Assembly (NCBI GenBank): GCA_002478885.1
Contig: DLKC01000059.1
Coordinates: 1-47,933, forward strand
Direction: 5' to 3'
DNA from: Chitinophagaceae bacterium UBA7600
Lineage (GTDB): Bacteria > Bacteroidota > Bacteroidia > Chitinophagales > Chitinophagaceae
DNA length: 47,933 bases
Below the pieces are notes generated by a model. It had not been told where the DNA came from. It saw nothing but the letters and a program-made list of their open reading frames with translations, and did not search any database. Shown here piece by piece: positions 1-47,933 of the stretch. A program made the translations under genes and the position numbers. Numbering within the stretch: position 1 is the stretch's first letter; each line of letters starts with the position of its first letter.

Positions 1-3000
1 GGGTGGCGCTCACCGTAAATACGATTGCAACTATTAGTGGACAGCCAGCCAATCAAACAACCTGCGCAGGTACAGCAAAAACGTTTAGTGTGACGCTATC
101 AGCAGGAACCACCCCCACTTACCAGTGGCAATATTTTAATGGTGCTACCTGGAATAATGTGGTTACCGGAACACCTGCAAATATTACTTACAGCAACGCC
201 ACCACAGCTACACTAACCGTAACACCAGGTGCAGCAGCTGTCAATGGCACTTACAGCTATCGTTGCGTAGTAAGTGTAAATGGCTGTTCTGTAACAAACA
301 GCAATACAGCAACGCTCCAGGTTTATGCGACGCCGACAACAGCGGTAGCAGGCACAGATCAGACAATATGTACAACAACCTCCAATACCGTACTAGCAGC
401 TAATACACCTGTTAATGGCAGTGGATCATGGTCGATTACGAGTGGGCCCAGTACATCATTATCGCAGTTTAGTAACGTAAATAGTCCGAATGCGGTATTC
501 ACACCTGCGGGAGGAACCGGAACCTACGCATTGGCCTGGACTATATCCAACGGCCCCTGCTCCGTTTCAACAGATGCCGTAAATATTGTAGTAAACACAG
601 CAGCATCCATTAGCGGGCAGCCAACCAATCAAACAACCTGTGCAGGTACAGCAAAAACATTTACTGTAACTGCGGGTGGCACGGCCCCTGGTTATCAATG
701 GCAGTATAGTCCGGACAACTCCACCTGGTCTAATGTTACCAATGGCACACCTGTAAACATTACCTATGCCAACGGATCAACTTCCACACTGACAGTAACA
801 CCGGCTGCGGCAGCAGCTAATGGAACGTATTATTACCGATGTGTGGTAAGTGTAAGTGGTTGTTCCAGTGTAAACAGCAACTCAGCAACACTCCAGGTAT
901 ACGCAACGCCAACAACCGCAGACGCCGGCCCTGATCAGGCAATATGTTCCAACACCGCCAGCACGTTGCTTGCAGCCAATGCCCCGGTCAATGGCACCGG
1001 CGCATGGTCAATCACCAGTGGCCCGAGTACCTTACTAACCCAGTTTAGCAATCTGAGCAGTCCGACAGCAACTTTCACCCCTGCTGTAACAACGACGGGT
1101 ACCTATGTCCTGGTTTGGACAATATCTAATGGAAGCTGCAGCGCTTCAACTTCTTCAATAAATATTACTGTAAATCCAATTCCTACAGGATCACTGGTGG
1201 CTACAGAAACTTCAGGGATTACGAACAATGATAATATTATCTGTACCGGAGCGGCTGTTAAATTCACAGCGACGGCAGGTTATGCTGCTTATACATTCAA
1301 AGTAAATGGCACTACCGTTCAAAGCGGGATCTCAAATATTTATAATACCTCAACGTTAGCCAATGGGGCATCCGTAACGGTCGACGTAGCCAACACGCTC
1401 AATTGCGGTACTACATTCGGACCAATTGTTATTACCGTAAATCCTTTGCCTACCGGAACACTTACAGCCACAGAAAATTCCGGCACCGTAAATGATAACA
1501 TTATCTGCCAGGGAGATGCTGTTACTTTTACCGCGACTGCCGGATTCAGTAACTACAATTTCAAAGTGAATGGTTCGGCGGTTCAAAGCAGTTCATCCAA
1601 CACCTACACTACGACAACGTTGACGAATGGTTCATCCATTACGGTAGATGTCACCAATGCAAATGGATGTTTATCAACGTTTGGTCCCCAGGCAATTACC
1701 GTAAATGCCTTGCCTGCAGGAACGCTTACCGCAACTGAAACGTCCGGCAATGCCAATAACGATAATGTGGTTTGTGTGGGTGACAATATAACTTTTACCG
1801 CAAGCGCCGGGTTTACCAGTTATAATTTCAAAGTAGACGGCGTAAGCCTTCAAAGTGGTGTTTCCAATACCTTTAGTACAGCGCCTTTAGCTGCGGGAAC
1901 CCGTTTTGTAACAGTCGACGTTGTTAATTCAAACGGATGTATATCAACGTTCGGTCCTTTGACCGTAGTTGTCCGTGCACTTCCGAATCCTACTCTTGCT
2001 GCAACAGAAACCTCTGGTATACCTAATAACAATACAATATGTGCGGGTGCCAACGTAGTGTTTACGGCTACACCTGGCCTGGCGAATTATATTTTTAAAG
2101 TAAATGGTATAACTGTACAAAACAGCTCTTCAAATATTTTTAGCAGCACATCACTCTCGAACAATGATAATGTTACCGTTGACGCCAGAAATGCAAATGG
2201 TTGTTCGAAGACGTCCAGCGGCGTCGTGATTACTGTGTTTGATTTACCTACAGGCACACTTGCGGCGACCGAAAATTCCGGTATTGCCGACGATAACGCG
2301 ATTTGTCCCGGAACAAATGTCCTATTCACCGCCACTGCAGGATTTAGTAATTATGATTTTAAAGTGAATGGCATCATGGTACAAAACGGCGCTGCAAATA
2401 CCTTTAACAGCAGCAGCCTGACAAACGGGGCTTCCGTTACTGTAGATGTAACAAATGCCAATGGTTGTATATCATCATTCGGGCCGGTAATAATAACAGT
2501 GAATCCATTACCTGGTGGTGTCCTTACCTTTTTAGAAAATTCAGGCAATCTAAGCAATGATGGTATCATTTGCGCTGGCGCCAACGTAAATTTTACCGCA
2601 CCTGCCGGTTTTGCCAATTACGATTTCAAAGTAAATGGAACCACTGTTCAAAGCGGTGTTTCAAACATTTATAATTCCACCACCCTCACGAATGGTGCTG
2701 CAGTTACTGTGGACGTAACGAACGCCAACAGTTGCTCAGCCACATTGAACACCATAACCATTACTGTGAAGGCACGGCCAACCGGTTCTCTGACTGCGTC
2801 AGAAAATTCCGGCACTGCGAACGACGGTGTTATATGTGCAGGTGACAACGTGGTGTTTACTGCGACTGCAGGTTTTAGCAACTATGATTTTAAAGTTAAC
2901 GGTATAAGCGTGCAGAACAGTGCCTCTAATGTTTTTAGTACCGCCAGCCTTGCTGACAATGATATCATCACTGCTGATGTTACCAATTCCAACAGCTGCG

Positions 3001-6000
3001 GATCATCGATTGGACCGATCGTTATAACCGTAAACGCGCTTCCGACCGGCACTCTTGTTGCGAGCGAAGCTTCCGGCACGACGAGTGATGACGATGTTAT
3101 CTGTGCCGGAGATGCTGTGGTATTTACTGCAAGTGCTGGCTTTGTCAACTATGATTTCAAAGTAAACGGCGTAAGTGTGCAAAACGGGGGGGCTAATACA
3201 TTCAACAGCAGCGTGCTTGCAGACAATGACCAGGTGACTGTAGACGTCACTAACGCGAATGGTTGCATATCTTCATTTGGCCCAGTCATAATCACGGTTA
3301 AGGCACTACCGGCAGGCACACTTACCGCGAGTGAAACGTCCGGTACTACCAATGACGACGCTGTTATTTGTGACGGGTCGAGTGTCGCGTTTACAGCAAC
3401 AGCAGGTTTCAACAATTATGATTTTAAAGTAAATGGTGTAAGTGTACAAAACAGTGCTTCCAATACATTTAGCAGCAATAGTCTTGCAAACAATGACCAG
3501 GTAACCGTTGATGTAACAAATGCGGATGGTTGCACGTCTTCTTTTGGCCCAATCGTTATTACCGTAAATGCTTTACCCAACCCGACACTTACTGGTCCAA
3601 ATCCTATTTGTCTTGGTTCAACCGACAATGTTTATACAACCGAAAGCGGCCAATTTAATTATGCATGGAACGTGGTAAATGGTACTGTTACTGCCGGGGG
3701 TACCAGTTTGGATAACAGTATCACTGTTTCCTGGTTATCGGCCGGGGCTAAATCAATCAGTATCAACTATACCGATGCAAACGGATGTGCAGGCGCAACT
3801 TCAGCAACGGTTGTTAATGCAGTGGGTGCATCCCCAACCATAACGGGGCCGCGACCGGTATGTCAAAATTCTACCGGTAATATATATACCACTGAAACCG
3901 GTAAGACAGACTATACCTGGAACGTGAACGGCGGTATAATAGCCTCCGGTGGAAGCCTGACCGACAATACCATCACGATCACCTGGAATACAGCCGGTGC
4001 TAAATCCGTTTCTGTCAATTATACTGACATCAATGGTTGTGATGCAGCGTCTCCAACCATCTACGGTGTAACTGTGAACCCGGCGCCAACGGTTATTACC
4101 CATAATCCGGCAGCTGTATGTTCCCCACTTACTGTTAACTTAACTGCCAATGCTGTGCATGCAGGATCAACGGCAGGCCTGACTTATACTTACTGGATGG
4201 ATGCGGCAGCAACGATAGCTTACGCAACCCCGGCTACAGCCGGAGCGGGTACTTATTATATCAAAGGAACCACGGCTGCGGGATGTTTTGATATTAAACC
4301 GGTAACCGTTACTGTTAACCCTACCCCGGCGTTGATGATTACCAACCCCGCGGCAGTATGTTCACCATCCACCGTTGACTTAACAGCGGCTGCGATCACA
4401 GCAGGCTCCACAACAGGTTTAACTTATACCTATTGGACGAATGCGGGAGCAACCGTAGCTTATCCTACACCAACAACCGCCGGAGCTGGAACTTATTATA
4501 TTAAAGGAGTGACTGCAGCAGGTTGTTTTGATATTAAGTCAGTGACAGTAACCGTTAACCCGACGCCAACCGTTATCACCCACAACCCTTCAGCGGTTTG
4601 CTCCCCCGGAACTGTTAACCTTACCCTGGCAGCAATAACGTCGGGCTCTACTGCTGGCTTATCTTATAGTTACTGGACTGACGCAGCAGGTACCATTGCC
4701 TATCCGACCCCGACTACAGCCGGCGCCGGCACTTATTATATCAGAGGCACTACCGCCTCAGGCTGCTCTGACATTAAAGCTGTAACCGTAACGGTAAACC
4801 CGTCACCTACAGTGGTTATTAATAATCCCGCGGCCGTTTGCTCTCCTGCTACCATTAACCTAACTGCAGCGGCTGTTACAACAGGTTCTACTACCGGTTT
4901 AACATACACTTACTGGACGGACGCCGATGCAACAGCAGCTTATGCCACTCCTGCTACAGCAGGTGCGGGTACCTATTATATCAAGGGAACCACTGCCGCA
5001 GGATGTTTTGATATCCAACTGGTGATTGTAACTGTTAATCCGACACCAACCGTCGTAATCACTAATCCGGCACCCGTTTGTTCCCCGGGAACAGCTAATT
5101 TAACCGCAGGTGCGGTAACAGCAGGTTCAACAGCCGGACTGACCTACACGTATTGGAAAGATGCGGCGGCGACTTTATCCTATACAACGCCATCTACCGC
5201 CACTGCAGGCACCTATTATATTAAAGGAACGACAGCAGCTGGGTGTTATGATATTAAACCTGTAACTGTGACCGTCAATCCGTTGCCAACGGCGACCATC
5301 AGCGGGACGGCATCTGTATGCCAGAGCGGAACAGCGCCAATCATCACTTTTACAGGTGCAACAGGAACAGCCCCTTATACTTTTACGTATAAAATTAACG
5401 CAGGTGGAAACTTAATAGTAACATCTGCGGGCAGCACTGCAACGGTGTCGCAACCAACGGGAACCGTCGGTGTCTTTACCTATACACTGGTGAGCGTTTC
5501 TGATAATAACGGATGCTCGCAGTCACAAAGTGGAAGTGCTGCTATCACGGTAAATGCTCCCCCTGTGATCACTTCTGTGATTGCAACTCCTTCTGCTATT
5601 TGCCTCGGTGGGTCCAGTAATCTTGTGGTATCTGCACCGACCGGTGGAGCAACTACGATCGTCAATTATGATTTTAACAGCGGAACAAGTTTCGCAACGC
5701 TGGCACCAACACTGGCCTCAGGCATAACCAGTACAGTTTCGGGCACTGCGGTTTGGGGAACTACAGCAGGCAGTACCGCAACGGTTCCGAATGCCTTTAC
5801 AGCTAACCCGACGGCTGGAAATGCAATCACGACGATTCCCAACAAAAACTGGATATTTACGCTGGGTGGAACATCACTTTCCAGCTACAAAACTTTCAAA
5901 ATATATTATGAGGCAAGCAGAAATAATGGTGGCTCAAACACAGTTACCGTGTCTTACAGTTTGAACGGGGGTGCGTTCACAACTACAGGAATTACCACAT

Positions 6001-9000
6001 CCGTAGGCGCAAATGCTTTAACCCTTACAAATGCAGGGACCTGGTATGAAGCAGTTCTAAACCTGCCTGCCGCAACAGATAATCCGTCCAGCTCACTTGC
6101 CTTTCAGCTTACCGTTGCAAACACTGGCACGGGCAACGTACAGATAGATAATTTCCAGGTACAGGCTTCCCTTCCTGCAGTTGCTTACAACTATTCCTGG
6201 ACAGCCGCACCTTCAGCTTCTGCGGGCCTGCCGGCAAATGCAGGTAATCCATTGCCTACCAATTCTTCCATTAGTGTAACACCAACAGCAGCCGGCTCTA
6301 TCGTTTATACAGCTGCCGTTACAAATGCAGCGGGCTGCACATCTACGCAAAATGTGACCTTAACAGTAAACCCACTCCCCGTTGTAACAGTCGTAGCGGA
6401 CTATTGCGTTGTTGCCGGAAAAGTGCGCTTAACTGCAACCTCTTCAGTAGCCGGCTCTACATTTTTATGGAGTACAGGTGAAACTACGTCAGTGATAGAT
6501 GTCGACGTTTCCGATTTTTATACAGTTGTAGCAACTTCACCTGCAGGTTGTACTGGTAGTGGCTCCATCAGCGTTGCCCAGGACCTGGTGGTAAATGGCG
6601 ATTTCACAAGTGGCAACACAGGTTTTACAAGTGATTACAATTACAAACCCGATCTTCCTGGCCTTGTGCCGGCAGGTCAGGGCGAACTGTATGATGACAG
6701 TGGAAATAATGGCTATTCCGTGTCAACCAACGGACAAAATGTTCATACTAACTTCTGGGGGCAAGACCATACGGGTAATACCAGTGGGGCAAGAAACTTC
6801 ATGCTGGTTAACGGGCATGGCAATACACTTGTAATATGGAAACAGACCGTCAATGTTCTTCCAAATACAACGTATTATTTTTCTGCATGGGCAATGAGTT
6901 TAAACAGTGCCGGCAATAATGCACAATTAAGGTTCAGCGTAAACGGAACGCTTGTCGGGACGACCGCGATTCTCTCTAACCATGGTGAAACCGCCGGATC
7001 CGCAGATAATTGGACAAGGTTTTACGGCACCTGGACTTCCGGGCCGACTACGACAACCGCTAATATTTACATCAATGATTTGCAAGCCGCTTTAGGTGGA
7101 AATGATTTTGGCCTGGACGATATCTCATTTGGCACGCTGTCCACTTTCATCAACCTGGAATCAGCACCCGGAACGGATGGGCAAACTGTTTGTGCCAACA
7201 CGCCATTGACTGATATCGTTTATTCAGTAGGAAGTACAGCATCAGGTCCTACTATTACCGGCCTGCCCCCAGGACTTACCACTTCGTTTAATGGTATTTA
7301 CTTCTTTATAAAGGGAACGCCGACGCAAACAGGTACGTTTGCCTATACGATTACAACGACCGGCACCTGTAACCCTACCAGTGCAACCGGAACAATAACC
7401 GTGCAGGCACAAACACTCGACCTATCGTCGGGAAGTACATCTCAAACTCCTTGTATTAATACGCCAATATCAAATATCGTGTTTGCTGTAGGCGGAACGG
7501 CAACCGGCGCATCGGCTACTGGTCTGCCTCCGGGAGTTACCGGCGTTTATAGTGCCGGTGCCTTTACGCTTAGCGGTACTCCCAACACTGCGGGAACCTA
7601 TAATTACACCATTACAACGTCTGGAACCTGCTCGTCGGTTACTGCAACCGGAACCATAACAGTTAAAGCAGCCCCTACGGCGGTTCTTAGCGGATCGCAG
7701 ATTATTTGTGGCGGAACGGCAACATTGTCGATGGCAGTTACCGGTTCCGGCACCCTATCAGGAACTTTATTGCCAGGCAATATCCCTTTCAGCGGAACAG
7801 CTCCAAGCATATCGGTTAATGTGAGCCCGTCGGCGACCACTACCTATACTATCGGCACCCTGACCAATGGAGGCTGTAACCCTAGTGGAACAGATATCAG
7901 TGGCAGTGCAACAATAACAGTACCGTCGGGCACTCCGGGACTTTGGACCGGCCTGGCCGATAACGATTGGTTTAACTGCCGGAACTGGGCCGATGGCAAA
8001 GTGCCTACTATCTCCGTTGATGTAACTATACCAATAACGGCCCAGGCGCCATATATAACCAACTCAGGCGCTGTTTGTAAAAATCTTACGGTAGATGGAG
8101 GCTCACTGAACTTCTTCTCTTCTCTCGGCTACCTGACCGCCGCTGGAAACGTATCAATAGTAAATGCCGGAACAATTGATATGTCACTCGGTGGAGGCGT
8201 TATCGAGGTGCAGGGAGACTGGGACAACCAGGTAAATGCTGTTGGCAAAGGGTTTAAATACGGCACAGGATCGGTATATTTTACCGGTTCATCAACGCAG
8301 GGAATAAGTTCAGTGAATGCAACAGAGTTATTCTACAGTATACAGATCAATAAGCCAGCTGGTAATGTAAACCTCAACACAAGCATCTCGGTTAACCGAA
8401 ACCTTGTTTTAACCAAAGGAATCTTCACAACCGGCGATCATTTGTTCACATGGTCCAATAGTGGGGGAACACTTACAGCGCCTAATACACCGTGGGTTAC
8501 CGGAAATACCACTTACAGCAGCAGTTATATCTGTACCTGCGATGGCGCCGGATACCCCATTATTTCCACGGGTGCCAACGGTTTCCGTATTATGAATGTT
8601 TCAGGAAATTCTGATGTCTTCTTCCCGGTAGGAGCCGACCTGGTCTCTGCAAACAGGATGTCGTTAAATATGAATGGATTTGCAACCGATAATTTTACGG
8701 TGGTTGTAGGCAAGGGAGACCTGCTCAATACTCCTCAGCCAAGGGTTAACAGAATCTGGTATGTAACACCTACAAATGGCACCAACATACAAGCCTCTAT
8801 GAAGCTTTATTTTACAAAGCGCGATTGGACTTCCACTGCATTCCCCAGTCTCCAGGATGAGATCGAAACCGGTTATCTGTTTAATGACAATCACCTGGTG
8901 CAGAAAAACTATTCCGGGTTGTTTATAAACAATTCAGCCACCACTGATATGCAGAATTTCATACCGGCAGCAAATAACACCGAGATCTTTGCTAAATATA

Positions 9001-9644
9001 CTTACAACATAAGCCCTGACGTATATGGGTTGAAAAAGGGCATTAATACATTCACGAAATTCTCGGTAGTAAACGCCAATAATATCATCTTACCGGTAAC
9101 AATCATTGATTTGAAAGCCGGCCAGCAGGGGCCGGGTATCAATGTTGAATGGAAAGTTTTGAACGAAATCAATATTGATCATTACGAACTACAAAAATCA
9201 ATAAATGGCATTACGTTTGAATCGATCAATTCAACAACAGCTTTAAATAATAACAAGCCGGTTAATCAATATGCGGTATTAGATGGTAAGCCTGTTACGG
9301 GAAATAATTTCTATCGCATAAAGACGATCGACAAAAACGGCAGTATTGACTATACAGAAGTCATCAACGTTAATATAAGAGCAGGTAACGCCACAGTCAG
9401 GTTCTATCCAAATCCTGTAGTAAACAATGCGTTTAATATACAATTGAACAATCTTGTTGCCGGCCGGTATAACCTGTCTCTTTACAATTCGGCAGGACAA
9501 AAAATATTCGACCGTGTTATTGAATATGCGGGTGGCATTGCAACACAACAGGTGTTGCTTCCAAGCACGACTGCCAAAGGCACGTATCTTGTCAAGTTGT
9601 TTAATGACGCAACCTACATTACAACAAAAATTGTCGTTCAGTAA
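1..9644 (+). CDS. Giant T9SS-exported repeat protein, 5' end outside window
   Basis: The open frame enters from the left edge, so the real start and any signal peptide are not visible; a GTG at 3 is only the first possible start inside the window. About 3213 residues are seen. Numbering from position 3: two alternating pairs of Ig-like units (about 1-393), nine 88-89-residue repeats (394-1191), two PKD-like units (1192-1361), five 80-residue repeats (1362-1761), a jelly-roll-like section (about 1850-2060), a carbohydrate-binding-like jelly roll beginning VVNGDF (about 2197-2383), two GLPPG-type Ig-like units, and a C-terminal region ending in a type A T9SS sorting tail (from RFYPNP near 3133). 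Such tails direct export across the outer membrane and are normally removed. The likely role is a surface-attached or secreted adhesin-like protein; no catalytic domain is seen and the ligand is unknown. A strong terminator follows. The next gene is a relative with a homologous C-terminus. Confidence 0.85.
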   Translation, partial: VALTVNTIATISGQPANQTTCAGTAKTFSVTLSAGTTPTYQWQYFNGATWNNVVTGTPANITYSNATTATLTVTPGAAAVNGTYSYRCVVSVNGCSVTNSNTATLQVYATPTTAVAGTDQTICTTTSNTVLAANTPVNGSGSWSITSGPSTSLSQFSNVNSPNAVFTPAGGTGTYALAWTISNGPCSVSTDAVNIVVNTAASISGQPTNQTTCAGTAKTFTVTAGGTAPGYQWQYSPDNSTWSNVTNGTPVNITYANGSTSTLTVTPAAAAANGTYYYRCVVSVSGCSSVNSNSATLQVYATPTTADAGPDQAICSNTASTLLAANAPVNGTGAWSITSGPSTLLTQFSNLSSPTATFTPAVTTTGTYVLVWTISNGSCSASTSSINITVNPIPTGSLVATETSGITNNDNIICTGAAVKFTATAGYAAYTFKVNGTTVQSGISNIYNTSTLANGASVTVDVANTLNCGTTFGPIVITVNPLPTGTLTATENSGTVNDNIICQGDAVTFTATAGFSNYNFKVNGSAVQSSSSNTYTTTTLTNGSSITVDVTNANGCLSTFGPQAITVNALPAGTLTATETSGNANNDNVVCVGDNITFTASAGFTSYNFKVDGVSLQSGVSNTFSTAPLAAGTRFVTVDVVNSNGCISTFGPLTVVVRALPNPTLAATETSGIPNNNTICAGANVVFTATPGLANYIFKVNGITVQNSSSNIFSSTSLSNNDNVTVDARNANGCSKTSSGVVITVFDLPTGTLAATENSGIADDNAICPGTNVLFTATAGFSNYDFKVNGIMVQNGAANTFNSSSLTNGASVTVDVTNANGCISSFGPVIITVNPLPGGVLTFLENSGNLSNDGIICAGANVNFTAPAGFANYDFKVNGTTVQSGVSNIYNSTTLTNGAAVTVDVTNANSCSATLNTITITVKARPTGSLTASENSGTANDGVICAGDNVVFTATAGFSNYDFKVNGISVQNSASNVFSTASLADNDIITADVTNSNSCGSSIGPIVITVNALPTGTLVASEASGTTSDDDVICAGDAVVFTASAGFVNYDFKVNGVSVQNGGANTFNSSVLADNDQVTVDVTNANGCISSFGPVIITVKALPAGTLTASETSGTTNDDAVICDGSSVAFTATAGFNNYDFKVNGVSVQNSASNTFSSNSLANNDQVTVDVTNADGCTSSFGPIVITVNALPNPTLTGPNPICLGSTDNVYTTESGQFNYAWNVVNGTVTAGGTSLDNSITVSWLSAGAKSISINYTDANGCAGATSATVVNAVGASPTITGPRPVCQNSTGNIYTTETGKTDYTWNVNGGIIASGGSLTDNTITITWNTAGAKSVSVNYTDINGCDAASPTIYGVTVNPAPTVITHNPAAVCSPLTVNLTANAVHAGSTAGLTYTYWMDAAATIAYATPATAGAGTYYIKGTTAAGCFDIKPVTVTVNPTPALMITNPAAVCSPSTVDLTAAAITAGSTTGLTYTYWTNAGATVAYPTPTTAGAGTYYIKGVTAAGCFDIKSVTVTVNPTPTVITHNPSAVCSPGTVNLTLAAITSGSTAGLSYSYWTDAAGTIAYPTPTTAGAGTYYIRGTTASGCSDIKAVTVTVNPSPTVVINNPAAVCSPATINLTAAAVTTGSTTGLTYTYWTDADATAAYATPATAGAGTYYIKGTTAAGCFDIQLVIVTVNPTPTVVITNPAPVCSPGTANLTAGAVTAGSTAGLTYTYWKDAAATLSYTTPSTATAGTYYIKGTTAAGCYDIKPVTVTVNPLPTATISGTASVCQSGTAPIITFTGATGTAPYTFTYKINAGGNLIVTSAGSTATVSQPTGTVGVFTYTLVSVSDNNGCSQSQSGSAAITVNAPPVITSVIATPSAICLGGSSNLVVSAPTGGATTIVNYDFNSGTSFATLAPTLASGITSTVSGTAVWGTTAGSTATVPNAFTANPTAGNAITTIPNKNWIFTLGGTSLSSYKTFKIYYEASRNNGGSNTVTVSYSLNGGAFTTTGITTSVGANALTLTNAGTWYEAVLNLPAATDNPSSSLAFQLTVANTGTGNVQIDNFQVQASLPAVAYNYSWTAAPSASAGLPANAGNPLPTNSSISVTPTAAGSIVYTAAVTNAAGCTSTQNVTLTVNPLPVVTVVADYCVVAGKVRLTATSSVAGSTFLWSTGETTSVIDVDVSDFYTVVATSPAGCTGSGSISVAQDLVVNGDFTSGNTGFTSDYNYKPDLPGLVPAGQGELYDDSGNNGYSVSTNGQNVHTNFWGQDHTGNTSGARNFMLVNGHGNTLVIWKQTVNVLPNTTYYFSAWAMSLNSAGNNAQLRFSVNGTLVGTTAILSNHGETAGSADNWTRFYGTWTSGPTTTTANIYINDLQAALGGNDFGLDDISFGTLSTFINLESAPGTDGQTVCANTPLTDIVYSVGSTASGPTITGLPPGLTTSFNGIYFFIKGTPTQTGTFAYTITTTGTCNPTSATGTITVQAQTLDLSSGSTSQTPCINTPISNIVFAVGGTATGASATGLPPGVTGVYSAGAFTLSGTPNTAGTYNYTITTSGTCSSVTATGTITVKAAPTAVLSGSQIICGGTATLSMAVTGSGTLSGTLLPGNIPFSGTAPSISVNVSPSATTTYTIGTLTNGGCNPSGTDISGSATITVPSGTPGLWTGLADNDWFNCRNWADGKVPTISVDVTIPITAQAPYITNSGAVCKNLTVDGGSLNFFSSLGYLTAAGNVSIVNAGTIDMSLGGGVIEVQGDWDNQVNAVGKGFKYGTGSVYFTGSSTQGISSVNATELFYSIQINKPAGNVNLNTSISVNRNLVLTKGIFTTGDHLFTWSNSGGTLTAPNTPWVTGNTTYSSSYICTCDGAGYPIISTGANGFRIMNVSGNSDVFFPVGADLVSANRMSLNMNGFATDNFTVVVGKGDLLNTPQPRVNRIWYVTPTNGTNIQASMKLYFTKRDWTSTAFPSLQDEIETGYLFNDNHLVQKNYSGLFINNSATTDMQNFIPAANNTEIFAKYTYNISPDVYGLKKGINTFTKFSVVNANNIILPVTIIDLKAGQQGPGINVEWKVLNEINIDHYELQKSINGITFESINSTTALNNNKPVNQYAVLDGKPVTGNNFYRIKTIDKNGSIDYTEVINVNIRAGNATVRFYPNPVVNNAFNIQLNNLVAGRYNLSLYNSAGQKIFDRVIEYAGGIATQQVLLPSTTAKGTYLVKLFNDATYITTKIVVQ
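1182..3575 (+). repeat. Nine tandem in-frame repeats of about 266 bp
   Basis: Nine consecutive coding units of 264-267 bp (88-89 residues) lie inside the first giant gene. Each starts near P-x-G-x-L-x-A-x-E-x-S-G, continues with an ICAG/ICPG-like cysteine motif, then F-T-A-x-A-G-F-x-x-Y-x-F-K-V-N-G, and ends in V-T-N-A-N-G-C-x-S-x-F-G-P-x-x-I-T-V. The two cysteines per unit could form a disulfide in each Ig/PKD-like fold (inference). Units are clearly diverged at the DNA level. Confidence 0.9.
4086..5285 (+). repeat. Five tandem in-frame repeats of exactly 240 bp
   Basis: Five coding units start at 4086, 4326, 4566, 4806 and 5046, each exactly 240 bp (80 residues) with no length variation. 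Each unit has N-P-A-A-V-C-S-P near its start, then T-Y-T-Y-W, A-G-A-G-T-Y-Y-I-K-G, and G-C-F-D-I-K, ending V-T-V-T-V-N-P. The fixed length contrasts with the looser 264-267-bp array upstream in the same gene. Confidence 0.92.
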
Positions 9645-9658
9645 TACGATTGCAGCAA

Positions 9659-9696
9659 AAAAAAGCCGGCAGTAATAACCTTACGCCGGCTTTTTT
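9659..9696. terminator. Intrinsic terminator, probably bidirectional
   Basis: A perfect 12-bp stem, AAAAAAGCCGGC (9659-9670) with GCCGGCTTTTTT (9685-9696), closes a 14-nt loop 14 bp after the stop codon of the first giant gene. The A-run before and the T-run after the GC core allow termination in both directions. Confidence 0.93.
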
Positions 9697-9757
9697 ATGA
9701 ACCGATTTTAAGAGAAGTGTATCTTGATTACCAGCTTCCCAACCTTTCCCGGCTATT

Positions 9758-9777
9758 GTTGTGTCACTCACTTGTAC
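9758..9777 (-). repeat. Dispersed 20-bp element, copy 1 (variant; left half of inverted pair)
   Basis: The plus strand reads GTTGTGTCACTCACTTGTAC. It differs from the common form GTTGCGTCGCACACTTGTAC at positions 5, 9 and 11; the copy at 31522-31541 carries the same three changes. It pairs with the opposite-facing copy at 9904-9923 (outer span 166 bp). Confidence 0.85.
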
Positions 9778-9903
9778 GCCACCATCTTTCTTCAGCAAAG
9801 TTTGGACGACCAATAGCAATTGTAGTATGGTTGCTTTTGTGTCAACCCGCACATTATACATCTCCCACATTGTTAAAAAAAGTTGCTGACTAATATTCCG
9901 GTC

Positions 9904-9923
9904 GCTGAAGTGTGCGACGCAAC
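9904..9923 (+). repeat. Dispersed 20-bp element, copy 2 (right half of inverted pair)
   Basis: AAGTGTGCGACGCAAC (9908-9923) matches the consensus exactly and is followed by AAAAGCTC. The outer GTAC end is degenerate (GCTG). Confidence 0.85.
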
Positions 9924-10380
9924 AAAAGCTCAAAATGGATCTTGGCGCCAGGTACAAAAAACCAACACACACCTGGAAAAATAACTAATTCAGTTCGCCT
10001 GAAACAACTGCTCCGGCCTAAATGGTTATCATCATTTACGTCCTGGCCGTTTGCGCAAGTCATGATCGCTTCAGAATCCCTCCTATTAAATTCTCATTAA
10101 AAAAAGCGCATATATTAGATATACTTTCTAATCACCCCATTATATAGCAAAGGATTTGTATTTTTCCATTTCATTAATGCAGCATTCCGGATTTTTTCGG
10201 AATACTGCCTTTTTGACCAATACCATAAAAACCATGTGTCAGCTTCCAACCAAAACCCCTTTCCGGTGGTCACCCCTTAATAATCAGCCCAACATCACGC
10301 TTTCAGAAAGGCTAATTTTTATAGTTGACTGCATTCTTTGTAACCAGGTTTGGACGAAGTGCCTCGGCCTGTTTACGTTT

Positions 10381-13300
10381 ATGGGCGCTACAAAAAAAAG
10401 GCGCATACTGCCTTTTATTTCAACATCGTTTTTCTGTTTATTTTTTTTACTAAATGCCTTCTTAACACAAGGCCAATCAATTTCGGTAACAAGCCTTAGC
10501 GGATCGCCTCTGTGTGCCGGTTCAAACTTTACTATTACTTTCAGAACCACCAACGGCAATGGTTCATCAAATTATTATACAAACTCCACTACTTATACCG
10601 TTTATCTTAGCTCATCAACGGGTGGCACACCTTATACTTCAATAGGAACTTTTACGACGACAGGGGTAAGCTATTCGAATTCCAACGGTGGACAAACAAC
10701 GGGCATTACCAAATCTTTTACCATGCCCGCCACGACAGCATCAGGTTCGGGCTACAAAATAGCCCTTGGGTCTACTTCACCTACATTCAATGGCAGCGGC
10801 GGTTCCGGCGCTACGGGAACACTAACGGTGAACGCCATTCCGGTATTTACAACACAACCTTCTACTTCGGTACAAAATATTTGCCTGAACGGTGCCGCTA
10901 CAGCTTTGTCTATAACTGCCAGTGCAGGCAGCGGGTCGATAAGTGGATACCAGTGGTATAAAAATGCTTCAGCTTCAAACAGTGGCGGCACATCAATTGC
11001 CGGCGCCACATCCGCATCGTATACACCGTTGACCTCAGTTACCGGCACTTTGTATTATTATTGCGTTGTTACCAACTCAAATGGCTGCAGCACTGCGTCC
11101 AACGTTTCCGGGGCGATAACAATCAATGCGCTGCCCTCGATAACTGTTCAGCCCTCCACAGCCACGCAGAGTCTTTGTCTAAACAGCACCCCAACCGCAT
11201 TGTCTGTCACCGCATCGGCGGGTAGTGGTTCAATCAGTGGTTACCAGTGGTATAAAAATGCTGCTGCATCCAACAGTGGCGGCACCTTGTTAGCAGGAGC
11301 AACTGGTTCCAGTTACAACCCATCGACTGCAGCGACCGGAACGCTTTACTATTATTGTATTGTTACCAATTCGAATGGCTGTACAGTCACATCAAACGTG
11401 TCAGGAGCAATAACGGTTAATGCTTTACCGTCCTTTACGACCCAACCATCAACTGCAGCACAAACGCTTTGCCTAAATGCTACTGCAACCACTCTGTCAA
11501 TAGCTGCAACAGCAGGAAGCGGATCTATTACGGGATACCAATGGTACAGTAACAGCGTAGCATCAAACAGCGGAGGCTCTTTAATTGCAGGTGCAGTTTC
11601 CACCTCTTACACTCCACAAACAACAGTCGCCGGCGTTCTTTATTACTATTGTGTAGTAACCAATTCTAACGGATGTACTTTGGCGAGTAACGTCTCAGGT
11701 GCCATCACCATTAATGCGTTACCCGCTTTCTCAGTTCAGCCTTCCACTGCCACTCAGAATCTTTGTTTAAACAGCACCCCAACTGCTTTGTCCGTAACCG
11801 CGTCTGCAGGTAGTGGTTCAATCAGTGGTTACCAGTGGTATAAAAATGCTGCCGCATCCAACAGTGGCGGCACGTTGATTGCGGGGGCAACTGCTTCCAG
11901 TTACAGCCCGTCGACGGCGGCGACCGGAACGCTTTATTATTATTGCATCGTTACAAATTCAAACGGGTGTACAGCAACATCAAATATCTCCGGCGCCATA
12001 ACAGTAAATGCTCTACCCTCCATTAGTATTCAGCCATCCACATCCCCTCAAAATCTTTGTCTTAACGCTGCAGCAACCGCTTTATCGATCACCGCAGCGG
12101 CGGGCAGTGGCTCGATAAGTGGCTACCAATGGTATAGCAATACCACTGCTTCAAACAGCGGGGGTACTTTGATTGCCGGCGCCACAACTTCATCGTATAC
12201 ACCCGTAACCACAGTAGCCGGCACTTTGTATTATTACTGTATCGTTACCAACTCGAACGGATGCAGCATTACGTCAAATATTTCCGGAGCTGTAATAGTT
12301 ACAGGATTTCCAACTATTACGGCCCAGCCTTCCACTGCAATACAAAGTCTTTGCCTCAACGCCGCAGCTACAGCCCTGTCTGTAACCGCATCCGGCACCG
12401 CCTTGACGTATCAGTGGTATAGCAATAGTGCCGCTTCAAATACAGGTGGCACCCTGATACCGGCTGCAACTACAGCCAGTTACACACCCTCCACAGCAGT
12501 TGCCGGAACGCTTTACTATTATTGTATTGTGACGGGAACCTGTTCACTCTCTGTTACCAGTAACATATCAGGCGCCATAACAACCATTTCGGTACCGGTA
12601 ACACCGGGAAGTATTACCGGGAACGCGACATTTTGTGCAGGGTCTACCGGTAACGTCTACAGTATTGCCGCTGTTCCGGGCGCTACTTCGTATACCTGGA
12701 GTTATTCCGGAACAGGGGCCACTATCACCAATGGTACGACTGCCACTGCAACTATTAATTTTTCACTAACCGCTACGAGTGGCACGTTATCGGTGACAGC
12801 TAATAACAGTTGCGGATCAAGCGCCGCATCCACATTAGCGTTGACGGTTAATGCCATCACCAGCCAACCCGCAAATGATGTATCAAATCCCGGGGGCGCA
12901 ACTACCACATTTTCAGTCACTGCCAGCGGCACCGTAACCAGCTACCAGTGGCAATACAGCGCCAACGGCACGAGCGGATGGGCAAACGTTTCCAATGGCA
13001 GCCCCACAGGCATAACCTATGCGAACAACACTACTGCCGATCTTGATGTAAGCCCAGCAATTTCCACAACTTTTGGCACCTACTATTACAGGTGTATTGT
13101 AACCACCAGCAGTTGCACATTCACCAGCAATACAGCAACCCTGATCATTAGCGATGTTAACGACCTTTGCGCAAACGCCATACCTTTAACAATCAATGCG
13201 CCTGCGGTGAACGGTTCCCTGGTCAACTCAACGTTCAATGCTCCTTTTGGATCTAATGATGTCTGGTATAAAATAACGCCGTCTTGCACGGTAAATCATA

Positions 13301-16300
13301 CAATTACTGTATCGGGTTTTAGTGGCAGTGGCGGAAACGTGGACTGGGAAATCTATAATAGTTCAGGCTGCCCTGTCTCCACAAGTTATCTCGATCAGTC
13401 GAACAGCGGCTCTGACCCCGAAACAAAAAATATAAGCCTTGTTTCAGGAACAACCTACTACATAAGAGTGCTGGCATTTAATGCCGCAGCCAATAACAGT
13501 AATTTCACCATCGCTGTAACAAGCAATGCACCATCATTTGCGCTCGACAATACCGGCACGCCTGCCACAGGAAATGTTTTAGTTAACGCTTCAAATGTTC
13601 CCCTGTTCGGATTTATGTTAACGCCAACAGGTTGTTCTGCGACTTTTAATTTTACCGGGATTAGCATCACGGCAACAGGTACAGCCAATGCAACTGATCT
13701 TTCCAATTTTCAAATTATTTATGATGCCAATAATAACGGCGTCAAGGATCTCGGGGAAAGCAGCATATCGGGCGCTGGAAAGAACTGGTCGCCGACCTTG
13801 AACTTCACCATTACCGGCCAAACCGGGCTCACCGGGGCAAAAAGATATTTGTTGATTGCTGATGTGGCTTTAGGTGCGACAAATAACAGGACGTTTACAG
13901 GTAACCTGGTCAACACCGGTGTAAGTGCCGGTGTGGCGGTTACAGGCAGTGCTGCGGGAAATGTGCTAACCATAAAAAGTCCGCTGGCAACCATTACGGC
14001 TATTCATCCCGCAGCGGGAACCATTGATCAAAACACGACGGGCAACATTCTGGCAACATTCAAAATTGATGCATCATTTAATACCGTCATTCCTACAGGT
14101 ATAACTGTAACCACTGCGGGAACTTACATACCGAGCACGGATATTACGCGCTTTAGTCTTTACCAGAATAATGCTAATAATACGATCAGCCCAACACTGA
14201 TAGCAACCATTACAACCTTTGGATCTGCGCCTGCCACACTTGTTTTTTCCGGTACAGGCAGCCCGATATCAGCAGGTTCAACGCAATACCTGTTCGTTAC
14301 GGCAGATGTGCCGCTTTCCGGCACTGATCTGAATACTGTAAATATTACTGCCACAGCTTTAGCCAACTTTAGTTTTACCGGTGCCAGTGGCGAAACCGTG
14401 GTAAAAGCCGGGACCGACCCTGCCACCGTTGGCCCGGTGAAAACAATTAACGGGCCGAGAATTAACATATTGCAGGTGCATCCTGCCGCCGGAAATATCA
14501 CACAGGGCACTATTGATAACCAGATCGCGACTTACCAATTGAATGTAACCAACTTAAGCACCGGTTTTGTGAACATCCAAAACGTTAGTTTAAAAACAGC
14601 GGGAACCTATGTGGCCGGTGATATCACCAGTTTTAGTTTATGGCAGAACAGTGCAAACACATTAACAGGCGCAACCCTTGTCGGGACCATTTCAGCATCT
14701 TCGTTTGCGTCAGGGCAAACCCTTACGTTTAACTCCGGTTTTCTTCAAATTGCGAATGCAGGCTACAGTTATCTTATGCTAACGGCCAATGTTAATTCCA
14801 CCGCAACCCTAACCAAAACACTATCGATCACCAGCACCAGTTTCACTAACCTCAATTTTATCAGTTCGTGGGGTAGTAAAGTAGCAAAGCTTGGTACTGA
14901 TCCTGCGCCTGCCAGCAATACACAAACCATTGTTGGTCCGCAGGCGGCCATTTCAACTGCACACCCGCTGGCAGGAAATATGCTGGTAGGTAGTACGGAT
15001 AACTTATTAGCCGCTTTCAAAGTAATTGTGAGCAACGCGGACGTTATGCCAACGTCGGTAAAACTTGTTACAAGTTCGGGTACGTACAGCGGCTCTACTG
15101 ACATCCTGAAATTCAAACTTTACCAAAATGATGCTAATAGTCTTACCAGCGCAACCCTGGTAGGTACCATTAGCGCTACTGTGGGCTCATCACAAACACT
15201 TACTTTCAATACAGGGTTTACAAGCATCCCTGCCGGCACAACAGGCTACCTCCTACTTTGTGCCGACTTGACCGGCAGTGCTACTTCGACAAAAAATATT
15301 AGTATCACGGCCACGCCTATTGGCAATTTTGCTTTCTCAAGTACAGGTCCGGTAGTTGTGTCTGGTTCAGCATCTCTGCCAGTTTCCAATAATCAAACGA
15401 TTGTTCCAAAACTTGACGTTTATTCCAGCAATACAAAAAATTGGGACAACACGACTTCAAACTGGGGACAGAATGCCAACGGTGCAGGAGGCGGCTATGC
15501 CAACAGCGTTTGGATAACCAACGGATACGCGCAACTGGAGGGAACTGCCGGACAGCTAACTGTAACCAATCCTGTAGTCGCTGACAAGTTGATTTCACTT
15601 GTCAATAATTATAAAATTGATGCAAGTACGACATCTAATGGAATTACACTGACATCGCCGGGTACCGTCAACGTGAGCACAGGCACCTCATTTATCGGCA
15701 ACACATCAACCAACCCGGTTATTTACGGCACTAATGGCTTTACAAAAATTGGCTCCGGCGAATTGCAGATTGGCAGTGACCTTGCTTCCACGTTCAGTGG
15801 TACTATTTACGTAAACGGCGGAACACTAACCCTGGGAAAGAAAGCCGGAGGTTATAACCCTCTCACAACACTTGAGAATAACCCTATTGAGATGGACAAT
15901 GCACGCCTGACTATTGCAGCCAGTTCCGGTTCAAGCGGCTCTATGCAAAATTTCACTTCGTTGTCGGTAACGGGAGCTGACACAATTGGCTTGTATTCGA
16001 CAGGAAGCAGTGTTTATATGAATGTAACGCCAGTCACAAATGCCTCAACCTTTGGCTCTTCTAACGGAGTACCTTTAACTATCAGTGGCAGCCTTAAAGT
16101 CGATAATGGTGGCTCGGCAAATACAAAAGGATCTTTTGCCAATGCTACAAATCAAAACTTTATAGCCTTTGGAAGTGTCAAATACAACAGTGATGTTACT
16201 TTCGAAGCCTGGGCCAGTAATGCCAGTTTGAAAAAGAGAACAGGTGATATGATCAATATTAACCTGGGGGGCTACGGACATTATATAACCGGCGTTGCCG

Positions 16301-19300
16301 TGGCGTCCGGAACAATTGACGACAATGGTTACACTTCAACATTTTTAGGTGGGGGTGGTATTGCAACGGATGGAGGTGCAGTTTGCCTAAATGCAGCAGC
16401 AAGCACTATGACAGGTAATTGGGTAATAGGCGATGCTGCCGGGGTTAATGCTGCCTGGGTGGTTACAAATACTTCCACCTGTCTTACAACAGGTTCAATA
16501 ACCATCAATAACTATAGTAAGCTGAACCTTCAATTGTCAACTCCGGGGAACTCAACCATTACTTATTCTCCCAGTGTTATCAATGTATATGGACTGGGGC
16601 CATACAGCAAAACCAACAGTTATACTTTTGGTTCTGCTCTTGATTTCTACGACTTTGCAAGGGCCACCGACACCATCACACTTCCAACCAATATCACTTT
16701 GAATCCGGTTTACAACTCTAAACTCGCGGCAATTGGTGTAATGATCGGGGATGATTCAACGAGCAGTTCATCGGGTTCGCTTGCGGCATTTCAGCTAAAC
16801 GGCACTGTTACAGGTACCGGAGGCCTTGAAAAAACAGGTCCAGGTATTTTAATACTCAATGCACAAAACGGTTCCGGCTTTTTCAACACCTACTCCGACA
16901 GTACCAGGATCATTAGAGGCACTTTGACCATCAATACGGGGTCAAATTTAGGTACGGGTCCAGTATTGATGTCTCAGATCACAAAAAACAGCACAGCCCT
17001 GAATTTTTACAATACCAGTCAAACGATCTCTTCCCTGGCAACGCAATGGGCCGACAATTCAGGCCAATCGCAGGTAATTACTTTGAACGGCACCACACTC
17101 ACTGTAAATCAAAACGTATCCACCACTTTCGGTAATGGCACCGGCACTTCAACAGGCTATATAAAAGGCACCGGTAATCTTATTAAGGATGGCAGCGGCA
17201 CACTGACCTTAACCGGAGTGAATATCTATACAGGCTTAACGCAGGTTAAAGGCGGCACACTGGAATTGAAAAATAGTGCTGCTACTACCCTTCCAACTAC
17301 CAACAGCGTGGACATAGTTGGCGGCACTTTATTACTATCGGCCAACCAAACATTGAATAACGTTACGCTTTCTACCGGTAATCTAACCCTGGGTGCCAAT
17401 GTTACCCTCACTATCAGCGGTACTTTGACCCTGGCGACATCACCTGCAAATATTACACTTGGAGCAAATGCCAAAATAATTTATGGCGCCAACGCCTCAC
17501 TTGTTTATGCAGGCAATGCCTTACAGCAAACGAGTGTGAATGACAAGGAATTGCCTTCTGCGAACCCTCCTACGAATGTCACCTTTAGCAATTTTTCAAC
17601 CGCTGGTGTTCAATGGACCAGCAATCTTTCCTTTGCGGGCACTACAACAGTGGCTGGCTGGGTGGATATGAATGGCAAGACCATCAGTGGTGCGGGAAGT
17701 TTTGTATTGAACGGCTTCCTGGGTGGCCCCCTGTCTTCTAAAATTGTATCGGGCTCTCCCATCGTTTCAAGCGTAAATACCAATAATGTAAGAATAGGGA
17801 TGACTGTTACCGGAACGGGCATACCAGCCAATACAACCGTCATCTATATTGATCCACTGAATAGTAAGACAGTTACATTGAACAACAACGCAACTGCCAC
17901 AGGAACCGTATCACTCACCTTTGGTTTCAGGGGCGGCCTTATCGTTTCACAACCAACAGGTATTGACGGACATATCCTCGTGTCGGGTACCAAAACTTAC
18001 AATTCGGGAGCAAATTATATATTCAAAACACCCTTATCAGGCACCACTATTTTCCCAGCATTCCCAACTGTAGGCACCCTGAATTACAGCCCTGCAAATG
18101 ATGTAACAATCGCTGCCGGTGTAACCAACAAGGTGATCATGAACACAAGTTCTGCGAATCTCACTGTTTCGAACAATCTTTCACTGACGAGCGGCATCTG
18201 GGTTACCAACAATAACCTTATTACCTGGTCTAACAGCGGAGGAACACTCACTGCACCCAATACTCCATGGGTTTCGGGTAGCAGTTCGCATAATAATAGT
18301 TATATCTGTACCTGCACCAGCAGCGGGAACCCGATTACTGCCACCGGCAGCAATGGCTTCCGCATCAATAGCGTTACAGGGAATACCGATGTTTACTTCC
18401 CGATTGGCGTAGACTTTGTTTCGTCAAACAGAATGGCATTGAACATGAACAACTCGGCTACGTCAAACTTTACAGTCGTGCTTGGCAAGGGAGACCTGTT
18501 AGGAACACCTCAGTCGAGAGTAAACCGAATCTGGTACATTAGTTCATCCGGCACTGGGGTTAAGGCTAGCATGAAACTATATTTCACCAAAAGAAACTGG
18601 AGTAGCAATCCATTCCTTACTGCCCAGGATGAAGTTGAAACAGGCTACCTTTATAACGATAATCACCTTATCCAGAGAGATTATTCCGGCGCGTTCCTAA
18701 ACACCTCTGCTTCCACAGATATCGTAAACTTTATTAGTACTGCAGATAACACCGAAGTTTATGGCATGTACAATTATAATGTAAGTGCCGATTACGCCGG
18801 AGCAAAGAATGGTATTAACAGTTTTTCAAGATTCTCGATTGTCAATGGCAATAGCATCATTCTTCCGGTATCGATTGTTGATTTCAAAGCCGCACAACAG
18901 GGTTCAGGAATCAACGTGCAATGGAAGGTGCTTAATGAATTGAATATCGATCATTACGAAATTCAAAAGTCGCTCAACGGCGTTGCGTTCTCCACGATCG
19001 CTTCTGTAAAGGCGTTGAACAATGACATGCCGGTTAATCAATATGCAATCGCCGACGGCAAACCTGTTACCGGGAACAACTTCTACAGGATTAAAACTTT
19101 TGACAAAAACAACACAATCACCTATACCGAAATTATTGATGTTAAAATAGCCGAAGGTATCGCTTCGTCATCGATCAGGTTTTATCCCAACCCCGTTACC
19201 AACCATGCGCTTAACATCCAGTTAAACAACCTGCCTGCCGGCCGGTACAATGTTTCGCTTTACAATGCTGCGGGACAAAAAGTGCTTGACCGTGTTTTTG

Positions 19301-19422
19301 ATCACGCAGGCAATGCCGCAACGCAACAGGTTATGTTGCCTGCCAACATTTCAAAGGGCACTTACCTTGTAAAACTGTTTAATGAAACAACTTATATAAC
19401 CACCAAAATAATGGTGCAATAG
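10381..19422 (+). CDS. Giant T9SS-exported repeat protein with autotransporter-type beta-helix repeats
   Basis: I start at ATG 10381 (3013 residues) because it opens with MGATKKRR, a hydrophobic stretch and TQGQS, a good signal peptide; the frame stays open back to 10156 but the extra 75 residues look random. Order: signal peptide (1-33), Ig-like start, six 98-residue Ig-like repeats (154-738), further PKD-like units, a PPC-like domain after DVNDLCANAIPL (about 924-1050), related beta-sandwich units with I-H-P-A-A-G starts (about 1057-1674; one holds the calcium-loop-like DANNNGVKD), a beta-helical section with passenger-type repeats such as GSGTLTLTG and GGTLEL (about 1674-2380), and a C-terminal region from about 2614 closely related to that of the previous gene, ending in a T9SS type A sorting tail (RFYPNP near 2933). 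Probably a cell-surface or secreted adhesin-like structural protein. No catalytic motif is seen; the ligand is unknown. Confidence 0.88.
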   Translation: MGATKKRRILPFISTSFFCLFFLLNAFLTQGQSISVTSLSGSPLCAGSNFTITFRTTNGNGSSNYYTNSTTYTVYLSSSTGGTPYTSIGTFTTTGVSYSNSNGGQTTGITKSFTMPATTASGSGYKIALGSTSPTFNGSGGSGATGTLTVNAIPVFTTQPSTSVQNICLNGAATALSITASAGSGSISGYQWYKNASASNSGGTSIAGATSASYTPLTSVTGTLYYYCVVTNSNGCSTASNVSGAITINALPSITVQPSTATQSLCLNSTPTALSVTASAGSGSISGYQWYKNAAASNSGGTLLAGATGSSYNPSTAATGTLYYYCIVTNSNGCTVTSNVSGAITVNALPSFTTQPSTAAQTLCLNATATTLSIAATAGSGSITGYQWYSNSVASNSGGSLIAGAVSTSYTPQTTVAGVLYYYCVVTNSNGCTLASNVSGAITINALPAFSVQPSTATQNLCLNSTPTALSVTASAGSGSISGYQWYKNAAASNSGGTLIAGATASSYSPSTAATGTLYYYCIVTNSNGCTATSNISGAITVNALPSISIQPSTSPQNLCLNAAATALSITAAAGSGSISGYQWYSNTTASNSGGTLIAGATTSSYTPVTTVAGTLYYYCIVTNSNGCSITSNISGAVIVTGFPTITAQPSTAIQSLCLNAAATALSVTASGTALTYQWYSNSAASNTGGTLIPAATTASYTPSTAVAGTLYYYCIVTGTCSLSVTSNISGAITTISVPVTPGSITGNATFCAGSTGNVYSIAAVPGATSYTWSYSGTGATITNGTTATATINFSLTATSGTLSVTANNSCGSSAASTLALTVNAITSQPANDVSNPGGATTTFSVTASGTVTSYQWQYSANGTSGWANVSNGSPTGITYANNTTADLDVSPAISTTFGTYYYRCIVTTSSCTFTSNTATLIISDVNDLCANAIPLTINAPAVNGSLVNSTFNAPFGSNDVWYKITPSCTVNHTITVSGFSGSGGNVDWEIYNSSGCPVSTSYLDQSNSGSDPETKNISLVSGTTYYIRVLAFNAAANNSNFTIAVTSNAPSFALDNTGTPATGNVLVNASNVPLFGFMLTPTGCSATFNFTGISITATGTANATDLSNFQIIYDANNNGVKDLGESSISGAGKNWSPTLNFTITGQTGLTGAKRYLLIADVALGATNNRTFTGNLVNTGVSAGVAVTGSAAGNVLTIKSPLATITAIHPAAGTIDQNTTGNILATFKIDASFNTVIPTGITVTTAGTYIPSTDITRFSLYQNNANNTISPTLIATITTFGSAPATLVFSGTGSPISAGSTQYLFVTADVPLSGTDLNTVNITATALANFSFTGASGETVVKAGTDPATVGPVKTINGPRINILQVHPAAGNITQGTIDNQIATYQLNVTNLSTGFVNIQNVSLKTAGTYVAGDITSFSLWQNSANTLTGATLVGTISASSFASGQTLTFNSGFLQIANAGYSYLMLTANVNSTATLTKTLSITSTSFTNLNFISSWGSKVAKLGTDPAPASNTQTIVGPQAAISTAHPLAGNMLVGSTDNLLAAFKVIVSNADVMPTSVKLVTSSGTYSGSTDILKFKLYQNDANSLTSATLVGTISATVGSSQTLTFNTGFTSIPAGTTGYLLLCADLTGSATSTKNISITATPIGNFAFSSTGPVVVSGSASLPVSNNQTIVPKLDVYSSNTKNWDNTTSNWGQNANGAGGGYANSVWITNGYAQLEGTAGQLTVTNPVVADKLISLVNNYKIDASTTSNGITLTSPGTVNVSTGTSFIGNTSTNPVIYGTNGFTKIGSGELQIGSDLASTFSGTIYVNGGTLTLGKKAGGYNPLTTLENNPIEMDNARLTIAASSGSSGSMQNFTSLSVTGADTIGLYSTGSSVYMNVTPVTNASTFGSSNGVPLTISGSLKVDNGGSANTKGSFANATNQNFIAFGSVKYNSDVTFEAWASNASLKKRTGDMININLGGYGHYITGVAVASGTIDDNGYTSTFLGGGGIATDGGAVCLNAAASTMTGNWVIGDAAGVNAAWVVTNTSTCLTTGSITINNYSKLNLQLSTPGNSTITYSPSVINVYGLGPYSKTNSYTFGSALDFYDFARATDTITLPTNITLNPVYNSKLAAIGVMIGDDSTSSSSGSLAAFQLNGTVTGTGGLEKTGPGILILNAQNGSGFFNTYSDSTRIIRGTLTINTGSNLGTGPVLMSQITKNSTALNFYNTSQTISSLATQWADNSGQSQVITLNGTTLTVNQNVSTTFGNGTGTSTGYIKGTGNLIKDGSGTLTLTGVNIYTGLTQVKGGTLELKNSAATTLPTTNSVDIVGGTLLLSANQTLNNVTLSTGNLTLGANVTLTISGTLTLATSPANITLGANAKIIYGANASLVYAGNALQQTSVNDKELPSANPPTNVTFSNFSTAGVQWTSNLSFAGTTTVAGWVDMNGKTISGAGSFVLNGFLGGPLSSKIVSGSPIVSSVNTNNVRIGMTVTGTGIPANTTVIYIDPLNSKTVTLNNNATATGTVSLTFGFRGGLIVSQPTGIDGHILVSGTKTYNSGANYIFKTPLSGTTIFPAFPTVGTLNYSPANDVTIAAGVTNKVIMNTSSANLTVSNNLSLTSGIWVTNNNLITWSNSGGTLTAPNTPWVSGSSSHNNSYICTCTSSGNPITATGSNGFRINSVTGNTDVYFPIGVDFVSSNRMALNMNNSATSNFTVVLGKGDLLGTPQSRVNRIWYISSSGTGVKASMKLYFTKRNWSSNPFLTAQDEVETGYLYNDNHLIQRDYSGAFLNTSASTDIVNFISTADNTEVYGMYNYNVSADYAGAKNGINSFSRFSIVNGNSIILPVSIVDFKAAQQGSGINVQWKVLNELNIDHYEIQKSLNGVAFSTIASVKALNNDMPVNQYAIADGKPVTGNNFYRIKTFDKNNTITYTEIIDVKIAEGIASSSIRFYPNPVTNHALNIQLNNLPAGRYNVSLYNAAGQKVLDRVFDHAGNAATQQVMLPANISKGTYLVKLFNETTYITTKIMVQ
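10840..12594 (+). repeat. Six tandem in-frame repeats, period exactly 294 bp
   Basis: Units start at 10840, 11134, 11428, 11722, 12016 and 12310. The first five are exactly 294 bp (98 residues) and the last is 285 bp, having lost the G-S-G-S-I-S-G segment. Core motifs are Q-P-S-T, L-C-L-N, G-Y-Q-W-Y, S-N-S-G-G, Y-Y-Y-C and S-N-G-C. Units 2 and 4 share a 65-bp stretch (11221-11285 and 11809-11873) with one mismatch, far above their flanking similarity. Confidence 0.92.
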
Positions 19423-19441
19423 ACCCGTAGACCGACCCAAT

Positions 19442-19473
19442 AAAAAAGCAGGCAATCATTCGCCTGCTTTTTT
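19442..19473. terminator. Intrinsic terminator after second giant gene
   Basis: A perfect 12-bp stem, AAAAAAGCAGGC (19442-19453) with GCCTGCTTTTTT (19462-19473), has an 8-nt loop and lies 19 bp after the stop codon. It has the same A-run/GC-core/T-run design as the terminator at 9659 and could act both ways. Confidence 0.93.
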
Positions 19474-19531
19474 CTATTACAACCAGAAAATTAAAGATTG
19501 TGTACCCGGCTTACTCCCGACATCAGCACCC

Positions 19532-19551
19532 GTTGCGTCGCACACCTGTGC
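19532..19551 (-). repeat. Dispersed 20-bp element, copy 3 (left half of inverted pair)
   Basis: The plus strand reads GTTGCGTCGCACACCTGTGC, one change (T to C) from the GTGC-ended consensus. It lies 58 bp beyond the terminator at 19442-19473 and pairs with a degenerate copy at 19613-19632 (outer span 101 bp). Confidence 0.85.
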
Positions 19552-19612
19552 TGCAACAATACTGCTGAGCTGCAAACAGCCTGCTATAACAGTCCCCCAT
19601 TGAACTGAATGA

Positions 19613-19632
19613 TGAACGTATTGCGACGCAAC
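19613..19632 (+). repeat. Dispersed 20-bp element, copy 4 (degenerate right half)
   Basis: Only the inner part TGCGACGCAAC (19622-19632) is retained; the GTACAAG side has decayed. It is called as a copy because it has the same orientation and place as the right half of the other three pairs. Confidence 0.55.
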
Positions 19633-19670
19633 CGGCGATGCCACGATTGCTACAGCATGGCTTAAAAAAA

Positions 19671-20591
19671 TCAGCTTACTGCAAAATGTGCTTTCATTTT
19701 TTTCGAATAATCTGCAATGGCAATTTCAGGCGCATCAATTTCGGGATGCCATAGCTTTTCCCATTCGAAACTAAAATAGCCGTTATATTTTTCCTTCGCC
19801 AACAGGTCTATCGCTTCAAAGATGGGCGTCTCGCCTTCGCCAAGCAACATGTATTTATCCTTTCCATCGAGCACTCTTAAGTCTTTGATATGCGTGTGGC
19901 GAACATAGTTTTTCAAACGCGCATACACATCTGCGACGGGTTCTTTCGTAACCGACCACATGTTTACAATATCCCAAACCAGTGCAACGCCCGAATGCTG
20001 TGTGTAGTTCATAACAGCGATAATATCGTCGACATGAACTAGATCGCCATGCGTTTCCATCAGCACGGTAACCGAGCTGCCTTTTGCATAGTCGCCAAGG
20101 GTTCTTAAGCCTTTTGATATTTGCTCAATGGTTATATTTTTATCCACGTCTTTTGGAAGGTTATTGGGAAACACTCTTATGTAAGGACAATTGATCTCGT
20201 TTGCGAGATCGATGAAACGCCGGGCTTCATCTATGCTTTTGTCCCGGTCGGCGCCATCAGGTAAATGCATGCTGGCGGAACTTCCGAGATTAACAATGTG
20301 CAAACCATTGTCGGCTATCTTCTTCTTTGTAGTTGCAATGTTGGCTTTTGTGCTGAATTCCGGGCATTGTGAAAGATCAAGCTGGCGCTGGATTCCACGG
20401 ATCTCAATTCCCGAAAACCCGTTGCCGGCAGCAAATTTAATAATGCCATCAAACGTCCAGTCGGGGCAACCCAGCGTTGAGAACGAAAGATTCGGCTGGT
20501 ATTTTTTAAATTCAAAAGACGATGTTGTAAAAGCAAGTGAAGCCAGTGCGGTATTCTTCAGGAATCTGCGGCGGGAAGCAATGCGTTGCAT
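19671..20591 (-). CDS. Tat-exported sugar phosphate isomerase/epimerase-like TIM-barrel protein
   Basis: This 306-residue protein is of the AP-endonuclease-2/xylose-isomerase-like TIM-barrel family (PF01261). The N-terminus MQRIASRRRFLKNTALASLAF carries a twin-arginine signal (SRRRFLKN plus hydrophobic stretch), so the folded enzyme is probably exported to the periplasm. Family features visible are G-F-x-G-I-E-I-R, L-M-E-T-H-G-D, W-D-I-V-N-M-W, H-T-H-I-K-D-L and F-S-F-E-W-E-K, whose Glu/His/Asp residues usually bind a divalent metal. Members isomerise or epimerise sugars or inositols; the substrate cannot be told from sequence. It is convergent with the giant gene upstream and divergent from the DUF1801 gene. 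Confidence 0.85.
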   Translation of the reverse strand: MQRIASRRRFLKNTALASLAFTTSSFEFKKYQPNLSFSTLGCPDWTFDGIIKFAAGNGFSGIEIRGIQRQLDLSQCPEFSTKANIATTKKKIADNGLHIVNLGSSASMHLPDGADRDKSIDEARRFIDLANEINCPYIRVFPNNLPKDVDKNITIEQISKGLRTLGDYAKGSSVTVLMETHGDLVHVDDIIAVMNYTQHSGVALVWDIVNMWSVTKEPVADVYARLKNYVRHTHIKDLRVLDGKDKYMLLGEGETPIFEAIDLLAKEKYNGYFSFEWEKLWHPEIDAPEIAIADYSKKMKAHFAVS

Positions 20592-20764
20592 GAATGTTGT
20601 TTTTGTAGCACTAAGCTAAAGCAAATATGTGCATGGAAATAGCCTATTTACAGATTGCAGTACCCACCGGTAAAAATTGCAAGTCAAAATCTAAACAATT
20701 TCCTACTTTAACGAATAGAACAAGATGCCTGGTAAATCACGCTCACACGTTAAATACACTACCT

Positions 20765-21220
20765 ATGCAATCGAAAGCAGCAACAGTGGAAGCCTACATT
20801 AAATCGTTGCCCGAAGAAAGACAACAGGCAATGCAACAATTGCGCAGCCAGATAAAAGCGCATTTACCCGGTGGCTTCAAAGAGGAAATGAGTTATGGCA
20901 TGATCGGTTATGTTGTGCCACATGCATTGTACCCGGAGGGTTACCATTGCAATCCCAAACTGCCACTGCCGTTTATGAATATTGCATCTCAGAAGAATTT
21001 TATAGCCATTTATCACATGGGGATCTACGCGGATAAAAAGCTGTTCGATTGGTTTGTGAATGAGTATGAAAAAAACAGTAAGCAAAAACTTGACATGGGC
21101 AAATCATGCATCCGTTTTAAGAAGCCGGAGCATATTCCCTATGCGTTAATCGGAGCGCTTGCCGCTAAAATGACGCACGAAGAATGGATAACTATTTATG
21201 AAAAGCTCAAAAACAAGTGA
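20765..21220 (+). CDS. DUF1801 (YdhG-like) domain protein
   Basis: This is a 151-residue protein of the small iron-chaperone-like DUF1801 family. ATG 20765 (MQSKAATVEAYIKSLPEER) is chosen because it matches the usual family start; the frame is open back to 20627, but the extra 46 residues are low in family character and lie in the likely promoter region. Visible family features are V-E-A-Y-I-K-S-L-P near the start, E-E-M-S-Y-G-M-I-G-Y, a conserved core with F-I-A-I-Y-H-M-G, and G-K-S-C-I-R-F-K-K near the end. Cytoplasmic; the biochemical function is not known with confidence for the family. Confidence 0.82.
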   Translation: MQSKAATVEAYIKSLPEERQQAMQQLRSQIKAHLPGGFKEEMSYGMIGYVVPHALYPEGYHCNPKLPLPFMNIASQKNFIAIYHMGIYADKKLFDWFVNEYEKNSKQKLDMGKSCIRFKKPEHIPYALIGALAAKMTHEEWITIYEKLKNK

Positions 21221-21344
21221 CATGTTTTTTCTTCGGGAAAAGCATAAGCAACTCTGTTTCCACTGTTTTCGAAATGTGAAAGATTGAGGCTATGCTGTGC
21301 AGTTAAAAAATAAAGGCTTTAAATTGCCGCTTCAATACTGTTGC

Positions 21345-22946
21345 ATGGAAGTAAACGCTACTACAATTGCTTACGAACAAACGGGATATTTTTCCAAACT
21401 GGCCACAGACTATTTAAACGGTTCAGAAGCCCTTCGCCCTTTTTACCAGCACCCGGTTAGCATTGACGGCATAAAGGCATCCATTGAAGCCAGGAAGCAG
21501 TTTGCCCAGCAGCGGGGTATTTTAACAACAGAATTGAAACAGCAATACAGCACTTTACAACTGCATCAAAACCTGGCAACAAATCTTGCATTGCTCAACA
21601 ACGACAACTGTTTTACCATAACCACCGCGCATCAACCAAATATTTTTACAGGCCCGCTATATTTTTTATACAAGATACTGCACGCCATAAAGCTTGCAGA
21701 AAACTTAAAGAAACAGTTGCCGGAATATGATTTTGTTCCGGTGTATTATATGGGCAGTGAAGATGCTGATCTCGATGAAATTGGCACATTCACCTCAGAC
21801 GGTGTAAAATACCAGTGGAAAACCAAACAGACTGGTGCTGTAGGCAGGATGAAAGTGGACAAAGAATTTTTACAGATCATCGCTTACCTGAGAGGCCAGC
21901 TTGGCGTACGGCCCTTTGGAAACGACATCATTGACTTGTTCAGCAGGATTTACACGACAGGCAAAACCATTCAGGAGGCAACCCTGGAGTTGGTGAACGA
22001 ATTGTTTGGCGCATATGGTTTAGTTGTTGTTATACCAGACAATGCAAGCCTGAAAAAGCTTTTTCATTCCGTCGTTGAAAAGGAATTAACGGAAGGTTTT
22101 TCTCATACTGCCGTAAGTGAAACCATTATTGCATTGGAAAAGCATTATAAAGTCCAGGCAGGTGGAAGAGCATTAAATCTTTTTTATCTTGTCGATGATA
22201 AACGGGAAAGGATCGAGTTGATCAATGGTATTTATGAAGTAAAAGCTCTTGGGCTCCGGTTTAGCACCCAGGAGATTTTAAAAGAACTCGAAACATATCC
22301 CGAACGTTTTAGTGCCAATGTAATTTTACGTGGCGCCTTCCAGGAAACCATTTTACCCGGTATAGCCTTTATTGGTGGCGGTGGGGAGCTTGCTTACTGG
22401 CTCGAATTAAAAAAAGTGTTTGAGGCTGCAAACATCCCCTACCCTGTGCTGCTGTTACGCAATTCTTTTTTGATAGCAGAAGCCGCACATCAACAAAAGC
22501 TCGAATCTATTGGCCTGTCAATGCACGAACTTTTCCTGCCAATCCATGAGCTAATGAACCTCGTTGTAGCAAGGAACGGCAACGGCAGGTACCAGTTAAA
22601 CGGCCAGCTGGCAGGTGTGCAGGAACTTTATGATCGTATTGCGGAGCTTGCAACACAAACAGATAATAGTTTAACGGCGCACGTTGCTTCTTTAAAGGCA
22701 AAAGCAGTAAAACGTTTGCAGGAGTTGGAGAAGAAAATGCTGCGTGCCGGGAAAAGAAAATTTGAAGCAGAACAACGTCAGTTGCAAAAGATAAAGTCTG
22801 TTCTTTTTCCTGGCGATAGCCTGCAGGAGAGAGTGGAGAACCTGTCGGCATTCTATGCAAAGTATGGCGGCGCACTTATTGAGTTATTGTATACGCATTC
22901 CCTCTCACTTGAGCAGCAGTTTGTATTACTTACAGTTAGCCAATAA
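21345..22946 (+). CDS. bshC: Putative cysteine ligase BshC, bacillithiol biosynthesis
   Basis: The protein has 533 residues from ATG 21345 (MEVNATTIAYEQTGYFS); an in-frame GTG at 21297 would add 16 atypical residues. Length and motifs fit BshC: T-A-H-Q-P-N-I-F-T-G-P-L-Y, Y-Y-M-G-S-E-D-A-D-L-D-E-I, L-R-N-S-F-L-I, and a C-terminal coiled-coil section rich in Glu/Lys/Gln (about 440-500). BshC adds cysteine to glucosaminyl-malate in the last step of bacillithiol synthesis, giving the cell its low-molecular-weight thiol. bshA and bshB are not in the window. The gene ends 2 bp before the stop of the convergent cyclophilin gene. Confidence 0.92.
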   Translation: MEVNATTIAYEQTGYFSKLATDYLNGSEALRPFYQHPVSIDGIKASIEARKQFAQQRGILTTELKQQYSTLQLHQNLATNLALLNNDNCFTITTAHQPNIFTGPLYFLYKILHAIKLAENLKKQLPEYDFVPVYYMGSEDADLDEIGTFTSDGVKYQWKTKQTGAVGRMKVDKEFLQIIAYLRGQLGVRPFGNDIIDLFSRIYTTGKTIQEATLELVNELFGAYGLVVVIPDNASLKKLFHSVVEKELTEGFSHTAVSETIIALEKHYKVQAGGRALNLFYLVDDKRERIELINGIYEVKALGLRFSTQEILKELETYPERFSANVILRGAFQETILPGIAFIGGGGELAYWLELKKVFEAANIPYPVLLLRNSFLIAEAAHQQKLESIGLSMHELFLPIHELMNLVVARNGNGRYQLNGQLAGVQELYDRIAELATQTDNSLTAHVASLKAKAVKRLQELEKKMLRAGKRKFEAEQRQLQKIKSVLFPGDSLQERVENLSAFYAKYGGALIELLYTHSLSLEQQFVLLTVSQ

Positions 22947-22948
22947 GC

Positions 22949-23611
22949 CTATTCCTTAACAATCTCCGCTTTGATTATTTTGTCAAGCCCTGGAAATTTC
23001 CTGTTCAGGAATTCGCTTCCTTTTAAGAAAAGCGAGTCGTGATTTTTATACATAATATCATCGCCGTACTGCGTGTTAAACTTCCGAACAACGTCCATTC
23101 CCTCAACAATTTTTGCCACTGGTATAAAACCTTTTGACCCATTAAAGCTACTTGTATCAAGCCCGGGATGATTGAGCAGATTAATAAACACCTGGTTCGA
23201 CCTTCCATTCGCACCTACTGATGCAAAAGATACCATGCTGTCAAGATTGCTTTGCAAAACGGGTTCATCGGGCAAAGGATGTTTACTCCAGAACCTGGTT
23301 AGCTTCGGGTTGTCTGTTATACCAAATTGCACATAATGTTTGGTTGCGCGAAAGATCATATTATTATCGTAATAACCCGAGGTAATCAACTGAAACAACC
23401 TGTCGGCACCCGCCGGCGACCACGACCTGTTCACCAGCATCACAAAATCGCCCTGCGATGTTGTAAACCTCGCTTTAAAAATATCCGGTGCCTGCAATTT
23501 CAAAATCTTTACGGTATCTGCGGGCAGTTTTTGAGCCATCGCGCTATGGCAAAAACAGGCAGGCATTAACAATAAAAGTAAAAGCCTTACATAAAATATT
23601 TTTTGCTGCAT
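22949..23611 (-). CDS. Exported cyclophilin-type peptidyl-prolyl isomerase
   Basis: This 220-residue protein has a signal peptide (MQQKIFYVRLLLLLLMPACF to SAMAQ). The mature part is a cyclophilin domain (PF00160): F-K-A-R-F-T-T-S-Q-G-D-F, A-D-R-L-F-Q-L-I-T-S-G-Y-Y-D, F-R-A-T-K-H-Y-V-Q-F-G (corresponding to the family FxRVxxxFxxQxG motif with the catalytic Arg), S-N-Q-V-F-I-N and F-I-P-V-A-K-I-V-E-G-M-D-V. It probably assists folding of periplasmic proteins. It is tail-to-tail with bshC (2 bp apart) and separated from upstream purE by 105 bp holding one dispersed element. A divergent family member, but the fold assignment is solid. Confidence 0.85.
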   Translation of the reverse strand: MQQKIFYVRLLLLLLMPACFCHSAMAQKLPADTVKILKLQAPDIFKARFTTSQGDFVMLVNRSWSPAGADRLFQLITSGYYDNNMIFRATKHYVQFGITDNPKLTRFWSKHPLPDEPVLQSNLDSMVSFASVGANGRSNQVFINLLNHPGLDTSSFNGSKGFIPVAKIVEGMDVVRKFNTQYGDDIMYKNHDSLFLKGSEFLNRKFPGLDKIIKAEIVKE

Positions 23612-23674
23612 AAATAAGATTTGAAAAAGAGAATATATATGGCGAGCCCGGCTGTATCATTCCATGGCGACCAG

Positions 23675-23694
23675 GTTGCGTCGCACTCTTGTAC
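23675..23694 (-). repeat. Dispersed 20-bp element, copy 5
   Basis: The plus strand reads GTTGCGTCGCACTCTTGTAC, the W=A form of the consensus. It sits alone in the 105-bp gap between the cyclophilin start and the purE stop. Confidence 0.9.
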
Positions 23695-23716
23695 TGCAGG
23701 TAAATAATGAGCAGGC

Positions 23717-24238
23717 TTATTCAACATCGAACTGGTTGTTCCAACCATCTGTCTTTAACTTTCCGACTTTCTTTAAAACCTCCGTTTCAAGATCAGCCTT
23801 GTATGCCTGCACTTTTTTTCCTACGATTTCATCAAAAGCTCCGATCACCGACGCTGCAAGGATACCCGCATTTTTAGCGCCGTTCAGTGCAACCGTGGCC
23901 ACGGGAATACCGTTTGGCATTTGCAGAATAGATAATACAGAATCCCATCCATCGATGGAGTTGGAAGATTTAATCGGAACGCCGATTACCGGCAACGGTG
24001 TAATAGAAGCAACCATACCCGGTAAATGAGCCGCGCCACCAGCACCGGCAATAATCACTTTCAGCCCCCTGCCAGCTGCATTTGACGCATATTCCACCAT
24101 GCGCAATGGTGTACGGTGTGCTGAAACAACCGTAAGCTCAAATGAAATTCCAAATTGCTCCAGAACTGCTGCAGCCTCTTTCATAATGGTAAGGTCGCTG
24201 TCGCTTCCCATGATAATGCCTACAAGTGGATTTGCCAT
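23717..24238 (-). CDS. purE: N5-carboxyaminoimidazole ribonucleotide mutase PurE
   Basis: This 173-residue protein is of normal class I PurE length. It shows the active-site motifs G-S-D-S-D near the N-terminus and S-A-H-R-T-P, plus [13 protein letters not shown] and the P-V-I-G-V-P segment. It converts N5-CAIR to CAIR in de novo purine synthesis and acts directly after PurK, whose gene lies 26 bp upstream on the same strand, so the two form an operon with purK first. Cytoplasmic. Confidence 0.97.
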
Positions 24239-24264
24239 ATTCGCAATTTAACCGGGTTTAAACT

Positions 24265-25392
24265 TTACAGGTTGTCGCTTACAACCTTTAAAGTATGCTT
24301 TATTTTATTTGCTTTATAAGTGAGCTCCTGGTATTCGTCACTCATAATGGTTACGTGCCCCATCTTTCTTCCAGGCTTGGTTTGAACCTTGCCATATAAA
24401 TGCACAAAGCTGTTATCCATCTTCAATACTTCGTCCAAACCTTCATACCGAGCAACACCTGAGTAACCTTCGGATCCAATAATATTTACAATAGACGAAG
24501 GCATAATAGGATCCGTATTGCCAAGCGGATAATTCAACATGATCCGCCACAGCATATCATATTGGCTGCTGTAATTTGCTTCAATCGTGTGGTGCCCGCT
24601 GTTGTGAACACGTGGTGCGGTTTCATTCACCAGCACATCATCATTTATGTCGATGAACATTTCTACCGCAAATAACCCCGCGCTACCAAATGCCTTCACA
24701 AGCTTCAATGCAATGGCTTCTGCTTTCCACAAAACCTGCTGGGGCAGTTTTGCCGGGCTAACCTGGTAATCGAGTAAATTAAGCAAGGGGTCAAACACCA
24801 TTTCTGCCGGCGGATAAATGGCGGTTTCTCCTTTATTATTCATGGCAACGATTAATGCAATTTCTTTTTTGATCGTTACCATTTTCTCCAGCACAGAGGG
24901 TGCATTAAAACCTTTCTCAATTTCTTTTTCTGTTTTTATCAATTGCACGCCTTTTCCATCGTACCCGCCCTCCCCGATCTTATGCACGGCTGGTAGAAAA
25001 TGCTTTTGTGCCTGCAGTTCCGATAAATTTTCCGTAATGACATAATCGCTGGTGGGCAGCGCGTTACTCTTATAAAATTCTTTTTGTGCTATTTTGTTTT
25101 TAATGGTCTTTATAGCAGCCGGTTTTGGATAAATCTTCACACCTTCCTGTTCCAGTTTTTCCAGCGCTGCAACATTCACGGCTTCAATTTCTATTGTGAG
25201 AGCGTCGAGACCCTGGCCGAATTGATACACCGTATCGAAGTCTTTAATATCGCCTTTTACAAAATGGTGGCAGAGATGTGCTGCCGGGCAATCGGCATCG
25301 TTCTCCAGTACAAATGTTTCCACTACATAGTTGGCAGCTGCCTGCAATAACATTCTTCCTAATTGTCCGCCACCGAGAATTCCAACTTTCAT
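24265..25392 (-). CDS. purK: 5-(carboxyamino)imidazole ribonucleotide synthase PurK
   Basis: The protein has 375 residues and an ATP-grasp fold. Visible are the N-terminal G-I-L-G-G-G-Q-L-G-R-M, the glycine-rich E-G-G-Y-D-G-K-G-V loop, V-E-M-F-I-D near the metal site, and N-E-T-A-P-R-V-H-N-S-G-H-H-T typical of PurK. The enzyme uses ATP and bicarbonate to carboxylate AIR to N5-CAIR, which PurE, encoded next in the operon, rearranges. The gene is divergent from hppD across a 294-bp region. Confidence 0.97.
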   Translation of the reverse strand: MKVGILGGGQLGRMLLQAAANYVVETFVLENDADCPAAHLCHHFVKGDIKDFDTVYQFGQGLDALTIEIEAVNVAALEKLEQEGVKIYPKPAAIKTIKNKIAQKEFYKSNALPTSDYVITENLSELQAQKHFLPAVHKIGEGGYDGKGVQLIKTEKEIEKGFNAPSVLEKMVTIKKEIALIVAMNNKGETAIYPPAEMVFDPLLNLLDYQVSPAKLPQQVLWKAEAIALKLVKAFGSAGLFAVEMFIDINDDVLVNETAPRVHNSGHHTIEANYSSQYDMLWRIMLNYPLGNTDPIMPSSIVNIIGSEGYSGVARYEGLDEVLKMDNSFVHLYGKVQTKPGRKMGHVTIMSDEYQELTYKANKIKHTLKVVSDNL

Positions 25393-25466
25393 GCTGTTAA
25401 AATATTGGGGCGAAGATAATTTCTGTTCTGCATTTGCTGCCGGATTTTTATAACTTTACGCCGTCG

Positions 25467-25562
25467 ATGCTACCAGATTATCCACATAAAATATTTAAGG
25501 ACAGGCGGAACAACTACAATCTGCTGATGGAAGCGCTTGCCATGGACGCCCGTTACTACTGA
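25467..25562 (+). CDS. Possible 31-residue small protein, uncertain
   Basis: An ATG-to-TGA frame encodes MLPDYPHKIFKDRRNNYNLL followed by an ending in DARYY. It lies in the purK-hppD divergent region, just downstream of an AT-rich GGATTTTTATAACTTTACG stretch. The composition is protein-like, but no family is recognised and there is no ribosome-binding site. It may be a genuine small gene, a remnant or chance. Confidence 0.2.
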   Translation: MLPDYPHKIFKDRRNNYNLLMEALAMDARYY

Positions 25563-25604
25563 TTACTCTTCTCATTTATTTTTCTGCCAGGTATTGTTCC
25601 GGAA

Positions 25605-25624
25605 GTACAAGAGTGCGACGCAAC
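25605..25624 (+). repeat. Dispersed 20-bp element, copy 6
   Basis: It reads GTACAAGAGTGCGACGCAAC, a full match to the W=A form. It lies 62 bp before the hppD start, in the only divergent gap that carries a copy. Confidence 0.92.
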
Positions 25625-25686
25625 AGGCGTTTGGCTATGTACTTAAGCCGGGTACACAAAAATAATTTTAACCAAAAAAAGTTTGC

Positions 25687-26817
25687 ATGAACACCATGAT
25701 TGCTCCATTAAAACCGGCTGCTTTGCAGGCCGATTTTCTGCCGTTGGAAGGCACTGATTACATTGAATTTTATGTAGGCAATGCCAAACAGGCCGCCCAT
25801 TTTTACAAAACAGCATTTGGCTTCAAAAGCCTTGCTTACGCCGGGCCGGAAACCGGGATTAAGGACCGTGCCAGCTATGCCGTAAGACAGAACAAACTCA
25901 CTTTTGTATTCACAACATCGCTCCACGGCGGCAATTCCATAGCCGATCATGTTTACAAACACGGCGATGCCGTTAAAGTGCTGGCACTTCGGGTGGCCGA
26001 CGCCAAAAAAGCATGGCATGAAACCGTAATCCGTGGCGGTAAAAGTTACCTCGAGCCGCTGACGTTGCAGGATGAATACGGTGAAGTCGTGTTAAGTGGC
26101 ATTCATACCTACGGCGAGACCGTGCACTTGTTCGTAGAACGTAAAAATTACAGAGGCGCTTTTATGCCAGGCTACCGGGAATGGATAACGCCATACAATC
26201 CAACGTCAACCGGGCTGCTGTATGTAGATCATTGCGTTGGAAATGTTGGCTGGAACCAGATGAATAAGTGGGTCAAATTTTATGAAGATGTGATGGGCTT
26301 TGGCAATATTCTTACGTTTGACGATAAAGATATTTCCACAGAATATTCCGCATTAATGAGCAAAGTAATGAGCAGCGGGAATGGGTTTGTTAAATTCCCC
26401 ATCAACGAACCGGCGGAGGGAAAAAAGAAATCACAGGTGGAAGAATACCTCGATTTTTATGGAGGTGAGGGTTGCCAGCATGTGGCTTTGGCTACCAACG
26501 ACATTGTTGACACTGTTACTCAATTGCAAAACCGGGGCATAGAATTCTTGAAAGTGCCCAGCACCTATTACGACGATCTGCTTCAGCGCGTAGGCCATAT
26601 TGATGAAGACCTTGAGCCTTTGAAACAACTCGGCATTTTAGTCGACCGTGATAATGAAGGTTATCTTTTACAAATATTTACCAAGCCCGTGGAAGATCGC
26701 CCTACGCTCTTTTTCGAAATTATTCAACGCAAAGGGGCAAAAAGTTTTGGCAAGGGGAACTTTAAAGCATTGTTCGAGGCCATAGAACGCGAACAGGATT
26801 TACGCGGTAACTTATAG
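25687..26817 (+). CDS. hppD: 4-hydroxyphenylpyruvate dioxygenase
   Basis: This 376-residue protein has two vicinal-oxygen-chelate halves. The iron ligands of the family are in place: His182 (V-D-H-C-V-G-N-V), His265 (C-Q-H-V-A-L-A) and Glu344 (F-F-E-I-I-Q-R), and the C-terminal G-K-G-N-F-K-A-L-F-E-A-I-E motif is typical. The enzyme converts 4-hydroxyphenylpyruvate to homogentisate in tyrosine breakdown. A homogentisate dioxygenase gene is not in the window, so the pathway partner lies elsewhere. The gene is monocistronic as judged by a terminator after it. Confidence 0.97.
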   Translation: MNTMIAPLKPAALQADFLPLEGTDYIEFYVGNAKQAAHFYKTAFGFKSLAYAGPETGIKDRASYAVRQNKLTFVFTTSLHGGNSIADHVYKHGDAVKVLALRVADAKKAWHETVIRGGKSYLEPLTLQDEYGEVVLSGIHTYGETVHLFVERKNYRGAFMPGYREWITPYNPTSTGLLYVDHCVGNVGWNQMNKWVKFYEDVMGFGNILTFDDKDISTEYSALMSKVMSSGNGFVKFPINEPAEGKKKSQVEEYLDFYGGEGCQHVALATNDIVDTVTQLQNRGIEFLKVPSTYYDDLLQRVGHIDEDLEPLKQLGILVDRDNEGYLLQIFTKPVEDRPTLFFEIIQRKGAKSFGKGNFKALFEAIEREQDLRGNL

Positions 26818-26845
26818 TCAATAAAATATAGTCAGGATTTTACAT

Positions 26846-26886
26846 CGCAGGCACGGGCACAAAGGCGCACGAGCCTGCGCTTTTTT
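26846..26886 (+). terminator. Intrinsic terminator after hppD
   Basis: CGCAGGC (26846-26852) pairs with GCCTGCG (26873-26879) and is followed by C and six T. The loop is 20 nt, longer than usual, but it follows the hppD stop by 28 bp. Confidence 0.8.
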
Positions 26887-26920
26887 ATGTCCCCGGTTTC
26901 TGTTTACATGGTGCAGCTTC

Positions 26921-26940
26921 GTTGCGTCGCACACTTGTAC
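26921..26940 (-). repeat. Dispersed 20-bp element, copy 7
   Basis: The plus strand reads GTTGCGTCGCACACTTGTAC, a perfect consensus copy preceded by GCAGCTTC. It lies 34 bp beyond the hppD terminator. Confidence 0.93.
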
Positions 26941-27033
26941 TGCATATCAAATGGCCGCTGCGATTACTGTCTTTTAGCAAGATTTAACCGTTTCAATGTT
27001 TCACAAAAAGATTAATTGGATATTTTCGCAATC

Positions 27034-27786
27034 ATGACAAGGTCGATACTCTTTGCTTTTTCTCTCTTGCTGGCGGTTAGCGCCCAGGCACAAACCTCTT
27101 TCCTTGACGGGCAAAAAAATTATCCCTCAGTTGCAAGCGCAGTTAAAACAAAACAGGATACGCTTAAAAAGCAATGTGCTTTAATGGGCATTCAGTGGCC
27201 TGTAAAAGAGATGTACATAAGGTCATTTAAATACGACAGCCAGATGGAAGTGTGGGTGCGCAACAATAACAATGAACCTTTCAAACTATTTAAGACCTAT
27301 AAAGTTTGCGCACTGGCAGGTACCTTAGGCCCTAAAAGAATGGAAGGTGATTTCCAGGTACCTGAAGGATTTTACTACATTACGGAATTCAACCCCAAAA
27401 GCGATTATCACCTTTCCCTTAAACTCAATTACCCCAATCAAAGCGACAAGTTACTAAGCGATACTTACAAACCCGGAGGCGGCATTTATATACATGGCAG
27501 TTGTGTTACTGTTGGCTGCATTCCTATTAACGATCAGCAAATCGAGGAATTATACATACTCGCAGCGTCGGCCAAGAACAGCGGCCAGGATTTTATTCCG
27601 GTACATATTTTCCCGGTTCGCTACAACAAACCTGAAAGTGTTGAATACTTAACAAGAATTGTAAAAGACAATCCCGTTGTTCAAAAATTTGAAGATCAGT
27701 TGAAGCAGGCGTTTGAATTATTTGACAAAGACAAACAATTGCCCGTTATCACTATCAGCAAAAAAGGCGAGTACATGATTATGTAA
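27034..27786 (+). CDS. Exported L,D-transpeptidase (YafK/YkuD family)
   Basis: The protein has 250 residues from ATG 27034 (MTRSILFAFSLLLAVSAQAQ, a clear signal peptide); a TTG at 27016 is a weaker alternative. The YkuD-type catalytic motif is H-G-S-C-V-T-V-G-C-I-P-I with His154 and the nucleophile Cys162. The region before it (L-G-P-K-R-M-E-G-D-F-Q-V-P-E-G-F-Y) is typical of the YafK branch. Such enzymes act on peptidoglycan in the periplasm, making or cutting L,D-linkages of stem peptides or protein attachments; which activity applies here cannot be told. It is convergent with the response-regulator operon, 34 bp away. Confidence 0.88.
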   Translation: MTRSILFAFSLLLAVSAQAQTSFLDGQKNYPSVASAVKTKQDTLKKQCALMGIQWPVKEMYIRSFKYDSQMEVWVRNNNNEPFKLFKTYKVCALAGTLGPKRMEGDFQVPEGFYYITEFNPKSDYHLSLKLNYPNQSDKLLSDTYKPGGGIYIHGSCVTVGCIPINDQQIEELYILAASAKNSGQDFIPVHIFPVRYNKPESVEYLTRIVKDNPVVQKFEDQLKQAFELFDKDKQLPVITISKKGEYMIM

Positions 27787-27820
27787 CTCACCTTTCTGTT
27801 ATTATTTTTCCCCGTCTAAA

Positions 27821-28864
27821 TCAATCTTTTACTTCGTAAACCACTATTGGGGCTGTTTTGTGTTTTAATTGCAATTCACCTATACGGTTGCAGTTAAAAG
27901 ATTCCTTTACCTGGTGAAACGATGCTTCTGTAATAAGTATTTGGCCGTCTGACGCAGCGCTTTGAAGCCGTTGAGCAACATTTACCGTATCACCGATCAC
28001 TGTATAATCAAGCCTTCGCAATTGAGCAGAACCTATATTCCCTGAAACCATTTCGCCACTGTTAATGCCAATAGAAACTTTTGGAAAGAAGTGAATATTT
28101 TCAACAGCTTCTTCGGGAAATCTTTCGATTTCGTTCCTGAGATTAATGCAAGCTTCAATTGCACGGTCAAGATGAAACTCGCCTTTAAAAACCGCCATCA
28201 CGCAGTCACCTATAAATTTATCGATATAGCCCGATTGTGCAATAATCGATTTTACGATCACGTCGAAATAGCTGTTCAAGAGTTTTACCACTTTATCAGC
28301 TGATTCCGTTTCACTAATGGAGGTAAACTTACAAATATCAATAAAAGCAACGGTAGCTTCGATCGTTTCATTCTGCATCAGCTGCTCTTCGAACTCCTTC
28401 CGGTTCATGAACTTTAAGACCGTTTCGTCTACGTACATCCGAAGGATATTGTTCTCATGAATGGCTTTAAATGTTTCGTGCAGTTGCTTTACGTGTCCGA
28501 GTGTTCTATTAACGGTTAGTTCCAGGTCTTCAAAATTGATGGGTTTGGTTACAAAGTCGAAAGCGCCCCGATTCATAGCTGTCCTGATATTATCCATATC
28601 GCCATACGCGGAAACGATAACTGCTTTTATCATTGGGCTTACTTCATTCAGTTTAAGCAAAAGCGAAAGCCCATCCATTTCCGGCATATTAATATCGGTG
28701 AGTACGATGTCAATATCGGCATGTTCGTTCAGTTTAACCAAAGCATCTTTTCCATTAACAGCAAAAACGAATTCATATTTCTGCTCCCTGATCTGTTTAC
28801 GGAATTTCTGCTTGATTAAAATTTCCAGGTCGGTCTCATCATCTGCCACCAAAATTTTAGCCAT
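27821..28864 (-). CDS. Response regulator fused to class III adenylate/guanylate cyclase
   Basis: The protein has 347 residues. An N-terminal receiver domain (1-120; phospho-acceptor Asp57 in L-T-D-I-N-M-P, Lys107 in T-K-P) is followed by a helical linker (about 121-165) and a class III nucleotidyl cyclase domain (about 168-347). Cyclase residues expected for activity are visible: metal-binding Asp176 and Asp220, Lys216 and Asp286 at base-recognition positions (an Asp there favours ATP), Asn295 and Arg299 for transition-state stabilisation. It probably makes cAMP when phosphorylated (inference). It is the second gene of a coupled pair: its ATG overlaps the stop of the upstream regulator in a TAATG junction. 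No sensor kinase is nearby, so the input is unknown. Confidence 0.93.
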   Translation of the reverse strand: MAKILVADDETDLEILIKQKFRKQIREQKYEFVFAVNGKDALVKLNEHADIDIVLTDINMPEMDGLSLLLKLNEVSPMIKAVIVSAYGDMDNIRTAMNRGAFDFVTKPINFEDLELTVNRTLGHVKQLHETFKAIHENNILRMYVDETVLKFMNRKEFEEQLMQNETIEATVAFIDICKFTSISETESADKVVKLLNSYFDVIVKSIIAQSGYIDKFIGDCVMAVFKGEFHLDRAIEACINLRNEIERFPEEAVENIHFFPKVSIGINSGEMVSGNIGSAQLRRLDYTVIGDTVNVAQRLQSAASDGQILITEASFHQVKESFNCNRIGELQLKHKTAPIVVYEVKD

Positions 28865-29238
28865 TACATCAATTGTTTTAATTTATCCTTCAAAATAGTA
28901 AAGTCCAATGGTTTCGTCAAAAAATCGTCGGCACCAAGGGAAATCGCAGAATTGTAGTTTTCGGCGTCGCCATATGCTGTAATCATCATTACAAACGGCG
29001 GCGGAGTTTTATACTCCGTCTTTATTACTTTCAATAATTCCAGGCCACTCATACCCGGCATGTTTATATCTGACAATATCAGTACAGCTTCATGATTGTG
29101 TTGCCTGAGATAGTTGATGGCCTGTTCGCCTGATTGCGCGAAAACAAAATCCATTTCGCCCGACCGTATTTCCTTTCTGAACTTCTGGAGAAACAGCGTT
29201 TGGATATCTATTTCATCGTCAACAGCTAATATTTTCAT
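28864..29238 (-). CDS. Stand-alone CheY-like response regulator
   Basis: This 124-residue protein is a single receiver domain with no output domain. Phospho-acceptor Asp57 lies in L-S-D-I-N-M-P-G-M-S-G; the acidic pair D-D-E sits at the N-terminus and the Lys in T-K-P-L-D at the end. It is closely similar in layout to the receiver half of the next gene (both have QKFRK and DINMP), suggesting duplication. The stop overlaps the start of the cyclase gene by one base (TAATG), so the two are translationally coupled and probably work in one phosphorelay. Confidence 0.93.
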   Translation of the reverse strand: MKILAVDDEIDIQTLFLQKFRKEIRSGEMDFVFAQSGEQAINYLRQHNHEAVLILSDINMPGMSGLELLKVIKTEYKTPPPFVMMITAYGDAENYNSAISLGADDFLTKPLDFTILKDKLKQLM

Positions 29239-29298
29239 AGTAAGTTTTTACAAGTTTTATATGAGAATATACAGTAATATTCCAGAATATCTGAGCTC

Positions 29299-29306
29299 CA
29301 AAAATA
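29299..29306 (-). promoter_or_regulatory. Bacteroidota-type -7 box for the response-regulator pair
   Basis: The minus strand reads TATTTTTG, an exact TAnnTTTG match about 60 bp before the start at 29238. No clear -33 TTTG is seen at the expected distance. Confidence 0.35.
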
Positions 29307-29636
29307 ATGAGGTATTTTTTGTTATTAGCCTTGAAGTACGGAATTATTACTAACAAATTGTTACGGCATTTTACCGGAAACTGTGATTGCTGTTACAACA
29401 TAGTCAAAAAACGCGAATCAATGCGCAAATTTATTTATATCCGGCGTTGTATTGTTATCACAATATACAACCTGTCTGTGGAATTCAAAAAAAACTACGC
29501 TTTGCCACAAACGCGCAGTTCACTTAAAATTGTGGCATGCAATAGCTTTTTTTAGATAAAGCACAGGGAATGAGCGGCCGTAATGTAAGTGCTTCTATTT
29601 TTAAAATAAGGGCTATTGGCTGCCATTTTTGTTGCC

Positions 29637-29656
29637 GTACAAGTGTGCGACGCAAC
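29637..29656 (+). repeat. Dispersed 20-bp element, copy 8
   Basis: It reads GTACAAGTGTGCGACGCAAC, a perfect consensus copy followed by CAAAGCTCC. It is a single copy 92 bp beyond the ABC-F stop. Confidence 0.93.
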
Positions 29657-29748
29657 CAAAGCTCCATAAGAAAACAGCAGCTGAGTTCATATAATTTACG
29701 AACCGGGCGATACTTGACAGTCGGTTGCTTTGTCAAAGAACCTACATA

Positions 29749-31389
<1,641 letters not shown>

Positions 31390-31413
31390 TTACTTGCTCA
31401 TTTTTTCGAGCCG

Positions 31414-31421
31414 CAAAAGTA
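31414..31421 (-). promoter_or_regulatory. Bacteroidota-type -7 box for the ABC-F gene
   Basis: The minus strand reads TACTTTTG, an exact TAnnTTTG match whose inner edge is 24 bp from the start codon at 31389, giving a short leader. A matching -33 element is not obvious. Confidence 0.45.
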
Positions 31422-31521
31422 AGGCTTATAGGCGAGATAAGGGTAATTACCAGAAACAAAGAATCTCCGGAACCAGCAGTGTTTTTTGCATTGACAGGGC
31501 TGCAATGCTACTATCAGCTTC

Positions 31522-31541
31522 GTTGTGTCACTCACTTGTAC
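31522..31541 (-). repeat. Dispersed 20-bp element, copy 9 (variant)
   Basis: The plus strand reads GTTGTGTCACTCACTTGTAC, identical over all 20 bases to the variant at 9758-9777 some 21.8 kb away. It is preceded by CAGCTTC as in standard copies and is a single copy in the 208-bp gap. Confidence 0.87.
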
Positions 31542-31597
31542 CTACGGTTCTATACGGGTCGATACCGAAAATCCGTTGACTTAAACGGCCAGCGATA

Positions 31598-34372
31598 TCA
31601 GTTTGGTAATCTCAACTCATTTGCTTCACTGTTCCAGCTTTCCACCACCAGTGATGACTGCAATCCGTTTAATTTTGAAACAGGCACACTTACCGAAACC
31701 GTTTCTGATTCTTTTGCCGGCAAAGAGAAATAGCTGTCGCTCCAAAAAGCCGGAAGTATCTCCTCCCCGTTTACTACAATTTGCGGATGAATAAAAAAGG
31801 CCATTTGCGGACTGGTGTTAGTGAATTTGAGTTGATAAGTGATCATATCCTTTTTTTTCTCCTGGCTTAATACCTTCATCGCCAAATTTGCCGGTTTCAT
31901 GCCTGCAAACGCAGCGTAGTCATGGTTTTTCTGCATCCAGTAAACGTTCCGGGAAATAACTGCACCTTTTGTATCCACAAGTTTAAGCACAACAAATACC
32001 AACGCGTTTTGCTTTTCCAGTTCCGATGCAAGCGAAAACGATTCCTTCGCTTCCGGCCCTTTTGTTGACAATTTTGCTTTTTTCGAATAAAGTAAGTTCC
32101 CATTCAAATCAACAACCGAAGCCTCAACGGTCAGGTCATTTTTTTCTGCATAAGTCCTGTTCACTACCGCCACAAAAGAATCGTCAAGATTCAATTGCAC
32201 ATGCACTGGCTCGCACGCTCTTTGCATAAAATAGTATCCGGCGTTTGGTTCCATATACCAATCATACACCTGCCATATAACACTGGGAAAGGCAGCGTTG
32301 AGTTTCCACAGCATCACGCCACCGGTTTCATTCAATTTATGCCCGGCCGATTCAAAAATGCCACGATAGCCATCTGCATTCATGATCTGCATTTTGTCAC
32401 AGAAATCTTTTAAAGAAACAGGCTTTCCCAAGCGCCTGGTCATATCATTATAATAAAGCTCATAATGCCCATTACCTGAACAGGCGTCATGATAACCCCA
32501 GGTATTATTCAGCGGGTAAGGCACATTCGGATCAGGCAGTAGGTTATTGATGATCTTATGCATGATCGAATAAGGCGGTTGGGAAGGAATGCCTGTCTCA
32601 TCTTTAAATACCCAGTCTTTGCCATTGTCAACAAGCCTGTAATAAGTAGCCGGGTCTTCCCATTTGTATGACCCGCCGCTGTATACGCCGGAAGCTTCAT
32701 CATCTGGCCAGGAACCTTTCCAGCCTGAAGGTTTACTTGCAAATCCGGAGGAACTGGGAATAAACGGCCGTGTTCCATCCAAAGTGGCCACATTCTCCCG
32801 CATGGCATCATACAATTCTTTTCTCGCATGCCCTTCGTTACCTCCTGTCCAAACCAATAAGCTTGCATGGTTACGAATCCTTAAAATTGTACTGACAATA
32901 TTTTTAACAAAGATGCTGCCATCAGGCGGGTAGTCTTTCGATCCTTTAAACTCTCCATGTGTATCGCCTGTTACCCAGAAATCCTGCCAAACCAGCAATC
33001 CATATTTATCTGCAGACGCATAAAAATCGTCTGTCTCGCCGAGACCGCCGCCCCATATACGCACCAGGTTTACGTTGCCGTTCCTGCACAGGCGAAGTTC
33101 ATCGTCGTAGCGCTGTGCATCCCGGTTAAGCATCATGTCCGGCACCCACGCGCCACCAACCAAATGCACTTTTCTTCCATTAACCAAAAAGTCGCGACGC
33201 ACCCATCCATTCAATTTTGTTGTTGTTGAACTGACTGTTCTAATACCAAATAAAAAGGAAGTGTCATCAGAAATTGAATTGGCGCTTATATACTGAATCC
33301 TTATGCGGTATAAATCAGGGTTGCCATAATTATTCGGCCACCATAAATGAGGCCGGGATATAATCAGTTGTTTTATTTCATCGCTGCTCAGCTTAATTTC
33401 CTTGCTTGCTGCCGCATCAACCATTACATGCCGTTCCACCAAAAACGCTTCTCCCTTAAAAGTTTCGGGCGAGATTGTTATTTTCAAGCTACCCGTAGAA
33501 GTGGTGTTCCCCTTATTATTTAAAACCAGGCTTAGCGACAGTTTTGCCAAACCGGTATCAGGCAGGTTGGGAAGTTCTGTAACGAGATGTGGCTGCTGAA
33601 TAATCACCTTCCCTGTAGTGCGCAAATAAACCGGTAACCAGATTCCCATGTTCCTGTCATGCACTTCCGGCAACCAATCCCAGCCAACAGAACAAAGCAT
33701 GGTAATGTTTTTACCGATATCACCTGTGGGCCCGCCATTTTCGTAGAAGTCGCCCATTGCAGCCAGTTGTGGCTTCGCTGGCAAGCCCGGCTCATCTAAT
33801 GGATAAATTTTTACAGCAAGTATATTTTTTTTGCCAGCGATTATAGCGCGGCTTACGTCAAGATAGTATTCTGCAAACATGCCGGCCATCTGCGATGAGT
33901 CTGAAATCAGCTTTCCATTCAGCCAAACCTCTGCGCGGTAATTGATGCCTTTAAAGATCAGTTGAAATATTTTGTCTTTGTCTGCGGCCGGCACATCAAA
34001 TGATGTTCTGTACCAATATGGTTTTTTCCATGGATTTGGCTCGCCCGGTAAAAAACTATATTGTTCCAAATGATATTGATGATTGAATGAATCCGATGCA
34101 TCAGGTATAAGCATATTGTTTATCCCGATGTACGGGTCAGCATATACTTTATTTTGCACCAAACCCGTCAAAACCGTGCATGGTACACGAACAGGAAACC
34201 AGTAGTCAGCGCTCTTGTATTGCGGCGCAGATAATGTTGCTCCGTCTTCTTTAATCAGAGCTGACGATTGCAGATCGAATTGGGTTAACTGCACTTGCTT
34301 TACAGCATTCGGCTGGGCAAATAAAAAGAGCGGGAACAACATTGTAGCACACAGGGCAATTTTCTTTCCCAT
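31598..34372 (-). CDS. Exported GH2 glycosidase, exo-beta-glucosaminidase/beta-mannosidase-like
   Basis: The protein has 924 residues with a signal peptide (MGKKIALCATMLFPLFLFAQ). The order is typical of GH2: an N-terminal jelly-roll sugar-binding domain (about 40-220, with Y-R-A-E-V-W-L-N-G), an Ig-like sandwich (about 230-370), a TIM barrel (about 375-680) and C-terminal sandwiches. Candidate catalytic residues are Glu513 in W-T-G-G-N-E-G (acid/base) and Glu592 in K-D-E-T-G-I-P-S (nucleophile). The branch resembles exo-beta-D-glucosaminidases and plant-type endo-beta-mannosidases; which substrate applies is uncertain. Periplasmic or outer-membrane location is likely. No SusC/SusD pair adjoins it, so it is not in an obvious polysaccharide-utilisation locus. 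Confidence 0.85.
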   Translation of the reverse strand: MGKKIALCATMLFPLFLFAQPNAVKQVQLTQFDLQSSALIKEDGATLSAPQYKSADYWFPVRVPCTVLTGLVQNKVYADPYIGINNMLIPDASDSFNHQYHLEQYSFLPGEPNPWKKPYWYRTSFDVPAADKDKIFQLIFKGINYRAEVWLNGKLISDSSQMAGMFAEYYLDVSRAIIAGKKNILAVKIYPLDEPGLPAKPQLAAMGDFYENGGPTGDIGKNITMLCSVGWDWLPEVHDRNMGIWLPVYLRTTGKVIIQQPHLVTELPNLPDTGLAKLSLSLVLNNKGNTTSTGSLKITISPETFKGEAFLVERHVMVDAAASKEIKLSSDEIKQLIISRPHLWWPNNYGNPDLYRIRIQYISANSISDDTSFLFGIRTVSSTTTKLNGWVRRDFLVNGRKVHLVGGAWVPDMMLNRDAQRYDDELRLCRNGNVNLVRIWGGGLGETDDFYASADKYGLLVWQDFWVTGDTHGEFKGSKDYPPDGSIFVKNIVSTILRIRNHASLLVWTGGNEGHARKELYDAMRENVATLDGTRPFIPSSSGFASKPSGWKGSWPDDEASGVYSGGSYKWEDPATYYRLVDNGKDWVFKDETGIPSQPPYSIMHKIINNLLPDPNVPYPLNNTWGYHDACSGNGHYELYYNDMTRRLGKPVSLKDFCDKMQIMNADGYRGIFESAGHKLNETGGVMLWKLNAAFPSVIWQVYDWYMEPNAGYYFMQRACEPVHVQLNLDDSFVAVVNRTYAEKNDLTVEASVVDLNGNLLYSKKAKLSTKGPEAKESFSLASELEKQNALVFVVLKLVDTKGAVISRNVYWMQKNHDYAAFAGMKPANLAMKVLSQEKKKDMITYQLKFTNTSPQMAFFIHPQIVVNGEEILPAFWSDSYFSLPAKESETVSVSVPVSKLNGLQSSLVVESWNSEANELRLPN

Positions 34373-34541
34373 AACGTAAACTTTTGAACCTGCAAGGTAC
34401 CACGCATGTTACTTTCCATTGCTGACAAATATCATTGCATGGTAACAAATAAGCATCGAAGGCAAACCAATCTGCATACTTTTTTAACAAGGTTAAAAAA
34501 TGATGCTATGAGCCAAGGGCCAGTACCGCTATTTGGCTTTG

Positions 34542-34561
34542 CTTGCGTCGCACTCTTGTAC
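34542..34561 (-). repeat. Dispersed 20-bp element, copy 10 (left half of inverted pair)
   Basis: The plus strand reads CTTGCGTCGCACTCTTGTAC and is preceded by GGCTTTG. It pairs with 34666-34685; the outer span is exactly 144 bp. Confidence 0.92.
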
Positions 34562-34665
34562 TGTGGCACACAGGTCGGCAAGGCAAGAAAACGACAATAC
34601 GGAAGTATTTTATTATTGCGGAGATGATTTTGGCTGTAGCCTATTTGCTGAGTTACGGACCAATT

Positions 34666-34685
34666 GCACAAGTGTGCGACGCAAC
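34666..34685 (+). repeat. Dispersed 20-bp element, copy 11 (right half of inverted pair)
   Basis: It reads GCACAAGTGTGCGACGCAAC followed by GAAAGC, a full consensus copy of the GCAC-ended form. Confidence 0.93.
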
Positions 34686-34726
34686 GAAAGCATTATGCCT
34701 GCACATCAGCCCGGCCCATAATAAAA

Positions 34727-35761
34727 TCAATTTACTTTTTTCAACAAAACTATATAGGTAGGAAAGTGATCGCTATAGCCGCCGCGATAGGTATTACCAT
34801 CCCATGTGCGCATTGGGTAACCTTTGTATTTTCCCATATTCTCGATCATGAACTGCTTGTTGAAAATATGCTGCCGGTAATAAAAAAATCCCTGTTGATT
34901 TTTATCAAGCCATGACTGGCTGATGATGATCTGGTCAAACAAGCCCCAAGCGTCGTTGTAAGCAAGTGTGCCTATGCCTTTTTTATACATTTCAACCCAT
35001 GGATTAAACAAGCCGCCGGGCTTTACTTCGGCTGCATTGCCTTTGGCGCCGAGCACTTTGGTAATACTTTTATTTACAGGGTCGTCGTTGAGATCACCGG
35101 TAACAATAAATTTTGCACCAGGTTCGGCCTTTTGAATACTGTCGATAAAATTTCTGTCAACCTGCGCTGCGGCGAAACGCCCGGGCGCACTGCGCTCTTC
35201 ACCACCCAAACGGCTTGGCCAGTGGTTTACAAAAACATGAACAGTTTCTCCGTCCAGTTTTCCTTTTACCCACAATACATCTCTTGTGAAAATATTTTCT
35301 TTGGCCCCTTCCGGCAGGCGTACAAATAATTTCCGGCTGTCTTCAATGGTAAAATATGTTGGATTGTACAATAGCGCTACATCTACACCTCGAAGGTCAT
35401 GGGAATCGTAGTGAACAACCTTATAATTGCGGCTTCGCAACAACGGGTGATGAATGAGATCGTTCAACACCGTATCATTCTCGATCTCGGCAACGCCTAT
35501 GATTGCCGGGCCGTCGGGATTAATATCCGTTCCCATTTGAGAGAGCACGGTTGCAAGATGCTGCACTTTATCGCGGTAAATTTTGCTATTATAATTCCTT
35601 GCACCACCCGGGGTGAAGTCATCGTCGTTCACTACAGGATTATCAATCGTGTCATAAAAATTTTCAAGATTATAAAAAGCCACAACGGCAACCTTGTATT
35701 GCTGTTGCGCATGCAAAGAAATAGCAGGCAAAATAAAAAACAGGCTTAAGGCAATTCGCAT
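34727..35761 (-). CDS. Exported endonuclease/exonuclease/phosphatase (EEP) family enzyme
   Basis: The protein has 344 residues from ATG 35761 (MRIALSLFFILPAISLHAQ, a clear signal peptide); the frame extends to 35794 with 11 less likely residues. EEP-fold motifs are complete: N-L-E-N-F-Y, G-V-A-E-I-E-N-D (metal-binding Glu), V-N-H-W-P-S-R (His), T-G-D-L-N-D-D-P (Asp/Asn), and the terminal S-D-H-F-P (catalytic Asp-His). It hydrolyses phosphodiester or phosphomonoester bonds in the periplasm or outside the cell; DNA, RNA or another phosphoester are all possible. It is divergent, across 112 bp, from the TonB receptor and the OB-fold/lamin-tail lipoprotein genes, an arrangement that suggests they act together. 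Confidence 0.88.
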   Translation of the reverse strand: MRIALSLFFILPAISLHAQQQYKVAVVAFYNLENFYDTIDNPVVNDDDFTPGGARNYNSKIYRDKVQHLATVLSQMGTDINPDGPAIIGVAEIENDTVLNDLIHHPLLRSRNYKVVHYDSHDLRGVDVALLYNPTYFTIEDSRKLFVRLPEGAKENIFTRDVLWVKGKLDGETVHVFVNHWPSRLGGEERSAPGRFAAAQVDRNFIDSIQKAEPGAKFIVTGDLNDDPVNKSITKVLGAKGNAAEVKPGGLFNPWVEMYKKGIGTLAYNDAWGLFDQIIISQSWLDKNQQGFFYYRQHIFNKQFMIENMGKYKGYPMRTWDGNTYRGGYSDHFPTYIVLLKKVN

Positions 35762-35832
35762 AGGGATAAAACTAACTAAAACCACGAAAAACAAAAACAG
35801 CCGGCGCTATTGTATTCTTCAAAAAATCGCTG

Positions 35833-35840
35833 TATTTTTT
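35833..35840 (+). promoter_or_regulatory. Possible promoter of the TonB receptor gene
   Basis: TATTTTTT (35833-35840) resembles the TAnnTTTG -7 box and lies 20 nt after a TTG at 35810-35812, a fair fit to a -33/-7 arrangement, 33 bp before the chosen start at 35874. The last base of the box is off-consensus. Confidence 0.35.
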
Positions 35841-35873
35841 TTCACCAGTGATTTAAATAAAACAAAACCCGCC

Positions 35874-38447
35874 ATGCGATCGTTGACTTCAACCCTGCTT
35901 TTCTGCATGATTGCTTTTATCAGCAACGCCCAGAAACCTAAAGAAAATATAAGAGATAGTGCCTTTGCCCAGGACTCTGTTCTGATAACAGATATGAAAG
36001 AGAATGTAACTGACAATATCCCGATTATCACTGTTGACGAATCCGAATTTACCGATGCCGGCAGCCAGAACATTTCCAGTTTACTTACTGCAGGCCGTGA
36101 ACCATTTTATACCGCGGCAGCCTATTATTTTAGTCCGCTGCGTTTCAGGATAAGAGGCTATGATGCAGATTTTTCAGTCACCTACATGAATGGTATACCG
36201 GTATACAATATCGATAATGGCCTTACGCCGTTCGGGCAATGGAGCTGGCTAAATGATGTTATGCGTAATCGCGAAGTTGTTACCGGCCTCAGGCCAACAA
36301 CCTACGCATTCGGGGCGCCTGGCATAAGCACAAATATTGATGCCAGAGCAAGCAAACAAAAGAAGCAGACAAGTTTTGGATATGCATTTTCCAACCGCAA
36401 TTATAATCATAGATGGACACTGACGCATAGCAGTGGCATCAGTAAAAAAGGTTGGGCCTTTTGCTTCTCCCTAAGCAGAAGATGGGCAGATGAGGGATAT
36501 ATACCAGGCACCTATTACAATGGCTGGAGTTATTTTGCCGGCGTTGATAAGCGGCTCGATCAAAAAAATCTTCTGTCGCTCGTTGTATTCGGCGCTCCGA
36601 CAGAGAACGGCAGATCGGGCGCCACCGTTACAGAAATAATGGACCTCGCAGGCACACATTATTACAATCCATACTGGGGTTTTCAAAATGGTAAAAAAAG
36701 AAATGCCAATGTTGCCAGGAGCAATCAGCCTGTAATCATTTTCACACATGATCATCGTTTCAATAACAACACGACGCTGGTAACTGCCGCTGGCTATTCG
36801 TTCGGAAACCGCAGTATCAGCGGGCTTGATTGGTACAACGCTCCTGACCCGAGACCTGATTATTACCGATACCTGCCCGGCTACCAAACCGACGCGGCAT
36901 TAAAACAGCAAGTAACCGATCTTTTTGTCAGTGAAGAATCAGCACGACAGATCGATTGGGAAAATCTATACAACACAAACCGCGAACACACAGAAACCAT
37001 TTACAACGCAAACGGAACAGACGGTAACAGTGTTACCGGCAAACGAGCTTTGTATGTTTTACAGGACCGGGTAACGAACACGCAAAAAATAAATGTTAAT
37101 GCCGTAGTCAACTCAAGGCTGAGCGAACATGCAGATATTTCAGCCGGGCTTTCTTACCAATGGCAACAGAATCATTATTATCAGCAATTAAACGACCTGC
37201 TTGGAGGCGAATTTTATGTAGACCTGAACCAGTTTGCCGAACGCGATTTTCCAAACGATCCCAACGCCGCGCAAAATGATCTTAATAATCCCAATCGTAT
37301 TATCAGGGTTGGCGACAAATACGGCTACAACTATCATATCAACATTTCCAGAACGGCAGCATGGTCGCAAAATGTATTCCGGTACAACCATTTCGATTTT
37401 TTTGCCGCGTTCGAAATTTCGGAAACAAGATTCTACAGAACCGGCAATGTGCGCAATGGCCTATTTCCGGATGACTCCTATGGCCGGTCTGTAACCAATA
37501 TTTTTAAAAACCGGGCCTTCAAGGCCGGCATCACTTACAAGATCAACGGGCGCAATTACATCTATGCAAATGTGGCGGATATTACGCGGCCGCCGTATTT
37601 TGACAATGCTTACATTTCGCCGCGCACAAGAGATTTTGAGCAGCCGGCACTTAGTAGCGAGTCCATTCAATCTGCCGAAGCAGGATACATACTTAATGCC
37701 CCAAAAATCAAGTTACGGATCGGCGGTTATTACACCGCACAAAACGACGCACTTAATGTGCTTACTTTTTACCACGAGACTTATAGAAGCTTTGTCAATT
37801 ATGCACTAAGCAATATTGACAAGCTCTATGTCGGCGGCGAGTTCGGCTTTGAAGCCAGTGCCGCAAAAAACATTTCGGTCAGCGGCGCTGCTGCGCTCGG
37901 CCGTTACTATTATAGCAGCCGCCAGCATGCAACAATCACGCTCGATAATACTGCAGAAACGGTCGACGACCAAACCGTTTATTCTGAGAATTTCCGCGTG
38001 GCAGGAACACCGCAAAACGCCTACAGCATAAGCGTTTCGTACCGGTCGCCTAAATTTTGGTTCCTGAGCTTAACGGCAAATTATTTCGACCAGGATTGGC
38101 TTGATTTCAACCCGGTTCGCAGAACAGAGGCGGCTATTGACGGCGTCGATCCCAAGACCGATCAATGGAAAAATATTCTTGCACAAACCATGTTGCCGCC
38201 ACAACACACGCTCGATTTTTTTGGAGGCTATTCACTCAAACTGCACAGCAATCCCAAAACGAGAAAAGCTGTTTATCTATCGCTGAGTGGAGGTGTGAGC
38301 AACTTACTCAACGATAAAAATATTATCAGCGGAGGCTACGAACAGTTGCGTTTTGATTTTGATACACACGACCCAAATAAGTTTCCTGCAAAATATTATT
38401 ATGCTTATGGCCTCAATTATTTTATCAGCGCAACAATCAGGCTTTAA
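35874..38447 (+). CDS. TonB-dependent outer-membrane receptor
   Basis: The protein has 857 residues from ATG 35874 (MRSLTSTLLFCMIAFISNAQ, a signal peptide); the frame is open to 35694, but that would overlap the divergent gene and lose the signal. After a short acidic N-terminus comes a plug domain (about 40-160; F-R-I-R-G-Y-D, Y-M-N-G-I-P-V, R-N-R-E-V-V-T-G-L) and then a long beta-barrel with alternating aromatic strands, ending A-T-I-R-L rather than in an aromatic residue. There is no N-terminal carboxypeptidase-like domain and no SusD partner, so it is a stand-alone receptor rather than a SusC glycan importer. The lipoprotein gene follows on the same strand after 223 bp. Confidence 0.88.
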   Translation: MRSLTSTLLFCMIAFISNAQKPKENIRDSAFAQDSVLITDMKENVTDNIPIITVDESEFTDAGSQNISSLLTAGREPFYTAAAYYFSPLRFRIRGYDADFSVTYMNGIPVYNIDNGLTPFGQWSWLNDVMRNREVVTGLRPTTYAFGAPGISTNIDARASKQKKQTSFGYAFSNRNYNHRWTLTHSSGISKKGWAFCFSLSRRWADEGYIPGTYYNGWSYFAGVDKRLDQKNLLSLVVFGAPTENGRSGATVTEIMDLAGTHYYNPYWGFQNGKKRNANVARSNQPVIIFTHDHRFNNNTTLVTAAGYSFGNRSISGLDWYNAPDPRPDYYRYLPGYQTDAALKQQVTDLFVSEESARQIDWENLYNTNREHTETIYNANGTDGNSVTGKRALYVLQDRVTNTQKINVNAVVNSRLSEHADISAGLSYQWQQNHYYQQLNDLLGGEFYVDLNQFAERDFPNDPNAAQNDLNNPNRIIRVGDKYGYNYHINISRTAAWSQNVFRYNHFDFFAAFEISETRFYRTGNVRNGLFPDDSYGRSVTNIFKNRAFKAGITYKINGRNYIYANVADITRPPYFDNAYISPRTRDFEQPALSSESIQSAEAGYILNAPKIKLRIGGYYTAQNDALNVLTFYHETYRSFVNYALSNIDKLYVGGEFGFEASAAKNISVSGAAALGRYYYSSRQHATITLDNTAETVDDQTVYSENFRVAGTPQNAYSISVSYRSPKFWFLSLTANYFDQDWLDFNPVRRTEAAIDGVDPKTDQWKNILAQTMLPPQHTLDFFGGYSLKLHSNPKTRKAVYLSLSGGVSNLLNDKNIISGGYEQLRFDFDTHDPNKFPAKYYYAYGLNYFISATIRL

Positions 38448-38494
38448 CAATAAAAAAATCCTTGGCCCAGCACCTGGATATCGATCAGGCTTCC

Positions 38495-38514
38495 GTTGCG
38501 TCGCACACTTGTGC
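38495..38514 (-). repeat. Dispersed 20-bp element, copy 12
   Basis: The plus strand reads GTTGCGTCGCACACTTGTGC and is preceded by AGGCTTCC. It is a single copy 47 bp after the receptor stop, between the receptor and lipoprotein genes, so these two may have separate promoters. Confidence 0.93.
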
Positions 38515-38670
38515 AGTTAAATCATATATGGGCAAAGATTATTTTTTAAATACAACCTCCTTTCCGTGGCTACTGAATAGCACGCAAAACGTCTAAGTTA
38601 TGAAGCTGCGAAGCACAGTTATGGTAACCAATAGAAGTAACAGTACTTATATAAATAAACTCAAAAAAAT

Positions 38671-40641
38671 ATGACGAAATATTACAACCCAAAAGCGTCC
38701 CTCAATTTTTTAGTTGGCATGTTTGCGTTCGCAATACTGCTAACACTTTCGTGCAATAAAAAATTTGATGAGCCGCCGGCCTTTACACCGGCAGAGATTA
38801 CGCCAGACCTGACCATTGCCAACCTGAAGGCCATGCACCGCACCGGGAGTTTCGAAGTGATAACCGAAGACAAAACCATCGGTGGTATTGTAATTGCTGA
38901 TGACGAGAGCGGGCAGTTTTACAAAACGATCGTAATACAAGATGAAACGGGTGGAATCAGCGTTAATCTCGACGGCTATGATCTTTATACCTCGTACCCG
39001 GTCGGCAGGAAAGTCTATGTAAAAGTGAAGGGCCTGTATCTTGGTGATTTTAACCGTATGATCCAATTGGGCGCCGGTGTTGATTACAGTGCATCGGCCA
39101 GGCTGTTGCCGATACCGGCTCCGTTGCTCAACCAATATTTAATTAAAGGAACATTGGATAACGTGGTTGAACCAAAGCCGGTAACTGTAGCCGATCTGAA
39201 TGAGAGCCTTCAGAACACTTTAATACAGTTGAACGGTTTTGAATTTACAGCAGCAGATACCGCTAAAACATTTGCCGACGCATCATTGGGCGTATCGGCA
39301 GTCAACTATACATTAAAGAATTGCTCGGGAGAAAGTATTATCCTGCGCAACAGCAGTTATGCGGATTTTGCCGGTTACAATTTGCCAAACGGAAATGGAA
39401 GCATAGTTGCAGTTTACAGTGTATTTGGTTCGACTAAACAGCTAAATATCAGGGATACAAGCGATGTGCAGTTTTATGACCAGCGTTGTAAGGGAACAAT
39501 TACCGGGAACGGAGCTATTATCAGTATCGACAGTATCAGGAATTTGTATCCAGGTTTCAACGTAAAGCTGGAGGGATTTCAAATGACCGGTACAGTGATA
39601 TCGGATGTTTCCGGGAAAAATCTACCGGCAGGAAAAATAGTATTACAGGAAGGCAACAAGGGAATAGCGGTTAGCTTCAGTACATCTGCCAGCTATAACA
39701 CCAGGGATTCAGTGTTGCTTGATTTAACAGGCGATTCTCTTATAAATAACAATGGCTCGCTGGAAATAAAAGTGCCGGCGGGTTCCGTGAAGCCCGCACC
39801 TGTCGCAACCAGCAGAATCGTGTACCCGGTTGAAATTACCATCAGCAAGCTTACAGCCGATTTCAGGAATTATGAGTATGTCTTGGTAAAGATCAGGAAT
39901 GCCACAGCGAGTGGCAGCAACACTTATGCAGGCAATAATACTTTAACGGATACAACAGGTTCAATCACTTTATTCACCTCTTCCTCCGCTTCCTTTGCCG
40001 CAGCCAGTTTGCCGCCGGACGAAAGAGACTGGACCGGCTTTTGCAACACTTACGGAACCACAAAAGAATTCCAGATACGTAACCTTGGTGATGTGGAAGG
40101 AGGTACCGGTAGCGGTGGCTCAGGAACGGGAGATTTGTTCATCAGCGAATATGTTGAAGGTTCGTCGTACAATAAATATCTTGAGTTGTACAACGGATCA
40201 TCTTCACCCATTGATCTCACAAAATACACAGTCAAACTGTATCTGAACGGATCATCATCAGTAGGTAGTTTGGCAAAACTCGATGCTCTCACAGGATTGT
40301 CAACACTCGACGCCGGAGGCGTCATCGTATTAAAATATACGTCTGCTGCGCTTGAATTGCCAGCCGGGGTCATAGCATATCCTGCAAGCGTCTGCAATTT
40401 TAATGGCGACGATGCGATAGCACTCGAAAAAGACGGTGTGGTAGTCGATGTGTTTGGTGAAGTAGGGGTCGATCCTGGAACCAGTTGGAACATTGCAGGC
40501 TCTGGCAGTGGTGCTGTAGACAAGACCGTGCGGCGGATCAGCAGCATTACGCAAGGCAATGCAAGTTGGAGTATCTCATCAGCAAGTGAATGGATTGTAA
40601 TCACCGCAACAGATGATGTTTCTAACCTGGGTGCAAGATGA
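38671..40641 (+). CDS. Lipoprotein with DUF5689 (OB-fold-like) domains and a lamin-tail domain
   Basis: The protein has 656 residues. A lipoprotein signal ends L-T-L-S-C with lipidated Cys28, so it is anchored in a membrane, probably the outer one. DUF5689 regions follow (about 46-265 and a second, more divergent one about 275-475), then a Gly/Ser linker and a lamin-tail domain (about 487-620; L-F-I-S-E-Y-V-E-G-S-S, L-E-L-Y-N-G, N-F-N-G-D-D-A-I-A-L, V-D-V-F-G-E-V-G-V-D-P-G). In some secreted nucleases, such as Shewanella ExeM, lamin-tail and OB-fold domains are joined to an EEP nuclease domain; here the EEP enzyme is a separate gene 3 kb away. The likely role is binding substrate at the cell surface for the neighbouring enzyme and receptor (inference). 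It ends 12 bp from the stop of the convergent peptidase gene. Confidence 0.85.
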   Translation: MTKYYNPKASLNFLVGMFAFAILLTLSCNKKFDEPPAFTPAEITPDLTIANLKAMHRTGSFEVITEDKTIGGIVIADDESGQFYKTIVIQDETGGISVNLDGYDLYTSYPVGRKVYVKVKGLYLGDFNRMIQLGAGVDYSASARLLPIPAPLLNQYLIKGTLDNVVEPKPVTVADLNESLQNTLIQLNGFEFTAADTAKTFADASLGVSAVNYTLKNCSGESIILRNSSYADFAGYNLPNGNGSIVAVYSVFGSTKQLNIRDTSDVQFYDQRCKGTITGNGAIISIDSIRNLYPGFNVKLEGFQMTGTVISDVSGKNLPAGKIVLQEGNKGIAVSFSTSASYNTRDSVLLDLTGDSLINNNGSLEIKVPAGSVKPAPVATSRIVYPVEITISKLTADFRNYEYVLVKIRNATASGSNTYAGNNTLTDTTGSITLFTSSSASFAAASLPPDERDWTGFCNTYGTTKEFQIRNLGDVEGGTGSGGSGTGDLFISEYVEGSSYNKYLELYNGSSSPIDLTKYTVKLYLNGSSSVGSLAKLDALTGLSTLDAGGVIVLKYTSAALELPAGVIAYPASVCNFNGDDAIALEKDGVVVDVFGEVGVDPGTSWNIAGSGSGAVDKTVRRISSITQGNASWSISSASEWIVITATDDVSNLGAR

Positions 40642-40653
40642 CAGGAAATTATT

Positions 40654-42213
40654 TCAAGGTTTAAAAGCATCGAACAACCAGGGGCCGGAACCAGGTAAGG
40701 CTTTGCGCGGAAGCTTATCCGAGCGCATTGCTGCATTGTAAACAAACCACGCGACCACCATCGAAGCCTGTTTAAGATCATCAGGCATCAGATGATCGTA
40801 GTTATCCATATTTGTATGGTGCGTACGGGTTTCATAATCGATTGGATCCTGGATAAATTCAAAAGCGGGAATACCAACCGCATCAAAGGAAACATGATCT
40901 GTTGAGCCTTCCCGCCCCGGTGACAATCTTGTAACAGCATCATTTTTTAGCGGACTTATCCATTCTTCAAAAACCGACCTGACACTTTCATTTCCTTCCA
41001 GGTAGAGTCCACGGATACTTCCGGTTCCGTTATCAAGATTAAAATAAGCGGAAATCTCGTTGTATTCTTCCAATTGCTGCATACTATTAATATCAGCGAA
41101 ATGCTTTTTCACGTAACCATGCGATCCGAGCAGGCCCTGCTCCTCGCCGCTCCAAAGCGCAATTCGAATAGTTCTTTTTGGTTGAACATTCAAAGACTTG
41201 AACATGCGCACTACTTCCATCATCACTGAGCAACCGGCAGCATTGTCTGTAGCACCTGTTGAGGTATGCCATGAATCAAGATGTGCACCGATCATAACCA
41301 TCTCTTTTTTTAAACCAGGGTCAGTACCAGGAATCTCACCAATAACATTATACGCTATCTGATCCGCAATACTAAAACCCGTTTGCACATCAAGTTCCAT
41401 TAGCAATTTGGCACCTTGTTGCAAAGAACGCTGGATTGCTAAATAATCCTCGGAACTTATACCCAACGTTGGTAACCCTGGCGTCACATTTTTTTTCCCG
41501 CTAAACCACAAAGAATTGTTGATCGTTCCATCCCTGTCACCACTGCTCATGTTTAATAAAGCCACGGCGCCCTGTTCCTGTAATAACACTATTGCGCGTT
41601 TCAATTGTGACAAGTAGCTAACCATGCCTTTTATCTCTTCTGCCCTTATCACACTTTTATCGGTATGCATTTTTAGATCTGCTTCACTAAATCTCACTGC
41701 ATCGGGTGAAAAGTCTGAACGAAGTATTGAATCGGTCTGCAGCGGTAAAATGATTTTACCTTTTACTTTGTCGCCAAGACTTTTTACGACATCCGGATCG
41801 AGCGCGGGGATTTGCATGACCTCCGCTTTAATAGGGCCGCCCGTTCCTTTTGTCCACGCAAATGGATAAGCAACTACGGTATGATAGTACGGCATTGTTA
41901 CCGCCGCATAAGTTTTTTGTACAGACCACCCCGGCCCGAAGTCGCCCCATGGCTCAAGATGTACATTTTGCAAGCCCCAAGACTTCAATTGCTTTACCGC
42001 CCATTCACTGGCACTGATATAACCCGGCGAGTTGGTGAGCCTGGGGCCATTGATGTCAGTAAGATAATGAGCTATCATCATTACCTGCGAATGCCCGTCT
42101 GATTGCAGCCTGAACCGGTGAAGCATAGCTGTATAAGCGATTTGTGTTTGGGCAGAAACAAGTGTTGGCATAGCCAATAAGGTCACCGCTAAAATGATGT
42201 AGCTGGATTTCAT
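40654..42213 (-). CDS. Exported M28-family metallopeptidase
   Basis: The protein has 519 residues from ATG 42213 (MKSSYIILAVTLLAMPTLVSAQ, a signal peptide). The frame is open to 42306, but the extra 31 residues are translated from the dispersed element at 42284-42303 and are rejected. A PA-like inserted domain (about 130-265) precedes the zinc peptidase domain with its ligands: His311 in G-A-H-L-D-S-W, Asp in G-A-T-D-N-A-A-G, the Glu pair in W-S-G-E-E-Q-G and the late His in T-R-T-H-H-T-N-M-D. Such enzymes are aminopeptidases or carboxypeptidases in the periplasm or outside the cell; peptide preference is not deducible. Confidence 0.9.
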   Translation of the reverse strand: MKSSYIILAVTLLAMPTLVSAQTQIAYTAMLHRFRLQSDGHSQVMMIAHYLTDINGPRLTNSPGYISASEWAVKQLKSWGLQNVHLEPWGDFGPGWSVQKTYAAVTMPYYHTVVAYPFAWTKGTGGPIKAEVMQIPALDPDVVKSLGDKVKGKIILPLQTDSILRSDFSPDAVRFSEADLKMHTDKSVIRAEEIKGMVSYLSQLKRAIVLLQEQGAVALLNMSSGDRDGTINNSLWFSGKKNVTPGLPTLGISSEDYLAIQRSLQQGAKLLMELDVQTGFSIADQIAYNVIGEIPGTDPGLKKEMVMIGAHLDSWHTSTGATDNAAGCSVMMEVVRMFKSLNVQPKRTIRIALWSGEEQGLLGSHGYVKKHFADINSMQQLEEYNEISAYFNLDNGTGSIRGLYLEGNESVRSVFEEWISPLKNDAVTRLSPGREGSTDHVSFDAVGIPAFEFIQDPIDYETRTHHTNMDNYDHLMPDDLKQASMVVAWFVYNAAMRSDKLPRKALPGSGPWLFDAFKP

Positions 42214-42283
42214 GATGGTGCATTTATGGTGAAACGCATACAAGCAAGAAAAGTTACGAATAAGTTTCAGTAACGAACCATAT

Positions 42284-42303
42284 GCACAAGAGTGCGACGC
42301 AAG
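42284..42303 (+). repeat. Dispersed 20-bp element, copy 13
   Basis: It reads GCACAAGAGTGCGACGCAAG, followed by CAAAGCAT. It lies between the aspartate kinase terminator and the peptidase start. Reading through it produces a false N-terminal extension of the peptidase (LASHSC). Confidence 0.92.
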
Positions 42304-42336
42304 CAAAGCATAATATTGGGCTGAAGCCTGGCAAAT

Positions 42337-42364
42337 AAAAAAGCCTCACCAAAAGATGAGGCTT
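42337..42364 (-). terminator. Intrinsic terminator of the aspartate kinase gene
   Basis: The minus strand reads AAGCCTCA, an 8-nt loop, TGAGGCTT and a T-run (plus-strand arms 42341-42348 and 42357-42364; A-run 42337-42342). It lies 20 bp after the lysC stop. Confidence 0.9.
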
Positions 42365-42384
42365 CGAATATTATATAACCACTT

Positions 42385-43704
42385 TTACAAATTGAATACG
42401 CCTTTGTTAATAAGTTGCAGTGTTTGCTTTTTGTAAGAAGCGGGAATAAGAATGGAAATATTGTGTTTGCTGCCGCCGTAGCTCACCATGCGCACGGGAA
42501 CACTACTGATTGAATCAAACACTTTTTTCAGCACATCCGGAGTCTGCGCAATTTCGTTGCCAACGAGCGATACAATAGCCTGGTCGGTATCGATCTCAAC
42601 ATTGCCAAATGGGTCGAGCTCGCGGATGATCGCATCGAGATGAGTGTCGCTGTCGATTGTTACACTTACCGCCACTTCGGAAGTGGTGATCATATCTATC
42701 GAAGTTTTGTACTTTTCAAACACTTCGAATATTTTTCGCAGGAAGCCATAAGCCAGCAACATACGGCTGCTCTTGATTTTGATCGCGATAATACCATCCT
42801 TTGCCGCGACAGCCTTTGCGCCAACACTGTCGGCATCTTCCTGGATGGTTGTGCCTTTCGCTTCGGGCTGCATGGTATTGAGCAATTTAACAGGAACGTT
42901 ATAATGTTGCGCAGGCCATATACATGCCGGATGCAAAATTTTGGCGCCGAAATAGGCAAGCTCTGCAGCTTCATCGAAACTGAGCAGTTCGACCGGGATC
43001 GTTTTCTCTACAATGCGTGGATCATTGTTGTGCATACCATCGATATCAGTCCATATTTCGCAAACAGATGCATTGATCGCCGCCGCAACCAGCGATGCAG
43101 TGTAATCACTGCCTCCACGTTTCAGGTTATCAACTTCACCTCTTATGTTACGGCAGATATAACCTTGCGTGATAAATAATTTTACACTTGCGTGCTGTTG
43201 CAGCAACTGGCTCAGCTTAACTTTTATACTCCCGATCTGCGGTTCTTCATTGGCATCGATGCTCATAAATTCAAGCGCTGGCAGCAGTAAGTGGTCTATA
43301 CCGTTTTCTTCCAGGTAAACACAGAAAAGTTTGGTGCTCATCAGCTCGCCCTGCGCAAGGATATCTTTATTAAGTGCTTCGCTGAAAGATATTTTCAGGA
43401 TGATATTTAAAAATTCGAAGTGCTCTGTAACAATAGCATTGGCATTTGCAAGCGAAGCATCAGAGTGCACCAATGTTTGCACAAAATTCCGGTAATGTGC
43501 TTCCAGTTCATCGATCTTACGTTTAGCGCTTTCGCGGTCGCTGTGAGCTATTGAGTCACTTATGCCAACCAGCGCATTGGTTGTTCCGCTTAAAGCACTA
43601 AGTACAACTATCTTTGGTTCATTGTCCGCAGTGATCAGTTGCGCCACCTGGTGCATGCGTTCAGGCTTACCAACACTGGTGCCGCCAAACTTCATTACTT
43701 TCAT
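42385..43704 (-). CDS. lysC: Aspartate kinase
   Basis: The protein has 439 residues. The kinase domain (1 to about 280) starts M-K-V-M-K-F-G-G-T-S-V-G and contains R-G-G-S-D-Y-T-A and W-T-D-I-D-G-M; tandem ACT-type regulatory domains follow (about 300-439; V-A-V-S-V-T-I-D and V-S-L-V-G-N). It phosphorylates aspartate, the first step to lysine, threonine and methionine. It is monofunctional, with no homoserine dehydrogenase part, and the ACT domains imply feedback control by an end product, which cannot be specified. It stands alone, with its own promoter-like box at 43772 and a terminator at 42337. Confidence 0.95.
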   Translation of the reverse strand: MKVMKFGGTSVGKPERMHQVAQLITADNEPKIVVLSALSGTTNALVGISDSIAHSDRESAKRKIDELEAHYRNFVQTLVHSDASLANANAIVTEHFEFLNIILKISFSEALNKDILAQGELMSTKLFCVYLEENGIDHLLLPALEFMSIDANEEPQIGSIKVKLSQLLQQHASVKLFITQGYICRNIRGEVDNLKRGGSDYTASLVAAAINASVCEIWTDIDGMHNNDPRIVEKTIPVELLSFDEAAELAYFGAKILHPACIWPAQHYNVPVKLLNTMQPEAKGTTIQEDADSVGAKAVAAKDGIIAIKIKSSRMLLAYGFLRKIFEVFEKYKTSIDMITTSEVAVSVTIDSDTHLDAIIRELDPFGNVEIDTDQAIVSLVGNEIAQTPDVLKKVFDSISSVPVRMVSYGGSKHNISILIPASYKKQTLQLINKGVFNL

Positions 43705-43771
43705 GAGAAAATTCCCCCCGCTCCCCCGTCCTCAGAAGAGGATTATTTTAATGGTTAAAAAAAATTGACTG

Positions 43772-43779
43772 CAAATGTA
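43772..43779 (-). promoter_or_regulatory. Bacteroidota-type -7 box for aspartate kinase
   Basis: The minus strand reads TACATTTG, an exact TAnnTTTG match 67 bp before the start codon at 43704. A TTG lies only 9 nt upstream of it, closer than the usual -33 distance. Confidence 0.45.
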
Positions 43780-43889
43780 TACTCTGCGCAAGAAATTGCG
43801 GAAGAATTTTTCCAAACGTTGATTGGGTGTGAGTTGTAAGATTTTTGTTGTTTTTTTGAGCCCTGCTGTTGAATAAGAATGCGGCTTCC

Positions 43890-43909
43890 GTTGCGTCGCA
43901 CTCGTGTGC
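43890..43909 (-). repeat. Dispersed 20-bp element, copy 14 (left half of inverted pair)
   Basis: The plus strand reads GTTGCGTCGCACTCGTGTGC, preceded by GCGGCTTCC. One T-to-G change lies outside the core. It pairs with 44014-44033; the outer span is exactly 144 bp, as at 34542-34685. Confidence 0.9.
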
Positions 43910-44013
43910 AATTCCTCCTAAACTCAGCAAACACGAAAAGGCCAAAGCGATTTATACAATGACAAAGTTTTCCCGGGCTTTCGGCCTTTGGTCTTTCCGA
44001 CTTGTATTCAACC

Positions 44014-44033
44014 GTACAAGTGTGCGACGCAAC
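44014..44033 (+). repeat. Dispersed 20-bp element, copy 15 (right half of inverted pair)
   Basis: It reads GTACAAGTGTGCGACGCAAC, a perfect consensus copy followed by AGCAGC. Confidence 0.93.
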
Positions 44034-44072
44034 AGCAGCTTAATAGCGAAATGATGCCGGGTGCCAAAAGTT

Positions 44073-45809
44073 TCACCTTCCCTTGTACACGATTTTACCT
44101 TCGAACATGGTCCAAAGCACTTTTGTGTGCAGCATTGCCTCGGGAGCTATAGCAAGAATATCGCGGTCTACAAGTACCATATCAGCAAACTTGCCGGGCT
44201 CTATCGACCCGATGGATTTATCCATCATCAGCAACTTTGCAGCGTTAATGGTGTAAGCATACAGCATATCAATGCGCGGCATGCATTGCGTTGAGTCAAG
44301 CACACCAAGCGGCCCCAGCCTTGTTTCTGCATTGTAGATCGCTTCAAAAGGATTGGCGCTGCTCACCGGCCAATCGCTGGCGCCGCAGATCAACGCGCCG
44401 GCCTGCAACAACGAGCGCGCAGGATATTGCCATTTATAAATGGAAGGATCGATAAAAGGTTTAACAATATCAACGGTTGTTACATCGCCAAAAGCCCAAA
44501 GCAATTGCAATGAAGCAGGAACGTTCAGCTTTTTGAAGCGGTCGAAATCAGTTGGCTGCGCAAACTGGATATGCGTGATGCTATGCGGAATAATGCTGTT
44601 GCCATTTGCTTTGCGGGCAGCTTCAACACCATTCAATGTTTCGGTAACAGCGAGGTCGCCAATGGCATGAGTATGCACCAGCAGTTTTGCCTTATCAGCG
44701 GCGATAACAAACTGCGCAAATTTTTTCGGATCAAACATCAACACGCCTGAAGATGGCTTGTTGGTATAAGGTTTCGAAAGCGCTGCCGTTTGGGTTGGGT
44801 TTTCCACCACCCCATCGGCAAATATTTTAAAGCCAAGAATGGATAAATCTTTCACCTGGTTATACTGTTGCTGCAACGCTTTAAGTGCTGCGATTTGCGG
44901 CTGCGGATCAAGGTTCGCATCTGCAAGCACCACAGCGCTTACATGAGCAGTGAGTTTATTTTTATCAGCCAGCATCTTATAACCTGCAAGCATTTCGTTG
45001 TTTGCTTTCTCAGCAATATTGCCGACACGTGGATCGAGCCATGCAGTTATACCATAACTATTGTTGTATTCCATCGCTTTCTCCCCTGCCAACAACCAGT
45101 TTATTTTAGAATCGGGCAGTACGGGGTCGATTTTGTCAAAACCGCTGTCTGCAAAAAAACCGTTTGGCGTGAGAGACTGGTCGTACCCAAAATATTTTCT
45201 GCGTTCATCGTTCAACGAGCTAATATAAATTCTATTCAACCCCGCCTTGTTAAGAATGATCTTGTTTGCCCAGCCGGTATGGCCGTCAGAGCCGCGCATC
45301 AAAACGGGCATGCCCGCATATTTGCCATTGTTGAAAAGCTCATCCAATTGGTCAAGATGTGACCATGTTGAGATGTTGATGCCATCTATTATAACGAATC
45401 CATCCACAACAGCTTTGCCGGATTGAACATTATCATCAACAAACCTTGCAAGGGAATCGCCGAGCAGTACTTCATCAAATGTATTGGCATGCGTAAGCCC
45501 ATCGCCGCCATCCAGTGCATGCTCATGGCTGTCGATAAATCCGGGTACCAGCAATTTGCCTCCCAGGTCAACCTGCAAAGCATTTGTGCTTAAAGATTTT
45601 TTTACTTCTGCATAATTACCCACCGCAACGATCTTATCATCCCTGATAGCAACAGCTTCTGCATAAGGATTGCTCCTGTTTGCGGTAAATATTTTTCCGT
45701 TATAAAAAACCTTCTCCTTCGCGTTACTTACAGCATCCTGCTGCGAAAAAGAAACCCTGGCCAGCAGGCAGCAAAAAGAAACAAGAAATATTGTTCGTAA
45801 CAAAAACAT
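44073..45809 (-). CDS. Exported amidohydrolase, YtcJ-like
   Basis: The protein has 578 residues with a signal peptide (MFLLRTIFLVSFCCLLARVSFSQ). It is an amidohydrolase-3/YtcJ-type metal-dependent hydrolase: a short beta-sandwich edge (F-Y-N-G-K-I-F-T-A), then P-G-F-I-D-S-H-E-H with the metal-binding HxH pair, the mid-barrel H-T-H-A-I-G-D, the late A-S-D-W-P-V with the catalytic Asp, and the C-terminal I-G-S-I-E-P-G-K-F-A-D-M-V-L-V-D that closes the sandwich. Family members hydrolyse amide or related C-N bonds of small molecules; the substrate is unknown. The signal peptide places it outside the cytoplasm, where it might act on scavenged compounds. Confidence 0.88.
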   Translation of the reverse strand: MFLLRTIFLVSFCCLLARVSFSQQDAVSNAKEKVFYNGKIFTANRSNPYAEAVAIRDDKIVAVGNYAEVKKSLSTNALQVDLGGKLLVPGFIDSHEHALDGGDGLTHANTFDEVLLGDSLARFVDDNVQSGKAVVDGFVIIDGINISTWSHLDQLDELFNNGKYAGMPVLMRGSDGHTGWANKIILNKAGLNRIYISSLNDERRKYFGYDQSLTPNGFFADSGFDKIDPVLPDSKINWLLAGEKAMEYNNSYGITAWLDPRVGNIAEKANNEMLAGYKMLADKNKLTAHVSAVVLADANLDPQPQIAALKALQQQYNQVKDLSILGFKIFADGVVENPTQTAALSKPYTNKPSSGVLMFDPKKFAQFVIAADKAKLLVHTHAIGDLAVTETLNGVEAARKANGNSIIPHSITHIQFAQPTDFDRFKKLNVPASLQLLWAFGDVTTVDIVKPFIDPSIYKWQYPARSLLQAGALICGASDWPVSSANPFEAIYNAETRLGPLGVLDSTQCMPRIDMLYAYTINAAKLLMMDKSIGSIEPGKFADMVLVDRDILAIAPEAMLHTKVLWTMFEGKIVYKGR

Positions 45810-45932
45810 GTAATGAATTTTATTGTGAATTGATTGTCTGTTATTGCAATATAATTCTATAAAAACGTTTGTTCAATATCTTTCCTAAACGGCTCGTCAG
45901 CAGGCAGTGGAGTTAACCCGATGGTGAGACCT

Positions 45933-46451
45933 TCAATTATCAGTCTCTATTAACACATTGACCGTAACCAGTAATTGGCCGGTGTGCCGCATCGTATGTT
46001 CTGCCGAATGAAAAAGCAAACCCAATACTGTTGACGGCAATTGCTTTCTGCCCACGCCACGAAAATCAGTAAGCGTTTGCTCATCAGTAGCGGAGAGTTG
46101 TTTCAATGCAGCTTCCACCTGTAGTTTAAAATTTCCGAGCAACAGATCTTTGGTTATTCCAATGTTTTCTTTGCCTTCAGAAGATAAGTAAGCCGATTGT
46201 TGTTCATTTAACTGTTCATTTTTTGCATAGGCAAACAGCCTGTCAAGCACACCTGTCACATGCTGCAAATGAAAAGCCGGCGAGGCCATACCAGCGGGTT
46301 TATGCCAAAGCAATGCTTCGGGGAAATCCTGCACTATTTCCATCACCTCATCAAGGGCCTGCAAGAGGGCATGCGCAACAGGTTGCAACAAGGCTGGAAT
46401 ATTTTCTACCGGGCCACGCATCCAGTATTCCGGTTGTTTTAATGCTGACAT
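45933..46451 (-). CDS. DinB-family four-helix-bundle protein
   Basis: This 172-residue cytoplasmic protein is of the DinB/YfiT-like superfamily. The conserved metal-site histidines are visible in F-H-L-Q-H-V-T-G-V (about 61-69) and H-S-A-E-H-T-M-R-H-T-G-Q-L (about 147-159). The superfamily includes thiol-dependent S-transferases that may use bacillithiol, which fits a bshC-bearing genome, but the reaction here is unknown. The gene starts 11 bp after the reductase gene stop on the same strand, so the two are co-transcribed. Confidence 0.85.
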   Translation of the reverse strand: MSALKQPEYWMRGPVENIPALLQPVAHALLQALDEVMEIVQDFPEALLWHKPAGMASPAFHLQHVTGVLDRLFAYAKNEQLNEQQSAYLSSEGKENIGITKDLLLGNFKLQVEAALKQLSATDEQTLTDFRGVGRKQLPSTVLGLLFHSAEHTMRHTGQLLVTVNVLIETDN

Positions 46452-46462
46452 TGTGTTGATTT

Positions 46463-47503
46463 TTAAAATTCAATGATCACGTCCCCGCCGACAGGGTATG
46501 ACTGGCAAACCAATATTCTGCCATTTGCCACTTCATCATCTGTAAGAACCTCATTGTAGGCCATCCACACCTGGCCAGACACACATTTGGCTGCGCAACT
46601 GCCGCAACGACCTGCTTCGCAACTGTATGGGAGTAAAATATCATTAGCTTTTGCTACCGCCAATATAGTCGACGGGTATTGTACCGAGAAATTAAATGTT
46701 CTTCCTGCAACATGTATGGTAGCATTATGTCGGGCGGTGTCCGGGGGGACAGGTTTTACCATCCGCGGTAACGTACTGAATTGTTCCTTATAAATATTGG
46801 CACCCGGCACACCATAAGACAGCAGCGTGATCTGTATCATCAGCATATAGTCAAAGGGTCCGCACATATAAAACAAATCAGCGTGATGTGCATCGTACCG
46901 TTTCAAAATAATATTAAGCAGGTAATTGCTTAGCCTTGCTTTCAGTACATTGCTGCTATTACTTTGCAACCATTCAACTGCAAAGCGTTGATTATAAACC
47001 TTTTGAAGCGTCATTATTGATTGCCGAAAAATAGTTTCCTCTTCATTGCGATTGCTGTAAATCAGCACTATTGTTACAGCAGGCCATTTTTCCAGCGCAT
47101 AGCTAATAAGCGAGAAAACAGGGGTAATGCCGCTGCCGGCTGCAAGAAAAAATAAGCGTTTAATTCTTTCATCTTGTTGCTCCGGCAAAGTAAAAAAGCC
47201 GGCAGTACCAGTCGTATAAAATTCATCCCCAACCGATGTGCGATCCAACAGGAATCTTGAATATTCTCCATTCGGAACTCGCTTAACAGTTATTCTTAAC
47301 AGCGATTCCTTACCGGGATGTGAAACGAGTGAGAAGGACCTCCTTTTTTCAACACCCGTGTTATAAAAAAGCAGTGTAAGAAACTGCCCGGGTTGGTATT
47401 CCGGGTTCCATCCGTGCAACGGCTTCAACACAAACGTTTTTGTTGTCGCTGTTTCTACGATAATATCTGTGATCTCAACTTTATGGAGTAATGATGTATC
47501 CAT
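46463..47503 (-). CDS. Flavin- and 2Fe-2S-containing oxidoreductase, ferredoxin-NADP reductase type
   Basis: The protein has 346 residues and three domains: an FAD-binding barrel (about 1-105; R-R-S-F-S-L-V-S), an NAD(P)-binding domain (about 110-245; A-A-G-S-G-I-T-P and M-C-G-P-F-D-Y-M), and a C-terminal plant-type ferredoxin domain with cysteines in S-C-E-A-G-R-C-G-S-C-A plus the distal V-C-Q-S. It passes electrons from NAD(P)H through FAD and the cluster to a partner, as in reductase components of PaaE/HCP-reductase-like oxygenase systems. No oxygenase gene is adjacent; the only operon neighbour is the DinB-family gene 11 bp downstream. Confidence 0.92.
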   Translation of the reverse strand: MDTSLLHKVEITDIIVETATTKTFVLKPLHGWNPEYQPGQFLTLLFYNTGVEKRRSFSLVSHPGKESLLRITVKRVPNGEYSRFLLDRTSVGDEFYTTGTAGFFTLPEQQDERIKRLFFLAAGSGITPVFSLISYALEKWPAVTIVLIYSNRNEEETIFRQSIMTLQKVYNQRFAVEWLQSNSSNVLKARLSNYLLNIILKRYDAHHADLFYMCGPFDYMLMIQITLLSYGVPGANIYKEQFSTLPRMVKPVPPDTARHNATIHVAGRTFNFSVQYPSTILAVAKANDILLPYSCEAGRCGSCAAKCVSGQVWMAYNEVLTDDEVANGRILVCQSYPVGGDVIIEF

Positions 47504-47574
47504 AAAGTTGAAAATAAGATTTACTTAACTAACAAGCGCAGGCATGGCTGTTTATTGCTGAAAAATGTGCCGGC

Positions 47575-47594
47575 GTACAAGTGTGCGACGCAAG
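47575..47594 (+). repeat. Dispersed 20-bp element, copy 16
   Basis: It reads GTACAAGTGTGCGACGCAAG, followed by TAAAG. It is a single copy in the 130-bp gap between the reductase start and the serine dehydratase stop. Confidence 0.92.
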
Positions 47595-47633
47595 TAAAGT
47601 TGCTATGAAAAATTAAAGCAGGGCACAAAAAAT

Positions 47634-47933
47634 CTAACACTCACTAAGGCTGATTGGAATATGCACGGCAAGGCCGCCGTCGGCAGTTTCCTTGTATTTG
47701 CTGTTCATGTCGAGGGCTGTTTCCCACATGGTTTTAATGACCTTATCAAGACTTACCATTGCAAAGTCGGGTGTGCTTTGCAATGCAAGTTGAGAGGCCG
47801 TAATAGCCTTTATCGCACCCATTGTGTTACGCTCGATGCAGGGCACCTGCACCAGGCTCTTCGCCGGGTCGCAGGTCATGCCCAGATGGTGCTCGAGCGC
47901 GATCTCGGCAGCGTTCTCGATCTGGGCATTGCT
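47634..47933 (-). CDS. sdaA: L-serine dehydratase (iron-sulfur type), C-terminal part only
   Basis: The last 99 residues are visible; the gene runs off the right edge. Family motifs are [19 protein letters not shown] and M-G-A-I-K-A-I, with the cysteines that hold the [4Fe-4S] cluster, and the chain ends S-L-S-E-C; a C-terminal cysteine that reaches into the active site is known in this enzyme family. It deaminates serine to pyruvate and ammonia. Oddly, the 36 codons nearest the edge (47826-47933) use G or C in the third position in 32 cases, against 15 of the next 36, and the residues C-D-P-A-K-S replace the usual C-D-P-V-G-G-like stretch. Function is secure; the mosaic composition is not explained. 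Confidence 0.92.

Follow-up and report, generated by a model that had tools for sequence, protein, structure and literature searches.

The stretch of DNA analysed here (the window, 47,933 nucleotides of contig DLKC01000059.1 from Chitinophagaceae bacterium UBA7600) carries a dense family of short repeats in the gaps between its genes, among which are an HPPD-like gene and an aspartate kinase gene. The original prediction of a dense 20-bp intergenic repeat family, made from the letters alone, is confirmed as an observation: 15 of the 16 sites match GYACAAGWGTGCGACGCAAS with three mismatches or fewer, where 100 shuffles gave none, and the remaining site, at 19613, is a variant subtype fitting GATGAACG-NNN-TGCGACGCAAS. 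The copies are evenly divided between strands (8/8), as had been stated. They do not form one uniform 20-bp element; two core classes are seen, A (TGCGACGC) and B (AGTGACAC), plus rarer ones, with no mixing in 149 copies. The sites in the window are:

9758..9777, minus strand: core B, exact GTACAAGTGAGTGACACAAC, paired in inverted order with 9904 as the left arm
9904..9923, plus strand: core A in a GCTGAAG variant, paired with 9758 as the right arm
19532..19551, minus strand: core A with one mismatch, paired with 19613, between convergent genes
19613..19632, plus strand: divergent subtype TGAACGTATTGCGACGCAAC, tail CGGCGATGCCA..GGCTTAAAAAAA, pair with 19532
23675..23694, minus strand: core A, single
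25605..25624, plus strand: single core A, 62 bp ahead of the HPPD-like gene, which starts at 25687
26921..26940, minus strand: core A, tail entering the T-tract of a hairpin that resembles a terminator and follows the HPPD-like gene (by eye)
29637..29656, plus strand: core A, single
31522..31541, minus strand: core B, single, exact GTACAAGTGAGTGACACAAC
34542..34561, minus strand: core A, paired with 34666, spacing 124
34666..34685, plus strand: core A, its end 41 bp away from a stop codon, that of the gene at 34727-35794
38495..38514, minus strand: core A, 47 bp past the stop codon of a gene whose end is at 38447
42284..42303, plus strand: core A, tail entering the T-tract of a hairpin that resembles a terminator and follows aspartate kinase (42385-43704; by eye)
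43890..43909, minus strand: core A with one mismatch, paired with 44014, spacing 124
44014..44033, plus strand: core A, its end 39 bp away from a stop codon, that of the gene at 44073-45809
47575..47594, plus strand: core A, single

Every gap longer than 173 bp in the window holds a copy, as first noted, and four gaps of 123–173 bp are free of copies; the rule is weaker genome-wide, as 408 kb of the source genome (G000) have a copy in 71 of 112 gaps of at least 200 bp and in none of the 52 gaps of 1–59 bp. Placement outside genes holds well beyond the window, for 148 of 149 copies in these 408 kb and for 300 of 302 in G163, a single-contig relative (on 50 kb of E. coli our own gene caller made 47 calls in total and recovered 47 of 48 annotated stops). 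Scanning the source genome for the motif gave approximately 1,580 copies, and the family is far above chance, with 1,084 exact 14-mers and none in the reversed control.

Across 294 genomes of the bacterial family, copy number ranges from 0 to 2,414 per genome, and other families in a 395-genome sample of the phylum have 0–2 chance-like matches each. The maximum, 2,414 copies in the 5.5-Mb chromosome of G163, would rank among the densest bacterial repeat families. Copy number varies even inside one genus (0 vs 462 in g4), many genera of the family have no copy, and the carriers are some soil and water bacteria. A plasmid search for one pair found nothing, and inspection by eye of 32 stretches of G163 showed no replichore strand bias. 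On a contig called viral, one element occupies a gap of 90 bp close to phage head genes. String and word searches of the open-access literature found, among the matches listed, no published description of the repeat, and no such family was found described before in this bacterial family.

Thousands of copies, equal use of the strands, a sharp core, inverted pairs, two dialects and patchiness across relatives would suit a DNA uptake sequence maintained through biased uptake and recombination, an analogue offered in the original prediction; abundance, strand balance and a sharp core are shared with the uptake sequences of Neisseria and Pasteurellaceae. Coding DNA commonly contains the known uptake sequences, whereas the present repeat is almost absent from it (3 of 451 copies inside genes, G000 and G163 combined), and neither a long skeleton of 80 bp nor multiplied elements of approximately 135 bp would be expected, so that this origin is very unlikely.

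The nearly invariant 20-bp core is the centre of an arm of approximately 75–80 bp. The unit of about 27 bp first proposed is too short, as the conserved skeleton runs from approximately −20 to +60 around the core; core positions are nearly invariant while the tails differ. Nor are the small dyads once thought to suggest protein recognition its main feature, since folding of an alignment of 108 arms (RNAalifold) gave a 3-bp hairpin at −0.4 kcal/mol. The lack of a consensus fold beyond 3 bp also argues against a transcribed RNA element, terminator or small RNA, which the position beside stop codons and terminators would favor; with 0 Rfam matches above the gathering score in the window and both orientations to genes occurring in G000 (80 tail-to-3′, 58 tail-to-5′), such an element is highly improbable. 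A coding origin of the repeat was likewise rejected, as the A/T variable position changes V/E and the spacing varies by one base (by eye). Integron attC boxes and group II intron ends did not fit either and were set aside.

Arms occur alone or as inverted pairs with tails outward, an order seen in 27/27 close pairs of G000, 58/59 of G163, 13/15 of G092 and 4/4 of G081. In G163, the relative with the most alignable copies, 45 of 58 pairs are A/B heteropairs vs 26 expected (P 5e-7), cores A and B preferentially being the two ends of one palindromic element of approximately 135–205 bp; A/B pairing is within expectation in G000 (13/27, P 0.23) and G092 (2/13). The inverted pairs are predicted to fold into a long imperfect hairpin, with a mean z of −2.6 for 54 G163 pairs (15 shuffles each), a score that owes much to the inverted cores themselves; one compact copy has a z of −0.5. 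The compact G163 subfamily, with 8 copies in 640 kb, a core spacing of exactly 44 bp and alignable ends and spacer, looks recently multiplied. Singles are the majority of copies and show no decayed partner: on their head side 4/91, 8/182 and 4/141 have an opposite core with 1–3 mismatches, and past these there was no excess of opposite cores over controls.

The repeat is probably a new REP/REPIN-like family of non-autonomous mobile DNA, served by a putative transposase in trans. A transposase or recombinase so supplied would recognize the core, perhaps in a single-stranded, folded form, and copies would be inserted into dispensable intergenic DNA; cores would be preserved because multiplication requires an intact one, tails and spacers would drift, and gain and loss of copies would outpace decay in place. 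Patchy copy number, the compact G163 subfamily, the inverted order, the G163 heteropairs, the hairpins and turnover speak for mobility, and the element on the viral contig was counted with them. Against it stand the lack of a mobilizing gene, of a clear target duplication and of a clean empty site, the singles without a decayed partner, and the A/B pairing at expectation in G000 and G092. Congeneric species with none to hundreds of copies constitute a natural experiment on the spread and persistence of small repeats in the absence of a visible transposase, and on whether such repeats acquire a role for the host.

REP/REPIN sequences, one of the analogues first named, are the best analogue, and the original interpretation is thereby supported in part. 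As in GTAG-class repeats mobilized by RAYT, a short conserved core is found outside genes in hundreds to thousands of copies, forming inverted dimers with a variable spacer, often near gene 3′ ends. Unlike these, the present repeat has no GTAG tag and no 5–13 bp hairpin in its unit, its singles are not visibly decayed dimers as in usual REPINs, and it is without the broad tail of decayed copies that E. coli REPs show. Di Nocera et al. (2013, PMC3733652) define the REP unit as a palindrome with a GTAG (or CGTC) tag and a stem of 5–13 (8–9) bp, and report CGTC repeats in Bacteroidetes. CGTC-tagged REPs have an 8–9 bp stem, complementary A/T in its first two positions, a 4–5 nt loop and a CCA-like tail. 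Homo- and heterodimers and the absence of a known dedicated transposase are shared with them, and core A shows GTTG-CGTC-GCAC on its reverse strand (core B has TGTC). The present repeat nevertheless differs from that description: by eye, core A forms beside CGTC just a 4-bp stem (GCAC/GTRC), and core B forms none. By eye, no hairpin of 5–13 (8–9) bp with either tag is present in the unit, the core stem being at most 4 bp. MITEs are similarly short and non-autonomous with inverted ends, and full-length forms of approximately 135–205 bp agree with them; here, however, there is no clear target duplication, most copies are single arms, and no parent transposon was found in a check limited to Y1 genes and to less than 12% of each high-copy genome. 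What distinguishes the repeat from the families compared is its design with two core types, together with the absence of a visible transposase.

A true REPIN population spread by RAYT, a Y1 HUH transposase since lost from some genomes, would fit an architecture resembling REP dimers, heterodimers included (Di Nocera 2013, PMC3733652), as well as the Y1 genes in 11 of 12 genomes of one set and 16 of 21 of another (G000 has three) and the core beside two of four Y1 loci in low-copy G027. Bacteroidetes also have TnpA_REP subclass 2.6, with atypical flanking structures copied elsewhere in the genome, as described in PMC6006769; loci of this type in the set of 21 genomes have no copy of the present repeat nearby, a weak difference since most are in genomes with few or no copies. 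This origin is nonetheless improbable, as Y1 transposase has 0 matches in G163, which holds the most copies, and in G024 (287 copies), and G020 has five matches and no element. Among 60 Y1 loci listed, those without a clear reading frame being skipped, none is flanked on both sides, and 8 sides have an element within 400 bp vs 5.2 expected from genome-average density. The linkage to a Y1/RAYT gene that had been proposed for checking was thus not found, nor was a mobilizing gene among the Y1 genes checked.

Turnover of the repeat looks fast, as decayed cores are scarce and only 11 sites are common to two congeneric species (29 compared in G189, 24 in G241), a weak comparison in that some of the unshared sites may reflect genes or stretches of contig that the other genome lacks. 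Nine of the 11 align at 93–99.8% and two at 83–87%. Core mismatches follow a spectrum of 106/35/7/4/3, then background, by reading and not by fit roughly the outcome of constant birth and loss. Three low-copy genomes in genus g113 have exact, one- and two-mismatch counts of 24/2/3 (G189), 20/0/2 (G241) and 14/4/1 (G113), with reversed controls of 6, 5 and 8. Between genera no clean empty site was found, the sequences being too diverged, and direct repeats at pair ends show no excess over control in G081 or G092, a negligible one in G163 (5.40 vs 5.26) and a small one in G000 (5.74 vs 5.18, 27 pairs).

Nearly invariant cores beside differing tails, and the few decayed copies even in g113, unlike E. 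coli REPs, could also indicate a host-maintained site. A lineage-specific DNA-binding protein, acting as a nucleoid protein, an insulator, a gyrase recruiter or a polar transcription block, would then occupy the core; tails would face transcription units, and every core would be kept intact by selection. Position agrees with this: approximately half of the arms facing a gene 3′ end abut its stop codon, with the core 34–43 bp away in 40 of 81 arms vs 0 of 62 facing a 5′ end, and density in G000 is highest in convergent gaps (4.2 per kb vs 1.6 in divergent). Such a site is possible but unlikely, as cores in the 11 orthologous pairs do not differ from outside DNA in their rate of change (6/220 vs 71/2,129, P 0.84; arms, at 39/637, change more, P 0.054), more than half of the sites compared are unshared between the two congeneric species, many genera have no copy, and density in G163 differs little by gap type (2.8–3.0, divergent 1.95). 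Low-copy G122 also has many two-mismatch matches (25/7/15, control 4), several of which are one repeated variant. More doubtful still is a lineage-specific genome-wide boundary system, an ex-mobile repeat whose two core dialects would be bound by dedicated host proteins, with a site in approximately two of five intergenic gaps, its tail toward the transcription unit, and intact cores kept by selection or continual replacement.

Element presence in orthologous gaps is correlated (39 both, 34 neither, 16 one), although the pairs lack independence and part of the correlation is due to gap length, the gaps of at least 150 bp in both genomes giving 30 both, 4 neither and 7 one. Vertical descent of these elements across genera is not claimed, since tails are no more alike in 37 orthologous pairings (0.657) than in unrelated copies (0.652) and only 12 of 17 independent gaps have their elements in the same orientation (P 0.14). 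In genera g1, g81 and g92, 6 of 6 genomes have an element in the gap before the HPPD-like gene, against 1 of 16 other relatives listed, and 5 of those 6 have one in the gap after aspartate kinase; elements in the same gap across several genera are not predicted by fast random turnover without target preference.

Among the 16 window sites at which the original prediction placed a 20-bp motif, 15 were confirmed at up to three mismatches, with no match in 100 shuffles; the remaining site, at 19613 (+), has the same terminal TGCGACGCAAC and a typical tail but a different left half, and is a subtype. The motif extends far beyond the window, as an exact 14-mer is present 1,084 times in the whole UBA7600 genome (G000; 5.47 Mb in 105 contigs) and a pattern spanning both main core classes, A and B, gives 1,583 matches there, where the reversed control of the former and the control of the latter gave none. 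Column counts over 108 core-A-like arms place the conserved columns from about -20 to +60 around the core, in the order TTGCTGA, spacer, core GY(AC or TG)AAGWGTGCGACGCAAS, a variable stretch opening with AAGC or GGCGATGCC, GCCGGG and CAAAAAA. The core positions in these arms are nearly invariant and the tails are not; gapped alignment of tails from unrelated copies gives a similarity of about 65%.

In 408 kb of G000, core A is found in 112 copies and core B in 37, and the three positions that distinguish them are unmixed in all 149. Mixed cores are rare in relatives, with 1 of 89 in genome G163 and TGTGACAC forms in genera g29 and g113; additional rare core classes are GAGCGTGGCAA and NNNTGCGACGCAA. 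Core type and tail type go together in G163, as A arms (n=199) carry 99 M1, 45 M2 and 55 unassigned tails, and B arms (n=102) carry 21, 59 and 22, respectively.

G163 is a single contig (C1) of 5,528,026 bp, the ends of which probably overlap by about 12 kb, and its copy count is therefore a few too high. Within this contig, 820 bp at 2.7 kb and at 5,519 kb are 99.8% alike. A/B heteropairs make up 45 of its 58 close pairs, with 26 expected, and A/B pairing is not commoner than chance among the close pairs of G000 and G092. In G163, the long forms with an alignable spacer measure about 205 bp, as against about 135 bp for the 8 copies of a compact subfamily. When 54 G163 pairs were folded as single-stranded DNA, the mean z was -2.6, a value due in part to the inverted cores. 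Spacers of long elements (e.g. L271, 15320-15450) hold a second inverted repeat of AGCTATCAGC-like words.

The claim that copies lie outside genes was borne out with a simple gene caller, which recovered, in a 50-kb stretch of E. coli, 47 of the 48 stop codons annotated there: 148/149 copies in G000 and 300/302 in G163 are extragenic. In the 408 kb of G000, 110 of 259 gaps hold an element, rising from 0/52 for gaps of 1-59 bp to 71/112 for those of at least 200 bp. Where the tail faces a gene 3' end (81 arms), the core is 34-43 bp from the stop codon in 40 arms and never closer than 34 bp; in some of the remainder, the tail appears by eye to merge into the T-tract of a terminator-like hairpin. 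No 5'-facing arm (0/62) has its core in the 34-43 bp range. A strand bias, for which the original prediction had suggested looking, was not visible by eye: both strands seem equally used irrespective of GC skew in 32 G163 stretches.

Copies were grouped by mismatches to the nearest core, and past four mismatches the intergenic counts in G000, G163 and G092 are close to shuffled background.

Copies by number of mismatches, counted from 0
G000, intergenic, 0 to 4: 106, 35, 7, 4, 3
G163, intergenic, 0 to 4: 238, 69, 15, 1, 2
G092, intergenic, 0 to 4: 149, 28, 8, 3, 2
G000 elements, 17-mers, 0 to 6: 112, 32, 6, 4, 8, 58, 247
G000 shuffles, 17-mers, 0 to 6: 0, 0, 0, 1, 7, 54, 295
E. coli K-12 REPs, 300 kb, 17-mers, 0 to 6: 17, 13, 5, 6, 14, 48, 171
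E. coli K-12 REP shuffles, 0 to 6: 0, 0, 0, 0, 3, 22, 111

The G000 element thereby differs from the REPs of E. coli K-12, which have a broad tail of decayed copies, in a comparison that uses what we take to be the REP motif and in which REP subtypes beyond it would mimic decay. Near-misses are also scarce in the low-copy genomes G189, G241 and G113; low-copy G122 fits less well (25 exact, 7 one-mismatch and 15 two-mismatch copies). Only a few single arms have a decayed partner beside them, with 1-3 mismatches. With so few near-misses and singles otherwise lacking a decayed partner, most copies seem to be either intact or lost altogether.

Turnover was followed between G189 and G241, two species of genus g113, using 28 of 29 listed sites plus one core-B site in the former and all 22 listed plus two core-B sites in the latter. 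Most of these sites are not common to both, in part perhaps because genes are missing, contigs have gaps or cores have diverged by more than two mismatches. In the 11 shared pairs, differences number 6/220 in the core, 39/637 in head and tail, and 71/2,129 in flanking DNA outside the element; the core therefore has no measurably lower rate of change than the DNA around it. Across genera, the element is frequently in the same gap: upstream of HPPD in 6/6 genomes of three genera and 1/16 others, and downstream of aspartate kinase in 5/6 versus 0/4 others. The element has matching orientation in 12 of 17 independent gaps, and the tails give no sign of common descent. Our conclusion is that copies are gained and lost fast and that the core is kept mainly since core-bearing copies multiply, the 11-pair test being weak.

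Matches occur in 168 of 294 same-family genomes, from 1 to 2,414 per genome (counts of 1-2 may be chance), and copy number varies greatly within genera; in a 395-genome sample of the phylum, other families have at most two each, the level of the reversed control. No Y1 transposase was found in G163 or G024. The suggested linkage to such a gene was not seen, as none of the Y1 loci examined (from a list of 60, less those whose frame was unclear) has the element on both sides; 8 sides have one within 400 bp, where genome-average density, an underestimate for intergenic DNA, predicts 5.2. In G000, a third-class core (GAGCGTGGCAA; L053, 1285) lies 91 bp upstream of a Y1 transposase gene, with its tail pointing at that gene. 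String and word searches of an open-access library of papers, two of the word searches with only part of their matches listed, showed no description of the repeat; the core strings occur in 5 papers, on unrelated subjects to judge by their titles. The element works like a REP/REPIN population, but it lacks the features of that class that were tested, namely a hairpin tag, a RAYT gene linked to it and singlets that are decayed dimers; we therefore treat it as a variant rather than as a member.

An element also lies in a 90-bp gap on a contig called viral, not far from genes with matches to virion proteins and a phage head protease; the elements at L350 9433 and neighbouring positions are within a contig so called, in the vicinity of matches to a head maturation protease and a virion protein. 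Ten proteins of the called-viral contig, including some from another stretch of it, were tested: 7 have no phage family and one matches a family of unknown function. Three reading frames in the window were observed in addition:

25467-25562 (+): 31-codon frame (MLPDYPHKIFKDRRNNYNLLMEALAMDARYY) between purK and the HPPD-like gene
3-9644: giant frame, 3,213 aa
10156-19422: giant frame, 3,088 aa

The first could possibly encode a leader peptide or small protein, and by eye, Niastella, Sediminibacterium and many other relatives have counterparts ahead of HPPD. The giant frames share similar 3' ends and contain tandem repeats of about 240-294 bp.
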